IMG/VR virus record: IMGVR_UViG_3300035034_001269
Location: 1 to 51,144 of that record
Length of the DNA: 51,144 nt
Strand: one strand, 5' to 3'
Source of the DNA: a virus
Part shown: positions 1 through 51,144 of the stretch, one piece after another
Layout of the letters: the number at the start of each line of letters is the position of its first letter
Numbering within the stretch: the stretch's first letter is position 1
The notes under the pieces: generated by a model
Told to the model about the DNA's origin: nothing
What the model saw: only the letters and a program-made list of their open reading frames with translations
Database searches by the model: none
Program-made: the position numbers and the translations under genes

Positions 1-24
1 CTGTTAATTCAATTAGTTATCCCT

Positions 25-1464
25 TTATTGTAGTTTCTTATCCTTCATATATTTTGCGATCTCTGACATAATAGGTTTGATCATTTCATCAACATAACCT
101 TTACCCCAGAAGTTCAAACCTTGAATATTGGTGATGTCTTTGTGACCACCTGATTGTACCAGAACTATATCCCACATAGATACGGAAATCTTATCTAACA
201 TCTGTTTTTGTTTATATGATAAATTTTTGTATTTATTTACTGATATACTCTTAATGAAGTTATTCCAACCACCTTCACCCTCAATATCAATACCAGATAC
301 TTGATTCTTATCAAACAATGCAACAAAATCCTCCCATTGAAATCCCATTGCATTACTGTCGGCGGGCTTGATATCCATTTCAAATAGACGTTTAGCGTCA
401 CCCAATGTAACTCTTTTCTTCATCATTTTTGATTTGAATTTAGGTAGTATTTGTGTTTGAGTCATTTGTCCCAAATCAATAGGGTTCTTTCCAGACTTGA
501 ATGGGTTCTTGGATACCTGAACCAATCCCATAGACCATGCAATACATAGATAATCAGCATCAGGATAGAGTTTAAAGGGTGTGTAACGATCATATTGATT
601 CTTACCACCCATGTATCCACCACCATACTGAACGATGGTTGTACCCCATTGTGTGGAGTCACCCATTTTCATAGTCATCGGGTCTTTATTCTGACCAATC
701 ATCTTACCTTTCTGTTGTTCAATGTAATTCTGAGTTCCTTTTTGAATAACATTGGAAGGTTTAAATCCATCTTGTTTAGCCAGCTTCGTGATGGTCACAT
801 ACATACTGATCAATGAAGGGTTGGCTTGCATTACCAAGTCGGTAAGGAAGTTTTTCTTGCCCTTGTTAGCCAAGAGAAGTTTGTTGACAACCATACCCAT
901 CATCAAGTGATTATCTTTCACTGAAATAGTGTCATCATACCCAAATGCGGCATTCATAACTTGGTCAGGATTGATACCTGCCTTAGCATACCCAGCACTA
1001 TCAACCATCTTAATAATATCAAGGTCTTTAGGTGGGAACAACTCACTTGGAGACATCTTAGCTGAGATAGCACCAGCGTTAGCAGGTTCTTTGTTGAAAT
1101 CGGTTGAGGTGGTTTGGGTTACCCCTGTTTGACCGTCATGGTGATCTGTGTGGATGTTCATAAACGGTTTACCGTGAGCAAAGTCAACCATCCAAGTCAA
1201 TGTACCTTTAACTGGTTTTTCTGCTTTAAATTCTTGACCTCCATAGTTGATAGGTATAACCTTAATAGTCTTGATACCATATCGTTCAAGGTATGTTTTC
1301 ATAGCGATAGCACTGGTTACACCGTCTGTATCCATATGAAAATAACCTGTAGCTTTCTTGTATTCTTTGGCGAGTTTACTGATATTTCTGATACCAGACT
1401 CATCTAACTTGTCGATAGTCGCCTGTTCTTGTTCAAACTGTTCAAATTGTTCTAATATGTCCAT
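25..1464 (-). CDS. DHH-family phosphoesterase-like protein
   Basis: 479 aa. Residues 43-52 read HMDTDGVTSA, and residues 94 and 107-109 supply a further Asp and a DHH triad (IHTDHHDGQ). This is the metal-binding layout of the DHH superfamily (RecJ, GdpP, oligoribonuclease-like enzymes), which hydrolyse phosphodiester bonds with Mn2+. The family call follows from these motifs; the substrate (DNA, RNA or nucleotide) cannot be read. The N-terminus MDILEQFEQF resembles the MDILEKIELY start of the 44.0 kb virion candidate, so packaging is possible but unproven. A purine-rich AGGAG lies just upstream of the ATG. It is the last gene of a minus-strand block, 32 bp from the metallopeptidase candidate. 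Confidence 0.75.
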   Translation of the reverse strand: MDILEQFEQFEQEQATIDKLDESGIRNISKLAKEYKKATGYFHMDTDGVTSAIAMKTYLERYGIKTIKVIPINYGGQEFKAEKPVKGTLTWMVDFAHGKPFMNIHTDHHDGQTGVTQTTSTDFNKEPANAGAISAKMSPSELFPPKDLDIIKMVDSAGYAKAGINPDQVMNAAFGYDDTISVKDNHLMMGMVVNKLLLANKGKKNFLTDLVMQANPSLISMYVTITKLAKQDGFKPSNVIQKGTQNYIEQQKGKMIGQNKDPMTMKMGDSTQWGTTIVQYGGGYMGGKNQYDRYTPFKLYPDADYLCIAWSMGLVQVSKNPFKSGKNPIDLGQMTQTQILPKFKSKMMKKRVTLGDAKRLFEMDIKPADSNAMGFQWEDFVALFDKNQVSGIDIEGEGGWNNFIKSISVNKYKNLSYKQKQMLDKISVSMWDIVLVQSGGHKDITNIQGLNFWGKGYVDEMIKPIMSEIAKYMKDKKLQ

Positions 1465-1493
1465 AATTACTCCTGTAATTTATATAATATATC

Positions 1494-1501
1494 TATTTAT
1501 C
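1494..1501 (-). promoter_or_regulatory. late promoter candidate GATAAATA
   Basis: GATAAATA lies upstream of the DHH gene and differs at the first base from the T4-type late box TATAAATA. A second AT-rich TATAAATT lies closer to the gene. It overlaps the stop of the upstream gene. This is a weak call made by similarity to the perfect boxes elsewhere. Confidence 0.3.
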
Positions 1502-2327
1502 TTTTTCCTTTCCTGAGTAACTTAAACATTTCAACATCAGTTGGATACCGTTGTAGTTTTTTGGTTAAGAGTCCTTCCCGGTGCATACGTTTAGTTAACC
1601 TCTTCATATACTCATCATACTCTTTTGATACTGCGGCTTTATTAAACACGCTGTAAAATGATGGTTTTAATGTAAAGACATCATCCCACCAAATATCATT
1701 ATATTTACCTTTTAACTGTCTCTTCATCTGTTTCAATGCGTGGATTTGTGCGTCCAATTCATATACAGTCAGTACAGGGTCAGCGTGACCTTGACTAGCC
1801 ACGGAGACAGGATTAGGGTCGTTCAAACCTAAATCAATCATTTTTTTAATATGTTGGTTGTGGAGTGTATCATCTAACCAATGTGATAGTTCATGGTATA
1901 TTGTACCTTTTAATGCTATATCATTTAACTCATTTTCAAATCTATCCCGTTGATTGTCAGGAAGCGTACGTTTTGTTGCAACTATATCACCACGATTTGC
2001 TCTAATAATATCAATCACATTATAGTTGAATGAGTAGTGTATTATTTTATCATTCGGGGAATAGTAATTACCCAAGTTATCAGCATAGAAACCAATAATA
2101 ATGGGATTGATTTCATGGGCTGTTTTTGCTTGTTTTGATTTCAGTTCACCACTACTTACATACACTAATGGAGTTTTTGATTTGTGTTTATCAAGTAACT
2201 GTATAACCTTTCCATAGTTCCCTTTCTTAATCTCTTTAGTGTAGGGTTCATACAATTTTTTGTATACAAGGTCAACATCAGCACCAATAGCGAAAGTTTT
2301 TTCTGTTAAATACTGTTCTAATCTCAT
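1497..2327 (-). CDS. putative capsid-targeted zinc metallopeptidase
   Basis: 276 aa. Residues 143-150 (IYHELSHW) contain HExxH at 145-149, the zinc-binding signature of zincin metallopeptidases; the third zinc ligand cannot be assigned by eye. The protein begins MRLEQYLTEK, with L-T-E followed by K, matching the (L/I)-x-E prohead-protease site and the capsid-targeting peptides shared by other genes here. The inference is that it is packaged in the head, trimmed after E9 and delivered with DNA, where it could act on a host protein. It overlaps the stop of its upstream neighbour by ATGA, so translation is probably coupled. No signal peptide is seen. HExxH alone can occur by chance, but the hydrophobic-helix context (T-I-Y-HELSH-W-L) is typical. 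Confidence 0.65.
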   Translation of the reverse strand: MRLEQYLTEKTFAIGADVDLVYKKLYEPYTKEIKKGNYGKVIQLLDKHKSKTPLVYVSSGELKSKQAKTAHEINPIIIGFYADNLGNYYSPNDKIIHYSFNYNVIDIIRANRGDIVATKRTLPDNQRDRFENELNDIALKGTIYHELSHWLDDTLHNQHIKKMIDLGLNDPNPVSVASQGHADPVLTVYELDAQIHALKQMKRQLKGKYNDIWWDDVFTLKPSFYSVFNKAAVSKEYDEYMKRLTKRMHREGLLTKKLQRYPTDVEMFKLLRKGKR

Positions 2328-2896
2328 TTATTTACCTCATACTGAAACACCATTTTGTTTGATGTCAGTTCTTTCCTATGTAATTTTAAAGGTAACCTCT
2401 TTTCTATATATGGAGTCATATTTGTATATAGTTCCATTAAATCATCGTCATCAGTACCAAATGTAATGTATTTAACATCACGTTCTTGAAGTAAAATTTG
2501 TATACACCTAAACACTCCTGATATGATCACCCCAACGTTAGAATTCCCTTTCTTATTGGCGAATGGATTGTCATCAAAGACCCCACCGTCAGATCGTACA
2601 AACATTATTGTCCACTCTTCCCCACTACTCAATGCCGTGAAAATGTATTTTATACCCGAAACTTTGAATCCAATATTAAGTCTATCGACATCATTACTTA
2701 GTATTTTAGTGTCAACTTTTGTATCAAATACTTCATATATTGGGGTGCCTATCTGTCTCTGAATTCGCCAGTCAGTCAACCTCAGTACATTATCATCACT
2801 TGTCACAACCTCTGATATGGAGTCTGGGGAATGAACAACATTATTCCAATCAATGTGTATAACATTATCATCTGTTATATAATCATTGAATCTCAT
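2324..2896 (-). CDS. unknown protein with capsid-targeting-like N-terminus
   Basis: 190 aa, not recognised. It starts MRFNDYITDD, close in pattern to the MKFxxYLxE tags but with D in place of the cleavage-site E, so cleavage is uncertain. It sits between the metallopeptidase candidate and a membrane protein, overlapping both by ATGA, which suggests a three-gene translationally coupled unit. The body is mixed alpha/beta with no membrane segment or metal motif visible. Confidence 0.6.
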   Translation of the reverse strand: MRFNDYITDDNVIHIDWNNVVHSPDSISEVVTSDDNVLRLTDWRIQRQIGTPIYEVFDTKVDTKILSNDVDRLNIGFKVSGIKYIFTALSSGEEWTIMFVRSDGGVFDDNPFANKKGNSNVGVIISGVFRCIQILLQERDVKYITFGTDDDDLMELYTNMTPYIEKRLPLKLHRKELTSNKMVFQYEVNK

Positions 2897-3432
2897 TTAG
2901 TTTCCTCATGGTCTAAGAGTTTTTCCTCTAAAGCATCAAATATCATCTTTATTCCTCTTTTACCTGCGTATCCAAAGAAAGGCACAATGACAAAGTTGAT
3001 AAGTGGGTTCTTGATATCAATGTTGAAGAGAGAGATAACATCCTCAATCTCATCAACAAGGTTTTTCTTGTCATAGACATACGCAAGTTTCTCAGCCTCA
3101 AGTGCATCAATCCGATCTTGCAGCACATCAACCACTGATGCAGGTGATCGTGACATACTCTTGATATGAGCGCCTGATGGTGATGATGGGGCTTCCATAC
3201 TCATAGTTAGAGCCGGTTCATATACTTCTTGGACAAACTCAAGTTGTCGTTGCTCTTTCTCAATATTAGCGACAGCATCATCGATTAAGACGGTGTTATC
3301 TTGAACCTTAACCGCTATCTGTTGCTGAACATCTTCATAGTTTATGTAGTTACCGTAGCTCCAACCACCTAATATAATTACAGCAACACATAGATATGAC
3401 ACATACTTCGCCCATTGTATTATCTTTTTCAT
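2893..3432 (-). CDS. membrane-anchored coiled-coil protein
   Basis: 179 aa. Residues 9-27 form one hydrophobic segment after a short basic N-terminus (MKKIIQWAKY), consistent with a type II inner-membrane anchor. Charged, heptad-like helices follow at about 40-70 and 105-135. The C-terminal third contains a short hydrophobic patch (INFVIVPFFGYAG). It is the first gene of the coupled minus-strand trio, with AAGGAG upstream of the ATG. A spanin or lysis role was considered, but there is no lipobox or partner gene, so the function is unknown. Confidence 0.6.
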   Translation of the reverse strand: MKKIIQWAKYVSYLCVAVIILGGWSYGNYINYEDVQQQIAVKVQDNTVLIDDAVANIEKEQRQLEFVQEVYEPALTMSMEAPSSPSGAHIKSMSRSPASVVDVLQDRIDALEAEKLAYVYDKKNLVDEIEDVISLFNIDIKNPLINFVIVPFFGYAGKRGIKMIFDALEEKLLDHEETK

Positions 3433-3457
3433 ACAAATTCTCCTTTGTCTATAAGAA

Positions 3458-3465
3458 TATTTATC
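3458..3465 (-). promoter_or_regulatory. late promoter candidate GATAAATA
   Basis: GATAAATA about 30 bp upstream of the membrane-protein start, one base off the TATAAATA late box. It is divergent from the adjacent early promoter on the plus strand. Confidence 0.4.
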
Positions 3466-3470
3466 AAAAC

Positions 3471-3499
3471 TTGACCTGTGATATGCCTTGTGGTAGTAT
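3471..3499 (+). promoter_or_regulatory. sigma70-type early promoter
   Basis: TTGACC (-35), 17 bp spacer ending TGG, then TAGTAT (-10). Transcription would start about 7 bp downstream, at or beside the ATG of the next gene at 3506, so the first mRNA may be leaderless. Confidence 0.7.
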
Positions 3500-3505
3500 A
3501 AAAAA

Positions 3506-3925
3506 ATGAGTGAATACAGTCAGTCGTATATCGACAAATTTATGTACCGTTGGAAGGCGATTCGGACCTCAGTAAACGGTTGTGCTATCAGCATCATTCC
3601 GTTCGCATTCCTTGACCTATTGAACAGCCTGTTATGGAAGTCGGCACTGGTCACATTGATTGCCCAATGTGGTATGCTGGGGTTCTTTTTCTGTGTTATC
3701 ACATTCCTAGTCATCTTCTTTTATTACGACATCAAGAAGACGAAGGTTGATTGGTTCATCAGGATGAGGGAAATAGACAGAATATTTGATGAAGATATGG
3801 ATCGTCTTGAGAGGAGGCTTGACAGGAGTCTTGACAGGAGTATACAGTTGAATCCTAAATCACAATGGAAACATAACCCTAATCGTAATCATTTTTCAGA
3901 GAATGAGGATATATTCACAATATGA
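3506..3925 (+). CDS. membrane protein with C-terminal EDIFTI tag
   Basis: 139 aa. Two hydrophobic segments (about residues 25-45 and 50-74) are followed by a basic/acidic helix rich in RLERRLDRSLDRS-type repeats and a C-terminal NEDIFTI, a divergent form of the EELFTI tail. No Shine-Dalgarno is visible before the ATG, which falls where the early promoter should start transcription. The next in-frame Met (residue 13) also lacks one. The stop overlaps the next start as ATGA. Confidence 0.6.
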   Translation: MSEYSQSYIDKFMYRWKAIRTSVNGCAISIIPFAFLDLLNSLLWKSALVTLIAQCGMLGFFFCVITFLVIFFYYDIKKTKVDWFIRMREIDRIFDEDMDRLERRLDRSLDRSIQLNPKSQWKHNPNRNHFSENEDIFTI

Positions 3926-4191
3926 ATGAGATACTTATAGATACATTTGAATATCTAGCCAGTTTACCTGATGGTACGAAACTTAAAGAACATGGTAAGT
4001 ATGGTGTCAAAGAAATGCGCAAAGGTCATACTATTGACAACACAGTAGAACTTATATATTCAATCGGTGGATTTAAAGATGAGTCATTTGATTTAACTTG
4101 TGAACATTATAACAAGGTTTTATTAAGAGGCGATAGTAAATTATATTATGTAAATGAACAATATTTTGATGAGGATATATTCAAGATATGA
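3922..4191 (+). CDS. small tagged protein (FDEDIFKI tail)
   Basis: 89 aa, unrecognised, acidic. The C-terminus FDEDIFKI matches the shared tail with Ile for Leu. It is coupled by ATGA to the membrane protein upstream. The 48 bp after its stop contain no credible gene, so here the tail is not followed by an overlapping start that continues into a real ORF. Confidence 0.6.
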   Translation: MNEILIDTFEYLASLPDGTKLKEHGKYGVKEMRKGHTIDNTVELIYSIGGFKDESFDLTCEHYNKVLLRGDSKLYYVNEQYFDEDIFKI

Positions 4192-4239
4192 AAGATTTGA
4201 CTTAGACAATAAACTTGAACGATATGGGAGTAGACACTA

Positions 4240-4560
4240 ATGGAATTATTCAAACAATATCAATCACTTGAAGAGAAGATACACTCATACTTTGGGTATG
4301 TAGAGGATTGGAAAGTCATTCCGATGGACTCTCAAACCGAAATGTATTGGAAATTGGAGTTGGAAGATGGTGTTCTTGTTTCTGTGTGGTTTGGACCGAC
4401 CGTAGAAGATGTTGAAATGTATCGTAATGATATCTACACTCAGCGATTCTTATCCAAATATGTATATCGTGGTGAAGACTACACGATGATCAGTGTTGAC
4501 ACACATGTAGATGGCAACAAGTTCCTACAAATCTTTGATAATGCCAAAGAAATCACTTGA
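4240..4560 (+). CDS. small hypothetical protein
   Basis: 106 aa, unrecognised, predicted mixed alpha/beta. GGGAG lies 9 bp before the ATG. No C-terminal tag (it ends AKEIT). An early promoter for the next unit begins inside its last codons. Confidence 0.6.
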   Translation: MELFKQYQSLEEKIHSYFGYVEDWKVIPMDSQTEMYWKLELEDGVLVSVWFGPTVEDVEMYRNDIYTQRFLSKYVYRGEDYTMISVDTHVDGNKFLQIFDNAKEIT

Positions 4561-4585
4561 CCGCCTGACAGGTCAATGATATAGT
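4557..4585 (+). promoter_or_regulatory. sigma70-type early promoter
   Basis: TTGACC, 17 bp, TATAGT. The -35 overlaps the stop region of the preceding gene; the leader carries AAAGGAAG before the 40-aa ORF. Confidence 0.7.
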
Positions 4586-4615
4586 GGGGTTCTCTCTCAT
4601 AGAAAGGAAGTTCAA

Positions 4616-4738
4616 ATGTCAGGATTGGTCACTAAAAAACATTTCTTCTTGATTGGTCGATCCTTCGGATACAAGAAAGCATTCAAACTTCTCTTCTCAC
4701 GTCAACCTGTCGCACTACTCGTATTGATGGTGGGCTAA
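4616..4738 (+). CDS. very small basic protein
   Basis: 40 aa (MSGLVTKKHF...ALLVLMVG), basic with a hydrophobic C-terminus that could be a short membrane helix. A strong AAAGGAAG ribosome site and an early promoter sit directly upstream, which supports expression. Function unknown; host-takeover genes of T4-like phages are often this small, but that is only analogy. Confidence 0.5.
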   Translation: MSGLVTKKHFFLIGRSFGYKKAFKLLFSRQPVALLVLMVG

Positions 4739-4740
4739 TC

Positions 4741-4875
4741 ATGAACCCATTCGATAAGCGTAAACCTTCAAACGAGAAATGTCCTCAGTGTAAAAAGCCG
4801 ATGATCAGAGAAAAGGTTGACGGTGATTACTATCTCGTATGTGAACCATGTGAAATTAACTTTAGGGATAGATGA
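4741..4875 (+). CDS. small zinc-ribbon protein
   Basis: 44 aa with two CxxC knuckles (KCPQC at 14-17, VCEPC at 34-37), a one-domain zinc ribbon. It follows the 40-aa ORF by 2 bp in the same early unit; GGTGGG upstream could serve as the ribosome site. Such ribbons commonly bind nucleic acid or RNA polymerase; the partner is unknown. Confidence 0.6.
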   Translation: MNPFDKRKPSNEKCPQCKKPMIREKVDGDYYLVCEPCEINFRDR

Positions 4876-4888
4876 TGTACGAATAACC

Positions 4889-4917
4889 TTGACTCCAATC
4901 GGTAACGGGTGTAGAAT
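4889..4917 (+). promoter_or_regulatory. sigma70-type early promoter with hairpin leader (copy 1)
   Basis: TTGACT, 17 bp ending CGGGTG, TAGAAT. The leader contains a GTGGTC/GACCAC stem (4924-4941) followed by CCCAACGAAAGG, the ribosome site. The same promoter-leader cassette recurs at 5420. Confidence 0.75.
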
Positions 4918-4958
4918 GTAGTTGTGGTCGGGAATGACCACCCAACGAAAGGATTGAC

Positions 4959-5414
4959 ATGGCAAAGGTACTCAGAAATCAAACAGAAGTTTTCCTCGAC
5001 GTTGTGGAAGAATCAAAAAACTTTGGTGAGTATAATGATTGCACTGTCAAGTCAATTGCTATCACCACTGGTGTTGCCTATAATAAGGTTCATGCCGCTC
5101 TGAAAAAGGTTGGTCGGAAAGACCGTAAAGGTGCTACCATCTGTCAAATGCAAAGTGCATGTCTTGACCTTGGTTTCATGATGAAGGTTGTTGCAACGAA
5201 ACGGTTCAAGGATAACTACCCCGCCGCAGGTCGCAAACTCAAGAATATCACCACTAACCACCCTGAACGATTCAACAAGGCATGGAAAGATGGTAACAAT
5301 TATATACTCTCTTGTCGGAGTCATGTTGCCCCTGTTGTTGATGGTGTTAACCATGATTGGACTCTTGGACGGAAATACCGTGTCAACATGGTTTATGAAG
5401 TTTTTCCTGTATAA
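4959..5414 (+). CDS. putative papain-like/C39-like cysteine protease
   Basis: 151 aa. The N-terminal EYNDCTVKSIAI places a Cys (residue 28) at the start of a helix after N-D, and RSHVAPVVDG places His122 on a strand followed by D128 and N131/D133. This Cys...His...Asp/Asn order and the D-C-x-V-(K/R)-(A/S) context resemble compact papain-fold (C39-like) proteins known in phages. Activity is inferred, not shown. It is the only gene of its early transcript before the next promoter, so it is probably a host-directed early protein. Confidence 0.5.
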   Translation: MAKVLRNQTEVFLDVVEESKNFGEYNDCTVKSIAITTGVAYNKVHAALKKVGRKDRKGATICQMQSACLDLGFMMKVVATKRFKDNYPAAGRKLKNITTNHPERFNKAWKDGNNYILSCRSHVAPVVDGVNHDWTLGRKYRVNMVYEVFPV

Positions 5415-5419
5415 TTATC

Positions 5420-5448
5420 TTGACTCCAAAGGTCAACGGGTGTAGAAT
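5420..5448 (+). promoter_or_regulatory. sigma70-type early promoter with hairpin leader (copy 2)
   Basis: TTGACT, 17 bp ending CGGGTG, TAGAAT; leader stem GTGGTC/GACCAC at 5455-5472, then CGAAAGG. Near-duplicate of the cassette at 4889. Confidence 0.75.
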
Positions 5449-5493
5449 GTAGTTGTGGTCGGGAATGACCACCCAATACGAAAGGTAATCATC

Positions 5494-5841
5494 ATGGCTT
5501 ATATGTCTCAGGAACACAAAAAAGAAATTGCACCAGTAATCAAAGCTATCTGCAAAGAGTATGGTATCAAAGCCACTCTGTCTGTTCGTCACCACTCAAC
5601 TCTCTGTTTGAACATCAAATCTGGTAAACTCGACTTCGGTGATACTCGTCAAGTCAATCCCTATTGGTTAGAAAACAACTACGAAGGTCGTGTTCTGGAA
5701 TTCCTACAGAAAGCCAAAGCCGCTCTCTACGGTCCTCGTTACTACGACAACTCCGAACCAATGACTGACTACTTCGATACCTCTCACTATATTGAAATCA
5801 ATGTAGGTAAATACGATAAACCTTATGAGCTGACTGTCTAA
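5494..5841 (+). CDS. conserved phage protein (SVRHHSTL family)
   Basis: 115 aa starting MAYMSQEHKK; this ATG is preferred over an upstream in-frame one because AAAGG lies at proper distance. The motif SVRHHSTLCLNIKSG is one I associate with a small protein family common in large phages and mobile elements; its biochemical role is not known to me. It ends with TAATG overlap to the next gene. Confidence 0.65.
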   Translation: MAYMSQEHKKEIAPVIKAICKEYGIKATLSVRHHSTLCLNIKSGKLDFGDTRQVNPYWLENNYEGRVLEFLQKAKAALYGPRYYDNSEPMTDYFDTSHYIEINVGKYDKPYELTV

Positions 5842-6149
5842 TGCATTACTTTGAAATAGATACAAAATACTTAACAAGTTGTGCCGTAGCCTACCGACAG
5901 GTAAAAGCTGACGGCACTAATTTGTATGGAACTATGGGTTATGTTGACCACCCATCATTCGCCGCATTGCGTCAGTTCTTGGGTGCAAGAGGTTTCATTG
6001 AGATAGAAGATAGATGGATAAATGGTGATCGTGTGTTGACTCCATTTGCCTTGAATGGTAGACTATTTGAAGTAGACGAAAAGTTCTGTTCGGCAACCGC
6101 ACAAGGTGTCAGAAACGTATATATTAACAGAAAAACACATGGAGAATAA
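5841..6149 (+). CDS. hypothetical protein
   Basis: 102 aa, unrecognised. Start and upstream stop overlap as TAATG. No tag, no membrane segment and no metal motif. Confidence 0.6.
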   Translation: MHYFEIDTKYLTSCAVAYRQVKADGTNLYGTMGYVDHPSFAALRQFLGARGFIEIEDRWINGDRVLTPFALNGRLFEVDEKFCSATAQGVRNVYINRKTHGE

Positions 6150-6151
6150 TT

Positions 6152-6577
6152 ATGTTTGATATGGGAAAATGGTGTGATCAGTTCAAATCTCTTGAGACAA
6201 TCCCTATGGATGAGCAACTGTCAAGGGTTATGTTGGCGGTAATGCTTGAACAAGTTAACCGTGAAGCTATCGAAGATATTTTCGTGTATAAAATGATTCA
6301 GTCCCGTGCTGATGCTATTGGTCTGGAACTTGAACAGAAGTTACAAGATTTCCTCTCTGTATTGTGCACGACTCCGGGTGAAGCGGTTATGTATCTCTCC
6401 CTGTTGAGACAAGAACAATCAGAGGGGAAAAAGGCTAATATGGAGAATTTTGTTGACATCTTCCCAACAGGTTTCCCTAACAACCATGCGTTAGGTGAAC
6501 TATGGGATGCACAGAAACAAGCCGGTGCTCCATTGGGTAATGCACTTGACTACGATTGGTGGTCAGAAGGAGTATAA
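6152..6577 (+). CDS. hypothetical helical protein
   Basis: 141 aa, mainly helical, ending DYDWWSEGV. GGAG lies upstream of the ATG, 2 bp after the previous stop. Unrecognised. Confidence 0.6.
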   Translation: MFDMGKWCDQFKSLETIPMDEQLSRVMLAVMLEQVNREAIEDIFVYKMIQSRADAIGLELEQKLQDFLSVLCTTPGEAVMYLSLLRQEQSEGKKANMENFVDIFPTGFPNNHALGELWDAQKQAGAPLGNALDYDWWSEGV

Positions 6578-6579
6578 CA

Positions 6580-6804
6580 ATGTTCTATCTCTACGAAACA
6601 TACGAAACACTAGATGATAACAAAATATTCATCGTTGCAGAGACAGATGTGGGTACTGCCTATCATACAGTTCAAGGTGACGATGGTTTGTGGCGTTATG
6701 CCCGTAAATCTGATGCAGGTCGGGTCACTGGTTCATGTTTTGATATGACTGAACCCCGTAACCTCAAGGTGCCTGATGAATACGCAGTTCAATTGAAAGG
6801 ATAA
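6580..6804 (+). CDS. hypothetical protein
   Basis: 74 aa starting MFYLYETYE; an upstream in-frame start would overlap the previous gene and lacks a ribosome site, whereas AGGAG precedes this ATG. Unrecognised beta-rich protein. Confidence 0.6.
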   Translation: MFYLYETYETLDDNKIFIVAETDVGTAYHTVQGDDGLWRYARKSDAGRVTGSCFDMTEPRNLKVPDEYAVQLKG

Positions 6805-6806
6805 TC

Positions 6807-7121
6807 ATGGCGGAGAAAAACTATTACCAAATCATCGTCAATAAAGGCGACTTCAAGGAATTGATCTGGGAGAAACACGTCCAAGACAACTTCAAACCTA
6901 AGACAAAACGATTCTGGGAATCACAAGAAACATTCGATAAACGTCTGGCTAAATGGACATTTAATCATAATGAATTTGTACTCAAAATTGTGGAGTATTA
7001 TGAACGTGACTTTCCTGAGGTGTATGAATTCTTTGAACTCAACAGCTGCGGTTTCACCAAAGGAACTGATAAGGTATTCTTTCTGTGGGTATCAAAATAC
7101 ATCCCCGTTGATGAATATTAG
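6807..7121 (+). CDS. hypothetical protein
   Basis: 104 aa, charged, unrecognised. AAAGGA ribosome site; 2 bp after the previous gene in the same unit. Confidence 0.6.
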   Translation: MAEKNYYQIIVNKGDFKELIWEKHVQDNFKPKTKRFWESQETFDKRLAKWTFNHNEFVLKIVEYYERDFPEVYEFFELNSCGFTKGTDKVFFLWVSKYIPVDEY

Positions 7122-7129
7122 GAACACAC

Positions 7130-7333
7130 ATGAAACTACAGAAATGTCGTAATATAAAGTCAGGCAAACTCTACTATGTCATTGATGATAATGTAATTAA
7201 TACCACTACGGGTGCTGATCGTGAAATTATGGTCACATATTATGGTAAGAACTTATGTGGTGTCCACCCTTGTCGATACACCCGGAACAAAGAGGAGTTC
7301 TTGACCAAGTTTGAAATGTTAGGGGATGTGTAA
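7130..7333 (+). CDS. hypothetical small protein
   Basis: 67 aa, basic, beta-rich, unrecognised. Its stop overlaps the next ATG (TAATG). No tail tag; it sits just before the first closely packed tagged genes. Confidence 0.55.
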   Translation: MKLQKCRNIKSGKLYYVIDDNVINTTTGADREIMVTYYGKNLCGVHPCRYTRNKEEFLTKFEMLGDV

Positions 7334-7560
7334 TGGAAAGGCTTAGAGTAGGCGATACCTTTTGTTCGCAAAATAACAAGAAAAACCCATACACTGTTAT
7401 CAATGTAATGTCTGATGGATATGTCGTTAGACAACAGAGTAAATCAATAGACGAAACGTATAACACCAGTGCTATACATGAACTATTCACTCTGACTCTG
7501 CCTTGGGAACTAATACGAAAGGAGGTCATACACTTTGAGGATGACTTATTCACATTATGA
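7333..7560 (+). CDS. tagged small beta-barrel-like protein (FEDDLFTL)
   Basis: 75 aa. MERLRVGDTFCSQN at the start matches the (K/R)VGDxF/V opening of SH3-like small beta-barrels, followed by PYTVINVMSDGYVV-type strands. C-terminal FEDDLFTL; the codons (gag gat gac tta ttc) differ from those of most other tails. ATGA overlap with the next gene. Confidence 0.65.
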   Translation: MERLRVGDTFCSQNNKKNPYTVINVMSDGYVVRQQSKSIDETYNTSAIHELFTLTLPWELIRKEVIHFEDDLFTL

Positions 7561-7853
7561 TTGTCGGGTCACGTGTTAGGATAAAATCTTGGCTCACCAT
7601 TGAGGATACTCTTGATCGTACTAGCCATCCGGATGAATTAGGTTGTCTCAAAGGGGAAAATCTAAACTTCGCCAGATCGATGAAGAAGTTCTGTAATATG
7701 AAGACACGTATTATAGGTATGACCAATCATCAAACGTTGGGTTATATGACATATACACTTGAAGGATGCGAGCTTTGGGCTTGGCATGGTGATTGGATAT
7801 ATGACATGTCAAACAAAAGGAATGATTTTTCTGATGAGTTATTTACACTATGA
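7557..7853 (+). CDS. tagged small protein (FSDELFTL)
   Basis: 98 aa beginning MIVGSRVRIKSW, again SH3-like in pattern. Tail FSDELFTL, encoded by gatgagttatttaca. ATGA coupling at both ends. Confidence 0.65.
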   Translation: MIVGSRVRIKSWLTIEDTLDRTSHPDELGCLKGENLNFARSMKKFCNMKTRIIGMTNHQTLGYMTYTLEGCELWAWHGDWIYDMSNKRNDFSDELFTL

Positions 7854-8158
7854 CACTTGAATACCTACAGAACTATTTCGTTGGGCAACGCTTCACTATC
7901 AAATACGACTCTGTTGGTGGTGCTACTGAGGTATTTGAACTCCATATCAAACATATTGGTGAGAAGTATATCGACTGTTATTACAGGTACTTGGAGTCAA
8001 ATGATAACACTAAAAAGACAGGTAATTTAAAGTATGAACGATGGCTAATTGATGATATGATCAAAGATGCTTGGAATGGCAAGGATAGTTGGGTACTGAT
8101 CGGTTTCTATCCAATCAAACCCTTGAATGACTTACCAGAGGAATTATTCAGGATATGA
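7850..8158 (+). CDS. tagged small protein (LPEELFRI)
   Basis: 102 aa, beta-rich (FTIKYDSVGG..FELHIKHIG), tail LPEELFRI. ATGA overlap with the zinc-ribbon gene downstream. Body unrecognised. Confidence 0.65.
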   Translation: MTLEYLQNYFVGQRFTIKYDSVGGATEVFELHIKHIGEKYIDCYYRYLESNDNTKKTGNLKYERWLIDDMIKDAWNGKDSWVLIGFYPIKPLNDLPEELFRI

Positions 8159-8421
8159 GTGACCTACTAGTTGAATTTGCACAAATCCGATATGATTTAG
8201 AGAATCATGTACGCCCTGATATGTGTAAGTGTTCTAATTGTGGTTGGCAGGGTGACCGTATGGACTGTGAATCTGAATGGGAATCCGAAGGTTGGGAATA
8301 CCCAGACTATCAAGTTGACCTTTGCCCTGTATGTCCTGATGGTGGGTGTATTGATGACTACTGGATGAGTTCATCTCAATATGAAATTACCGAAATTGTT
8401 GATATTATAAAGGATGCTTAA
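8155..8421 (+). CDS. zinc-ribbon protein
   Basis: 88 aa. CKCSNCGW (24-31) and CPVCPDGGC (58-66) give two cysteine knuckles around an acidic loop. No C-terminal tag, although it lies inside the tagged run. Overlaps the next gene by one base (TAATG). Confidence 0.6.
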   Translation: MSDLLVEFAQIRYDLENHVRPDMCKCSNCGWQGDRMDCESEWESEGWEYPDYQVDLCPVCPDGGCIDDYWMSSSQYEITEIVDIIKDA

Positions 8422-8771
8422 TGAAACCGTATAAACTAAAACGTAAACAAGAGGCACACCGCAAGAAGAATCCCACTAGATTCAATCGTAAACAGTGGTT
8501 GATTGCTATGACCAAGAAGATTGCACTTGATGTATTCAATAGGAATCATTCATATGATTGGACTTGGAGTCCCGGTACACCACTTGACTCTTTTGGTAGT
8601 GACATGTATTATGAAGCTGAAGGGGAATTCAATCTTCAATATGGTGACGTTGAACTGATGTTCCCTCTATATCTGAAATGTGAGAAGGTATTAGAAGACA
8701 ATAAGAAGAAATCTGAATATATCCAAAAGATATATGTTCCCTTTGAAGAAGACCTGTTCAGCATTGTATAA
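8421..8771 (+). CDS. tagged protein (FEEDLFSIV), not overlapped
   Basis: 116 aa with a very basic N-terminus (KPYKLKRKQEAHRKK), so possibly nucleic-acid binding. It ends FEEDLFSIV. The tail is followed by TAA and a late promoter, and the next start is 25 bp away with its own AGGAG, so here the tail is not needed as a ribosome-binding region. Confidence 0.65.
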   Translation: MKPYKLKRKQEAHRKKNPTRFNRKQWLIAMTKKIALDVFNRNHSYDWTWSPGTPLDSFGSDMYYEAEGEFNLQYGDVELMFPLYLKCEKVLEDNKKKSEYIQKIYVPFEEDLFSIV

Positions 8772-8774
8772 ATA
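8767..8774 (+). promoter_or_regulatory. T4-type late promoter TATAAATA with RBS hairpin
   Basis: TATAAATACTC overlaps the end of the previous gene; its TACTC can pair with GAGTA (8785-8789), which contains the AGGAG ribosome site of the gene at 8796. Confidence 0.7.
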
Positions 8775-8795
8775 CTCTTACAAGGAGTAAATGAT

Positions 8796-9050
8796 ATGAA
8801 TAAGATCAAAGAACTTACAGTAAAATATCTCGGTGAAGGTGCGTATAATAAAGCCCCTGTTGATATAATGTTCAAGAAGAAAGGTAACAAAGCTGAACTT
8901 ACCTATGTCAACCCGAAATCAAAAGGTTTGCCTAATTGGGTCAAGCAAGGTGGTTCGTTTCCTTATCAAGACATTGTAGACCTTGAACAAGACTTTGGAG
9001 TATACAATGCTGAAGGTTGGACTCAGAAGGATGGTTTTATAGTTGACTAA
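8796..9050 (+). CDS. hypothetical protein, late-expressed
   Basis: 84 aa, small and basic, unrecognised. AGGAG is 8 bp before this ATG; an earlier ATG at 8791 yields only two codons. The perfect late box upstream suggests expression with virion genes. Confidence 0.6.
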   Translation: MNKIKELTVKYLGEGAYNKAPVDIMFKKKGNKAELTYVNPKSKGLPNWVKQGGSFPYQDIVDLEQDFGVYNAEGWTQKDGFIVD

Positions 9051-9110
9051 GTGTGAGTAATGGGTTACACTCATTTTGTTGTTGAATTTATCCCCTGAAA
9101 GGAATGCATA

Positions 9111-10019
9111 ATGAACAAGCCCATGAAAGCACCCTCAAAATCAATCACTGATAATGAGATTAAGTCTCTCCTAGAGAATGGACCTCTTATCGGTTCCCCT
9201 AAGTATGACGGTTTCCGTGGCTTTATTGACCCTGAAAACGGCACACTTCTATCAAATGCCCGTAAACCCTACGGTAATAAATTCGTTCAATCAGAAATGT
9301 CCAAGAAATGTTACTCCGGTCTTGATGGTGAGTTTATTGTCGGTGACCCTACAGACCCCGAAGTATTTAAAAACTCATCGTCGGCTCTCCGTAGACAATC
9401 AGGTGAACCTGAATTTACATTCTATGTGTTCGATAGTATGTTAGACCCTACTATGCCCTATGAACAACGTATGTCAGCCCTTGAGGCATATGCCTACCTC
9501 CCTTATATTGAAGTCGTTCCGTCTGTCTATCTTGAAACATTAGAAGATGTCATTGAATACGAAACTGAAATGCTGATGTTGGGATATGAGGGCATTATGC
9601 TCCGTGACCCTCAAGGTGTTTATAAGTTTGGTCGTACCACTATGAAGGAAGCCAACATTTTCAAACGTAAGCCTTTTGCTGACTGTGAAGCTGTCATTGT
9701 CGCAGTAAATGAAATGATGGAGAACCAGAACGAGAAGGTCGTGAATGAAATGGGTCGTTCCAAACGTTCGTCTTGTCAAGATGGTAAGGTAGGTAAAGAC
9801 ACTCTTGGTTCATTCACTTTGAAATCCCCACTATGGGAAAATGAATTCAACTGTGGCACTATGTTGGGAGTGACGCTTGAAGACCGATTCGATATGTGGG
9901 CTGAAAAAGAATCGTTGATCGGTCAGACAGTCACCCTCAAGTATCAGTCATATGGTAGTGTTGACGCACCTCGTATCCCTGTATTTTTGAGATTTCGCCC
10001 AGAATTTGATATGGAATAG
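9111..10019 (+). CDS. ATP-dependent DNA ligase
   Basis: 302 aa. Residues 29-36 (SPKYDGFR) are nucleotidyltransferase motif I, with Lys31 as the adenylated residue. SGLDGEFIV near 70 is motif III, FTFYVFD near 105 is motif IIIa, GYEGIMLRD near 160 is motif IV and NIFKRKPF near 182 is motif V. The C-terminal ~110 residues fit an OB-fold. The length suits compact phage ligases (T7-like, no extra DNA-binding domain). It seals nicks during replication and repair. Preceded by AAAGGAA; ends TAG, followed by a strong terminator. Confidence 0.9.
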   Translation: MNKPMKAPSKSITDNEIKSLLENGPLIGSPKYDGFRGFIDPENGTLLSNARKPYGNKFVQSEMSKKCYSGLDGEFIVGDPTDPEVFKNSSSALRRQSGEPEFTFYVFDSMLDPTMPYEQRMSALEAYAYLPYIEVVPSVYLETLEDVIEYETEMLMLGYEGIMLRDPQGVYKFGRTTMKEANIFKRKPFADCEAVIVAVNEMMENQNEKVVNEMGRSKRSSCQDGKVGKDTLGSFTLKSPLWENEFNCGTMLGVTLEDRFDMWAEKESLIGQTVTLKYQSYGSVDAPRIPVFLRFRPEFDME

Positions 10020-10039
10020 CTCTGTCCTACTCTTATTTT

Positions 10040-10047
10040 TATAAATA
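10040..10047 (+). promoter_or_regulatory. T4-type late promoter TATAAATA
   Basis: Perfect late box embedded in the left arm of the hairpin at 10044-10075. Initiation 5-7 bp downstream would begin inside that arm, so late mRNA could not form the hairpin. Confidence 0.75.
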
Positions 10048-10075
10048 CTCCTGACTACTATCAGGAGTATTTTTT
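10044..10075 (+). terminator. intrinsic terminator and RBS-sequestering hairpin
   Basis: AATACTCCTGA (10044-10054) and TCAGGAGTATT (10061-10071) form a perfect 11-bp stem with a 6-nt loop followed by TTTTT. The right arm holds AGGAG, the ribosome site of the HNH gene at 10076. Upstream read-through would terminate or hide the site; late transcripts would expose it. Confidence 0.8.
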
Positions 10076-10339
10076 ATGCAATGTAATATCTGTGGTTTAT
10101 CGGAAATAACCTTGGACAAACACCATATTCAAAGTGTTAGTGAAGGTGGTACAAATGACAACTCAAATATTGCTGACATCTGTCCGAATTGTCATAGAAA
10201 AGTCCATTCAGGACTTTTGGTAATTGAAGGATGGTTTCTTACTACTGATGGTATGAAATTATTACACCATAATATTGATGAAATATCTATTACTGATAGA
10301 CAACCTTCATGTTATACTTGGAGACAAAATGAATTTTGA
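10076..10339 (+). CDS. HNH endonuclease
   Basis: 87 aa. CNICG..DKHHIQ..GGTNDNSNIADICPNCHRKVH is the complete HNH core: a CxxC knuckle (3-6), catalytic HH (16-17), an Asn, and CxxCH (37-41). The family nicks or cuts DNA and often acts as a free-standing homing enzyme. It uses the ribosome site inside the late-promoter hairpin and overlaps the start of the next gene by 11 bp, as if inserted between a late promoter and a capsid-targeted gene. Confidence 0.85.
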   Translation: MQCNICGLSEITLDKHHIQSVSEGGTNDNSNIADICPNCHRKVHSGLLVIEGWFLTTDGMKLLHHNIDEISITDRQPSCYTWRQNEF

Positions 10340-10589
10340 ACGATATTTAAATGAAGATAAAATAAAAGGTATTGAGTTTCCCATAGTTTTTACTGTCAAT
10401 GGTGAACCTGTCGGTGTTGCCAATACCAGAAGCCAATATTATTCCTTAGTTAAAAAATTCCATATAAAGAGTACAGACTCTACTTCCGTTGACGGTCTTA
10501 AATACTGGTATGATACAAGTGGTTTCGAAAAAGAATTAAAGAAAAAAGTTGATGACTTCGTAAAAGCCAGAGGTATCACTAATGATTGA
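10329..10589 (+). CDS. capsid-targeted small protein
   Basis: 86 aa starting MNFERYLNED (L-N-E/D), a capsid-targeting pattern. This ATG is chosen over the upstream in-frame Met because of the conserved tag. Residues 25-37 (VNGEPVGVANTRS) are unrecognised. It overlaps the HNH gene and the next ORF, and belongs to a late, coupled run of five tagged genes. Confidence 0.65.
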   Translation: MNFERYLNEDKIKGIEFPIVFTVNGEPVGVANTRSQYYSLVKKFHIKSTDSTSVDGLKYWYDTSGFEKELKKKVDDFVKARGITND

Positions 10590-10755
10590 TGATATTGTAA
10601 ATAAATTCATCATTAATGAAGCTAATAGAAAAAATGTCGATAAAGCTGTTGACTCTTTCTTTAAACAACTTCAAGATGGTGCATCCAAAAATGACCTTCA
10701 AGATGAGATTGATTGGGTTGTCTCTGAACTAAAATTACAGGCAGGTATCAAATGA
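10582..10755 (+). CDS. capsid-targeted very small helical protein
   Basis: 57 aa. MIDDIVNKFIINEA carries I-N-E/A, strikingly like the EFIAEA of T4 internal-protein tags. The remainder is a charged helix. It overlaps both neighbours (8 bp and ATGA). After predicted cleavage only about 44 residues would remain. Confidence 0.6.
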   Translation: MIDDIVNKFIINEANRKNVDKAVDSFFKQLQDGASKNDLQDEIDWVVSELKLQAGIK

Positions 10756-11330
10756 AATTTGAAACATATTTAAATGAAGCCAAATCGGTTCAAGTAGACT
10801 CTCTTGGCAGGTTTATTCGTTTTCGTCAAGGTGACCATAATGCGTCTGTCTGGAAGGATAAGGTTCAATACAGTATTAAGTCTAAATCTGTAGAACGTGA
10901 TGAGTTTGTAAAACACCGTGATGGTATGGCAGTTGGTCGTGTTATCGCATTTGCAAAGAAGGATATAGAGGCATATTTCAAAGGTGGTGAAGACCTCAAG
11001 CCTTGGATGAACCCAGACAAAGGACAACGTGGTTACCTCCAAGAAGCAAAACGCAAGTCTAAGTTTGACTATCAGATATATCACAATTCATATACCTCAG
11101 CAGTTGACACTGGATTGAAACACGCAGAGGTCAAGGGATATACCACTGACCCTGATGAAGTGTCAACACTGGTAGGATTTGGACCTAAAAAGCCGGGTCG
11201 GGGTAAGACAACCACGGTTCATATCCCTATCTATAAGAATGACAAACCACAAAAGAAAGCATTACATATTGTAGTGTACAATCGTGAGACAGAATCAAAT
11301 CCTTATGAATTAACGGCATACATATTATGA
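10752..11330 (+). CDS. capsid-targeted protein with second internal LxE site
   Basis: 192 aa. It starts MKFETYLNEA (L-N-E/A). A second RGYLQEAKRK at about residue 95-104 offers L-Q-E/A, so the precursor could be cut into an ~87-aa peptide and an ~95-aa C-terminal domain. The C-terminal part (GKTTTVHIPIYKND..LHIVVYN) looks like a separate beta domain. Function unknown; ATGA overlap with the next gene. Confidence 0.65.
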   Translation: MKFETYLNEAKSVQVDSLGRFIRFRQGDHNASVWKDKVQYSIKSKSVERDEFVKHRDGMAVGRVIAFAKKDIEAYFKGGEDLKPWMNPDKGQRGYLQEAKRKSKFDYQIYHNSYTSAVDTGLKHAEVKGYTTDPDEVSTLVGFGPKKPGRGKTTTVHIPIYKNDKPQKKALHIVVYNRETESNPYELTAYIL

Positions 11331-11848
11331 GACTAGAGAAATATCTAAATGAAAAATTCTATAACTCATTTAATTTATATGGTCATACCATTGAAATATT
11401 TGAAAACCCCTCTAAATCTGAACTGAATAGTATCACTGATGGTGGTGGTTATAAATCCATACGATTCTTCGCTAATATGAAAACAAAAAAGGTCATAATG
11501 TGGTCGGGTGAAATACCTCACGGTACTGCTGTTGATGATGGTGGTGTTATGCCTACTCCCGGTTTCGATTATTGGGATTATGTATTCAAAGGTAGAAATG
11601 CTGATATCATATTTGGTGGCACATTGGAAAATGGTAATGTCATATCTGATTCATGGGATACTGATGGTCGGTTCCCTAACCCTGACCTCACCAAAAAAGC
11701 CGATACCATAACTCTTGATAACGTCAAGAAAATGGCTGACCAGAACTTAACGTGGTTGAAGAAATATATGGATATCAAACAAGTTGAAAAGATAATTGGT
11801 GGTCTTCTGGAACGGCTTGAAGAAATGGAAGCTGACGGCGACCTCTAA
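11327..11848 (+). CDS. capsid-targeted member of the EIFxNPSK paralogue family
   Basis: 173 aa. The tag MRLEKYLNEK is followed by the family core: HTIEIFENPSKSEL, then a strand RFFANMKTKKVIMW, then a C-terminal helix LTWLKKYMDIKQV. The same core recurs in five other proteins (14.96 kb and four at 37.4-39.1 kb). Last gene of the late plus-strand run; function unknown, inferred internal virion protein. Confidence 0.7.
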   Translation: MRLEKYLNEKFYNSFNLYGHTIEIFENPSKSELNSITDGGGYKSIRFFANMKTKKVIMWSGEIPHGTAVDDGGVMPTPGFDYWDYVFKGRNADIIFGGTLENGNVISDSWDTDGRFPNPDLTKKADTITLDNVKKMADQNLTWLKKYMDIKQVEKIIGGLLERLEEMEADGDL

Positions 11849-11870
11849 ATAACATCACAAATAAATAGAA

Positions 11871-11899
11871 TTGACATCACCCACCCCTTTTGGTATTAT
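11871..11899 (+). promoter_or_regulatory. sigma70-type early promoter inside a terminator
   Basis: TTGACA, 17 bp ending TTGG, TATTAT. The -10 forms the loop of the hairpin at 11884-11911, so transcripts from this promoter start in the right arm and escape the hairpin. Confidence 0.8.
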
Positions 11900-11916
11900 T
11901 ACCCAAAGGGGTTTTT
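11884..11916 (+). terminator. terminator/RBS hairpin overlapping promoter
   Basis: CCCCTTT (11884-11890) pairs with AAAGGGG (11905-11911), with extra GG/CC pairs, followed by TTTTT. It would stop late read-through from the capsid-protein run; GGGG also serves the next gene as ribosome site. Confidence 0.65.
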
Positions 11917-11918
11917 AT

Positions 11919-12182
11919 ATGATTAACTTTAATGACATACAGGCAGGTACTCAAATACATGTGGTTCATAAGCATGGTGATAAATTCACCCTCACTAGTC
12001 TATTTAAATATAATAACGAATCGAAACTTAGATTAACATACACTGACAAACGCGGGGTTGTTAGTGAAATTAATTACAGTGTTGACGAAATAACCAAATT
12101 CATTAATCTTAATGTGTGGGTCGAATACAATATGACTCATCCACACAGTGTCGTACTGCCTGAGGAGTTGTTCACGATATGA
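11919..12182 (+). CDS. tagged small protein (LPEELFTI), first of plus array
   Basis: 87 aa starting MINFNDIQAGTQIHV; this ATG is preferred because it follows the early promoter and GGGG at 8 bp. Short beta strands (GDKFTLTSLF, SKLRLTYTD) fit a small barrel. Tail LPEELFTI; ATGA overlap. Confidence 0.7.
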   Translation: MINFNDIQAGTQIHVVHKHGDKFTLTSLFKYNNESKLRLTYTDKRGVVSEINYSVDEITKFINLNVWVEYNMTHPHSVVLPEELFTI

Positions 12183-12400
12183 CCTGTTTGAAATATAGAA
12201 TGTATCCAGAAGCGACTGAATATATCCATGAATACAACTATCCCATTGGTCATAGAGATATTATGAAACACGGTACATTTAATGTCTTGAAATTTGAAGG
12301 CTCATGTGCTAAGATACAGATTGATGATCAATTTTACTATCTGTCTAAGTACGACATCTACCCTGTTGAACAATTCCCAGAGGAACTATTCAATATATGA
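12179..12400 (+). CDS. tagged small protein (FPEELFNI)
   Basis: 73 aa. The body, with GTFNVLKFEGSCAKIQIDDQFYYLSKYDI, resembles an SH3-type strand pattern. Tail FPEELFNI, ATGA overlaps on both sides. Confidence 0.65.
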   Translation: MTCLKYRMYPEATEYIHEYNYPIGHRDIMKHGTFNVLKFEGSCAKIQIDDQFYYLSKYDIYPVEQFPEELFNI

Positions 12401-12666
12401 ATACATTCAAAGTAGGAGATAAGGTTTCTCTAATAAGAGATGATCGCAATAAAAAGTATTGGAAACTCCATTATAATGCCAAAGACCGTGAACTTATACA
12501 CACAGTTGTGGCAATCCGTACAGTTGTGGCAATCCGTGGCCCAGGCGCTAGACACTTGATCTGCCTAGACATTTGGGGTGTTGACTCAGAAGAATTCATA
12601 TATGCTGATAGATTTGAACTGGCCAAACTACAAGTGAAACTACCTGAGGAACTATTCAATATATGA
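12397..12666 (+). CDS. tagged SH3-like protein with internal duplication
   Basis: 89 aa opening MNTFKVGDKVSLIRD, a typical KVGDxV barrel start. Residues around 36-47 read VVAIRTVVAIR because of an 18-bp tandem duplication, which inserts one extra strand-like hexapeptide. Tail LPEELFNI; ATGA overlap. Confidence 0.7.
   Translation: MNTFKVGDKVSLIRDDRNKKYWKLHYNAKDRELIHTVVAIRTVVAIRGPGARHLICLDIWGVDSEEFIYADRFELAKLQVKLPEELFNI
12502..12537 (+). repeat. 18-bp perfect tandem duplication
   Basis: ACAGTTGTGGCAATCCGT occurs twice in direct succession, keeping the frame of the surrounding tagged gene. Confidence 0.9.
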
Positions 12667-12923
12667 ATCTCAGACAAAACACAAAATATCACTTGAATGT
12701 TACCGATGAGGAGGAGTATACTTTCGTTATAGAAGATGAGTATGATGATGACTATCATATCATCTTTACCGCTGTCACATCAAAATACGATAACTGGGTG
12801 GGTAGGACAATCGACCTGCACTACAATAAGGAAGCTGTAGCAAGTTATATCAGATGCCGTGATTGGATTGTCACTGAAATACTACCACCTGTCGAACTAC
12901 CTGAGGAATTATTCACCATATGA
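12663..12923 (+). CDS. tagged small protein (LPEELFTI)
   Basis: 86 aa with an acidic middle (EDEYDDDYHI), unrecognised. Tail LPEELFTI preceded by PPVE; ATGA overlaps both sides. Confidence 0.65.
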   Translation: MNLRQNTKYHLNVTDEEEYTFVIEDEYDDDYHIIFTAVTSKYDNWVGRTIDLHYNKEAVASYIRCRDWIVTEILPPVELPEELFTI

Positions 12924-13147
12924 GATATCCAGTTGGAACTATATTGAAATCACATTCACCCCTTAATTGGTACGGGGAAGTCATTGGTATCAAAAATGGT
13001 AAATACCTAATCACTTGGTCTGATGCCGTCTTTTCGGGACCAACCCTTTATAATGAAAGAGAATTAAGGAGACTTGTCCGTGATGGAGATATGACATGGG
13101 TGTTACCATTTACTCAACATTTACCTGAGGAATTATTCACCATATGA
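12920..13147 (+). CDS. tagged SH3-like protein (LPEELFTI)
   Basis: 75 aa. GTILKSHSPLNWYGEVIGIKNGKYLITWSD has the turn-rich strand pattern of SH3/KOW barrels and is similar to the gene at 14668 (GIVVDIRHGKYIVKWND), so the two are probably paralogues. Tail LPEELFTI. Confidence 0.7.
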   Translation: MRYPVGTILKSHSPLNWYGEVIGIKNGKYLITWSDAVFSGPTLYNERELRRLVRDGDMTWVLPFTQHLPEELFTI

Positions 13148-13389
13148 AATTCTACGCAGGTCAAAGAGTTAAACTGAAACCATACCGTGATGAATTTGAT
13201 AACTTGATAAATGAAAATATGATTCAATGGTTCGATTCTATTGTCACTCTTAGTAGTGATATCGATACTGAAAATCGTAACGCTATCTTCACTATCACTG
13301 AGGACAGTAATCAATGGTTGTGGTTAGGTGTTTGGATTGTTACCAATAGAATCAAAATTGAACTACCTGAGGAACTATTTACATTATGA
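13144..13389 (+). CDS. tagged small protein (LPEELFTL)
   Basis: 81 aa, opening MKFYAGQRVKLKPY, similar to minus-strand proteins opening MKFYLGQKV and MKFKLGQQV; this is evidence of paralogy across the two arrays. Tail LPEELFTL, ATGA overlaps. Confidence 0.7.
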   Translation: MKFYAGQRVKLKPYRDEFDNLINENMIQWFDSIVTLSSDIDTENRNAIFTITEDSNQWLWLGVWIVTNRIKIELPEELFTL

Positions 13390-13709
13390 TTGAACCACTT
13401 TATACAGGCGATGAACCTAAACGAAGACTTCGGGCTGACTCCAATATGACTAATGCTGTCAATATGTGGTATCTACACGCACTTCAACCCGGATCTTGCA
13501 CTGAACTAGTACTCAGAGGTCAGTATGATGAGGCACTTCTACACGCTCATGTGAACATTAGACCAATCTTTGGGGAATTCATTGAATGGGTTGAACTCTA
13601 TGTACCTGACTGCTGTAAGAACGAGAACTACGACAAGTGGAGAGGTATTGACTACTACAACCAAAGACACGAATTCAATGTCGATGAGGAAGAGGCTTTC
13701 AAATGCTAA
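13386..13709 (+). CDS. array member with degenerate tail (DEEEAFKC)
   Basis: 107 aa, acidic, unrecognised. It ends VDEEEAFKC, where the LF pair has become AF and the last hydrophobic residue Cys, so the tag may be decayed. It overlaps the next gene by 7 bp (TTCAAATGCTAA) rather than by ATGA. Confidence 0.6.
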   Translation: MIEPLYTGDEPKRRLRADSNMTNAVNMWYLHALQPGSCTELVLRGQYDEALLHAHVNIRPIFGEFIEWVELYVPDCCKNENYDKWRGIDYYNQRHEFNVDEEEAFKC

Positions 13710-13945
13710 ATTTCTCAAAAGGTGAACGATTCCGATATGTTGGAGGTGGTAAGGATATACCAACTAAAGGCACTACTAAAGGTAATGTCTATACTGTTGA
13801 CTACATCCTTGATCACCGTGAAGCATGGCGATCAGAAGAGGAACTATACATTGGATTCTATGATGATAACCAGATACTCACTGATGTCTATTTCTATGAA
13901 TGTGAGAAATTACCAACTCTACCTGAGGAACTATTTATATTATGA
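13703..13945 (+). CDS. tagged small protein (LPEELFIL)
   Basis: 80 aa, opening MLNFSKGERFRYVGG, similar to FKKGDK openings of the minus array. Tail LPEELFIL. Confidence 0.65.
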   Translation: MLNFSKGERFRYVGGGKDIPTKGTTKGNVYTVDYILDHREAWRSEEELYIGFYDDNQILTDVYFYECEKLPTLPEELFIL

Positions 13946-14163
13946 CAGACATATTAAAAGTTGGGGATAGTGTTAAACGCTTCAACAGCGATCATATGGG
14001 TATGACCGTTGGTGATACTGCCATTGTAACAGGTTTATCGCCATTAGGTGTGACGCTTGGTGTATCACTAGATAAATATAGGGGAATACACGCATCATAT
14101 AATCTTGAACTGGTCAATAGACACAAACCTGTTTCGCTTCCAGAGGAACTATTTACAATATGA
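13942..14163 (+). CDS. tagged SH3-like protein (LPEELFTI)
   Basis: 73 aa. KVGDSVKRF..MGMTVGDTAIVTGLSPLGVTLGV gives a clear small-barrel strand rhythm. Tail LPEELFTI; ATGA overlaps. Confidence 0.7.
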   Translation: MTDILKVGDSVKRFNSDHMGMTVGDTAIVTGLSPLGVTLGVSLDKYRGIHASYNLELVNRHKPVSLPEELFTI

Positions 14164-14456
14164 AATATGAAGTCGGAACGAAATTCCACACTTATGCTAA
14201 CAGAACTTCACAACAGGGGTGTGATATCGATAACCCCATGTATGGGGAAATCCTTGAAATTGATACTATCAGAAGATCATACCTTGTTCGTTGGAATTAT
14301 TACGATGGGCTTGGTGACTTCAACACTTCTTACACTGATGAATCGTTTAATTATGTCCTTGGACACTTCGGGGAAAATGACCCTGTTGGTTTAGTCCGTA
14401 TTGAATTCCCATCCAAACCATTTGAACTTTTTGATGAGGAGCTGTTCACGATATGA
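14160..14456 (+). CDS. tagged small protein (FDEELFTI)
   Basis: 98 aa with YGEILEIDTIRRSYLVRWNY, another SH3-like pattern. Tail FDEELFTI, the form commonest in the minus array. Confidence 0.65.
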   Translation: MKYEVGTKFHTYANRTSQQGCDIDNPMYGEILEIDTIRRSYLVRWNYYDGLGDFNTSYTDESFNYVLGHFGENDPVGLVRIEFPSKPFELFDEELFTI

Positions 14457-14671
14457 ATATCCAAATAGGTGACACTTTTGATACACCCAGAACTATTCTC
14501 ACTATCACTGGTATTACCAATAATATATATGTATACAAATGTAAATACAAAATTGATGGTAGAGTGGCATATACTAGTGCCATGAAATCACAATTTGAAG
14601 AGCTTTATAAGAAGTATAAATGGACACACACATCTATTAATATTCTCCCAGAGGAACTATTCACCATATGA
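14453..14671 (+). CDS. tagged small protein (LPEELFTI)
   Basis: 72 aa opening MNIQIGDTFDTPRTILTITGI, an IGDTF barrel start. Tail LPEELFTI. Confidence 0.65.
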   Translation: MNIQIGDTFDTPRTILTITGITNNIYVYKCKYKIDGRVAYTSAMKSQFEELYKKYKWTHTSINILPEELFTI

Positions 14672-14907
14672 CTACGGACGATCAACTACGCACCAAAATC
14701 GCTATTGGTACTCAACTCAAAGCTCTACTATCCACTCAAGGTGATGGTATTGTTGTTGATATCCGCCATGGTAAATACATTGTTAAATGGAATGACTTAG
14801 GCGAAAAATCACATTCCCTATACCATATCGGGCAAGTTATCACTGTCGGTCAATATAATGTAATCCCTCCCCCTAATAATCTCCCAGAAGAACTCTTTAT
14901 CATCTAA
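14668..14907 (+). CDS. tagged SH3-like protein (LPEELFII), last of plus array
   Basis: 79 aa. GDGIVVDIRHGKYIVKWNDLG matches the 12920 protein. It ends LPEELFII and TAA with no overlapping gene; the next start is 50 bp away behind a late promoter. The tail is therefore kept without a coupling role. Confidence 0.7.
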   Translation: MTTDDQLRTKIAIGTQLKALLSTQGDGIVVDIRHGKYIVKWNDLGEKSHSLYHIGQVITVGQYNVIPPPNNLPEELFII

Positions 14908-14912
14908 TTTTT

Positions 14913-14920
14913 TATAAATA
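14913..14920 (+). promoter_or_regulatory. T4-type late promoter TATAAATA with RBS hairpin
   Basis: AATACTC (14917-14923), which overlaps the box, can pair with GAGTATT (14940-14946), which contains the AAAGGAG ribosome site of the next gene; 7-bp stem, 16-nt loop. Confidence 0.7.
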
Positions 14921-14956
14921 CTCTTACATACACATAAAGGAGTATTACCTTATAAA

Positions 14957-15451
14957 ATGAGATTACAAAATTACCTACTTGAAAAATACTACGACTCAGC
15001 AGGTTCCACTGGTGCTGAAATATTCATTAATCCCTCCAAAAGAGATTTCAAGGAAATGGATGCCAGATACGGATATCGTTTCTTTATTGACTTCCGTAAG
15101 AAAAACATCTATATGTTTAACAGTGACACTTACCATCGTGAAGTCATTGGCACTTCTGGAAAATACTATAAACTCAATAAAGAACTTAACCTAAATTGGG
15201 AATCATATTGGAACGGAACGGCTGACTCTATTGAATATGTCATTATGGGCGATTGTAATATGAACATGTCAAATGTTAATTCCGATTCTCTTATGGAACT
15301 CGCTGATAGTTGGTACGATAGATCACTTGAAAAAGTTCAAACTCTTACCACTCATGACTATAATTGGCTTTCCAAATATGGATTCAACCCTAAAGAAGTC
15401 AAAGGTATGGTCGAAGAATACCTTGATACTATGATGGAGAACAAATACTAA
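14957..15451 (+). CDS. capsid-targeted EIFxNPSK-family protein
   Basis: 164 aa. Tag MRLQNYLLEK (L-L-E/K), then GAEIFINPSKRDF, the strand RFFIDFRKKNIYMF with a following YHREV, and a C-terminal helix YNWLSKYGFNPKEV. Paralogue of the 11.3 kb and 37.4-39.1 kb proteins. Late promoter directly upstream; TAATG overlap with the next tagged gene. Confidence 0.7.
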   Translation: MRLQNYLLEKYYDSAGSTGAEIFINPSKRDFKEMDARYGYRFFIDFRKKNIYMFNSDTYHREVIGTSGKYYKLNKELNLNWESYWNGTADSIEYVIMGDCNMNMSNVNSDSLMELADSWYDRSLEKVQTLTTHDYNWLSKYGFNPKEVKGMVEEYLDTMMENKY

Positions 15452-15693
15452 TGAAACTTCAACTCTACCTAACTGAAGCTAAAATAAAATCCAAACTCTC
15501 TCAAGGGGTCTATGGTAAACAACGAACTATCGAAGGTTACAAAAACTACGGTAAACTCTTCGTTCATAAAAGAAAAGGTATGGGTTACACTGTTACCACT
15601 TACTCCACTCTCACTCTTGATGATATGATTGAAATCGGGGGCGAATACTGGCATTCCTCCCTCAATGACCTTCACGATAACCTTAACTCCTAA
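15451..15693 (+). CDS. capsid-targeted small protein
   Basis: 80 aa, MKLQLYLTEA (L-T-E/A). The body (GKLFVHKRKGMGYTVTTYS..IGGEYWHSSLNDL) aligns by eye with the C-terminal half of the protein at 17472 (TLYVHKDSRKGYCISI..INGQVWFKTQRDI), a second paralogue pair. Late operon with the preceding gene. Confidence 0.65.
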   Translation: MKLQLYLTEAKIKSKLSQGVYGKQRTIEGYKNYGKLFVHKRKGMGYTVTTYSTLTLDDMIEIGGEYWHSSLNDLHDNLNS

Positions 15694-15695
15694 CC

Positions 15696-15724
15696 TTGAC
15701 ATATCTATAATTTCTTGGTATGAT
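15696..15724 (+). promoter_or_regulatory. sigma70-type early promoter
   Basis: TTGACA, 17 bp ending TTGG, TATGAT; drives the small zinc-ribbon gene cluster at 15.8-18.0 kb. Confidence 0.75.
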
Positions 15725-15764
15725 CAATCACACTCTAACACATATCCGGTAGGGAGACTTTTTT

Positions 15765-15895
15765 ATGAGAAAACCTAAAACATATGCAAAATGTAAAAAT
15801 GTCTACACTATGATGAGATTTGGGATTTTTGTGAGAATGTAGAAAATCCTGACACTGATGACATTAAACCATGTGACAAATGGGAGAAATTATGA
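15765..15895 (+). pseudogene. frameshifted small gene
   Basis: AGGGAG precedes an ATG at 15765 that gives 25 residues (MRKPKTYAKCKNVYT...) before TAG at 15840. From about 15797 the -1 frame stays open and reads like protein (YDEIWDFCENVENPDTDD, then IKPCDKWEKL). It ends in a TGA that overlaps the next ATG as ATGA, the normal coupling of this genome. The two pieces together would make a ~43-aa Cys-containing protein. Either a base was lost or gained, or there is a -1 shift at the A-rich stretch TAAAAAT. Confidence 0.5.
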
Positions 15896-16014
15896 CCGAA
15901 GAAGATGCTAACAATTTAAGTGATTGTGGATTTGGGTGTTGTATTATCGGTGGTCCTTGGATCACAGTTAATCCTGAATGCCCGGAATGTAACGGAGAAG
16001 ATGATAATGAATGA
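15892..16014 (+). CDS. very small Cys-rich protein
   Basis: 40 aa with CGFGCC and CPEC, plausible metal ligands (zinc-ribbon-like). ATGA coupling from the frameshifted ORF upstream; GGGAG ribosome site. Confidence 0.5.
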   Translation: MTEEDANNLSDCGFGCCIIGGPWITVNPECPECNGEDDNE

Positions 16015-16156
16015 AATTAATTTTACATACGATCACGGCTGTGGGTTTAAAGTACATTGTCTTGTGAGGTTACCTGCTTGCTGTGAAACTGGAACAGGTA
16101 AAGACGAAGCCTCCGCTTTCCTAGACGCACTTTGGAAGGCAGTGAAGGGAGAATAG
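16007..16156 (+). CDS. small hypothetical protein
   Basis: 49 aa from MNEINFTYDHGCGF; GGAG is 9 bp upstream. VHCLVRLPACCETGTGKDEASAFLDALWKAVKG has an alpha/beta look and two Cys. Ends TAG, 1 bp before the next ATG. Confidence 0.55.
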   Translation: MNEINFTYDHGCGFKVHCLVRLPACCETGTGKDEASAFLDALWKAVKGE

Positions 16157-16157
16157 C

Positions 16158-16529
16158 ATGAACGCAAACAAAAATGATGTTATTGCTATGCTCATAGCAG
16201 AAAACAGCCGCCTCAACATCGAAAACAAAGAATACAAACTAGAGGAGCAAAATATGCAGCATGCACATTGTCACGATTGTGGTCTAGAATATGGCTCAGA
16301 CGCTTGGATTGAAGCAGTCATACCCGATAAAGTGTGGAATCGTATCCGTCCAAGCGAATCGGGCACAGAAGGTGGGCTGCTTTGTATTACATGCATCGCA
16401 AGACGGCTGAAAATAAAAGGTCTTAAGGACGTTCCTGTGTGGCTTTGTGGTACCGAGAATCTAATCGGGATGGCAGGGTACCAAGGCGATGACCTTGGAA
16501 CTCTCCGTACTTTTGATGTAAAGGAGTGA
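16158..16529 (+). CDS. conserved phage zinc-binding protein
   Basis: 123 aa. CHDCGLEYGSDAWIEAVIP..W..IRP and GGLLCITCIARRL provide two CxxC pairs (39-42 and about 77-80) flanking a conserved block that I associate with a hypothetical family found in many phages. A coiled N-terminal helix (residues 10-33) precedes it. Function unknown. Confidence 0.65.
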   Translation: MNANKNDVIAMLIAENSRLNIENKEYKLEEQNMQHAHCHDCGLEYGSDAWIEAVIPDKVWNRIRPSESGTEGGLLCITCIARRLKIKGLKDVPVWLCGTENLIGMAGYQGDDLGTLRTFDVKE

Positions 16530-16532
16530 GTT

Positions 16533-16622
16533 ATGTCTTGTGAGAAATGTAAAGATTTAATCATCATATGCAATAGTTGTGGTTTAATGAATTTTGTTAG
16601 GAAGTTAACGGTAAGCGCATAA
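16533..16622 (+). CDS. tiny zinc-ribbon ORF
   Basis: 29 aa, CEKC (3-6) and CNSC (13-16). AAAGGAG upstream. May be functional or a fragment of a longer ribbon protein. Confidence 0.45.
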   Translation: MSCEKCKDLIIICNSCGLMNFVRKLTVSA

Positions 16623-16677
16623 CCAGTTGTTATCCAGACCACGAAATTTCAATTATGTGACGTATAGGAGAACAGTG

Positions 16678-16821
16678 ATGGAAGATACTAAAGCCATTGA
16701 GAGAGCTGTTATGGCTGATAGAAATAGACCTTGTTTATATGGGGTTCGTGGACCATGTTCACATCCAAAATGTCTGGATGCCCACTATCAAACACTTAAA
16801 ACACTTAAGGGAGAACAGTAA
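16678..16821 (+). CDS. small hypothetical protein
   Basis: 47 aa from MEDTKAIERA; the start is chosen for AGGAGAACAGTG directly upstream. CSHPKCLDAHY has Cys/His ligands typical of a short zinc-binding loop. TAATG overlap with the next gene. Confidence 0.55.
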   Translation: MEDTKAIERAVMADRNRPCLYGVRGPCSHPKCLDAHYQTLKTLKGEQ

Positions 16822-17075
16822 TGGCTGGCACAAACAAAATAATCAAAAATGAAAGACTAGAGAAACTATCTGAATGTGTGCGAAAAGGTACTCCTATTTA
16901 TTTTAGTGAAGCATTGGAAGTCATGGAATATCAAAATCAATTGAAACAACAAAACTCTCTGAAATATAAATTAATGAGAGATAGGTATCGATACCCTATC
17001 GTACTTGTAAAAGGTAAACCTATTAAGAACTGTCTCAGAATTATTGTACAAAATATTAAAAAGTTGTGGAGATAG
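16821..17075 (+). CDS. hypothetical basic protein
   Basis: 84 aa, basic helical N-terminal half, unrecognised; shares the GGAGAACA(G/A) ribosome leader of its neighbours. Confidence 0.55.
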   Translation: MAGTNKIIKNERLEKLSECVRKGTPIYFSEALEVMEYQNQLKQQNSLKYKLMRDRYRYPIVLVKGKPIKNCLRIIVQNIKKLWR

Positions 17076-17085
17076 GAGAACAACG

Positions 17086-17427
17086 ATGAATAGTTTAACG
17101 TGTGAATTAACTGAAGCCTACAATAAAATAGAACGACTTGAAACCAAACTCAACGAGTCTCAGAATGAGATTGATGAACTTCACCGTCAACTTGGGGCGA
17201 TTGTGGCTGAAGAAATTAAAACTTTTGCAACTACTTTAGCGGTTCAGGAACTTCAGAATACTATTGACGATAACACCAACTTACGAGTGACTTTGAAAGA
17301 AGTCATTGATGAATATTATGATGACTACGGTTTACTCGTTGGTCAGAACAGGAATGAATACTTACCTTTTGATGAGTTGGTATGCATCAGTAAAGCAAAT
17401 AATATACTCAATGAAAAAATAAAATAA
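17086..17427 (+). CDS. coiled-coil protein
   Basis: 113 aa from MNSLTCELTEAY; AGGAG precedes this Met. Residues 1-45 form a long heptad-rich helix (YNKIERLETKLNESQNEID), then an acidic region. Probably an oligomeric scaffold; function unknown. Confidence 0.6.
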   Translation: MNSLTCELTEAYNKIERLETKLNESQNEIDELHRQLGAIVAEEIKTFATTLAVQELQNTIDDNTNLRVTLKEVIDEYYDDYGLLVGQNRNEYLPFDELVCISKANNILNEKIK

Positions 17428-17471
17428 ATAATGTATTTTGCCGATTCATTCAAGGTAGATGGAAAAACGAA

Positions 17472-17750
17472 ATGACTTGCAATCACCCTGAACTCACTAC
17501 GTCTTCTCTCGATTGGTACTCTGACTCATTGAGAATATACGGCGATTGCAAAACTATTACTTCTCCTCTAGGGAATAAAAAACAAAGAGCCATTCTTAGA
17601 TACAAACATTATGATACACTCTATGTTCATAAGGATAGCAGGAAAGGTTACTGTATCTCTATAGATGAATCTAAAAATAATCTCATTGATATCAACGGAC
17701 AAGTTTGGTTCAAAACTCAAAGAGATATAAAACATCTAATCGCTAATTAA
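17472..17750 (+). CDS. hypothetical protein related to the 15451 gene
   Basis: 92 aa. The C-terminal ~50 residues match the body of the capsid-targeted protein at 15451 (YVHKDSRKGYCISI, INGQVWFKTQRDI), but the N-terminus (MTCNHPELTTSS) lacks a YLxE tag, so one paralogue seems to be packaged and the other not. Confidence 0.6.
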   Translation: MTCNHPELTTSSLDWYSDSLRIYGDCKTITSPLGNKKQRAILRYKHYDTLYVHKDSRKGYCISIDESKNNLIDINGQVWFKTQRDIKHLIAN

Positions 17751-17765
17751 AAGGAACTATAACTT

Positions 17766-17993
17766 ATGACTATGACTAAACATCAATTAGATAATACTGT
17801 CAGAGATATCATTAAAACTCATTACTTCAATATCAACGATAGAAGAGAACGTTACCTTATCCTTCAAGAACTTAGACATCAATTACCTAGCCTTATGATC
17901 TCTGTTCAATCTTTCGGTGACAACATGACCATTGATATCCCGACTTTCTATTGGGAAGTATCAACCAAAGGTATTAAGTTTGATGATGTTTGA
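17766..17993 (+). CDS. hypothetical protein
   Basis: 75 aa, amphipathic helix then beta, unrecognised. AAGGAAC upstream. Last gene before the 0.8-kb non-coding stretch. Confidence 0.55.
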   Translation: MTMTKHQLDNTVRDIIKTHYFNINDRRERYLILQELRHQLPSLMISVQSFGDNMTIDIPTFYWEVSTKGIKFDDV

Positions 17994-18044
17994 TATCACT
18001 CTACATACTCATTGAGTAAACTGAGTATATAATCTACTCATTTT

Positions 18045-18078
18045 AGGGGTTATTCCATACGGTCTAACCCCTTGTTTT
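18045..18078 (+). terminator. intrinsic terminator
   Basis: AGGGGTTA (18045-18052) and TAACCCCT (18065-18072) form an 8-bp stem followed by TGTTTTAT; it closes the plus-strand early unit. Confidence 0.65.
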
Positions 18079-18574
18079 ATAAGGCTTTTTTTCTAGTCAA
18101 TATAAGACCTTTTTAACAATCCCAAATATACACATAATTACCTATAACTCCACACCATAAAACACTATATGTCTTTGAATTTCGATGAAATAAGCTATAT
18201 TTTAACATAGTCATATATATCTCTATATCTCTCTAGACCCCATATAAACCGGGGTTCTACAACACATAATAACACTATTTTACACTTGATTAATAAAAAT
18301 CCCTTTGTTTGCAAGGCTTTGAAGTGTGTCCTTTTCCACTGTCTGTATAATCACTCTCAGCATTTTGCACCATTTTAATCTACACCGGATTTCTGAGGGG
18401 TCGTAGGGGTCAAGTCACCATCTACACGCAGGTTACGTGTTTCATATGAAAACGAGAGCACAAATCACTACCTATAGCCAAGCGAAATCGTCTTTTACCT
18501 CTGAAAACACCTTGCATGGAAGCATATATGACCACATATAGAGAAATCTCTATACACTGATATCCACTGGGGTG
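18079..18574. other. non-coding stretch upstream of the GIY-YIG gene
   Basis: About 500 bp without a credible ORF on either strand. It contains AT-rich runs, a short ACCCC/GGGGT inverted pair near 18237-18256 and T-runs that may extend the terminator. No RNA gene is recognised. Confidence 0.5.
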
Positions 18575-18603
18575 TTGACGTTATCGGGGTAATATGGTAT
18601 ATT
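18575..18603 (+). promoter_or_regulatory. sigma70-type promoter
   Basis: TTGACG, 17 bp ending ATGG, TATATT. Gives an approximately 110-nt leader before the ORF at 18722. Confidence 0.6.
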
Positions 18604-18684
18604 ATTGTGTCGTTCAGTGGAGGATACATTAATCTATTATAATATTAAAGTGTCGTTTATTAGGGGATAAAATATACAAATATG

Positions 18685-18692
18685 TATAAATA
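18685..18692 (+). promoter_or_regulatory. T4-type late promoter TATAAATA
   Basis: Perfect late box followed at ~20 bp by AGGAGG and the ATG at 18722, so this unit has both early and late promoters. Confidence 0.65.
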
Positions 18693-18721
18693 CTAATAGG
18701 AATATGATGATAGGAGGTAGG

Positions 18722-18868
18722 ATGAAGACCGAAATATTTGCTCAAGGGTATCCAATGCACCCATACAACGTAGAGAAGCAATTGGAATTTGATTTCACAG
18801 GAGGCGATGATGGGGAGAGACTTTCAGGATGTAGTGATGATGCAAGTAGGACCGAGAGAGAAGGCTAA
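18722..18868 (+). CDS. 48-aa ORF overlapping the GIY-YIG gene
   Basis: Excellent AGGAGG ribosome site. It opens MKTEIFAQGYP and contains EKQLEFDF (residues 18-25), a hydrophobic-acidic segment resembling sliding-clamp peptides. The last ~20 residues overlap the endonuclease reading frame and look like out-of-frame sequence, so this may be the original start of a longer gene now broken, or a leader that couples translation. Confidence 0.45.
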   Translation: MKTEIFAQGYPMHPYNVEKQLEFDFTGGDDGERLSGCSDDASRTEREG

Positions 18869-19451
18869 TGGACATAAAGTGGTATATGAATTATTTCACC
18901 CATTAACAGGTAGATCATATATCGGTTCATCCCGTAGCGTGTATTCAAGGGTGACACAACATAAGAGTCAAGCGTTTACAGCGTTATCAGAGTTGGAATT
19001 TTATAGGGATATCAGAGAGTTCGGATGGCAAGACCTCGTATTCACCATACTCCACGAAGGTGACGATTACAGGGAGAAGGAGATAGAATTTACCAAGAAT
19101 GCAGATAATTGTTACAATCTATTTAATACTGATAAACGGTCACAACCTTCACCGATGACACAGGAAACGAAGGATAAACAAAGCGAGTATTGGAAGCAAC
19201 GAATTCTTGATGACCCGAAATACGCTGCACAGGTAGAGTCAAATCGTCAGAAGGCAGTGGCTCAAAGTGTATTAAGTAGAACCAAGAAATATCATATATG
19301 GTATGATGACGATACTGAAACTGATATGACGGGCACACTAAAGAGTATATCACTGAAACACAATATGTCAAGTAGTGCATTATCAACTTGGATGAGAAGG
19401 GGGTGTAAGCGGAAGTGTTCTAATATCGTCAAAATAGAAGAGGTCACATAG
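18810..19451 (+). CDS. GIY-YIG homing endonuclease
   Basis: 213 aa. HKVVYELFHPLTGRSYIGSS (about 22-41) is the GIY-YIG strand pair, followed by SRVTQH with the conserved Arg. Glu in DYREKEIEF (about 90) is a good candidate for the catalytic metal ligand. The C-terminus (SISLKHNMSSSALSTWMRRG) resembles the helix-turn-helix repeats of T4 Seg/I-TevI-type enzymes that bind DNA. The start follows AGGAGG at 5 bp. It is free-standing beside the origin-like region. Confidence 0.85.
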   Translation: MGRDFQDVVMMQVGPREKANGHKVVYELFHPLTGRSYIGSSRSVYSRVTQHKSQAFTALSELEFYRDIREFGWQDLVFTILHEGDDYREKEIEFTKNADNCYNLFNTDKRSQPSPMTQETKDKQSEYWKQRILDDPKYAAQVESNRQKAVAQSVLSRTKKYHIWYDDDTETDMTGTLKSISLKHNMSSSALSTWMRRGCKRKCSNIVKIEEVT

Positions 19452-19581
19452 TTGTCCCCGGCAAACCGTCTTTATTTTCTTGATTTCAGGGGAAGGGGTA
19501 TGGTATACTAGAAGTAGAAGCAAAAATTCCTATACCATATATGTATGATTACCATATATGATGCACTGTATACCACGTAGC

Positions 19582-19616
19582 ACGACTTATCCACAAATTA
19601 GAAAAAACTAAGTCGT
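19582..19616. repeat. inverted repeat around a DnaA box
   Basis: ACGACTTA (19582-19589) and TAAGTCGT (19609-19616) flank a loop holding most of the DnaA box; the left arm overlaps the box. Confidence 0.6.
19587..19595 (+). promoter_or_regulatory. perfect DnaA box TTATCCACA
   Basis: Exact match to the bacterial high-affinity DnaA binding 9-mer. Confidence 0.65.
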
Positions 19617-19686
19617 ATAACGTATATTATGTAACCTTTGAGTATTGAGTAGCACGATAATAGTGAGGTAATACAGGCACTTAGGC

Positions 19687-19704
19687 TATCCCATATATGG
19701 GATA
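19687..19704. repeat. 18-bp perfect palindrome
   Basis: TATCCCATATATGGGATA is fully self-complementary; possible dimeric protein operator within the origin-like region. Confidence 0.75.
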
Positions 19705-19731
19705 ATATACCACATCTACGAACCTGCATGT

Positions 19732-19740
19732 TGTGGATAA
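19732..19740 (-). promoter_or_regulatory. perfect DnaA box, inverted
   Basis: TGTGGATAA, the reverse complement of TTATCCACA, 136 bp from the first box and facing it. Confidence 0.65.
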
Positions 19741-19771
19741 CTTATGACTTGACAAGGTAAAACAGGGTGAA

Positions 19772-19787
19772 ATACCATAGATGGTAT
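19772..19787. repeat. near-perfect palindrome ATACCATAGATGGTAT
   Basis: 14 of 16 positions are symmetric. Related ATACCATATATG and GGTATACCA sequences recur at about 19500, 19530, 19550, 19785 and 20020. Confidence 0.65.
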
Positions 19788-19859
19788 ACCATTAGTGGTA
19801 AATGGCTACTATAAATGGTAAATGATGCCTATCTCCTTAGAATATCATATTGAATCAGC

Positions 19860-19930
19860 GATGTCAAGGAAAATCGGCGGAGAGAAAATTAGGTTGATGC
19901 ACAATGAGAGGTTGATGTCAAGGGAAATCG
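19860..19930. repeat. 17-bp direct repeat pair
   Basis: GATGTCAAGGAAAATCG (19860-19876) and GATGTCAAGGGAAATCG (19914-19930), one mismatch, 54 bp apart. Confidence 0.7.
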
Positions 19931-20222
19931 TTCCCCCTGTGTGGTACCACGTATATATGCAATATATATTATATATGAAAAACCAATCGGTCAAACGCGA
20001 AAGGGTATGGGTGGTAGTTCAGGTATACCACTGCTTATGGTATTTTTTGTCCCCTGTATATGAAAAGTTTTTTTAAAACCCGATTAAAAAAAAATTTGCG
20101 GCAGAAAAAATCGCCAAGGGATTCCCCCAGAATTGATTAAAATATCTGTGAGTATTATGAATAGAAGAAAGGTCACCGAAAACGTAGTGATATCAAGGGG
20201 TTATATATTGAATAGATTATAC

Positions 20223-20248
20223 GTCTGGTCAACGAAGTTGACACAGAC
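20223..20248. terminator. strong hairpin downstream of the minus array
   Basis: GTCTG-GTCAAC and GTTGAC-CAGAC form an 11-bp stem with one bulge and a 3-nt loop, just past the last minus-strand stop (20270). No U-run follows, so it may be a processing or protection hairpin rather than a terminator. Confidence 0.5.
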
Positions 20249-20269
20249 TATAACGAGTTTGATCGTGTT

Positions 20270-20530
20270 TCACACGACAAACAAGTTATCAGGCAAATCA
20301 TCAGGCTGAGAGATAGAGAGGATAGTGATACCTTCACTATTTCTGTTTTCCTCAGAGAGCATACACCAAAACGAGTAATGTTCAGAAATGTGACCCGTAT
20401 TCAGATCAGTGCAAGTCCACTCCACCCCCTTTGAATTGACCATAGTAGCCAACCAATGAACAATCTTATTAGGATCATCGGGGTGATATGGATATTGGAT
20501 AGTCATTTGAGTGCCTACAAGGTATCTCAT
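20270..20530 (-). CDS. tagged protein (LPDNLFVV), last of minus array
   Basis: 86 aa, unrecognised beta-rich body (TQMTIQYPYHPDDPNK..LATMVNSKGVEWTC). Divergent tail LPDNLFVV. No gene follows, so the tail has no coupling role here. ATGA overlap at its start. Confidence 0.65.
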   Translation of the reverse strand: MRYLVGTQMTIQYPYHPDDPNKIVHWLATMVNSKGVEWTCTDLNTGHISEHYSFWCMLSEENRNSEGITILSISQPDDLPDNLFVV

Positions 20531-20793
20531 ATAGTAAAAAGTTCCTCATCAAAGGGAGAATAAGGGATGATGTTATGTTCAGACCAATTTCCACCAATAC
20601 CATCATCAAGAGTATAGTGGTTACAGTTATAGTGGGTCGTGTGGGTCGCGGAGATAGTAAAGACTCTGCCCTTTTTGAATATGTTATGAGCATCTGCATT
20701 CCAATCGGATAGTTTATCCTCAGGGGAAGCATCGTCATACTCTTGAATAATGTTAGGGCAAAGGCAGACCTTTTGTCCGAGATAGAATTTCAT
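20527..20793 (-). CDS. tagged protein (FDEELFTI)
   Basis: 88 aa opening MKFYLGQKVCLCPN, paralogous in its first residues to the 13144 and 22521 proteins. Tail FDEELFTI. Confidence 0.7.
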   Translation of the reverse strand: MKFYLGQKVCLCPNIIQEYDDASPEDKLSDWNADAHNIFKKGRVFTISATHTTHYNCNHYTLDDGIGGNWSEHNIIPYSPFDEELFTI

Positions 20794-21071
20794 AGAATGA
20801 AAAGTTCCTCAGGAAGAATAATTTTAGGTAATACTACAAAATGGTTTTCACTGAGCATAGGTACATCGCCGGAAGGACCAATAATTTTATTTCCATTAGG
20901 ATATCGAAAGGAGAACATATAATTCTCCTCTTCTCTAATCACCATAATTTTACCGCGGACACAATGACCATAATAGCACTTTGCGAGATTGTGGTTAATT
21001 TTGGCTAAGAGACAGTCATGTGGAATGTGTTGACCGGAGTATATATTATCAATTAATAATTGTTTATACAT
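20790..21071 (-). CDS. tagged protein (LPEELFIL)
   Basis: 93 aa, KIMVIREEENYMFSFRYPNGNKIIG in the middle, unrecognised. Tail LPEELFIL. Its start overlaps the 22-aa mini-ORF by 8 bp. Confidence 0.65.
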   Translation of the reverse strand: MYKQLLIDNIYSGQHIPHDCLLAKINHNLAKCYYGHCVRGKIMVIREEENYMFSFRYPNGNKIIGPSGDVPMLSENHFVVLPKIILPEELFIL

Positions 21072-21132
21072 TAAACTCCTCCTCAGGTAGCGAGTTTTTA
21101 TTTTTAATTTCTTTCAAACGATCATCGTTCAT
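21064..21132 (-). CDS. 22-aa mini-ORF ending in the tag (LPEEEFNV)
   Basis: ATG overlaps the upstream stop as ATGA. The product is 14 residues of charged helix plus LPEEEFNV, essentially a tag without a body. Its GAGGAGG would be the ribosome site for the next gene. It may be a deletion remnant, a coupling spacer or a functional free tag. Confidence 0.5.
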   Translation of the reverse strand: MNDDRLKEIKNKNSLPEEEFNV

Positions 21133-21443
21133 AATATAAACAAGTCATCATCGAGATAATTAGAGTTACGATGGATCACCAATCGTTTATCCGTTCTATC
21201 ATGTATGACTTTAAAAGTTTTATAAGTGAGAATCTGAAGGTTAATGATGTGAGGATTATATGTTCGGTGACCGGGTTTATAATCATCTTTAAACCATTGT
21301 AGTTTAACTCCTTCGCCATTTTCAATAATTTCGAGAATTTTGCATCTGGCATATGGGATATTCGGATAACCTTCGTTATCTGTCAAGTCATAGTATTCAA
21401 TTTCATCGCCGGGATAAACGGTATGGTATTTTTTAATAGTCAT
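21129..21443 (-). CDS. tagged protein (LDDDLFIL)
   Basis: 104 aa, YPGDEIEYYDLTDNEGY..YARCKILEIIENGEGVKLQWF, SH3-like. Tail LDDDLFIL encoded by gatgatgacttg, which lacks the GAGGA core, so the peptide is kept without the ribosome-site sequence. Confidence 0.7.
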   Translation of the reverse strand: MTIKKYHTVYPGDEIEYYDLTDNEGYPNIPYARCKILEIIENGEGVKLQWFKDDYKPGHRTYNPHIINLQILTYKTFKVIHDRTDKRLVIHRNSNYLDDDLFIL

Positions 21444-21655
21444 ATGGTAAACAATTCCTCAGGTAGAGCATCCGTAAAGGGGATATAAGTATAGTCAGAA
21501 TGATCATCAAGGAATCTTGTAAGGAAATCGATTTCAAGTGTAGTAGGTTTGTCAACGTTGTTTTTCAGATGAACTCTACCATCAATGACTTTAGTAATTC
21601 TAGCATACTTGCCACCGGGAGAGAGGATTTTGTCACCTTTTTTAAAGTTAAACAT
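21440..21655 (-). CDS. tagged SH3-like protein (LPEELFTI)
   Basis: 71 aa, FKKGDKILSPGGKYARITKVIDGRVHLKN: a textbook small-barrel strand/turn order. Tail LPEELFTI. A 61-bp gap precedes it, with no clear promoter. Confidence 0.7.
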   Translation of the reverse strand: MFNFKKGDKILSPGGKYARITKVIDGRVHLKNNVDKPTTLEIDFLTRFLDDHSDYTYIPFTDALPEELFTI

Positions 21656-21716
21656 AAAGTCATTTACCTATCGTAACGTTCCATCGAGGGAACATTAACA
21701 TTTAATTTGTGTGTGG

Positions 21717-22073
21717 TCAGTCAATAAATAAATCTTCATCAAAATGAGAAGTAGGTGGTTCAGGTGGCACAATAATTGCCGGTGTGCCGGGTTTCATTAG
21801 AGCTTGGCAATATTTATGATCACCGTATCTTTCAGGAGCAACAGTGACCCCACCTTGCACTTCCCACCCGCATTGAATGAGGTGATTAACAATCCTTACA
21901 AGCCCTCCATATCCAATTCGTTCGACGATCTTGTATTCAGGAAGGGTAGGGTCGGGCAGATCGGGTTCTGGTTGTTCCATTAGATGTTGAGGTATATAAC
22001 TGTCATCCATCATTTCGGGTGTCATCCTCGGCATACCGAGAAGGTCGTTGATGTCATCAAAGGGTATCCTCAT
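21717..22073 (-). CDS. tagged protein (FDEDLFID)
   Basis: 118 aa with a proline-rich acidic middle (EQPEPDLPDPTLPEYK) and YGGLVRIVNHLIQCGWEVQGGVTV, resembling DUF1737-type small domains in phages. Tail FDEDLFID, the only one ending in Asp, and not overlapped by a downstream gene. Confidence 0.65.
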   Translation of the reverse strand: MRIPFDDINDLLGMPRMTPEMMDDSYIPQHLMEQPEPDLPDPTLPEYKIVERIGYGGLVRIVNHLIQCGWEVQGGVTVAPERYGDHKYCQALMKPGTPAIIVPPEPPTSHFDEDLFID

Positions 22074-22291
22074 AATGTAAATAGTTCCTCATCAAAATGT
22101 TCTGGTACGATAGTGAGAATCTTAGCTGGGTGAATTCCCATCACATCATCGTCTTTATACTTTACAACAAAGGAGTATCCGATGTCAACAATGGTGCCGA
22201 CTTGACCGTACCATTTAGAGATAGGTGAGTTATTTCTAACTCTGTCACCGATCCGTAGTCCGTAGATAACATTCTCATAATAATGATTCAT
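22070..22291 (-). CDS. tagged SH3-like protein (FDEELFTL)
   Basis: 73 aa, LRIGDRVRNNSPISKWYGQVGTIVDIGYSFVVKY: SH3/KOW-like. Tail FDEELFTL; ATGA both sides. Confidence 0.7.
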   Translation of the reverse strand: MNHYYENVIYGLRIGDRVRNNSPISKWYGQVGTIVDIGYSFVVKYKDDDVMGIHPAKILTIVPEHFDEELFTL

Positions 22292-22524
22292 AGAATGAAA
22301 AGTTCCTCATCAAAGTGATCTCTTTGGCATAGGTAGAAGTTTCTGTGGTCGTAGCCATCCTTTAGACCTTCAATGCTAACCCAATTATTGTGGACTCTTC
22401 TGACGATTAAGATGTCATCAGATCGTAAGTTGTTCGCGAACATATTGATGATAAGAGTCCGAGTGTTGTTTCGACCTTCCACAACATTCAGTTGAACTTT
22501 GTCACCTACTTTGAATGGGTTCAT
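22288..22524 (-). CDS. tagged SH3-like protein (FDEELFIL)
   Basis: 78 aa, FKVGDKVQLNVVEGRN opening, close to the 12397 protein. Tail FDEELFIL. Confidence 0.7.
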   Translation of the reverse strand: MNPFKVGDKVQLNVVEGRNNTRTLIINMFANNLRSDDILIVRRVHNNWVSIEGLKDGYDHRNFYLCQRDHFDEELFIL

Positions 22525-22775
22525 AATGTGAATAGTTCCTCAGGGAGATAGTTGAGTTCTTGTAGTTCATATTCGTACCATTGGAATTCGCTGTTCTCAA
22601 CCTTGTAGCTGACATCGTACCCATAACCATCGTACCCATCATCATCAATACCGATGATAGTGGTACGTCTAATATTGAGCACAAGGTTAACAGCTTCTTT
22701 ATGCCATTCGTTTTTATTGGCTTCCCTGATAGCCCGTTCGGAGAAGCCGACCTGTTGACCTAGTTTAAATTTCAT
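22521..22775 (-). CDS. tagged protein (LPEELFTL)
   Basis: 84 aa, FKLGQQVGFSERAIREANKNEW, then an acidic Gly/Asp/Tyr loop (GIDDDGYDGYGYD). Tail LPEELFTL. Confidence 0.7.
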   Translation of the reverse strand: MKFKLGQQVGFSERAIREANKNEWHKEAVNLVLNIRRTTIIGIDDDGYDGYGYDVSYKVENSEFQWYEYELQELNYLPEELFTL

Positions 22776-23092
22776 ATTTTGAATAGTTCCTCATCCAGTT
22801 TAACGGGTTCGACAAGACAAATTTTCAAGATCATATCAAAGCGGTATTGTTGTTCGCGTCCTTTCCATATACCGAAAGATCGGTGGTTACCTTTTTGATG
22901 CCATAGCACGTCACCTTCTGACTTTAATTTATATGATACTTCTTCGTACTTAAGTAACTCGTTGTATTCATGAAGAGTGACAATCTGACCTTCATTCCTA
23001 ACGATGTCCTCAACGAACTCATCAATGAAGTGTTCTTTAATGTCATCACATTTAGGGTCAATTTTTCGAACAATGGCTCTTACAGTTTTCAT
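22772..23092 (-). CDS. tagged protein (LDEELFKI)
   Basis: 106 aa from MKTVRAIVRKID; this Met gives the ATGA overlap seen throughout, whereas a longer in-frame start would lie deep in the upstream gene. Tail LDEELFKI. Confidence 0.65.
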   Translation of the reverse strand: MKTVRAIVRKIDPKCDDIKEHFIDEFVEDIVRNEGQIVTLHEYNELLKYEEVSYKLKSEGDVLWHQKGNHRSFGIWKGREQQYRFDMILKICLVEPVKLDEELFKI

Positions 23093-23388
23093 AGTGTGAA
23101 TAGTTCCTCTGGTAGTTTGAATTTTGGTTTGGGTGTATACAACCAATCGTGAACAGCATCATCAAAACAATTTTTTAGGTCATTGAGAGATACATCGTGA
23201 CCCCACCCAACAGCAGACGGTCTACTAGATTCAACGACCTGTATATGTGCCCAACCTGCACCCAAGACATCCCATGTCGAAGTAACTTTGTAAAAGTATA
23301 CATGTTCAACCTCATCCTGAGTATTCCAAGATTCGGTGATGACATCCCCTATGTTTAGAGGTTGACCTATGTAATTGAATTGGCTCAT
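23089..23388 (-). CDS. tagged protein (LPEELFTL)
   Basis: 99 aa, PLNIGDVITESWNTQDEV..YKVTS, a barrel-like opening. Tail LPEELFTL. Confidence 0.65.
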   Translation of the reverse strand: MSQFNYIGQPLNIGDVITESWNTQDEVEHVYFYKVTSTWDVLGAGWAHIQVVESSRPSAVGWGHDVSLNDLKNCFDDAVHDWLYTPKPKFKLPEELFTL

Positions 23389-23552
23389 AGGTAAGTACCC
23401 TTTGTGTCACCTGTCATATTCTTATCGTTAGACAAGTACCACCAAAGCATGGCATACCCGAAGTGAGAGATACCAGTAGGGTCAAGAAGTCTGATTGCCC
23501 CGTAAGTGGCAACCAACATAAGGATTGAATTTAGTCTTAGGAATATTTTCAT
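23385..23552 (-). CDS. small membrane protein inside the array
   Basis: 55 aa, MKIFLRLNSILMLVATYGAIRLL: a hydrophobic N-terminal segment, then a Trp-rich stretch (AMLWWYLSND). No tag. ATGA overlaps on both sides tie it into the array operon. Confidence 0.6.
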   Translation of the reverse strand: MKIFLRLNSILMLVATYGAIRLLDPTGISHFGYAMLWWYLSNDKNMTGDTKGTYL

Positions 23553-23782
23553 AGTGTGAACAGTTCCTCATCCAGTTGAAAGGGTTGGATCTTTTTAATG
23601 ATAACAAACCTCCCTGATCGTTCCTTAATATCCCTGTCGATTCGTTTTCTAGAGATGTGGAGACGTTGTCCACTATCCAGAACGACATCAACTCTGGTTG
23701 GTAGAATCTCTATGATAGTGTATACATACTTTTTAAAATTCAATTGGCTATTATACACTATAGTATCACCGACCTTATACAT
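23549..23782 (-). CDS. tagged SH3-like protein (LDEELFTL)
   Basis: 77 aa, YKVGDTIVYNSQLNFKKYVYTIIEIL opening. Tail LDEELFTL. Confidence 0.7.
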   Translation of the reverse strand: MYKVGDTIVYNSQLNFKKYVYTIIEILPTRVDVVLDSGQRLHISRKRIDRDIKERSGRFVIIKKIQPFQLDEELFTL

Positions 23783-24008
23783 TGGTCAGTCCTTTGAGGA
23801 ACTTTAGTTCCAGTTCATGGAAATGTTTGAGTGCGTTAGCGGCGGCGACCTCTTCTTTACGCCATGTCAACAGGACACTAAGTTGATGTTCATCTAGACC
23901 AGAACGGGTTTCTCGTTCATAGTGAAGCCATACCCCTATTACATGATCATGGATATCGGATAGACAAGACTGATGGTATTGGATACGTTTTTCAAGTTTA
24001 TCTTGCAT
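23775..24008 (-). CDS. untagged helical array member
   Basis: 77 aa, helical (LEKRIQYHQS..ALKHFHELELKFLKG), ends LTNV. 8-bp overlap with the next gene and TAATG with the previous one. Unrecognised. Confidence 0.6.
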   Translation of the reverse strand: MQDKLEKRIQYHQSCLSDIHDHVIGVWLHYERETRSGLDEHQLSVLLTWRKEEVAAANALKHFHELELKFLKGLTNV

Positions 24009-24244
24009 TATATCCCGCCTTTGTTTTCGGCTTCAATTGAGCCGTCAATTATTCCTTCAATTCGTTTCTGGCAATCTTCAAATGAATCATCCTGACCATC
24101 ACCTCTCATACCAGCGTGATATTTCCAAGTGGTACAGAAGTCATTAATTTCACATGTGATATACCATGCGATGCCCCTGTAAGTACCTTTATAAGTTTTA
24201 AAGGTTTCAAATGAAACAATTGTAAAGGGTGTGTTGTTAGACAT
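24008..24244 (-). CDS. untagged array member
   Basis: 78 aa from MSNNTPFTIVSF; this Met overlaps the upstream stop like other array genes. Unrecognised alpha/beta protein. Confidence 0.55.
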   Translation of the reverse strand: MSNNTPFTIVSFETFKTYKGTYRGIAWYITCEINDFCTTWKYHAGMRGDGQDDSFEDCQKRIEGIIDGSIEAENKGGI

Positions 24245-24509
24245 TGAATAGCTCCTCTTCAAAGTGTTTCGATAACAAACGAAATTCTGGTTTCAATGTC
24301 CAGAATGTAACATACTTATGGTTACGAGTGATAGCCATTTCTACTTTATCCCATTCATCATTGGTAGTTTTTATAGAGTAATGAGGAACATAGTCTACCA
24401 AGGCACAGTTATCATTAATGAATTCTTGAGAGATATCCATCATTTCATATTGGACGGCCCTGCCACCTGTTTCTTTGTGACGGTATGTGTGCATTATAGA
24501 AACTTTCAT
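24237..24509 (-). CDS. tagged protein (FEEELFNV), first of minus array
   Basis: 90 aa from MKVSIMHTYRHKETGG, chosen for the purine-rich AAGGAAGGTGGG upstream. QYEMMDISQEFINDNCALVDYVPHYS is unrecognised. Tail FEEELFNV. Confidence 0.6.
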   Translation of the reverse strand: MKVSIMHTYRHKETGGRAVQYEMMDISQEFINDNCALVDYVPHYSIKTTNDEWDKVEMAITRNHKYVTFWTLKPEFRLLSKHFEEELFNV

Positions 24510-24526
24510 TAGTATTCCCACCTTCC

Positions 24527-24700
24527 TTAAATATGCTCACCTGCGGCATCCATGTGCATCTGTTTAATTTCATCCTTGAGACAACTGTTTTCAAATGCAA
24601 GGTCAGCGTTCTCCTTTTGGAGATTATCGACAACCCGCATCACGATTTTGAGGGTTTCGTAATGTTCTCTTTGATCGGGATTTAGTTTAGATTCGGTCAT
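24527..24700 (-). CDS. coiled-coil small protein
   Basis: 57 aa from MTESKLNPDQ, coupled by ATGA to the zinc-ribbon ORF upstream. A heptad-rich helix (VMRVVDNLQKENADLAFEN) suggests dimerisation. Confidence 0.6.
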   Translation of the reverse strand: MTESKLNPDQREHYETLKIVMRVVDNLQKENADLAFENSCLKDEIKQMHMDAAGEHI

Positions 24701-24825
24701 AATCGCACCATCTTTCTTTTTTTGGGAGTCCATCTTTCGTTGCATTTATTACAATGCCATTTACCTTCCCAAAAGGGTTTGGTATCCCAACTGTTACAGG
24801 AAGGGCATTTTTCTTTTAGTTCCAT
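24697..24825 (-). CDS. zinc-ribbon small protein
   Basis: 42 aa, CPSC (7-10) and CNKC (25-28) with a basic tail (TPKKRKMVRL). AAAGGA upstream; 1 bp after the HAD gene. Confidence 0.6.
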   Translation of the reverse strand: MELKEKCPSCNSWDTKPFWEGKWHCNKCNERWTPKKRKMVRL

Positions 24826-24826
24826 T

Positions 24827-25375
24827 TTAAATTCCTTTTAATTTGTGTTCTTTAATTTGGCGGAAGATCGAAGGTATTTTGAGTTTCGCCTTAGGCACCC
24901 CGTTCAATTTATGAACAGCTTGTAATGCTTCCAAGTGAGTCAGACCATAATTATTAGAAGTCTTAACAAAACTCATACGTTGTTCAGGGAGCATATCAGT
25001 ATCATCATCTAAGATGACATATTTGTCAACCATCATGTTTTTGTTGAAGCGAGTTTTGATAGAATCGGTGAACCCGTCTAACCATTGTTGGATTTCGTGA
25101 CCTCTGAGATATCCGTTTTTTGCGATGGTAACGGTTTTAGAGATAACATGTTCCCCACTAATACCGAACTCTTCAAACAATTCTTTGAGTTCTTTAACCG
25201 AATACATCATACGGTAAGTAGAGGTAACAACGATTTTTGCATCAGTTTTTTCGATGATATAGTTGAGGGCTTCGACGTGTTCAGGGTGCATCATATCCAC
25301 ACCGTTGCGGATGGTAGAAGCTGTGGACTTCATAACTCCGTCGATATCTAAAAATATGACTTTAATTTTTTTCAT
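24827..25375 (-). CDS. HAD-superfamily phosphatase-like protein
   Basis: 182 aa from MKKIKVIFLDIDGVMKST (Asp10 nucleophile, Asp12). IVVTSTYR near 59 is HAD motif II and KYVILDDDTDML near 127 is motif IV. This layout fits the HAD domain class found in phage nucleic-acid repair proteins. The substrate is unknown. The start follows GGAAGG; an upstream in-frame Met would lie inside the promoter. Confidence 0.75.
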   Translation of the reverse strand: MKKIKVIFLDIDGVMKSTASTIRNGVDMMHPEHVEALNYIIEKTDAKIVVTSTYRMMYSVKELKELFEEFGISGEHVISKTVTIAKNGYLRGHEIQQWLDGFTDSIKTRFNKNMMVDKYVILDDDTDMLPEQRMSFVKTSNNYGLTHLEALQAVHKLNGVPKAKLKIPSIFRQIKEHKLKGI

Positions 25376-25416
25376 CGGTAAACCTTCCGTTAATATAGAA
25401 TCATTCCTACATAAAC

Positions 25417-25445
25417 ATAATACCAGTTCTGTCAAGTAATGTCAA
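25417..25445 (-). promoter_or_regulatory. sigma70-type early promoter
   Basis: TTGACA, 17 bp ending CTGG, TATTAT on the minus strand; drives the HAD gene and the minus array. Confidence 0.8.
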
Positions 25446-25452
25446 ATGAAAA

Positions 25453-25489
25453 AACCCCCGGACGGGCATAATATATACGGCCGGGGGTT
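25453..25489 (-). terminator. intrinsic terminator
   Basis: AACCCCCGG (25453-25461) pairs with CCGGGGGTT (25481-25489); on the minus strand the stem runs into TTTTTT. It separates the 26-31 kb minus genes from the HAD promoter. Confidence 0.8.
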
Positions 25490-25534
25490 ATAAAATGTGT
25501 TAAAGGTTAATAATGAGGTTTCATTGAGATATTT

Positions 25535-25567
25535 TCATAGTTCCTCATTAGGTGAGTAATCTTCCAT
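25535..25567 (-). CDS. 10-codon ORF with strong RBS
   Basis: AAAGGAGG precedes ATG; the product is MEDYSPNEEL, ending in ATGA like the array genes but without the LF. Possibly a decayed tagged gene; low confidence. Confidence 0.25.
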   Translation of the reverse strand: MEDYSPNEEL

Positions 25568-25577
25568 AATCCTCCTT

Positions 25578-26261
25578 TTATAATCCTAACCTTTCCATTT
25601 TCATTCTCCAAATTTCATCTTCATTGGCATCGTCACTCATTGATTGATGTCGTTGTTCTTCACTCCTTACCTGAGTTGACAATCTCTCAATATCCTCTTG
25701 TAACAGGAAGATTCTAAAACGCCCGTATACGAGAGATGTCAATGAGGCGAATATCAGATTTAAACACAAGGCAATCCAGAAATATTCTTTGATGATCAGT
25801 GCAACGGCTGACATGTTAATCAAGGCGGTAGGTGTTAATATCAAACTACCTAATCCACCTACGATTAGAACAAACGATACCATTACAGCATAGAAAATCC
25901 ATGACCACATCAGGTAACGAGAGAAGAAATATTTGATCTTCATAACTCTAGTTTCAGTCCAGTATGTCATACTGTTTAGGAATAAACTTAGATGCCAATG
26001 ACAAAACAAAGCACCGAATCCCCCGATAAAACATAGCGGGTAGAAGATACCTGTCATGGCAAACCCACACCACACACCAATCTGACCACCAATCATAACT
26101 TTACCAATCACCAAACCTATGTTGATTAGTGTGGCAGAGATAGTGATGGAAAAACTCCCCATCGTGATGCGGTCTTTGAATGAAGATATAGATGTTGATC
26201 TAAACTCATCAGTCCAACGAGTTTTGATGTTAGACCATTTTCTCTTTATCCATCTAAACAT
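25578..26261 (-). CDS. multi-pass membrane protein
   Basis: 227 aa from MFRWIKRKWS (GAGAGG upstream); a longer reading frame begins antisense-like inside the neighbour and is rejected. About five hydrophobic segments (residues 34-75 with two, 95-115, 120-150, 155-175), then a charged C-terminal coiled coil (EEQRHQSMSDDANED). Inner-membrane protein of unknown role. Confidence 0.65.
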   Translation of the reverse strand: MFRWIKRKWSNIKTRWTDEFRSTSISSFKDRITMGSFSITISATLINIGLVIGKVMIGGQIGVWCGFAMTGIFYPLCFIGGFGALFCHWHLSLFLNSMTYWTETRVMKIKYFFSRYLMWSWIFYAVMVSFVLIVGGLGSLILTPTALINMSAVALIIKEYFWIALCLNLIFASLTSLVYGRFRIFLLQEDIERLSTQVRSEEQRHQSMSDDANEDEIWRMKMERLGL

Positions 26262-26274
26262 TAAATAAATCCTC

Positions 26275-26619
26275 TCATAATTCAAACAGGTCATCGTCAA
26301 AGAAATCTTTCGGGCTGATACTACCACCATGTTTTTCAACCATGACACGGTGACCTTCATATGCTTCGTCCCATGTAGGGTAACGTACCATATCTTCCTC
26401 ACGGAAATTCTCAGTAGGGAAATACATTGTTTCAAACAGAATTGGTATACCGTCATTTGACCAACTATGATCTAGTGCAAGGAACACTGTGGACACAAAG
26501 CCACCGTTAGGTAAAGATGTCTTACCAACAACTCTACTGTCACGGTCATACGATGTAGCATATTCATCTAGCGAACATTCCACCGGAACCTTATCAACAA
26601 GTTTATAATATTTAATCAT
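26275..26619 (-). CDS. conserved phage protein with tag (FDDDLFEL)
   Basis: 114 aa. ALDHSW..G.PILFETMYFP and RYPTWDEAYEGH follow the pattern of a small family frequent in phages of many hosts. The C-terminus adds FDDDLFEL, encoded by gacgatgacctgttt and followed by a separate ribosome site for the next gene, 13 bp further. It is strong evidence that the tail is selected as peptide and appended to an otherwise widespread protein. Confidence 0.7.
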   Translation of the reverse strand: MIKYYKLVDKVPVECSLDEYATSYDRDSRVVGKTSLPNGGFVSTVFLALDHSWSNDGIPILFETMYFPTENFREEDMVRYPTWDEAYEGHRVMVEKHGGSISPKDFFDDDLFEL

Positions 26620-27049
26620 GTAATTCCTGTCTAATCTTCATCAGTGTTTTCCCTAGAAGATTATGACCTTCTGTATTAATACAGTTCATACAAGAACAAT
26701 CACCCCACGTATTATCGTGCCACCAATTAGATTCGATTAATTCAGCATTCCCAGTTTCCAATAATCTCTTACGGAGAACCCTATCTTGAAATTTAATTTT
26801 CAACACATCATACATAACAACTTCTTTGTGTGTATCCCAATCGGGTCGTTTTTTGATGGTCTGACCGAGAGACTTAGCCTCCCTTGGATTGAGCAGGGTG
26901 AATTGGTCTTGGATATTTTCATCTAAAGATTTGTGTGCTTGGTAGGCGGCTTCGGTTGAGCCGTATAATCTACCTTTATAGAATATATCAGATACGTAAA
27001 AATTACTCAACCATTTATTTTCAGCACTGAAACTATCTATCTTCTCCAT
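26612..27049 (-). CDS. NADAR/YbiA-like protein
   Basis: 145 aa. WLSNFY (13-18), STEAAYQAHK (31-40), PREAKSLG, the strand VVMYDVLKIKF, LLETGNAELIE, NWWHDNTWGD and GHNLLGKTLMKIR form the complete NADAR fold signature. Family members cleave N-glycosidic bonds of ADP-ribose adducts or of riboflavin intermediates; some reverse guanine ADP-ribosylation. In a phage the likely roles are undoing host ADP-ribosylation defence or NAD-linked metabolism (inference). CMNC lies in a Cys-rich insert near residue 120. Confidence 0.85.
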   Translation of the reverse strand: MEKIDSFSAENKWLSNFYVSDIFYKGRLYGSTEAAYQAHKSLDENIQDQFTLLNPREAKSLGQTIKKRPDWDTHKEVVMYDVLKIKFQDRVLRKRLLETGNAELIESNWWHDNTWGDCSCMNCINTEGHNLLGKTLMKIRQELHD

Positions 27050-27110
27050 TCTGAGTGTGCCCCTTTGTCCGTGTGACGTTTAATATCGAAACTGATACTA
27101 CCATCGGTTA

Positions 27111-27365
27111 TTAAGTTCTTAGCCTGCCTCTGTTACTTGTATTGATACCTGACCTTTCAAGTTGTCTATCTTGTTTTTCAAAACGTAGACGTTCAAGTTC
27201 GTCTTCATAAAACAGAACATCTTCTTGAAGATCATCCACAACATCAATACAAATACTGACTATATCGATAAGGGACAAGACTTGTTTGTTAGAACTCTCA
27301 GCCTTGATATTAGCGACAAGGCTGAGAATCCTATCCATCTTTTCCTTAGACATTCTGACTGGCAT
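27111..27365 (-). CDS. small helical protein
   Basis: 84 aa, two charged helices ending in a basic tail (RSGINTSNRGRLRT). TAATG overlap with the zinc-ribbon gene upstream; unrecognised. Confidence 0.55.
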   Translation of the reverse strand: MPVRMSKEKMDRILSLVANIKAESSNKQVLSLIDIVSICIDVVDDLQEDVLFYEDELERLRFEKQDRQLERSGINTSNRGRLRT

Positions 27366-27784
27366 TACTTAGCTTCTGCCACATCAACAGGACAAGTGCG
27401 ACACTTGGCAGGTTGATCAGGTGTGGAGACAGGTGTGACAGGAGCAACATATCCCGGAGTTTCCACACGAGCAGGGGCACTATACGGGGTGGGGGGTTTA
27501 ACGGGTGCGACCACAGTTGAGACAGCTTCGGTCTTGGCGAGTTCGGTTGCAGTAGACCACGTTCCACCAACCACCTCATCCATATCCAAACAGGGTGCGT
27601 TCACCTTGTAACCACACTCAGGGCAGGTGACGTGTAAGTGTTCTTTGGTTTGAGAATCATCCCAATCACATCTGTTGTAACCGAAAGAAGAACAGTCATC
27701 GTTGAATTCTAAAATCCATGATTTCTGGAACGAGGGGAAGTATCCACATTTGATACATTTTTTGTTTGTGTCGAGCTTGTTCAT
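27365..27784 (-). CDS. zinc-ribbon protein with Pro/Thr-rich tail
   Basis: 139 aa. KCIKCGY (9-15) and TCPECGYKVNAPC (53-65) are zinc knuckles; residues 85-125 are Pro/Val/Thr-rich linker; CRTC near the end may add ligands. First gene after an early promoter. Confidence 0.6.
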   Translation of the reverse strand: MNKLDTNKKCIKCGYFPSFQKSWILEFNDDCSSFGYNRCDWDDSQTKEHLHVTCPECGYKVNAPCLDMDEVVGGTWSTATELAKTEAVSTVVAPVKPPTPYSAPARVETPGYVAPVTPVSTPDQPAKCRTCPVDVAEAK

Positions 27785-27820
27785 TTAAATCTCCAATAGG
27801 TTAAAGGTTTATGTAGTTAC

Positions 27821-27849
27821 AGGATACAAAAATAGTGGTGTTGTGTCAA
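27821..27849 (-). promoter_or_regulatory. sigma70-type early promoter
   Basis: TTGACA, 17 bp ending TTTG, TATCCT on the minus strand. Confidence 0.75.
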
Positions 27850-28307
27850 TCCATGATATGTATTATTGCGTGACAATTTCTACACATTAAATCACACTTA
27901 TCAACTTCTCTTAAAATCTTGTCTAAGTTGTGATTTTTCCTTAAATGTTGGCTTATTTCAAAATCTTTGTCTTGGGGTTTTCTGTGATGGAAACAGTGAA
28001 CCCTTTGGTCAGTGTTGCCACAAACAACACAACCGTCATAACCCAAATGTTCATATATTTTTTCTGATACCACTTTCTTTTTCACCCTAACCCATTCTCT
28101 TCTCTGTGTTGCATTACATTCTTTACATAGAACTTGGTAGTGTTGATGTACATTATTACATACAGGACATACCCGTTCTTTCACTATTCGTGCGGCACCT
28201 TGGTAACATGCCTTGCATCGGTCTTGTACCCCAAACTTCTTCGTCTTGGATTTGTGAAATTCAGACAGGTCTTTCTCTTCTTCACATAATGAACATATCT
28301 TATTCAT
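27846..28307 (-). CDS. HNH endonuclease with zinc knuckles
   Basis: 153 aa from MNKICSLCEEEKDLSEF; this Met overlaps the upstream stop (GAAAATGAATAA), while an earlier ATG at 28328 has a poor ribosome site. Four CxxC pairs occur in the N-terminal ~85 residues. The HNH core is GCVVCG..RVHCFHHRKP..CDLMCRNCHAIIH (about 91-150). Probably a free-standing homing or nicking enzyme. Confidence 0.8.
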   Translation of the reverse strand: MNKICSLCEEEKDLSEFHKSKTKKFGVQDRCKACYQGAARIVKERVCPVCNNVHQHYQVLCKECNATQRREWVRVKKKVVSEKIYEHLGYDGCVVCGNTDQRVHCFHHRKPQDKDFEISQHLRKNHNLDKILREVDKCDLMCRNCHAIIHIMD

Positions 28308-28506
28308 TTTCTGGAAATACCTTGCCATGAAGTTTTACCACAAACTCTCTAATCATGAATGGCATGTCCACGTCAGCACCTTTCAACTCTTCATACATTC
28401 TCTTCTCATCATCAGTACATCTTACCTGTACAGTGTTAGGAGTCTTTGGTCTGATAGCAACCTCACCAAACATTTCATCTATCATCGGATTGTCTCTGTA
28501 TTTCAT
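28300..28506 (-). CDS. small putative ribbon-helix-helix protein
   Basis: 68 aa. NTVQVRCTDDEKRMYEELKGADVDMPFMIREFVVKL resembles a ribbon-helix-helix DNA-binding unit: a strand, then two helices. It overlaps the HNH gene, and may regulate it. AAGGAG upstream. Confidence 0.5.
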   Translation of the reverse strand: MKYRDNPMIDEMFGEVAIRPKTPNTVQVRCTDDEKRMYEELKGADVDMPFMIREFVVKLHGKVFPENE

Positions 28507-28526
28507 ATAAATCTCCTTTGTTTTTG

Positions 28527-28555
28527 TTCTATAAGTATTTATATATTATTGTCAA
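28527..28555 (-). promoter_or_regulatory. overlapping early and late promoters
   Basis: TATAAATA (28536-28543, late box) lies inside the spacer of a TTGACA (28550-28555) / TATAGA (28528-28533, 16-bp spacer) sigma70-like site, so the gene downstream could be read in both phases. Confidence 0.6.
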
Positions 28556-28607
28556 ACGATGGTCTTACTACAGTAATACACTAAAGAATATCAATTATGT
28601 AAATAAG

Positions 28608-28637
28608 AAGACCTACTTGTTGAGGCAAGTAGGTCTT
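28608..28637. terminator. bidirectional-looking terminator hairpin
   Basis: AAGACCTACTTG and CAAGTAGGTCTT form a perfect 12-bp stem with a 6-nt loop, 40 bp past the stop of the 28677 gene; flanked by T-rich sequence. Confidence 0.75.
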
Positions 28638-28676
28638 TTATGTAAACCATCCCCAGAGAGTTTTACTTTTAGTGGA

Positions 28677-29090
28677 TCACATTGCGATTCTCTTGAAGGA
28701 TTGAGGAGTGGTTTTATACTGACCACCTTTGGTTAGGTTGGTATAGATTACTGGATACTTACGTTTTTTGGAATCCCAACCGACCAGTTTGACAGTCTCA
28801 CCATTGGGGTTTTGGAAGACATCACCGACCGAAACAGTTTCCATTCCATACTGACCACGTTTCATTTCCCACATTTGAGCCAGTTTGTTCTCTTTGGAAG
28901 GGAGCATACCCAGACCAGAAGAAGATGGAACAAAAAATGTCACGTTGTTACACTTGTATTCGTTACCGTCATACTTACCACCACCACGTTTAACAGACAG
29001 ACCGTATTTTGCGGCGATCTTCTCTGCGGCTTCTTCAAGTTCTTTTCCCAACATAACGGCTTCTTGACGATTGATTTCTTGGATTTTCAT
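28677..29090 (-). CDS. hypothetical early protein
   Basis: 137 aa, N-terminal helix (AVMLGKELEEAAEKIAAKYGLSVK) followed by beta-rich sequence (VSVGDVFQNPNGETVKLVGWDSKKRKYPVIYTNL). Single gene between promoter and terminator. Pattern shared by small early proteins of large phages; role unknown. Confidence 0.65.
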   Translation of the reverse strand: MKIQEINRQEAVMLGKELEEAAEKIAAKYGLSVKRGGGKYDGNEYKCNNVTFFVPSSSGLGMLPSKENKLAQMWEMKRGQYGMETVSVGDVFQNPNGETVKLVGWDSKKRKYPVIYTNLTKGGQYKTTPQSFKRIAM

Positions 29091-29137
29091 ATTTGTAATC
29101 TCCTGAAAAGGAAAGGGTTAACGTCACTCACAATTAC

Positions 29138-29166
29138 ATAGTAACACTAACCCCATACAGAGTCAA
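29138..29166 (-). promoter_or_regulatory. sigma70-type early promoter
   Basis: TTGACT, 17 bp ending AGTGT, TACTAT on the minus strand. Confidence 0.7.
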
Positions 29167-29178
29167 GGAAATTGTAGA

Positions 29179-29481
29179 TTAACTGGCGATTACATCTGAG
29201 GATGATGTAACGATTGTTCCTACAGGACAACCCGATACGGCATCACCGAGTCTAGCAACCCCGATACCTTCAGCGAGAACGGTGCTACTACCGCCGACCA
29301 CAAAGGTAGGGTGACCACATACACACATAGCCATATCACCGAGTCGAACCACACCTAGACCGTTAGCATTAACGGTGACGGCAGATTGAACAAAGAACCC
29401 GACCGTTCCTATACAGGGGGTGGGGGGGTGACAGCAACAAGTGCATGATACCATATCGTTTATTCTGGCTACGCCTGCCAT
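29179..29481 (-). CDS. PAAR-repeat spike-tip protein
   Basis: 100 aa. A triplicated pattern of GVARINDMVS, GVVRLGDMAM and GVARLGDAVS with interspersed CxCG/HP pairs (CVCGHP, CCCHPP) is the PAAR-repeat cone that binds metal by His/Cys and sharpens the tail spike, equivalent in role to T4 gp5.4. It overlaps the next structural gene by one base (TAATG). Confidence 0.9.
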   Translation of the reverse strand: MAGVARINDMVSCTCCCHPPTPCIGTVGFFVQSAVTVNANGLGVVRLGDMAMCVCGHPTFVVGGSSTVLAEGIGVARLGDAVSGCPVGTIVTSSSDVIAS

Positions 29482-30227
29482 TATGGTATCAAGTTCCCAG
29501 AAAACTTGGCGGCAATCTCTTGAGTTTTCGGGTCATCAGGATTTGATTCTATAGTTTTAATGTAAGCGAAAGCATTAACAAATAGTAATGCTTCGTCGTA
29601 TGCCTCTTCTTCTGCTAGGGCGGCGACAGCGAATGGTGATCGGAGTGCGGTAACAGCGGCTCTAGCAGAATCGATCTTCGCCTGTTCACTGGTAACTTGT
29701 GATACCAGTGTGACATTACCATCAACCACCGTGTTGAGGATATCAGATATAGCGGTGACGTTTACATCATACTCAGCGAGAGATTCATCACTCCAAGTTT
29801 TAGAACCTATTGCACTCCATGTGAGTGTTGGGTCGATAGGGTCTAAGTCATCACCTGCCAACACATCAGCTTGTATCCCGTCAGCGGCAGATAATAGAGT
29901 TGGTCTATTCTTATAATTCTGAAAAGCACCATTCCAATAGGCGTTCCAATGACCTTCGATTGTTGCAGTAAGACCAGTTGTAGTGCCACCATCTACTAGT
30001 CTAATTTCATCATTGAACAGACCTACCGCCACATTAAATGCAATGATGGCATCAGCAATATCATCGAACACTGTTGGGTCGGGTGGGGGGATGGTGATCC
30101 CATCATTGATGAAAGTGAAACCACTCGCCAGTGTCGTGAGGGCATCAAGCCCATCTATGTATGGTTGATATGGATTTGTTGTGTCGTTACCTGCGGCAAC
30201 CAAAGCTATCTTTGAACTTGTTGACAT
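29481..30227 (-). CDS. putative structural protein coupled to PAAR
   Basis: 248 aa, Ala/Asp/Thr-rich and helical, low in Lys/Arg and Cys, typical of virion proteins. It ends as the PAAR gene begins, so the two products are likely made together; it may join the baseplate hub or spike. AGAGG upstream. Confidence 0.6.
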   Translation of the reverse strand: MSTSSKIALVAAGNDTTNPYQPYIDGLDALTTLASGFTFINDGITIPPPDPTVFDDIADAIIAFNVAVGLFNDEIRLVDGGTTTGLTATIEGHWNAYWNGAFQNYKNRPTLLSAADGIQADVLAGDDLDPIDPTLTWSAIGSKTWSDESLAEYDVNVTAISDILNTVVDGNVTLVSQVTSEQAKIDSARAAVTALRSPFAVAALAEEEAYDEALLFVNAFAYIKTIESNPDDPKTQEIAAKFSGNLIP

Positions 30228-30256
30228 ATTACCTCTGTATTATTTGATATTATTTG

Positions 30257-30264
30257 TATTTATT
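30257..30264 (-). promoter_or_regulatory. late promoter candidate AATAAATA
   Basis: One base off TATAAATA, ~30 bp upstream of the PAAR-partner gene, consistent with late expression. Confidence 0.4.
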
Positions 30265-30503
30265 CAGTTGGCCACCTTCTGTTTCTTCTCTTCAGCGATT
30301 ATTTTTCCCCATGTAGTTAATTTTAATTCTTTGTCTACTTCTTCAACTAGTGCCGCACAAAACAACTTTAACACTTGAGTGTCAGCTAATGACGGTCCTT
30401 TACCCTCTGACCACTTCCACATCCGCTCGCCTCTTCTAACTACCCTGTTATCGATCAAATGGATAAGTATCGTATCGCTTTTCGTTATACTATTCTTTGC
30501 CAT
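30264..30503 (-). CDS. hypothetical basic protein
   Basis: 79 aa, helical and basic, unrecognised. First of the small genes on this side of the structural pair. Confidence 0.55.
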   Translation of the reverse strand: MAKNSITKSDTILIHLIDNRVVRRGERMWKWSEGKGPSLADTQVLKLFCAALVEEVDKELKLTTWGKIIAEEKKQKVAN

Positions 30504-30524
30504 TTCAGTTCTCCATTAATGTTA

Positions 30525-30785
30525 TTATTCAGTAGACCAACCAGTATCCCAACTACCACCAGTGGAGGCGGGAGTCACTTGTTGAGATTCAACCCAAGCA
30601 CTTGTCTCAGATTCAACGGGATATTGTTCTGCGTGGTCTTGTGAGAGTAATTGATATCCACAAGTTCGACAGATCAAACGAACACCTGTAACAAACTCAC
30701 CTACTACGACATCACGAATCTCAACTGAGTGACCTACGTGTTCACTTAACACCTGTGCAATTGTGCGTCTACCTGTATCAAACAT
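30525..30785 (-). CDS. hypothetical protein with CxxC
   Basis: 86 aa; LICRTCGYQLL carries one CxxC and DHAEQY a possible His ligand; acidic Ser/Trp-rich C-terminus. Partial zinc-ribbon look. Confidence 0.55.
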   Translation of the reverse strand: MFDTGRRTIAQVLSEHVGHSVEIRDVVVGEFVTGVRLICRTCGYQLLSQDHAEQYPVESETSAWVESQQVTPASTGGSWDTGWSTE

Positions 30786-30807
30786 TATACTATTCCTTTC
30801 AGTTAGT

Positions 30808-31020
30808 TTACTCAGAATCTACCACAGGTTCATCTGGCATGTCAATAAGAATTGGTGGTTTAAAATCATCATCGTCTTCAATTCTACCTGCACAGATAGG
30901 GCAATCCCAACCGTCCCATTCTTCGGTATTTTTGAACCAGACGTGTTGAACACTTTTACATTCAGCACATCCTCTAGCTATCATTCCTAGCACTACCTGT
31001 TTAGGGTCTACTCTTCGCAT
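30808..31020 (-). CDS. small zinc-ribbon protein
   Basis: 70 aa; CAEC (18-21) and CPIC (40-43), acidic tail. Overlaps the membrane gene upstream by 20 bp. Confidence 0.6.
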   Translation of the reverse strand: MRRVDPKQVVLGMIARGCAECKSVQHVWFKNTEEWDGWDCPICAGRIEDDDDFKPPILIDMPDEPVVDSE

Positions 31021-31204
31021 TTCGTTTCCTCTCTATGAAATAGTCTTTAAATAATTCGGGTATCATGTAACCTACCATAACACCAAGTCCACCTGCGACC
31101 GGTGAATAGGAAACTCCAGCAAAAATCGATATCAATACAGTGACAATCAATCCTGTAAGGAAACATCCAATAACCAGACACATATAATGTTTAAGTGGTT
31201 TCAT
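31001..31204 (-). CDS. small two-helix membrane protein
   Basis: 67 aa from MKPLKHYMCLVIGCF; TAATG overlap supports this start. Two hydrophobic segments (8-30, 35-52) and a basic tail. Confidence 0.6.
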   Translation of the reverse strand: MKPLKHYMCLVIGCFLTGLIVTVLISIFAGVSYSPVAGGLGVMVGYMIPELFKDYFIERKRNAKSRP

Positions 31205-31413
31205 TATAGTGATCTCCAATCGGTAAGGGTTACGACATCTACTTTGGATTCGTTGTCATGTAGGTTACGGTCTTTATTACATATGACTTTGATTGATTCC
31301 TCTACCTCTCTGATATCTTCCTCAGTTTGGATTTCAAAGTCTGGTAAAATAAGGTTACCCATGAAGGACGAACCACTTCTGAATTGTGCCCAAAAGGATA
31401 CGAATTTACTCAA
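31204..31413 (-). CDS. hypothetical protein
   Basis: 69 aa, acidic helical middle (QTEEDIREVEESIKVI), unrecognised. Coupled at both ends by ATGA/TAATG. Confidence 0.55.
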   Translation of the reverse strand: MSKFVSFWAQFRSGSSFMGNLILPDFEIQTEEDIREVEESIKVICNKDRNLHDNESKVDVVTLTDWRSL

Positions 31414-31793
31414 TGCACCGCCTCACTTTCTCCTGATTCTACAGGGGTTTCAGTTCCATCTTCTGCGGCTTCAGCTTCTTTCAATGTCTCTCTAGCTTCT
31501 GCGACTGCGGCTTCAAGGTCATCAATGAAGTCATCATCTAAAACAGTATCCAAAGTTTTGGCGAAAAATACTACACCTGCACTTATGAATAATGTGGCGA
31601 TCAGGGCCATTGCGATAAGACCGAATACGGCACATACGACTGCGATCATCGGAATCCATAAAGGTGCAAAAACCCATCCCCAACCAATTGACCAACCGAG
31701 TGCCAGCTTACCTGTCATCAATAGACCTGTTGAGGCGAATGCCAATAAGGTCAAAATATGTTCCGATAAAAATTCTTTAATGCTTCCGATCAT
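31410..31793 (-). CDS. membrane protein with acidic cytoplasmic tail
   Basis: 127 aa; hydrophobic segments at about 12-32 and 38-78, then an Ala/Glu-rich helix (LEAAVAEARETLKEAEAAED). AAGGAG upstream. Function unknown; one of a cluster of small membrane genes. Confidence 0.6.
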   Translation of the reverse strand: MIGSIKEFLSEHILTLLAFASTGLLMTGKLALGWSIGWGWVFAPLWIPMIAVVCAVFGLIAMALIATLFISAGVVFFAKTLDTVLDDDFIDDLEAAVAEARETLKEAEAAEDGTETPVESGESEAVH

Positions 31794-31911
31794 TTTCTCT
31801 CCTTGCCCTATCTAAGAGGACGTTAATGTTTTTTGTGGGACGGTTATTCGCCCACTCATAAAGAAGTATAACACCTATCACAAGGAATGGTAACCCAATG
31901 ATACATAAAAA
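31777..31911 (-). CDS. 44-codon ORF continuing in frame after a TGA, no ATG start
   Basis: After the TGA ending the 31912 gene the same frame stays open for 44 codons with protein-like content: a hydrophobic segment (CIIGLPFLVIGVILLYEW), then a basic tail (NNRPTKNINVLLDRARREN). There is no ATG; GTG at residue 11 or a non-standard ATT/ATC would be needed, or TGA read-through from the upstream membrane protein. It overlaps the next gene by 17 bp. Confidence 0.35.
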   Translation of the reverse strand, partial: FLCIIGLPFLVIGVILLYEWANNRPTKNINVLLDRARRENDRKH

Positions 31912-32115
31912 TCACCATCTTCGTTCTTCTCTGATATCTCTCTTATTGATAAGACAATACAATGTGAAGACGGGCCAAACAGTAGACGTGAACAACACCA
32001 TTCCAATCGTTCCGAGGAAAGTGAAATCTTTGAGAGGCTTGTTTTGGACTGACACAACCAGTAAAATTTTGGTGATTACAAACCCTATTAGATATAATCC
32101 GATTACATATTCCAT
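31912..32115 (-). CDS. small membrane protein
   Basis: 67 aa, two hydrophobic segments (3-24, 32-54), charged tail REERRW then TGA. See the in-frame continuation downstream. Confidence 0.6.
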   Translation of the reverse strand: MEYVIGLYLIGFVITKILLVVSVQNKPLKDFTFLGTIGMVLFTSTVWPVFTLYCLINKRDIREERRW

Positions 32116-32126
32116 TAGTTATTCCC

Positions 32127-32483
32127 TTACCATGCTATATTCAGTAGCACACCATCATATGTGATACCCGTTATTGGACATCTGATTATCTTATAGTCAT
32201 TATAGATGAAGTAACCATTATCTTCAAGGTATTTTGTGATAAAGGATGTGAATTCTGACCATGCGTATGGCGCACCAGCATCATCTTTATCATTCAAGAG
32301 TTGATCGTAGGTTACCATATCAGAATAGAACCGTTCAAAGATCATCATGGTATCATTACCTTTGAATAGGTGGTGGTTAATCATATCTGTCCAGATTGCT
32401 TCACCATCAGGGTTATTGCTTTTATCAATGATAGGCACGACCTCAAGTTGTAGATATGTCTTTACTGATATATTTTCGTTCAT
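32127..32483 (-). CDS. hypothetical protein
   Basis: 118 aa, alpha/beta, unrecognised. The N-terminus MNENISVKTYLQLE contains YLQLE but is not a clear capsid tag. ATGA overlap with the upstream gene; GAAGG ribosome site. Confidence 0.6.
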   Translation of the reverse strand: MNENISVKTYLQLEVVPIIDKSNNPDGEAIWTDMINHHLFKGNDTMMIFERFYSDMVTYDQLLNDKDDAGAPYAWSEFTSFITKYLEDNGYFIYNDYKIIRCPITGITYDGVLLNIAW

Positions 32484-32776
32484 CCTTCAACTCTTTCGGT
32501 TACATTGTAAGAATAATCAGTCTCATCAAACTCACAACCATCCATATCAAATTCCTCTTGTGCCAGAGCACGTGCATCTTCGTCACTGATTGCCCATACA
32601 GTTGTATTATACGTACCTTCAATTATAATTTCAACATCAAATGATTTCAGACCTTCTTTGGTTCGTTCTTCGGCAATAGATGCTTCCACTTCCATAGCAT
32701 GGAGGTACGCGATTTGGGTGAGATTGCCAAACTGCAACCCGCCCTCAAAACCTGCGACATCTTTATAGTTACGCAT
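32480..32776 (-). CDS. hypothetical protein
   Basis: 98 aa. FDVEIIIEGTYNTTVWAISDEDARALAQEEFD matches the pattern of small phage proteins with a beta-beta-alpha unit that ends in DEDARA..A. Function unknown. 8-bp overlap with the preceding Cys-rich ORF. Confidence 0.6.
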   Translation of the reverse strand: MRNYKDVAGFEGGLQFGNLTQIAYLHAMEVEASIAEERTKEGLKSFDVEIIIEGTYNTTVWAISDEDARALAQEEFDMDGCEFDETDYSYNVTERVEG

Positions 32777-32924
32777 CGGCTTCTACTTCTGATTCCACAC
32801 AACCACAGACGAGACATTCAGTAACACACTGACACTTCCACTTGTTGCCAATCTCACCTGACAAATCAGGACCATCATAATCAAGAACTTCGGCTTCAAA
32901 TTTTCCAAATAACATTTCGGTCAT
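32769..32924 (-). CDS. small Cys-rich protein
   Basis: 51 aa; CQCVTECLVCGC gives five Cys in 12 residues, a probable metal site or disulfide knot, in an otherwise acidic protein. AAAGGAG upstream. Confidence 0.55.
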   Translation of the reverse strand: MTEMLFGKFEAEVLDYDGPDLSGEIGNKWKCQCVTECLVCGCVESEVEADA

Positions 32925-32936
32925 TGTTTTTCTCCT

Positions 32937-33029
32937 TTAAAGAATGATGTCCACCAAAGCGGGAACGTATTGTCCATAATGTACAACATAATACATAACA
33001 ACTGCCAACACAAAATTAATCAATTTCAT
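32937..33029 (-). CDS. 30-aa membrane peptide
   Basis: MKLINFVLAVVMYYVV forms one hydrophobic helix; AAAGGAG ribosome site. It resembles the 31-aa ORF immediately upstream in size and topology. Confidence 0.5.
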   Translation of the reverse strand: MKLINFVLAVVMYYVVHYGQYVPALVDIIL

Positions 33030-33089
33030 TTGAATCTCCTTTTTATCGGCGGTGACCTTTATGAAGATAACCCCGACATACCCATATTG

Positions 33090-33185
33090 TTAAAAATTCA
33101 TATAATTTTCGTGATCATCGGTCTTACAAAATCCGTAAAGGATGCCACATGCAACAACAATTAATATACCAAATACGATGTTCAT
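33090..33185 (-). CDS. 31-aa membrane peptide
   Basis: MNIVFGILIVVACGILYGF is a single hydrophobic helix followed by an acidic tail; AAGGGG upstream. Both mini membrane ORFs share an AAAAGG(G/A)GATTCAA leader, supporting real expression and possible duplication. Confidence 0.5.
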   Translation of the reverse strand: MNIVFGILIVVACGILYGFCKTDDHENYMNF

Positions 33186-33198
33186 TTGAATCCCCTTT

Positions 33199-33531
33199 TT
33201 ATCGGTTATATTCTGGACCGTGTGCACCCATGCGACCAAGCCCATTATACTTGTCGAAAATATTTCCCCTTGCACCTTTAGCTGGTGCACTCCAACCTGC
33301 TGGTTTCAAGACATCACCGTAAGTTGCACCTTGTTTCATATCAACAAACGAATGAACAGATCGTGCTGACCCACCCATCAGATACATAACCTTGAGATAA
33401 CGCCGACCTTTGGAATAGAAATACTCATTTTTATTGGAATCACTGAAACCATTCTGTTTGTGATATTCATTATAAATTATTTGACATCCATCAAAGTAAA
33501 CTTGAAATGCTTTATCGAATTCTACTTCCAT
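33199..33531 (-). CDS. hypothetical early protein
   Basis: 110 aa from MEVEFDKAFQVYF (CGAAAGG leader). The C-terminus is Gly/Pro-rich (GWSAPAKGARGN). Unrecognised. Confidence 0.6.
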   Translation of the reverse strand: MEVEFDKAFQVYFDGCQIIYNEYHKQNGFSDSNKNEYFYSKGRRYLKVMYLMGGSARSVHSFVDMKQGATYGDVLKPAGWSAPAKGARGNIFDKYNGLGRMGAHGPEYNR

Positions 33532-33573
33532 TTTAAAATCCTTTCGGAGAGAGTTATCGTCAACCACAACTAC

Positions 33574-33602
33574 AGAATATACTCTCTGAGATTTAAAGTC
33601 AA
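33574..33602 (-). promoter_or_regulatory. sigma70-type early promoter with conserved leader
   Basis: TTGACT, 17 bp, TATTCT; leader GTTGTGGTTGACGATAAC then CGAAAGG, as at 34659 but with a changed right arm. Confidence 0.7.
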
Positions 33603-33609
33603 CATCTTC

Positions 33610-33882
33610 TTACATGGAAAAGTAAGTTTCACTACCAACAGAACAACTCCAAGGAGTCTTGTAATGTTCTTTAACGATCTTACCAGACATGATGTTACGA
33701 ACATCGTTGTAGGTTTGGTGGAGTTCGTAGGAGAATTTTGCTCCACGCCCTTCCATTTTCTCTTTTGCGATTTCGTTAGCATCGTTGACGTTAACTGCTT
33801 CAATCTCAATTTCTTGAACGAGTTTTTTCCCAGCTTTCATTCGTTTGTCGGACTTATAAATTTCAATAGAATATTCAATCAT
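33610..33882 (-). CDS. hypothetical early protein
   Basis: 90 aa from MIEYSIEIYKSDKRM (CGAAAGG leader). KKLVQEIEIEAVNVNDANEIAKEKMEGRGAKFSYEL has the beta-alpha look of small RNA-binding-size domains but is not recognised. Confidence 0.6.
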   Translation of the reverse strand: MIEYSIEIYKSDKRMKAGKKLVQEIEIEAVNVNDANEIAKEKMEGRGAKFSYELHQTYNDVRNIMSGKIVKEHYKTPWSCSVGSETYFSM

Positions 33883-33922
33883 TTTGATTTCCTTTCGGAG
33901 AGTTATCGGTGACTTCAACTAC

Positions 33923-33951
33923 ATAATACACCCGTTAGAGTTTGGGGTCAA
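33923..33951 (-). promoter_or_regulatory. sigma70-type early promoter with conserved leader
   Basis: TTGACC, 17 bp ending CGGGTG, TATTAT on the minus strand; leader GTAGTTGAAGTCACCGATAAC then CGAAAGG. Confidence 0.75.
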
Positions 33952-33959
33952 GTAAATTA

Positions 33960-34307
33960 TCAGAACCTATTCAAACTTACTTTACCTTCCAACATCTTGA
34001 GGTAATCGTTAACATCAGGAAAAGTGGTCTTGGTCTGCCAACAAGTCTGATCAGACTTGTGATATCCTTTATTAAGGTGTTCTTTGGTATCCATAAGATA
34101 CTCAATCAACGAACCACACATTATTTTCAACCCATCATTCTTATTATCAAGTTTTGTGTTAAACTTTGATAGACGGGCATACCCTTTATAACACCCTTCA
34201 ACGGTATTAACTTTTGGAATCTCTTGGAGAATTTCAGCAAACTCCTGTAAGATATCCTTCCGTTTACGACTGATGAATATTTTAGCAAACAGTAGTTTCC
34301 AATTCAT
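33960..34307 (-). CDS. hypothetical helical early protein
   Basis: 115 aa from MNWKLLFAKIF; AAGGAG supports this start. All-helical, basic (FISRKRKDILQEF), unrecognised. Confidence 0.6.
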   Translation of the reverse strand: MNWKLLFAKIFISRKRKDILQEFAEILQEIPKVNTVEGCYKGYARLSKFNTKLDNKNDGLKIMCGSLIEYLMDTKEHLNKGYHKSDQTCWQTKTTFPDVNDYLKMLEGKVSLNRF

Positions 34308-34317
34308 ATTGTTCTCC

Positions 34318-34617
34318 TTAAAATGACAAGTAAAGTTTCGTAGTGTTTTCAAAGATCGGTTTCAGTTGATCAAAGTATACACCCTCTAATTCTTTCTTGA
34401 CGGTGTATTTCTGACCCCAAATCTTACCTATCTCAACATTGTATGTATCAAGAGGGGTAAGGGTCACCTTCATATAGTTAGCAACCTTAGAACCTTTGAA
34501 TTTAAATGAAAACCCGTTACCCACGTCAGCGAATGTGTGTCCACCAACCATACATTTCAATCGACCTAATCCGCCGAGTTGTTGTGCTATTGTTTGTGCT
34601 ACTTGTGGGTCATTCAT
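34318..34617 (-). CDS. hypothetical early protein
   Basis: 99 aa from MNDPQVAQTIAQQLGGLGR; CGAAAGG leader. The pattern GGLGRLKCMVGGHTF...FKFKG..ANYMKVTL resembles a small conserved phage protein family (T4-type early region), function unknown. Confidence 0.65.
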   Translation of the reverse strand: MNDPQVAQTIAQQLGGLGRLKCMVGGHTFADVGNGFSFKFKGSKVANYMKVTLTPLDTYNVEIGKIWGQKYTVKKELEGVYFDQLKPIFENTTKLYLSF

Positions 34618-34635
34618 AATGTGCCTTTCGTTTGG

Positions 34636-34687
34636 GTGGTTATCGTCAACCACAACTCATAATACCACTACCCCATTATAAGGTCAA
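34636..34687 (-). promoter_or_regulatory. sigma70-type early promoter and hairpin leader
   Basis: TTGACC, 17 bp ending AGTGG, TATTAT (34659-34687); the leader stem GTGGTT/AACCAC (34636-34653) precedes CGAAAGG. Divergent from the promoter at 34701. Confidence 0.75.
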
Positions 34688-34700
34688 TAGTTATTTATCC

Positions 34701-34729
34701 TTGACACAAGGTTTTTGACCTGTTATCCT
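34701..34729 (+). promoter_or_regulatory. sigma70-type early promoter
   Basis: TTGACA, 17 bp, TATCCT; leader with CGAAAGG before the 34760 gene. Confidence 0.7.
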
Positions 34730-34759
34730 ACACAAGAATTTAAACGAAAGGAAATGAAG

Positions 34760-35053
34760 ATGGCGAGAGTAAGACATTATTACGCAGACGGTAGATCAGG
34801 TGTTAATGAATATGCCAGTATGAACGGGGTGATGCCGAAAACCTTATGTATGCGAACTATGACATATAACTATCTACATACTAACCAACCTGAGGCAGTC
34901 ACTTGTAATAAATGTCTGGCGAAGTTGTCGAAACTTCAAATGATGGATGGTCAAGCGAATGGTCGCATTATGCGAATCGCTAACGTCTGTGATATCGGTG
35001 ATTGTGGTGACGAAGAGGTAGACCTCTATCTTCAACGGTTAGGTATTACTTGA
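34760..35053 (+). CDS. hypothetical protein
   Basis: 97 aa from MARVRHYYADGRSG; AAAGGA 7 bp upstream decides the start. TCNKCLAKLSKLQ offers one CxxC; HYY and CDIGDC may add ligands. Unrecognised. Confidence 0.6.
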   Translation: MARVRHYYADGRSGVNEYASMNGVMPKTLCMRTMTYNYLHTNQPEAVTCNKCLAKLSKLQMMDGQANGRIMRIANVCDIGDCGDEEVDLYLQRLGIT

Positions 35054-35078
35054 CAACTATAAGGGATAGGTGTATTCT
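35050..35078 (+). promoter_or_regulatory. sigma70-type early promoter
   Basis: TTGACA, 17 bp ending AGGTG, TATTCT; leader AATTGTCTCCAACGAAAGG. Confidence 0.75.
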
Positions 35079-35107
35079 GTAATTGTCTCCAACGAAAGGA
35101 ATTAATT

Positions 35108-35197
35108 ATGTTTGAAGTCGTATTGTTAGTAGGATTTTTTCTCGCAGGTATCAGTCAACTATTACCCGAACCTGTTCCGGTAAAGGTGAAGCGATGA
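35108..35197 (+). CDS. 29-aa membrane peptide
   Basis: MFEVVLLVGFFLAGISQLL is one hydrophobic helix, then a basic tail. Good AAAGGA site; ATGA overlap with the next gene. Confidence 0.5.
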   Translation: MFEVVLLVGFFLAGISQLLPEPVPVKVKR

Positions 35198-35544
35198 ACC
35201 AAAGACAATTAGAATTAAATAAACTTCGTGATCGCCAATTTGAAATTATGAGGCGTGGTCTACGTGAGGCGGCTCAAGTTCTCTTGGAAATGGAACGATC
35301 ACTTGGCAGGGTAGAAGATGAGGTTGTATCTGCACCTGTCGTTATTACCGAACGACCAAAGACCAACACCGCAATGGATATCAAAAGTCTTGAGGATGAA
35401 CTGTTCAAACTGGTCAAGAGTGAACAGGTCATTGATGTCACAGATGATATGATTGTTGAGGTATCGTCTACACCTCTACAACGTCTTGAAGGTTTCCTTT
35501 CCAGTGTTCAATCTTACAAGGCTAACCGACCTTCTCTACATTAA
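35194..35544 (+). CDS. helical protein with internal LEDELFKL
   Basis: 116 aa, N-terminal coiled coil (QRQLELNKLRDRQFEIMRR). Residues 66-72 (EDELFKL) repeat the array tail motif internally, followed by 44 more residues, so the same interaction peptide may occur inside a longer protein. Confidence 0.6.
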   Translation: MNQRQLELNKLRDRQFEIMRRGLREAAQVLLEMERSLGRVEDEVVSAPVVITERPKTNTAMDIKSLEDELFKLVKSEQVIDVTDDMIVEVSSTPLQRLEGFLSSVQSYKANRPSLH

Positions 35545-35567
35545 ATAAAAATTAATTTAATATCAGG

Positions 35568-35596
35568 TTGACACACCTTATCTGATAGTGTAGACT
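35568..35596 (+). promoter_or_regulatory. sigma70-type promoter of candidate small RNA
   Basis: TTGACA, 17 bp ending AGTG, TAGACT; a strong terminator lies only ~40 bp beyond the expected start. Confidence 0.7.
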
Positions 35597-35602
35597 AAGG
35601 TT

Positions 35603-35670
35603 ATCCGACCAAGGGAAATATATTAATAGTATATAGAGAGTATATGATTTTTCATATACTCTCTTTTTTT
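35603..35670 (+). ncRNA. candidate ~68-nt small RNA
   Basis: A promoter and a strong terminator enclose ~68 nt with no credible ORF. The 5' part contains CCGACCAAGGGAAA, an unpaired purine-rich stretch; the 3' part is the terminator stem, as in many bacterial small RNAs. Alternatively it attenuates the gene at 35690. Confidence 0.45.
35635..35670 (+). terminator. intrinsic terminator
   Basis: AGAGAGTATATGA and TCATATACTCTCT make a perfect 13-bp stem with a TTTT loop and a 7-base T-run. Confidence 0.85.
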
Positions 35671-35676
35671 ATGTAA

Positions 35677-35684
35677 TATAAATA
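35677..35684 (+). promoter_or_regulatory. T4-type late promoter TATAAATA
   Basis: Located 5 bp before the ATG at 35690, so late mRNA would start at about the first codon (leaderless). It lies beyond the terminator, so it is the only likely source of mRNA for the next gene. Confidence 0.65.
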
Positions 35685-35689
35685 CTAGT

Positions 35690-36928
35690 ATGTGCGGTAT
35701 ACTAATACATAAAGGAAAAGGGAATCCAACATATGTTTGGAGAAGAGGTATGGATGCCCATTCAATATACCAGAAAGAAAGATTTACATTTGATCATTAC
35801 TTATTAAGTGTGACAGGAAGATTTACAACTCAACCTTATATTGACGATGAGATTGTAATGGTATATAATGGTGAAATATATAATCAGGATTATGATAAAA
35901 GTGATGGTGATGTAATCCTCCCTCTCTACAAAAAATATGGGATAGAGTTTGCTAAACATTTGGATGGGGAGTTTGCGATAGCGATCTATGATTTCAAAAC
36001 TCGTGCGATCATCTATGCCGTTGATGTCTTCGCCAGTAAACCGTTATGGGTAAATGGTGATGAGTGTTGCAGTTACGAAAGTGGGGTTGGTGGTCACAAG
36101 GTTAGAGCTAATACAGTGATCAAGATTCATATGGAGTCAGGTCATATGATAGAGAGAACCACTAGTCATAATTTTGATTTTGGGAATCAACACAAAACTA
36201 GTTATGATGATTGGGTGGTAGCATTCAAGAATGCCGTAGCCAAACGTGCCAAACAAAATTGCTTCTTGGGGTTGAGTAGTGGGTATGATAGTGGGGCTAT
36301 TGCATGTGAACTAAACAATCTAGGGATAGATTACAAAGCGTATACCATAATTGGTAAAGAGAATCAGGATATCTTGAAACAGAGAATCACCTTAACGGAG
36401 AACCATACACTATTAGAGAATATAAATCCAGCAGAATTATTGAGTGAACTACACGATCAAGTAGAACCGTTCAACTACAGGATAAGGTATCAAGGTGGTA
36501 AGGGTAAGATCAACGATCTACATGGTGACCAAGCTAGTATCGGGTTACTCGCTATCAGTAAACTTGCTAATTCAGAAGGTAGAATTGTTTATATGAGTGG
36601 TCAAGGTGCTGACGAAATAATGAGCGATTACAGCCCGTTAAGTAGTATATCAGAGTTGAATGGAAACTACCCTGTAGACTTGAAACCGTGGATAAATTTC
36701 TCTTATGGTTGTCAGTATAGTTACCTAGGCAAAGAAGAGTATGTGCCGGGGAGTTTGAACATAGAGTGTAGGTATCCCTTCTTAGACAAGGATGTCGTTC
36801 AAGAGTTCTTGTGGTTGTCAACGGAACTAAAGAACAGGGAATACAAAGCCCCTCTGTATGAATATTTGACCAGAGAAGAATATCCTTTTTGCCGTGGCGA
36901 AAAATTTGGGTTTGATATAGATAAATAA
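35690..36928 (+). CDS. asparagine synthetase-like glutamine amidotransferase
   Basis: 412 aa. MCGILIHKGKG exposes Cys2, the N-terminal nucleophile of class II amidotransferases, after Met removal. VYNGEIYN (about 63) is the conserved glutamine-site motif. SSGYDSG near 197 is the PP-loop that adenylates the acceptor, and SGQGADEI near 304 is a further synthetase signature. The whole is shorter than bacterial AsnB (~550 aa). It may make asparagine or amidate another metabolite or peptide (as lasso-peptide and sugar-modifying relatives do). The ATG is certain from Cys2, yet no ribosome site precedes it. Confidence 0.85.
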   Translation: MCGILIHKGKGNPTYVWRRGMDAHSIYQKERFTFDHYLLSVTGRFTTQPYIDDEIVMVYNGEIYNQDYDKSDGDVILPLYKKYGIEFAKHLDGEFAIAIYDFKTRAIIYAVDVFASKPLWVNGDECCSYESGVGGHKVRANTVIKIHMESGHMIERTTSHNFDFGNQHKTSYDDWVVAFKNAVAKRAKQNCFLGLSSGYDSGAIACELNNLGIDYKAYTIIGKENQDILKQRITLTENHTLLENINPAELLSELHDQVEPFNYRIRYQGGKGKINDLHGDQASIGLLAISKLANSEGRIVYMSGQGADEIMSDYSPLSSISELNGNYPVDLKPWINFSYGCQYSYLGKEEYVPGSLNIECRYPFLDKDVVQEFLWLSTELKNREYKAPLYEYLTREEYPFCRGEKFGFDIDK

Positions 36929-36962
36929 GAGTGTATCATAATAAGTAATAGGAGGTAAAACT

Positions 36963-37103
36963 ATGGAATTGATTATTGCATTTTTGGTAGGTGGAGTTAT
37001 CGGATTCGTTGGTGGATTTTTGGTATTCAGAAATAACCAAGCGAAGATGAATGCACTAGAAGCTAAAGCGAAAGAAGTAGCTGGCGAAGTAAAGGATATC
37101 TAA
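36963..37103 (+). CDS. small membrane-anchored protein
   Basis: 46 aa, MELIIAFLVGGVIGFVGGFLVF forms a glycine-rich membrane helix (GxxxG-like), followed by an Ala/Lys/Glu amphipathic helix. AGGAGG upstream. A bacterial YtxH-like topology; role unknown. Confidence 0.6.
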   Translation: MELIIAFLVGGVIGFVGGFLVFRNNQAKMNALEAKAKEVAGEVKDI

Positions 37104-37104
37104 T

Positions 37105-37332
37105 ATGTCTCGTTTCATTGAACTTACGTTCTACGAACACAACAAAACCTTTCCTGAGAAATCAGGAACGAGTGGTAAGAAGTTCTTGTTGAATACTGAT
37201 GATATTGGTTCAGTGATACCATATAAATATTCTACTAAGATACGATATAAATATACTGGTGAGTGTGTAGAAGTGTCCGAAAGTTACACTATAATTTTCG
37301 GAAAATTGAAAAATACAACAGCGCAACATTAA
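37105..37332 (+). CDS. hypothetical protein
   Basis: 75 aa, KFLLNTDDIGSVIPYKYSTKIRYKYTGECVEVSESYTII, beta-rich. One base after the previous stop. Unrecognised. Confidence 0.55.
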   Translation: MSRFIELTFYEHNKTFPEKSGTSGKKFLLNTDDIGSVIPYKYSTKIRYKYTGECVEVSESYTIIFGKLKNTTAQH

Positions 37333-37360
37333 AAAGGGAGACTTTTCAGTCTCCCTTTTT
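37331..37360. terminator. bidirectional terminator
   Basis: AAAAAGGGAGACT and AGTCTCCCTTTTT form a perfect 13-bp stem with A/T runs on both sides, between converging genes. Confidence 0.85.
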
Positions 37361-37769
37361 AAATCTTTTTTAATGTTGTCCAGAGTTTGTCTATATCTAC
37401 ATACTTTTTAGCGAAAGACCAATCATGTCTCTACAAACCTGCCCTGACATTAGGCGACAAATTCCAAGCGGCATAGAAATGTAAACTAGTACCTTCCATT
37501 GTTCCTGTTAGTAGGTCATCAGATTCATAGACGTGTCTAGCATCATTCAATTCCTTCTTGATATGAATCCAAGCGTCAGAGTGTATAGCGCCTGTGGCAT
37601 TCCATATATATGACTTCTTACGTTTTGAATCTAAGATGAATCGGAAGTTACTACCAACAGAAGCAAACTCACTCTTAGAAGGGTTCTCAAATATCTCCAC
37701 CATGTGACCATACTTTTTGAAAGCAATCAACCATCTCTCTAAGACTAATTCTATATCACTCAATTTCAT
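37359..37769 (-). pseudogene. EIFxNPSK-family gene with in-frame amber codon
   Basis: 112 codons from MKLSDIELVLERW end at TAG (37431-37433), but the same frame continues for 23 codons (RHDWSFAKKYVDIDK, then LWTTLKKI) to TAA at 37359. That extension matches the C-terminal helix of the paralogues (DWSFFKKW; WKFAQKWFDI; LTWLKKYMDI). The upstream core has VEIFENPSKSEF, RFILDSKRKKSYIW and HSDAW. The gene is therefore truncated by a nonsense codon or read through at TAG. TAG is an ordinary stop elsewhere in the window, so full recoding is unlikely. Confidence 0.65.
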
Positions 37770-38218
37770 TAGCTCCTTGAACCTTTACGTGTGAGAGTTG
37801 GTTCTTGTTCTTCAATCCATCCTTGAATATCAAACCATTTCTGCGCGAACTTCCATACATCAGGATGTAATATCCATTCAGCTAAGACATTATTATTATA
37901 TAGATTATCCTCAAAACCCCAATTCACAACCTTACCACCTTCGATTGCGCCCCCAAATAAGGTTTCGTCTGCATACATCCTACGGCTGTCACCTATCTCT
38001 TTTGATATATGATTGTTCCAAGTTTCGGCGTGCATTGATCTACGAGGAAATACATACACCTTCTTATTTTTAGAGTCAGCAATGAACCGTAGTTCCCCTA
38101 CACTATTAACAGTATCCCTGAGTTCCCGTTTGGTAGGGTTAACAAATACTTCAATAGTGTTATCCCATTTTTTATAGGCAGTTACATACTTCTCAACTAA
38201 CATATCTATATTATTCAT
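37769..38218 (-). CDS. capsid-targeted EIFxNPSK-family protein
   Basis: 149 aa. NIDMLVEKYVTAY contains L-V-E/K; the core TIEVFVNPTKREL, RFIADSKNKKVYVF and HAETW follows, with C-terminal WKFAQKWFDIQGW. Overlaps neighbours by TAATG and ATGA. Confidence 0.7.
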   Translation of the reverse strand: MNNIDMLVEKYVTAYKKWDNTIEVFVNPTKRELRDTVNSVGELRFIADSKNKKVYVFPRRSMHAETWNNHISKEIGDSRRMYADETLFGGAIEGGKVVNWGFEDNLYNNNVLAEWILHPDVWKFAQKWFDIQGWIEEQEPTLTRKGSRS

Positions 38219-38661
38219 TTATAACTACTCCATTCTTCCACAAACTCTTCCATATTAAATTTGTTTTTCTTCATCCACACGTCGATCTTCGCCCAACGAC
38301 TAGCCCAATCAAACATATCAGGGTTATCTAGCCACGTCTGTATAGCTTCCCAATCATAATACTCATCACCGAATCCCCAATTAAAAACATTCCTACCTTC
38401 AACAGCTCCAAGGAATAAGGTAGGGTCATCATAGAGTTTGCGGTTATCATGTAACTCCTTACCTATATACATCCAAGCATCAACGTGCATCACTCGGTGT
38501 GAGAAGACGTATATCTTCTTGTTCTTAGAATCAGCAATGAAACGGTAAATCGTTTCAAACTCACCCATCTCTTTTCTGGTAGGGTTCTCAAACACATCAT
38601 GTAACACACCACGGTCTTTGAATCCTGTCAGATATTTCTCTACTAGTATATCAATATTCAT
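38215..38661 (-). CDS. capsid-targeted EIFxNPSK-family protein
   Basis: 148 aa from MNIDILVEKYLTGF (ATGA start). Core VFENPTRKEM, RFIADSKNKKIYVF, HVDAW; C-terminus DWASRWAKIDVW. Closest to the preceding paralogue; both contain AVEGRNVFNWGF-like segments, so the duplication seems recent. Confidence 0.7.
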   Translation of the reverse strand: MNIDILVEKYLTGFKDRGVLHDVFENPTRKEMGEFETIYRFIADSKNKKIYVFSHRVMHVDAWMYIGKELHDNRKLYDDPTLFLGAVEGRNVFNWGFGDEYYDWEAIQTWLDNPDMFDWASRWAKIDVWMKKNKFNMEEFVEEWSSYK

Positions 38662-39074
38662 ATATCCCATACATCCTTTTCAATAGTTGGTATCCACTTC
38701 TTAAAGAACGACCAATCACCTCTAATAATAGACCTTAATATATCAATATCATCGGTGAAGATACCTTGACTGCTGTAGTTCCATCTTTTACCTTTGACAT
38801 CCCATTCGGCAGTTAATATCTCATCGGTATTATAAAGTTTTCTTGAATCACCGATTTTCTTCCAGACCTGACTATGTATTTGACGGTCACGGTTAAATGC
38901 GTATAGTTTATTGTTTTCCCTGTCCATGATCACACCAACGGTTGTATCGGATGCTCTCATTAGTTCTCTCATTTCAGATTTGGATGGGTTAACAAAGACC
39001 TCTTCATAATGACTTTTTAGGTTATATGCTGTTAAGAACTTTTCAACCAGTATGTCTATCTTGCTTCGTGACAT
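38658..39074 (-). CDS. capsid-targeted EIFxNPSK-family protein
   Basis: 138 aa from MSRSKIDILVEKFLTAY (GGATGGG upstream). Core EEVFVNPSKSEM, VIMDRENNKLYAF, HSQVW; C-terminus DWSFFKKWIPTIE. First of the four-gene paralogue operon. Confidence 0.7.
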   Translation of the reverse strand: MSRSKIDILVEKFLTAYNLKSHYEEVFVNPSKSEMRELMRASDTTVGVIMDRENNKLYAFNRDRQIHSQVWKKIGDSRKLYNTDEILTAEWDVKGKRWNYSSQGIFTDDIDILRSIIRGDWSFFKKWIPTIEKDVWDI

Positions 39075-39229
39075 GCGGTACACCCATCCTCTTCTTGAAC
39101 TTTCATCTGTTCTTCGTTAAGTATTGTTAATGGTATAATTTTTCCACCAGCACTGACCACATAATTATGTCCTCTACCGTGTCCAGTATCAGCAAGAATC
39201 ATTTGATTACCTTTACTATCTCTGTTCAT
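39056..39229 (-). CDS. 57-aa late ORF
   Basis: MNRDSKGNQMILADTGHGRGHNYVVSAGG...GCTACHEAR; the C-terminal CTACH resembles a CxxCH haem/zinc motif. Its ribosome site (AGGGG) lies inside a late-promoter hairpin. Overlaps the following paralogue. Unrecognised. Confidence 0.55.
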   Translation of the reverse strand: MNRDSKGNQMILADTGHGRGHNYVVSAGGKIIPLTILNEEQMKVQEEDGCTACHEAR

Positions 39230-39232
39230 AAA

Positions 39233-39266
39233 AAATACCCCTAGAAATGTTCTAGAGGTATTTATA
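39233..39266 (-). promoter_or_regulatory. late promoter TATAAATA built into an RBS hairpin
   Basis: TATAAATA (39259-39266, minus strand) forms the 5' arm of a 14-bp stem with one mismatch; the other arm holds the AGGGG ribosome site and ends in a T-run just before the ATG at 39229. Same design as 10040-10075. Confidence 0.75.
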
Positions 39267-39279
39267 AAAAGTTGGTTGT

Positions 39280-39510
39280 CTATTTGACTAATTCAATTGC
39301 TTCTTTGATTTTGGATTCCAGTTCTTCATCGTGGATAACTAAGTGAAGTAGAAGGGTCATCTTGTTCTCATCCAGTATCCGAATGAACCGTCCCCACTCA
39401 TCGTTCTCAATACGAACGCTCAGACCATTTCCTACATCCCGTTCGTGAACTAGACCAATATCATTAAAGTAACTCTTGTGTGGTACGTCGTATTTCTTCA
39501 TTGGCAACAT
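39280..39510 (-). CDS. hypothetical protein
   Basis: 76 aa, GNGLSVRIENDEWGRFIRIL..LHLVIHDEELESKIKEAIELV, beta then helix; GGGAG upstream. Unrecognised. Confidence 0.6.
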   Translation of the reverse strand: MLPMKKYDVPHKSYFNDIGLVHERDVGNGLSVRIENDEWGRFIRILDENKMTLLLHLVIHDEELESKIKEAIELVK

Positions 39511-39541
39511 AACGTTTCTCCCTTCACAAACAGTATACCAA

Positions 39542-40486
39542 TTAAACTCTCTTGCGTCTACGAATATTTTTCGTATCAGTGGTATGAGGTATATTATCTT
39601 TTATGAACTTCCTCAACTCATCCCAACCTAACATACTTTTGTCAAAATCGATACTAGGTTTCATTGGTTTACCAGCATCTTTGAGTTTTATGTATTTGAA
39701 ACTCTTAATGACAAACTGTTTTTCTTTCTTACCTGTTTTGGGGTCAGGAATACTGTTTTTGATTTCTCGTTGAATTGGAACACCCGGTAATTGTTTAAAC
39801 TTATCCTTCCCTTTGATAGTATCTCTAGTATCCAAGTCTGTCATCAAGACGGTGTTAGCCTGACCACCAAGTATAACATACATTTCTCCATCAACCATAT
39901 GACCTAACACACCAAACTTACCTCTTAACATATCAGTTACGGTTTTTGCGGCACCAACATGTGTCTTTAGAAGAATCTCGTCAGGTACACGTCTTTCACG
40001 GTCTTTGTTTTGTTGAACAGCGATATAGAAGTTGGTTAGAACCCAAACAACGTGGATATCTTTGGCTTGATATCCAACCGATGTTAGACTAGGCATAACC
40101 TCTTTAATATCACCTATATCTTTCATAGTAACATCAAATAAGATGTTAGGAAGTTTACCTTTACTTGCTCCTGCCAACAACATATTCAAAGTTTCGTCTT
40201 TCCAACCTTTGTCTTTGACGTATTGGTGAAGTCTGAACACATCATCAGCATTACCCAAATTAGTATCAGCAATCTCAGGGTTATCCTTTTTAAGTTGAGC
40301 GAGTTTAATTGCAGATTTCTTTAGCTCATCAACATCCCTAACTTTGAATTTGGATTTCTCCATAAAATTTGAAGCAGAGAAACCTTTACCTGACCCGGCA
40401 CCACCAGCAAGGAAAACGATCTGTCCGTAATCTTTTCCACCACCGACGATGATTTGTTTCTCTGTAAGATAGTTTTGAAATTTCAT
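39542..40486 (-). CDS. capsid-targeted P-loop kinase (zeta-toxin-like)
   Basis: 314 aa. Tag MKFQNYLTEK (L-T-E/K) followed by IVFLAGGAGSGKGFSASNF with Walker A at 28-35. NILFDVTMKD near 118 supplies an Asp after a strand as in zeta-toxin/polynucleotide kinases, and Arg-rich NKDRERRVPDEI near 165 fits the lid. The basic C-terminus (IRRRKRV) could bind nucleic acid. The inference is an injected kinase acting on a host metabolite or nucleic acid at the start of infection. Late promoter with hidden ribosome site upstream. Confidence 0.75.
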   Translation of the reverse strand: MKFQNYLTEKQIIVGGGKDYGQIVFLAGGAGSGKGFSASNFMEKSKFKVRDVDELKKSAIKLAQLKKDNPEIADTNLGNADDVFRLHQYVKDKGWKDETLNMLLAGASKGKLPNILFDVTMKDIGDIKEVMPSLTSVGYQAKDIHVVWVLTNFYIAVQQNKDRERRVPDEILLKTHVGAAKTVTDMLRGKFGVLGHMVDGEMYVILGGQANTVLMTDLDTRDTIKGKDKFKQLPGVPIQREIKNSIPDPKTGKKEKQFVIKSFKYIKLKDAGKPMKPSIDFDKSMLGWDELRKFIKDNIPHTTDTKNIRRRKRV

Positions 40487-40490
40487 AAAA

Positions 40491-40522
40491 AATACTCCTA
40501 ATAGTTATTAAGAGTATTTATG
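40491..40522 (-). promoter_or_regulatory. late promoter CATAAATA built into an RBS hairpin
   Basis: CATAAATA (40515-40522) overlaps the end of the methyltransferase gene. AATACTCTTAATA/TATTAGGAGTATT form a 13-bp stem with one mismatch, a 2-nt loop and a following T-run; AGGAG is in the 3' arm. Confidence 0.7.
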
Positions 40523-41302
40523 TTTTTTATCCATATAACATTTAATTAGTTCTGGTTTGGTTCTCCAAGCAACACCACCATTACAGGAAGAGAAAGAATC
40601 CCACTCCATAGTTCTGAACCTATGTTCAAGTTCGGTCAACTCAATAAAGGATTTGACGTAGTATCCTCTGTTGTTCACGGTAGGAGCATCTTTGATTGTG
40701 TTTGGTGCGGCACCCATAACAAAAAAGTCGTAATCGTTTGCATCAGTGAACTCAAAATCAGGGCACGTCTTATACAGGTCTACATCAAACCGTAGGTCTT
40801 CACCTTGGGATTTATCAAACACAAAGAAGGAACAAGGTACGTGGTATTCTTTGTTGTCTATTGTAAACGAGTTCCTTGGTAGAGGGATTATATGAGATAT
40901 CCTATACCTGCTGTGGATTATTTTCTGGTTGGTGTATTTCATATACACATTAGGTAGAACAAATGCCACGGTTGATACGTTGTAGAAAGACAGTGCGTGT
41001 TGAATGAATTGTTTGGATAACAGGTTTCGTTTTCCGAAAGGAGGGTTACCTATTACAAGAACATTTTCATGAGAGAAATCTATTTGATAATCAAACCAAT
41101 TTTGTTCAGTGATATCAGGGTGTTCTGGTGCCAAGTCCAGACCTATTTTGTTTGGATGGGTGACTTTGTTGTAGAACGACCCGTTGCCAGCGGATGGTTC
41201 TATCACAAAATCATAACGAGAAAAGTCAATATGTGTCAGACACATATCAACTATTTCAGGTTTGGTATAAAATTTATCTAATTCTATTTTATCACTGTAC
41301 AT
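40508..41302 (-). CDS. N6-adenine DNA methyltransferase
   Basis: 264 aa. VIEPSAGNGSF (33-43) is SAM-binding motif I, IGLDLAPE motif II, and VIGNPPFGKRN (83-93) the catalytic NPPF of N6-adenine enzymes. The N-terminal FYTKPEIVD (11-19) is typical of this class. It overlaps the upstream nuclease-like gene by 11 bp, giving the arrangement of a compact restriction-modification pair. It could instead protect phage DNA alone. Confidence 0.85.
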   Translation of the reverse strand: MYSDKIELDKFYTKPEIVDMCLTHIDFSRYDFVIEPSAGNGSFYNKVTHPNKIGLDLAPEHPDITEQNWFDYQIDFSHENVLVIGNPPFGKRNLLSKQFIQHALSFYNVSTVAFVLPNVYMKYTNQKIIHSRYRISHIIPLPRNSFTIDNKEYHVPCSFFVFDKSQGEDLRFDVDLYKTCPDFEFTDANDYDFFVMGAAPNTIKDAPTVNNRGYYVKSFIELTELEHRFRTMEWDSFSSCNGGVAWRTKPELIKCYMDKKHKYS

Positions 41303-41834
41303 CTATTTTATATTTCTCCACCCATTCGTTATAGGTATCACTATTATATTTGACACTCAACCTAAGTTCGGTGAGAGCATTACCATCTGCAACTTCTTTG
41401 ATGCCATGTGCGGCAGTTGCGTTGAGTGTGGAACATTCTTCTAACATCTGTTCTTTGGATAACTTGAGTGTATGAAACCCGTTAAACATCCCGTTATCCA
41501 TATCAATCACGTTAATGATGTATCCATTTATCTTTTGCCAAGGTCGTAGTTGAACGAGATTGATATGTCTATTGGTATCATTTATTGTTGAAGATTTTAT
41601 TTCAAAAAACTCACCATTGATCTCAACATCCCCTTTATCCATCTTGGCGGATACTTTCGTTCCATTAAGTTTTTTAATGATATATTTCTCTATAATACAT
41701 CCAGATGATTGTGGTGTAAGAAATGATATATGATATGAGAAATCCTCATAATTCAATTCCAATATTTCATTCTTCATTTCTTTAATTTTATTGATAATCT
41801 CACATTTCTGTTTATATAGAACTTTTAAATCCAT
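41292..41834 (-). CDS. PD-(D/E)xK nuclease-like protein, putative restriction enzyme
   Basis: 180 aa. KGDVEINGEFFEIKSS (67-82) reads as D69...E78-I-K80, the catalytic strand pair of PD-(D/E)xK nucleases; Glu49 in a preceding helix may be the helical acidic residue. QLRPWQ near 115 and INVIDMDNG continue the core fold. Its position upstream of and overlapping a methyltransferase suggests a type II restriction partner, though Vsr- or repair-type nucleases use the same fold. AAAGGA upstream. Confidence 0.65.
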   Translation of the reverse strand: MDLKVLYKQKCEIINKIKEMKNEILELNYEDFSYHISFLTPQSSGCIIEKYIIKKLNGTKVSAKMDKGDVEINGEFFEIKSSTINDTNRHINLVQLRPWQKINGYIINVIDMDNGMFNGFHTLKLSKEQMLEECSTLNATAAHGIKEVADGNALTELRLSVKYNSDTYNEWVEKYKIDVQ

Positions 41835-41864
41835 TATTAATCCTTTAGGTCAGAGTTATAATCA

Positions 41865-41893
41865 ATCCTACCATATCGGATATTATTTGTCAA
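41865..41893 (-). promoter_or_regulatory. sigma70-type early promoter
   Basis: TTGACA, 17 bp ending ATGG, TAGGAT on the minus strand; the nuclease/methyltransferase pair is thus an early unit, unlike its late neighbours. Confidence 0.75.
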
Positions 41894-41898
41894 TAAAA

Positions 41899-41931
41899 AG
41901 AAGGGGTATCCCCGAAGAGATACCCCATTGT
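41899..41931 (-). terminator. terminator of structural unit
   Basis: GGGGTATC and GATACCCC pair across CCCGAAGA-type loop sequence (AAGGGGTATCCCCGAAGAGATACCCCATT) with AAAAAG on the left, which reads as CTTTTT on the minus strand. It separates the late structural gene from the early pair. Confidence 0.7.
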
Positions 41932-41953
41932 ATTACATTATATTAGAACCTAA

Positions 41954-43621
41954 TTACTTAGGAACAGTGTTAGGGTCTTGTTGGAAAGATCCTTTTCTGT
42001 TATGACCATCACCAAAATCAGCACCATCATAACATTGACCTGCAATCCAAACATGACCTGCATCATTACACAATAGTTGTGTAGCGAATCCTGCAGGGTC
42101 AGCATATGGGATACAAGTACGGTCAGATGCTTTCCAGAAGAAACCAAGTTGTTTACATGTGGTTTCAGAATATTTTTGATTAGATGATGTAGTGTCGTAA
42201 TTAAAGTTGGCGAAACTAAAATTATCAGATAATTGACCATAACACACACCATCCGGTGCCCAGACATCGCCTGCCGCTTTACATAGAACCTCAGTTGCAG
42301 GACCAGTGTCACCACCAGCTTGATCATAAACAGCAACACATTCAAATGTTTGGCTACCGGTATTTCCAGTGTTAATTTGTGCGAAGTGTCCTGCACCCTT
42401 ACATTCTGCGGCAAGTTCCCCGATATCCATATCAGCTAATTTAGTACCAGCAGGTGCTGCAAAATCAGCAAAAGGAATAATTTCACAACCAGTAGCACCA
42501 TCCCACTGGAAACCATCAGGACAATCAGCATGTTCTGTGGCTGTAAAAGCAATACCATCAAAATCAGTTGCAATCAACTCACGACAGTAACCATAATTAC
42601 CTTGATCAGCATCACCTGTTGGTGCGGTAGAAACCCACACAAAACCATTAGCATCACAACGAGACTCATCAGTGATGTCCTCAGCGCGAAGGTCTTGACC
42701 AACCAAATTACCATATGTATCAATAACACCCGGCTCTGCGAATACTGTAACAGTAGTAGCACTACCTTGACCGATACCTGCGATATCAAGTTGTTGAACT
42801 TGCCATTGTGGTTCGTCAGCTTTTGTAACAACCTTGATGGTTGATACGTTATCAGTAAATCTTCGACCAGTTTCAGGTGTAGTTGAAGGGTCACCTACAC
42901 GAGTACCATCAGTTGTATCAATAGCGTATGTAAGAGGTTTACTTCCAGTGTTGAGTCCAGAATCAGTAGAAGGTAGTGGTGGGTATTCGTTCTGAGCGCC
43001 ACCAAGTTCATATTGATCGTGGTCAGAATAACGAACATCAGAAAGACCAACTTCACCTGAACCGGAATAGGTCACTGTATCAGCAGTTTCATAAAAACCA
43101 TCACCAACATTTGTTGCTGTCATTCCAGTAGGAAGACCATTAGCATCAACAGTGTCTACACGTACAACAAGTCCTGTACCCGCTCCACCAGAAAGTTCAG
43201 AAGATTGAAGAACATCAAGTGCTTGAAAACCAACCGTTCCTGTTCCTGTAATAGTATCGAATGTTACTGTATCAGCGTCAACTGATACAACCTGTGCGGT
43301 AACTGACCCACCTGTAGCATTTGTAAATCCCGCAAGTAATAGAGTGACAGTATCACCAACAGAGTATCCAGCATCACCATCACCTAATACATACGAAAGT
43401 GAAGCAATACCACCTGTTCCATCACAAGTTACGTCATATGTAGCACCGTTTGCGCCATCATCTGTAATTGCGATTGTTTCTACTACATCAAGTGTTCCAA
43501 CCAATGCGACTCCTGCCACGAATGTATCTTCTGTGACAACCGCACCAGTGTAACTAGCTACATTAAAACCAAAGTCATCATTTGGGTTTACTGGTCTATT
43601 TTGTTGTTGTCCTAAAGCCAT
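41954..43621 (-). CDS. modular virion protein with Cys-rich repeats
   Basis: 555 aa from MALGQQQNRPVNP (GGAGG before this Met). Residues ~1-180 are beta-rich and Asp/Gly/Thr-rich. The C-terminal half carries about six repeats of the form C-x2-(A/N)-G-x-(V/F)-W...C (CDANGFVW, CPDGFQW, CKAAGDVW, CKQLGFFW, CNDAGHVW) with paired Cys ~12-25 apart. Low Lys/Arg and single-copy late promoter fit an abundant structural or fibre/decoration protein exposed on the virion. The exact role is not recognised. Confidence 0.65.
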   Translation of the reverse strand: MALGQQQNRPVNPNDDFGFNVASYTGAVVTEDTFVAGVALVGTLDVVETIAITDDGANGATYDVTCDGTGGIASLSYVLGDGDAGYSVGDTVTLLLAGFTNATGGSVTAQVVSVDADTVTFDTITGTGTVGFQALDVLQSSELSGGAGTGLVVRVDTVDANGLPTGMTATNVGDGFYETADTVTYSGSGEVGLSDVRYSDHDQYELGGAQNEYPPLPSTDSGLNTGSKPLTYAIDTTDGTRVGDPSTTPETGRRFTDNVSTIKVVTKADEPQWQVQQLDIAGIGQGSATTVTVFAEPGVIDTYGNLVGQDLRAEDITDESRCDANGFVWVSTAPTGDADQGNYGYCRELIATDFDGIAFTATEHADCPDGFQWDGATGCEIIPFADFAAPAGTKLADMDIGELAAECKGAGHFAQINTGNTGSQTFECVAVYDQAGGDTGPATEVLCKAAGDVWAPDGVCYGQLSDNFSFANFNYDTTSSNQKYSETTCKQLGFFWKASDRTCIPYADPAGFATQLLCNDAGHVWIAGQCYDGADFGDGHNRKGSFQQDPNTVPK

Positions 43622-43676
43622 AATATTTTCCTCCATATTATATAAGTTTAATTTACCCCGAAGGGTTACTTACATA

Positions 43677-43684
43677 TATTTATA
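43677..43684 (-). promoter_or_regulatory. T4-type late promoter TATAAATA
   Basis: Perfect box on the minus strand ~55 bp upstream of the modular virion gene; its leader includes CCCTTCGGGG, a short stable hairpin. Confidence 0.75.
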
Positions 43685-43693
43685 TAAAGGAAT

Positions 43694-43978
43694 TTATTTT
43701 TCTGATTCTTGGAGGGAAAAAATGTGAGATAAACTCATACCGGCATTGACTTTTTCTGGGTTGATACCCAATTCGTCAATCAGGTAAAGTGATATGATTC
43801 CGGGTAAATGAAGGTCTGGTTTGTCGATATACATACCATAGGCTTCTTTGCGTGTACACTCCATCTCAGCCATAGCAATATCTTCTGCGAGGATAATTAA
43901 AGGGGCATCAACATCAATACTCTTGATATGGATACCCCATTCTTTTTGAATAATTTCATTTAGTTTATTAATAGACAT
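43694..43978 (-). CDS. hypothetical protein
   Basis: 94 aa, helical, unrecognised. Its C-terminus FSLQESEK lies just upstream of the late promoter. Confidence 0.6.
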   Translation of the reverse strand: MSINKLNEIIQKEWGIHIKSIDVDAPLIILAEDIAMAEMECTRKEAYGMYIDKPDLHLPGIISLYLIDELGINPEKVNAGMSLSHIFSLQESEK

Positions 43979-44014
43979 CTGTGTAGATTACCACATATGG
44001 TATTAGGTGTAAAC

Positions 44015-44287
44015 CTATTTAACTGCCGCTGTACTACCATTTTTTGCACCTAAACCATTAAGAGCCGCAGTACCACTCTTAACTTGTTTATTTGCTCTAG
44101 TTCTTATTTCTTCTTCTGAATCTTCATCATCACTTTTTTTCTTTTTACGGTTGATGACATTAGATCGTCTTTCGTATCTGGCAACATCAGTAGTCGTTGT
44201 TCCAGTATTCCCACCAGTACCAGTACCAGCAGGTGTTCCGGAGATTTCTTCACCTATATATAATTCAATCTTCTCTAGGATATCCAT
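44015..44287 (-). CDS. putative internal head/core protein
   Basis: 90 aa. MDILEKIELYIGEE contains I-G-E/E, a second type of capsid-targeting start. A Gly/Thr-rich linker (SGTPAGTGTGGNTG) and a Lys/Asp/Glu-rich stretch (NRKKKKSDDEDSEEE) follow, reminiscent of small prohead-core proteins. Overlaps nothing; 2 bp from the next gene. Confidence 0.55.
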   Translation of the reverse strand: MDILEKIELYIGEEISGTPAGTGTGGNTGTTTTDVARYERRSNVINRKKKKSDDEDSEEEIRTRANKQVKSGTAALNGLGAKNGSTAAVK

Positions 44288-44289
44288 TA

Positions 44290-44901
44290 TTAAACCGCCT
44301 TTATAGTATTCTGTAAATCATCTATACCGAACAGTCGTGCTATGCCGTGCATCAACGATTTCAATTTCTTTTTAACTTCATCAGATGCGGATTTAGCCGC
44401 ATCAGCAAGGTCAGCGATAGCTTTCTTTGCTTTTGATAATCCTGTCTCTGTCGCCGTCTTAATATGCGCCCATACATGCCATCCTGTCCATGCGTCTATT
44501 GCGTGGAGTGGTCCAGAGATGAGATGGAGTGTTGCCATATCAAGTTTCAACAGTAAATCCATTAACTGTTCTTTGGAAACCTCTGTATTTGCAAGTTCCT
44601 TAACCCTCTCTACCGATTTTTCATTACCACCTGCCGCACGTATAGCATGGAATATAAATTCCGCCATAATCTTACCGGACTTGAGGGCGATCTGAATCAG
44701 ACCATCACCAGTATTATGTGTTCCCATTCCAATCTTTTTCAACATAGATGTTCCCTTGGCTTTCAGGTCGGCTATATTGAATGCTTCAGTTAGAGTCATA
44801 TCATCGTCAACGATCATTGCCATTTCAATAATGATTTCCATATCCCGAATCTCTTCTGAGGTATGCATAAACATTTCTATTCTTTGAATTATATCATCCA
44901 T
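44290..44901 (-). CDS. putative internal virion protein
   Basis: 203 aa, all-helical. The N-terminus MDDIIQRIEMFMHT has the same (I/L)-x-(K/R)-I-E-(L/M)-(Y/F) pattern as its neighbours. Residues 145-190 are Lys/Ala-rich amphipathic helix (KAKKAIADLADAAKSASDEV), as in DNA- or membrane-binding internal proteins. TAATG overlap. Confidence 0.6.
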   Translation of the reverse strand: MDDIIQRIEMFMHTSEEIRDMEIIIEMAMIVDDDMTLTEAFNIADLKAKGTSMLKKIGMGTHNTGDGLIQIALKSGKIMAEFIFHAIRAAGGNEKSVERVKELANTEVSKEQLMDLLLKLDMATLHLISGPLHAIDAWTGWHVWAHIKTATETGLSKAKKAIADLADAAKSASDEVKKKLKSLMHGIARLFGIDDLQNTIKAV

Positions 44902-45347
44902 TATTCAACTCCTTCATACATTTTCCATTTAATGCGTTCTTTTTCTGGAATACGTGCAAAGGTTGCTTCTGGGGTCAACCATTGGATTTTGTTTTTAGGT
45001 GTAATTTCCAGTGTGTTTTTTTGTGGTCGAACTACATATATATCTTTACCCTTCTTATCAGCATATTCTATCTCACGCCATGTACCGTTACCCATTTTAC
45101 CGTCAGGGAAAGGCATAGCAACAACAAAATCTACAGTATTGATAACTTTGAAGAAAATATCAAAACCCATATCATCAACTCTACCTTGAATCCAATCAAC
45201 GTTGGGGTTAACAATTATATGGTCAGGAAATTGTTTCATAATCATATCAATAGATTTCTTTTCTTCTGGTTTGTCATAGAATGCTCGGGGGTGAGCGAAG
45301 TATATTTTTGGAATATTTCTTTCAACCAGATAGTTTTGAAATTTCAT
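44901..45347 (-). CDS. capsid-targeted deoxyribosyltransferase-like protein
   Basis: 148 aa from MKFQNYLVERNIPKIYFAHP. L-V-E/R is the predicted cleavage. KIYFAHPRAFY (14-24), FFKVINTVDFVVAMPFPDG and GNGTWREIEYADKKGKDIYVV follow the Rossmann-like nucleoside 2-deoxyribosyltransferase/DUF4406 pattern (substrate Asp in DxVVA, catalytic Glu in W-R-E). Related folds include NAD-cleaving TIR domains. A nucleotide- or NAD-related activity injected with the DNA is inferred. Confidence 0.65.
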   Translation of the reverse strand: MKFQNYLVERNIPKIYFAHPRAFYDKPEEKKSIDMIMKQFPDHIIVNPNVDWIQGRVDDMGFDIFFKVINTVDFVVAMPFPDGKMGNGTWREIEYADKKGKDIYVVRPQKNTLEITPKNKIQWLTPEATFARIPEKERIKWKMYEGVE

Positions 45348-45357
45348 TATAATCCTC

Positions 45358-46041
45358 TTAAATTTTTTTGAGGCTACCACTCTCATCAATCCATAATGCA
45401 TAGAAACTGATAGGTGGCAACTTTTCGGTAGACATATCTAAATTGTGTAGGTCGATAACCTTCTTTTCAATCTTCACCGGGAGAGTATTCTCTATATCCT
45501 TTAATGCTTTGAGGTTGGGTTTGTGGTCATCGATCAACCGAACCCTACGAAACTTACCAGTTGAAATGAACTCCATCATTCGTCTTTTCTTATCAGTAGG
45601 AATATCGTTACCACCTTCTGGCATAAAACTAACCGACACAGTGTTACCATCAATAGTGATACCGTTGTCAGAGAATGATTTTTTGAATTCCTTCATGTCT
45701 TTGAATATACCCCTTGCGGTTAAGAACACTATCTTACTGTTAGTGTCCATAGCCTTTATCTGGGCGATCATCTTCTTAACACGAGCAAACATTTGAGGTA
45801 TAGGGATACTGGTCTTCCTGAAAAAAGCGGCATCACGGAACTGTCCGAAATCCCACTCTTCGCCATCCTTCAATTTGTAACTGTTGAATTCTTGGTTATC
45901 CAGTTCACGTACAACCTTCCCGTCTTTCATCACTGAAACTCTAGCAAAGGTCTTGAACATTGTTTCATCGATATCGCAAAAAGTTATCCCATCACCATAT
46001 TGATCACGTGAGAATTCAGTAAGGTATAAATCAAATTTCAT
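45358..46041 (-). CDS. capsid-targeted HAD-family phosphatase-like protein
   Basis: 227 aa. Tag MKFDLYLTEF (L-T-E/F). FCDIDETMFKTFA (21-33) is HAD motif I (Asp23, Asp25), IVFLTARG near 105 motif II, and RLIDDHKPN near 173 motif IV. This layout matches phosphatases such as the 3'-phosphatase domain of phage polynucleotide kinase. The substrate is unknown; packaging is inferred from the tag. Confidence 0.7.
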   Translation of the reverse strand: MKFDLYLTEFSRDQYGDGITFCDIDETMFKTFARVSVMKDGKVVRELDNQEFNSYKLKDGEEWDFGQFRDAAFFRKTSIPIPQMFARVKKMIAQIKAMDTNSKIVFLTARGIFKDMKEFKKSFSDNGITIDGNTVSVSFMPEGGNDIPTDKKRRMMEFISTGKFRRVRLIDDHKPNLKALKDIENTLPVKIEKKVIDLHNLDMSTEKLPPISFYALWIDESGSLKKI

Positions 46042-46051
46042 TTATTAATCC

Positions 46052-46585
46052 TTATGGGTGAGATATTGGTGCAAGCAGTTCTTGGATTCTTTCGCCAGCG
46101 GTATAATCTCTTGATGCGGTTTCTGAACCAACAACAGGCATTCTACCAACAACTCTATATGCATTTCCTTTTATGATATCCAATGCAACACTAAGGGTTA
46201 AAGTGTATACACCTTTCTCACTATCGTCTTGATTTGGATAATCTACCACATCACCATATATAGGAGCGGTGTATGTAATCGCATCAACTGTCGCATAAGT
46301 AGTTCCGTCTGTGATAACGAATTTACCGACATCAAAAGTTGAATCTTGACGTAGGTTAAAGTTACAATCCCTAGACTGTATTGTATCTGTTGTAGCAGTC
46401 TCAGTGAATGTTCTCAAATATAAACCAGAATTTCTAAATTCGGTATTTTCGATTGCAACGATACCCGTACCCATACCATCATAGTCAGGTGTTGTTAAAT
46501 CAGTTCCAAGAGCAACAGGAATGCTTGTAATGAAAGGTTCTGTGTACCCTGTATACTTATAACCGTTTCTGTCTAAAAGTGCCAT
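46052..46585 (-). CDS. putative structural protein
   Basis: 177 aa, MALLDRNGYKYTGYTEPF, beta-rich, Thr/Asp-rich, few Lys; starts MAL and shares late-promoter context with the 43.6 kb virion protein. Possibly a head decoration or tail component. GGAGG upstream. Confidence 0.6.
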   Translation of the reverse strand: MALLDRNGYKYTGYTEPFITSIPVALGTDLTTPDYDGMGTGIVAIENTEFRNSGLYLRTFTETATTDTIQSRDCNFNLRQDSTFDVGKFVITDGTTYATVDAITYTAPIYGDVVDYPNQDDSEKGVYTLTLSVALDIIKGNAYRVVGRMPVVGSETASRDYTAGERIQELLAPISHP

Positions 46586-46626
46586 ATATAAATTCCTCCA
46601 TTTAATTGTCCAATGTATTCATATAG

Positions 46627-46634
46627 TATTTATA
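46627..46634 (-). promoter_or_regulatory. T4-type late promoter TATAAATA
   Basis: Perfect box on the minus strand for the 46585 gene; back-to-back with the plus-strand box at 46639. Confidence 0.75.
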
Positions 46635-46638
46635 AAAA

Positions 46639-46646
46639 CATAAATA
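46639..46646 (+). promoter_or_regulatory. late promoter CATAAATA
   Basis: One base off TATAAATA, plus strand, for the 46677 gene; separated by 4 bp from the divergent late box. Confidence 0.6.
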
Positions 46647-46676
46647 CAATTGACTAACTAATCAGGAGTTATATAT

Positions 46677-47186
46677 ATGAAATTTGACAACTATCTCTTA
46701 AACGAGAATATGGTTGACACGGCAATGAATTTATTGAAGCGACTTGACTTCAAGAAGAGTAAGAATTTTTTGAAGGATGAGTTTGATAAATTCGTCTATG
46801 CCGCTTTAGCAGGTGACGTTGAAGAAGAAGTGGTGGCGTTGATCAACAAATCGTTTGGTACAAAGTATCGTAACCTTACACAGATAAAAAAAGAACGTCT
46901 GAGAGAATCAGATGAAGTGGTGAATGAGGATATTGCTCATTGGTGGGAAGTTGTAAAGAGTGAAGCATTCCCTTCTCTGTCATTCTACCCTGCCCTAACT
47001 GTATGGATGGAGTTGGATAAACTCTTTCAAGGTCAGGATATGGATATGAAAAAGACAGTAGTGTATGCTTTGTTTTGGATATTAATGATAAGTGGGAAAT
47101 ACATCAAAGGATGGATGCTTTGGAAAAAGCAAAATCCAGATGAATATAACGCCGAAAAGGCAGTAGGTAAAGGAGGTATAGTATAA
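46677..47186 (+). CDS. capsid-targeted membrane-segment protein
   Basis: 169 aa. MKFDNYLLNEN carries L-N-E/N. Residues ~118-140 (TVVYALFWILMISGKYI) form one hydrophobic segment, unusual for an internal protein and suggesting membrane interaction on injection. AGGAG upstream; overlaps the next gene by 1 bp. Confidence 0.65.
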   Translation: MKFDNYLLNENMVDTAMNLLKRLDFKKSKNFLKDEFDKFVYAALAGDVEEEVVALINKSFGTKYRNLTQIKKERLRESDEVVNEDIAHWWEVVKSEAFPSLSFYPALTVWMELDKLFQGQDMDMKKTVVYALFWILMISGKYIKGWMLWKKQNPDEYNAEKAVGKGGIV

Positions 47187-47713
47187 TGGATTTATTGAAT
47201 AAGATTGACATGTTCGTGGGGTACGATGCCAAGAGCGTCAAAGAAGAAACTGAGTATCAGAAGTTCTTCAAAGGTAAGCTGAAGGAAGCTGGTGTTAAAT
47301 CACCATCGGAATTAGAGGGTGACAAGAAAACCGAATTCTTCAATATGATTAAGAAGGAATGGAAAGGTTCTACTAATGAGAGTTGGTATGTGACCGAAGA
47401 AACTGAGTATCAGAAATTCTTTGCTAAGAAGTTGAAAGCTACTGGTAAGGGTATCGCTGATATGGATGATGGCGAGAAGAAAGAATTTTTCGACATGATC
47501 AAGAAAGAGTGGAAAGGTTCTACCAATGAAGGTGACCTACCCCCTGCACTAAAGAAAGCCATTGAAGCCAAGAAGAAGAAAGATGGTGACAAAGAAGAGG
47601 ATGATGACGAGTCCAAAGAACATGAGGATTCTGAGTCTGATGAGGAAGAGAAGAAGGAACAAGAAAAAGGCGACGATGACGATGACGATGAGGATGAAGA
47701 CAAAAAGAAGTAA
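47186..47713 (+). CDS. acidic head protein with duplicated FFKxKLK domain
   Basis: 175 aa. Two ~45-residue repeats (EETEYQKFFKGKLKEAG..KTEFFNMIKKEWKGSTNE and EETEYQKFFAKKLKATG..KKEFFDMIKKEWKGSTNE), then a highly acidic Asp/Glu/Lys tail. This small helical unit (FFxxKLxxxG...FFxxIKKEWK) recurs in head proteins of T4-like phages. The tail resembles prohead core/scaffold proteins. The start MDLLNKIDMF resembles the MDILEKIELY group. Confidence 0.65.
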   Translation: MDLLNKIDMFVGYDAKSVKEETEYQKFFKGKLKEAGVKSPSELEGDKKTEFFNMIKKEWKGSTNESWYVTEETEYQKFFAKKLKATGKGIADMDDGEKKEFFDMIKKEWKGSTNEGDLPPALKKAIEAKKKKDGDKEEDDDESKEHEDSESDEEEKKEQEKGDDDDDDEDEDKKK

Positions 47714-47757
47714 TGAAAGCTGGTGATATCGAACAAGCATTGATGAAAACTCTGTAA
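47713..47757 (+). CDS. 14-codon ORF, probable remnant
   Basis: MKAGDIEQALMKTL, starting in TAATG overlap with the core-like gene. It may be the start of a gene interrupted by the zinc-finger ORF that follows. Confidence 0.25.
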   Translation: MKAGDIEQALMKTL

Positions 47758-47773
47758 TATTAGGACATAAACA

Positions 47774-48034
47774 GTGATATGTAAGATTTGTGGTATAGAA
47801 GTTAAATCATATGGTTCTTTGGCACAACATGTCAACAAGACACATAATATAACATCTATCAATTACTACTTAAAGTATATTGGTGGAGTGGGGTGTTTCA
47901 ATAATAACATAGAACCTGAAATAATATCATCTGTTGTAAATTTACAGATGATGACCTCCTTGGATAATAATATTAAAAACTGTAAATGTGATATAACCAA
48001 AAAACAATTACTGGATATGTATTATGTCAGGTAG
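47774..48034 (+). CDS. homing-endonuclease-type zinc-finger ORF
   Basis: 86 aa. CKICGIEVKSYGSLAQHVNKTHNITSINYYLKYI (3-36) is a C2H2-like finger of the kind found at the N-terminus of phage homing endonucleases. No nuclease core follows, so it is either a DNA-binding fragment or a truncated enzyme. It overlaps the gp4 start by 11 bp. Confidence 0.5.
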   Translation: MICKICGIEVKSYGSLAQHVNKTHNITSINYYLKYIGGVGCFNNNIEPEIISSVVNLQMMTSLDNNIKNCKCDITKKQLLDMYYVR

Positions 48035-48503
48035 GTCAATAAAAAATCATTTCACTAAAGGGTGTGGTATGTATATTCCTGTTTACCCTGAGAAGTATAA
48101 GGGTAAAGATAAAAAAATCATAACACGCAGTTCTTGGGAAGAGGCGTTCTGTAGATGGGCTGATAACTCAAGAGGTATCAAATCTTGGGTGAGTGAGGAA
48201 CTTGCTATTAAATACCAAGACCCCATACAACCTATCAAGAACAATAAGCCTAATTTTAGAACATATTGGCCTGACTATATTATCGAGACTGTGAGTGGTG
48301 AGGTGTATCTGGTTGAGGTTAAACCTCTAAAATACACCAAACCACCTACACAAAACAAGAATAAATCTCGTAAAACGATGATCACCGAGAATAAATCTTG
48401 GTTGGTCAATCAGGCAAAATGGAAAGCAGCACGAGCGTATTGCTTCAGAAAAGGGTGGACGTTCAAGCTAATAACCGAAAAGGAATTATTTGGGAAACGA
48501 TAA
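48024..48503 (+). CDS. 4: head completion protein (T4 gp4-like)
   Basis: 159 aa. YPEKYKG..IITRSSWEEAFCRW, WVSEELAIKYQDPI, RTYWPDYIIET, YLVEVKPLKYTKPP and NQAKWKAARAYCFRKGWTFKLITEKEL follow the gp4 head-completion family, which has a PD-(D/E)xK-like core (Asp of WPDY, E-V-K). In T4 it acts after DNA packaging to prepare heads for tail attachment. TAATG overlap with the next gene. Confidence 0.85.
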   Translation: MSGRSIKNHFTKGCGMYIPVYPEKYKGKDKKIITRSSWEEAFCRWADNSRGIKSWVSEELAIKYQDPIQPIKNNKPNFRTYWPDYIIETVSGEVYLVEVKPLKYTKPPTQNKNKSRKTMITENKSWLVNQAKWKAARAYCFRKGWTFKLITEKELFGKR

Positions 48504-49021
48504 TGGCAATTAGAGTAATAATGAGGAAGAATTTCCAGAACGTGTCATGGCGATCTGGTCATATATACAAGTTCAAATATCAAGCGTGGTCGAATGACCC
48601 TGAACCAGTTATTATTTTGATGTATGCTTTGAGTGGTATCCATCCAACAACTGGTAACCAGTGGCGATTTTTTCAAGGAATTAACTTCACATATATACCC
48701 AGATCACAACGGAGACAGTTTGCCTCGAAATGGGTCAGGGAATGGGAGGCTACAGGTGGTAGTTTCCAGTTCACTTATGAAAGAATGTTGAGAGAGTTCC
48801 CTTATCTAAAGAGCGCTGTAAGGCGATATTTCTTTAAACCTGCCTACTACATCTCAAATGCGGTTGAAGTTCCTTTAGAGGATATAGAAGACGTTATAGT
48901 TAGCACATGGTCTAAGGATTTCAGTAAAAAATTGAGAACTAACTTGGTTCAGAAATTTAGAAAGGTCAAGAAGAATGTACAGAATGGGGTGGAGTCTGGC
49001 ATCTTCAAATCAAGACGATGA
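48503..49021 (+). CDS. conserved T4-superfamily virion/neck-region protein
   Basis: 172 aa from MAIRVIMRKNF (TAATG start; a longer frame overlaps gp4). SGHIYKFKYQAW..DPEPVIILMYALSG..QWRFFQGINFTYIPRSQRRQF has the G-x-(L/I)-Y-x-F-x-Y...GxNxxY(L/I)P pattern of a gene found near head/tail completion genes in T4-like phages. The C-terminus is very basic. Precise role not known to me. Confidence 0.55.
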   Translation: MAIRVIMRKNFQNVSWRSGHIYKFKYQAWSNDPEPVIILMYALSGIHPTTGNQWRFFQGINFTYIPRSQRRQFASKWVREWEATGGSFQFTYERMLREFPYLKSAVRRYFFKPAYYISNAVEVPLEDIEDVIVSTWSKDFSKKLRTNLVQKFRKVKKNVQNGVESGIFKSRR

Positions 49022-49245
49022 AATATGTAAAACTAAATCTGTCTCTTGGGGATAAACTCAAACTACTGTTTTTTGGGATAGTTCAAGAAGACAAACTACC
49101 AACCGTTGAAGTGGTAAAAGTGGAAAAAGTTTTCCATAGAACCGAATCACCCACCTCAACTGTTATAAATAATAGTGAAGATGAAGAGAAATTCCACGTC
49201 CCGTTTTTTGATCTAAGTAACGATGACGTGAAGAGTAACTTATAA
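49018..49245 (+). CDS. hypothetical protein
   Basis: 75 aa, ATGA-coupled to the gene before; Val/Lys/Glu-rich middle, ends FFDLSNDDVKSNL, unrecognised. Confidence 0.55.
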   Translation: MKYVKLNLSLGDKLKLLFFGIVQEDKLPTVEVVKVEKVFHRTESPTSTVINNSEDEEKFHVPFFDLSNDDVKSNL

Positions 49246-49254
49246 GGTGTAAAT

Positions 49255-50376
49255 ATGTATGATCTAGATAAAATGATCTTCCAAGACAAGGAGAAAATGG
49301 ATATGGCAACACAAACTGTTGAAACTGTTACAGAAACTAAAGATAAAAAGGTGATCAAACCAAAGAAGAATAAACCGGGAATCGGATTAGATGTCGGTAC
49401 TGGATTTCTTGTTGGTGCTGGTTACGAAGGAAGTAAAATAAAGTTCGCACCACTAAGGGATGCGTTTTACTCGTTAGACAAAGATACCTTTAATCGTTCT
49501 ATGTTCGATAGAGGTTCGATGAAGTATGTTGAGATTAATGGTGAGGTACATGTGATAGGTGAGGATGCCCTAACATTAGCCAAGATCAGAAACACTTCAG
49601 CCTTACGCCCTTTGAAGTTAGGTGTTATCAATCCACAGGAGAGAAACGCCGCACCGATACTCAAGGAAATGTTTGGGTATTGTGTGAAACCTTTCATAAA
49701 CAAGGAAGGGGAGATAATGGTTTTCTCTGTTCCGGGACCAAAGATTGGTGATGATAGTTTCAATGTAGAGTATCACTCTATGTCGATACAGTCACTAGGA
49801 AAATCCTTTGGTGTTAAAGCGGTTCCTCTTAATGAGGCTTATGCAGTAATCCTTTCCGAAATGGAAAAGGCAGATGATGTTACAGGACTAGGATTCTCCT
49901 TTGGAGCAGGTCTGGTTAATGTGTGTTTCGTGTACAAGTCAATGTTACTTTTCGAGTTCAGCATTGATAAATCAGGTGATTTTATCGACACAGAATCAGC
50001 CAAAGCATGTGGTGTATCCACTGCTGTAATTAATCACATCAAAGAGAAAGAGTTGGTATTAACTGCTGATGAATTCTCTGCTTCCCCTGAAATAAGGGCT
50101 TTGATTTTCACATATAGACATGTGATCAAGAATACGCTGAAAGAGGTCGTGAGGGCATTCACTAACACGTCAGACGTTAATGTAATTGAACCGATACCGA
50201 TTGTAATCTCAGGTGGTACTAGTATCCCAGAGGGATTTGTGGAGTTATTTACAGAAGAACTGGAAAACACTAACCTACCGTTCACGGTCACAGAAGTCAT
50301 ACCTTCTAAGAACCGATTGGCGGCAGTTGCTCAAGGTTGTCTGTTGTGGGCAAATCACTTAGAAAATTCAAAGTGA
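49255..50376 (+). CDS. actin-like ATPase (ParM/Alp-like)
   Basis: 373 aa. GIGLDVGTGFLVGAG (43-57) is phosphate-1, VTGLGFSFGAGLVNVCFVYK near 215 phosphate-2 with the Asp replaced by Ser/Gly, and IVISGGTSIPEGF near 322 the adenosine motif of the actin/Hsp70/ParM superfamily. A start at residue 17 (MATQTVE, behind AAGGAG) is also possible. It lies among late head genes, so it may form filaments that move DNA or capsids, or act as a monomeric ATPase. The altered phosphate-2 makes activity uncertain. Confidence 0.75.
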   Translation: MYDLDKMIFQDKEKMDMATQTVETVTETKDKKVIKPKKNKPGIGLDVGTGFLVGAGYEGSKIKFAPLRDAFYSLDKDTFNRSMFDRGSMKYVEINGEVHVIGEDALTLAKIRNTSALRPLKLGVINPQERNAAPILKEMFGYCVKPFINKEGEIMVFSVPGPKIGDDSFNVEYHSMSIQSLGKSFGVKAVPLNEAYAVILSEMEKADDVTGLGFSFGAGLVNVCFVYKSMLLFEFSIDKSGDFIDTESAKACGVSTAVINHIKEKELVLTADEFSASPEIRALIFTYRHVIKNTLKEVVRAFTNTSDVNVIEPIPIVISGGTSIPEGFVELFTEELENTNLPFTVTEVIPSKNRLAAVAQGCLLWANHLENSK

Positions 50377-50384
50377 GGTAGTTA

Positions 50385-50753
50385 ATGCCGGATGAAAATA
50401 ATCCGATTGAGGGTGGTAATGGATGGGAACAATGGACCCGGGCCGCCCAACGGTCTATGGATACATTAGAAAAGAAGGTTGAAAAGTTAGATGAGCGGAT
50501 AATCAAACATCGTGAAGAATCACTGGTCGAGATATCAACTCTCAAAGCTAAAGCTGGTATCATGGGAATGATAGCAGGTTTTATCGTTTCAACCGTGATG
50601 TCAATTATAATTGGATTGTTGGTCTGGAACTTGACAGTCGGACGAGTTGTTGACAAACACCCACACCCTACCGTACCGGAACAATCGATAGGTTATGTGT
50701 TACCGCCAAGGGAGAACGCGCACATCTACAACATAAGTGAGGCAAAAACCTAA
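50385..50753 (+). CDS. coiled-coil membrane protein
   Basis: 122 aa. A heptad helix (MDTLEKKVEKLDERIIKHREE, 29-49) leads into a hydrophobic segment at ~65-88 (AGFIVSTVMSIIIGLLVW) and a periplasmic-type tail. GAGGTAG upstream; TAATG overlap with the PAS gene. Confidence 0.6.
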   Translation: MPDENNPIEGGNGWEQWTRAAQRSMDTLEKKVEKLDERIIKHREESLVEISTLKAKAGIMGMIAGFIVSTVMSIIIGLLVWNLTVGRVVDKHPHPTVPEQSIGYVLPPRENAHIYNISEAKT

Positions 50754-51144
50754 TGGGATGGATTGATAGTTTATCAAGACGTATGGGCGAAAAATCCGCC
50801 AAAACTCAAATGATGGATATTGATGAGGCAAAGATACCGGGTATATCACAAGACTTAGATATCCTTGAAGAACTTCGCCAAGAACTTATTAAGAAGGATT
50901 GTGAACTTGAGAAATCCCGGCTTATCTGGGATAGAACCTTTGACTCTGTTGAGGATAACATAGTGTTGATTGATGTTGATCGACGAATTAAAAAAGGTAA
51001 CGATGCTTTCTATCACAGTGTTGAGATGGAAGTTGGTCACGTTGAATTCATAGGTATGTTATGGAAGGAGTTTAAAGATATATCTGAAATTCCGAATGAT
51101 ATTTGTATTGTTGATAAGTGTTTTGATACAGGGGTAAGACAGGA
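50753..51144 (+). CDS. PAS-domain protein (3' end outside window)
   Basis: At least 130 codons. After a helical linker, RLIWDRTFDSVEDNIVLIDV (57-76) and RRIKKGNDAFYHSV (78-91) are the first strands and helices of a PAS sensor domain, and DICIVDKCFDTGVRQ matches its later CxxxxTG turn. PAS domains precede histidine kinases, cyclases or regulators; what follows is cut off. Coupling to a membrane coiled-coil protein hints at a signalling pair. Confidence 0.65.
   Translation, partial: MGWIDSLSRRMGEKSAKTQMMDIDEAKIPGISQDLDILEELRQELIKKDCELEKSRLIWDRTFDSVEDNIVLIDVDRRIKKGNDAFYHSVEMEVGHVEFIGMLWKEFKDISEIPNDICIVDKCFDTGVRQ

Follow-up and report, generated by a model that had tools for sequence, protein, structure and literature searches.

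Here, we provide evidence that a short C-terminal tail found on about thirty small proteins of a virus is a modular element restricted to one lineage of T4-like phages. The window, i.e., the whole stretch of 51,144 nt that was analysed (positions 1 to 51,144 of virus record IMGVR_UViG_3300035034_001269), derives from a T4-like virus of bacteria. The tail is conserved at the protein level, its nucleotides are coding in two ways, and the longest array of tagged genes has an early-type promoter. On balance, the tail is probably an early-expressed docking tag for one common partner.

The C-terminal tail in the window

A mechanical scan recovered the strict pattern [LF]-[PDES]-[DE]-[DEN]-[LI]-F-x-[ILV] at the exact C-terminus of 28 ORFs on both strands of the window. 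Three looser tails, NEDIFTI (3506-3925), FEEDLFSIV (8421-8771), and FDEDLFID (21717-22073), bring the total to about 31, which bears out the initial annotation of about 32 tiny proteins with a common C-terminal peptide, at the positions it had named. When the window ORFs were reduced to 121 that do not overlap, 23 matched strictly, as compared to 0.003 expected from amino-acid composition, and internal strict matches were limited to two of 14,563 positions, one of which is the tail of 8421-8771 itself. A tail profile was built from 67 tails; position-specific scores of at least 10 bits were reached by 25 of the 121 window genes and by no internal control position. A few tails are longer by one or two residues. 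Many of the tagged proteins are probably paralogues, and the number of independent tail cases is thus inflated. Two listed gene starts were revised. The gene listed from 11871 truly begins at 11919, because 11871 belongs to the −35 box of a promoter, and the true start of the minus-strand gene listed to 23146 is 23092.

3506-3925, plus: 139 aa, hydrophobic (membrane-like) body, tail FSENEDIFTI
3922-4191, plus: 89 aa, tail FDEDIFKI, 48 nt ahead of the next start and hence not coupled to it
7333-7560, plus: 75 aa, tail FEDDLFTL
7557-7853, plus: 98 aa, tail FSDELFTL
7850-8158, plus: 102 aa, tail LPEELFRI
8421-8771, plus: 116 aa, tail FEEDLFSIV, array end, no coupled start, tailed homologue in relative G003
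11871-11899, plus: sigma70-type promoter (TTGACA-17-TATTAT, TG extension), strong, about 20 nt upstream of the gene that opens the longest array
11919-12182, plus: tail LPEELFTI, opens the longest array
12179-12400, plus: 73 aa, tail FPEELFNI
12397-12666, plus: 89 aa, SH3/Tudor-like body (modelled), tail LPEELFNI
12663-12923, plus: 86 aa, tail LPEELFTI
12920-13147, plus: 75 aa, tail LPEELFTI
13144-13389, plus: 81 aa, tail LPEELFTL
13386-13709, plus: 107 aa, degenerate end VDEEEAFKC; G003 homologue (L026:5925-6200) ends FTDDKLFEV
13703-13945, plus: 80 aa, tail LPEELFIL
13942-14163, plus: 73 aa, tail LPEELFTI
14160-14456, plus: 98 aa, tail FDEELFTI
14453-14671, plus: 72 aa, tail LPEELFTI
14668-14907, plus: 79 aa, tail LPEELFII, GAA-GAA codons, TAA stop, array end, no coupled start
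20270-20530, minus: 86 aa, tail LPDNLFVV, ends the minus-strand array, no Shine-Dalgarno-like string
20527-20793, minus: 88 aa, tail FDEELFTI
20790-21071, minus: 93 aa, tail LPEELFIL
21129-21443, minus: 104 aa, tail LDDDLFIL
21440-21655, minus: 71 aa, tail LPEELFTI
21717-22073, minus: 118 aa, looser tail FDEDLFID
22070-22291, minus: 73 aa, tail FDEELFTL
22288-22524, minus: 78 aa, tail FDEELFIL
22521-22775, minus: 84 aa, tail LPEELFTL, tailed G003 homologue (L025:8496-8753)
22772-23092, minus: 106 aa, tail LDEELFKI
23089-23388, minus: 99 aa, tail LPEELFTL
23549-23782, minus: 77 aa, tail LDEELFTL
24237-24521, minus: 94 aa, tail FEEELFNV, TAA stop
26275-26619, minus: 114 aa, unrelated fold, tail FDDDLFEL modelled disordered; Rhizobium phage homologue without tail

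Pfam and PHROG scans assigned no consistent family to the 31 window members, and none of these matched a PADLOC model, a library of defence systems, so that this result does not speak against an anti-defence role. Megablast of window positions 1-25000 against phages returned no match, and the open-licence literature held nothing relevant on a described common C-terminal motif of small phage proteins.

Modularity and lineage restriction

Tagged bodies in related T4-like contigs include SH3/Tudor-like barrels, DUF932 proteins, a P-loop ATPase, Zn-ribbons, low-complexity proteins and, in one case (genome G007), the helicase UvsW. Free loss of the tail from homologous bodies had been named in the initial annotation as a refuting outcome. 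When the body alone served as query, the tail was retained in 17 of 24 cross-phage pairs, including an LPDHLFTL missed by the pattern, and the seven pairs without it comprised three UvsW, two SLOG-like, one L019, and one spurious case. Homologues that lack the tail, and thereby count against a docking tag, are SLOG proteins, UvsW in G001, and the window protein at 13386-13709. Body homologues outside the lineage, in Proteus, Aeromonas, and Rhizobium phages, have no tail; relatives of the 26275-26619 protein were sought in viral contigs and none was found. The DNA form of the core was absent from nine complete genomes of isolate phages, which included T4 and syn9, and matched 13 times in the 56.7-kb relative G003. 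Additional tail patterns yielded the same few contigs plus isolated matches only, and several DNA-pattern matches in GC-rich contigs, which were single and chance-like, were left out of the evidence.

No late promoter (TATAAATA) is directed into any tagged array. Like the tail, the T4 capsid targeting sequence of internal head proteins is a short terminal tag on many proteins of one phage genome, but it is N-terminal; its M[KR][FL]xxYLxE form occurs on other window genes and on none of the tailed genes. Some of these M[KR][FL]xxYLxE genes have a late promoter upstream. Cleavage by a prohead protease (L-x-E) was dropped as a function of the tail because many tails, in G003 and elsewhere, have Asp or Asn at −6.

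A proposed docking tag and its candidate partners

In the mechanism that we favour, a single T4-like lineage would have attached a short, mostly unstructured peptide, [LF]-(2 to 5 acidic/polar residues)-[LI]-F-x-[ILV]-COOH, to many early proteins of otherwise unrelated body. The common tail would recruit all tagged proteins to one partner, with activity provided by the body and the address by the tail, and in tight arrays the same 27 nt are used twice, also supplying a GAG-GAA Shine-Dalgarno-like string and the next ATG. That the tail binds something, and that this is one single partner, is what we infer from these patterns. As a preferred guess, the partner would belong to the phage machinery of replication-recombination or of transcription, given that tagged genes in five contigs come immediately after gene 47 and/or gene 46. 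A bolder version, which we put forward tentatively and consider possible rather than probable, is a genome-wide C-terminal address tag that brings dozens of unrelated early proteins to one receptor, possibly an undescribed phage-built hub; as the tag in the junctions would double as the next ribosome-binding site, added genes would arrive already tagged.

The initial annotation had named the sliding clamp as a possible hub, and docking on phage gp45, in the manner of the T4 gp43, gp55, and gp33 C-termini, now appears unlikely. The C-termini of T4 clamp clients are hydrophobic plus acidic and interchangeable (PMC2988020; PMC7892883), and the tagged UvsW and the tagged genes beside gp46/47 would fit such a partner. 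As in the T4-type sliding clamp-binding motif (gp43, gp55, gp33, DNA ligase), the tail is a hydrophobic and acidic C-terminal peptide on functionally different proteins, placed on a flexible linker as judged from composition and from disorder in one model. However, the T4 motif reads SLDFLF/Y, whereas the tail reads [LF]-x-acidic-acidic-LF-x-[ILV], and the clamp clients of the lineage keep their own motif: in the T4-like genomes that carry the tail, gp43 terminates in IDSIFG, QAFNFFFGG, FNLFFGG or QAFNLFFGGSQQ, and gp55 has [AG]IDY[TR]xM/L followed by mostly basic residues at its end. The clamp is therefore unsupported as the partner, since gp43 and gp55 carry a C-terminal epitope that differs from the tail. 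The bacterial beta-clamp-binding motif Q-phi-x-[LM]-[FL], which opens with Gln followed by an aliphatic residue (PMC11139829), shares the Leu-Phe ending and the frequent location in disordered segments, but the tail has D/P/E/N/S at −7 and E/D/N/S at −6, and neither the Gln nor the aliphatic residue occurs there in any of the 67 tails.

Host RNA polymerase is likewise an improbable dock for the early proteins. The early-type promoter would be in accordance with it, as would the CarD, Mfd, and UvrD RNA-polymerase-interaction/Tudor domains among the weak structural neighbours of the modelled barrel; yet the structure search with the barrel model gave no significant match (best E 0.24), generic Tudor, PWWP, and eIF5A folds reach similar scores, and a motif link is absent.

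The acidic tip of SSB (DDDIPF) and the acidic C-terminus of T4 gp32 resemble the tail in that an acidic stretch is followed by hydrophobic residues, and gp32 of the tagged lineage ends in DDTDALLAELQKM and similar sequences. However, SSB needs a terminal Phe, whereas the Phe of the tail is third from the end, and the tail is located on dozens of small proteins and not on one hub protein. A degron setting the lifetime of early proteins would suit the C-terminal place and the hydrophobic final residue, but is quite improbable given the tails with extra residues; ssrA-type C-terminal degrons are also unlike the tail, which is strongly acidic before LF.

Nucleotide and structural constraints on the tail

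At most window tails, the end of the gene and the start codon of the next one overlap as ATGA. Where Glu at −6 coincides with this overlap, its codon is GAG in 21 of 21 cases versus 34% in the background, and the codon at −5 is usually GAA, which creates a Shine-Dalgarno-like GAGGAA. The distance from GAGG to ATG is 13 nt, long for a Shine-Dalgarno site. Codon statistics were based on 81 tails, of which 29 have no ATGA overlap. Leu at −4 is encoded by five codons and Phe at −3 by both of its codons; Phe at −3 is constant in this set, whose collecting pattern demanded it, and W occurs at this position only in two further cases of the LPEEWFEI type. In G003, 19 tailed genes without an overlapping successor mostly have TAA stops, and Asp/Asn mostly replaces Glu in the acidic pair.

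One junction repeated between many different bodies could suggest shuffled gene cassettes, with the conserved tail-RBS-ATG junction as recombination joint and the peptide hitchhiking. We hold this to be very doubtful, as codon usage at the junction, its Shine-Dalgarno part excepted, is about as variable as in the genome, with a mild CTA excess only, and dispersed single genes and non-overlapping arrays retain the peptide.

VGDxV...VxW recurs in many bodies of the window. The barrel sequence VGDxV...VxWDNG is confined to a subset of the tagged proteins, among which L018:12048 and L065:7175 match PHROG (phrog_11307 and relatives). Modelling of this SH3-like family gives a short ordered helix for the tail (pLDDT about 83) that might pack on its own barrel. 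It is nonetheless very unlikely that the tail is a structural element of a single SH3-like fold, kept by paralogy only: unrelated folds are also tailed, with the tail of the 26275-26619 protein modelled as disordered beyond the folded body (pLDDT <50 at residues 109-114), and the SH3/Tudor-like homologues in Proteus phages and SH3-like homologues in Aeromonas phages are tail-less.

Least credible is a nucleotide effect alone, in which each gene end is conserved as ribosome-binding site and start codon for the gene that follows and the peptide is a by-product: GAG and GAA preference and start codon overlap speak for it, but the Leu and Phe codons vary freely at fixed residues, GAGG lies far from ATG, and tails are kept where no following gene overlaps, in G003 arrays that lack GAGG, and on isolated genes of other phages. 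Conservation of the ribosome-binding site, the alternative raised in the initial annotation, accounts for the Glu-Glu codon choice and leaves the peptide unexplained; because tails occur without a downstream gene, it is refuted as sole cause and kept as a second layer of constraint. The proposal of a short linear motif on many bodies is, in turn, well supported by codon turnover at fixed residues, tails without overlap, unrelated folds, and retention between phages.

Implications

The function of most small early phage genes is not known, and a tag common to about thirty of them in one genome would reduce thirty questions to one, i.e., what reads the tag. The partner, once named, would be a first functional handle on the whole tagged set. 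In addition, such a tag would clearly exemplify how one set of nucleotides can hold both a protein motif and a translation signal over the full length of a gene array.

Distribution of the C-terminal tail

The near-constant C-terminal peptide (e.g., LPEELFTI, hereafter tail) that ends about 30 small proteins of the window is real, modular and maintained at the protein level. Within the sequences searched, it is limited to a single T4-like lineage. A scan of all window ORFs recovered the tail on both strands where the initial annotation had reported it, and 28 ORFs match the strict pattern [LFIMVYW][PDENSGT][DENSK][DENS][LI]F.[ILVFM] at their very end, as compared to a chance expectation of 0.003 in 121 genes, which confirms the proposed shared peptide. 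At a cut-off of at least 10 bits, a weight matrix derived from 67 tails that came from eight related contigs identified tagged genes in the window (25/121 genes) and in the related T4-like contigs G003 (21/107), G007 (10/96), G006 (10/394) and G001 (8/273), and none in the sampled parts of five outside phages (T4, syn9, XacN1, HTVC008M and a Vibrio phage) or at internal control positions. The DNA form of the tail core likewise had 1 to 13 matches in related contigs and none in nine complete isolate phage genomes. Separately, a strict tail-like LEDELFKL lies internally, around residue 66 of the 116-aa protein 35194-35544(+), and may be chance. No published description of such a tail was found among open-licence papers.

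The window, a virus contig of 51,144 bases, most likely represents part of the genome of an uncultured T4-like myovirus, because it encodes T4-type genes, its closest relative found is G003 (56.7 kb; 66% gp4 identity), and its first 25 kb had no near DNA match in the phage collection.

Selected genes of the window
48024-48503, gp4 (head completion, T4-type), matched by 2,465 phage records
48398-49021, DNA end protector (T4-type)
49255-50376, plus strand, Volactin (Pfam, actin-like family), 373 aa, E 6e-57
35690-36928, plus strand, asparagine-synthase/glutamine-amidotransferase-like protein, late-type TATAAATA motif directly upstream

Proteins that carry the tail

Many window and G003 bodies share a small domain with VGDxV...VxW, modeled as a beta-barrel in which the tail forms a short helix; structure searches of this model returned SH3/Tudor-like domains as weak neighbors, none significant. 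Homologues of the barrel body from T4-like phages of Proteus and from one Aeromonas phage end without the tail. The tail of a 114-aa tagged family is modeled as disordered, and a Rhizobium phage homologue lacks it. DUF932 proteins in three contigs end in DGEDLFTI, DAGDLFII and NSDLFVVS. A family with the ends DEGLFRI, EGELFRI and EGDLFKV is assigned to the P-loop ATPases from a GxxxxGK[ST]-type loop seen in the sequence and from weak profile matches. Putative Zn-ribbon and low-complexity proteins, so named from sequence, are also tailed. As the spacing between LF and the aromatic or aliphatic residue 5' of it in the reading frame is variable, the core of the tail is a run of acidic residues and then [LI]F-x-[ILV], placed at the C-terminus or very close to it.

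With tail-free bodies as queries, 16 of 24 cross-phage homologous pairs kept the tail by pattern, or 17 counting LPDHLFTL; free loss of the tail from conserved bodies among tagged phages is not what we observed. The seven pairs without tail comprise three UvsW comparisons, two SLOG-like, one L019 and one spurious. Tail loss occurs, yet is not the rule, since window protein 13386-13709 ends in VDEEEAFKC and its G003 homologue in FTDDKLFEV. UvsW helicases of two lineage contigs have tail-like ends (L074:4419-5879(-), ...DIFESDLFIVE; L062:16354-17835(-), ...DMFESSLFGEQQKNPTLS), which are absent from some UvsW homologues.

Peptide and nucleotide constraint

Conservation of ribosome-binding sites explains part of the tail only, namely the choice of its Glu-Glu codons. 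Most strict window tails (25/28) share an ATGA with the start codon that follows, and at these overlaps the codon at -6, counted back from the C-terminus, is GAG in 21 of 21 Glu cases versus 34% in other genes. The -5 codon is mostly GAA, and the resulting GAGGAA clearly shows constraint on the nucleotides; its simplest reading is a Shine-Dalgarno-like element, even though it lies 13 nt 5' of ATG. The eight overlapping tails of G003 again have GAG at -6 in six cases. However, the peptide is also kept without overlap: the gene that closes the 11.9-14.9 kb array, with no coupled gene after it, retains LPEELFII with GAA-GAA and TAA, and 19 tailed G003 genes without overlap end in peptides such as LPNDLFEV and FDDNLFEV, their stop codon being mostly TAA. 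Leu -4 is written CTA, TTA, TTG, CTG or CTT, differing mildly from background (CTA in excess, p 0.006), and Phe -3 is written TTC or TTT, as counted in 81 tails collected by a pattern that requires Phe; a looser matrix scan adds only few Trp variants (e.g., LPEEWFEI). The peptide is therefore selected for itself, and its Glu codons bear a second message.

Genomic context and expression

Tagged genes come after gene 47 and/or gene 46 in the related contigs G001, G004, G006, G008 and G010. The gene that opens the longest array (11919-14907) has a strong sigma70-type promoter about 20 nt 5' of it (11/12 matches, extended -10), and none of the 13 late-type TATAAATA motifs in the window (5.1 expected) directs a tagged array, which together suggest that the tagged genes are expressed early. 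TATAAATA precedes other genes and also begins directly past the final gene of that array (14913).

At 10040-10075(+) and 39266-39231(-), TATAAATA is followed by a hairpin, a T run and then ATG, such that a late-promoter-like motif and a terminator-like hairpin overlap. Similar promoter/leader blocks precede several small genes (4889-4980, 5420-5500, 33951-33880(-), 34687-34610(-)), with TTGAC...TGTAGAAT or TATTAT, GTAGTTG or GAGTTG, often ACCACCCAA, and then CGAAAGG.

Eight window proteins start with M[KR][FL]xxYLxE, a motif similar to the capsid targeting sequence that internal head proteins of T4 carry; none of the eight has the C-terminal tail.

Proteins starting with M[KR][FL]xxYLxE
1497-2327(-)
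10752-11330
11327-11848
14957-15451
15451-15693
39542-40486(-), with zeta-toxin-type kinase domain
44901-45401(-)
45358-46041(-)

Possible function of the tail

Clients of the T4 sliding clamp have interchangeable hydrophobic and acidic C-termini (PMC2988020; PMC7892883), and the clamp had been put forward in the initial annotation as one possible hub for the tail. However, in a sequence comparison covering gp43 and gp55 of the lineage, gp43 ends in IDSIFG, QAFNFFFGG or QAFNLFFGGSQQ and gp55 has a mostly basic end preceded by [AG]IDY[TR]xM/L; none match the tail, which argues against this proposal. A bacterial beta-clamp-like peptide fares no better, as that motif requires Gln and an aliphatic residue (PMC11139829), which the tails lack. 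We give lower weight to action on RNA polymerase, to a degron, to a joint for cassette shuffling and to a purely structural role. The simplest account, which we regard as somewhat probable, is that the tail is a docking tag, by which unrelated bodies would be brought to a single partner.
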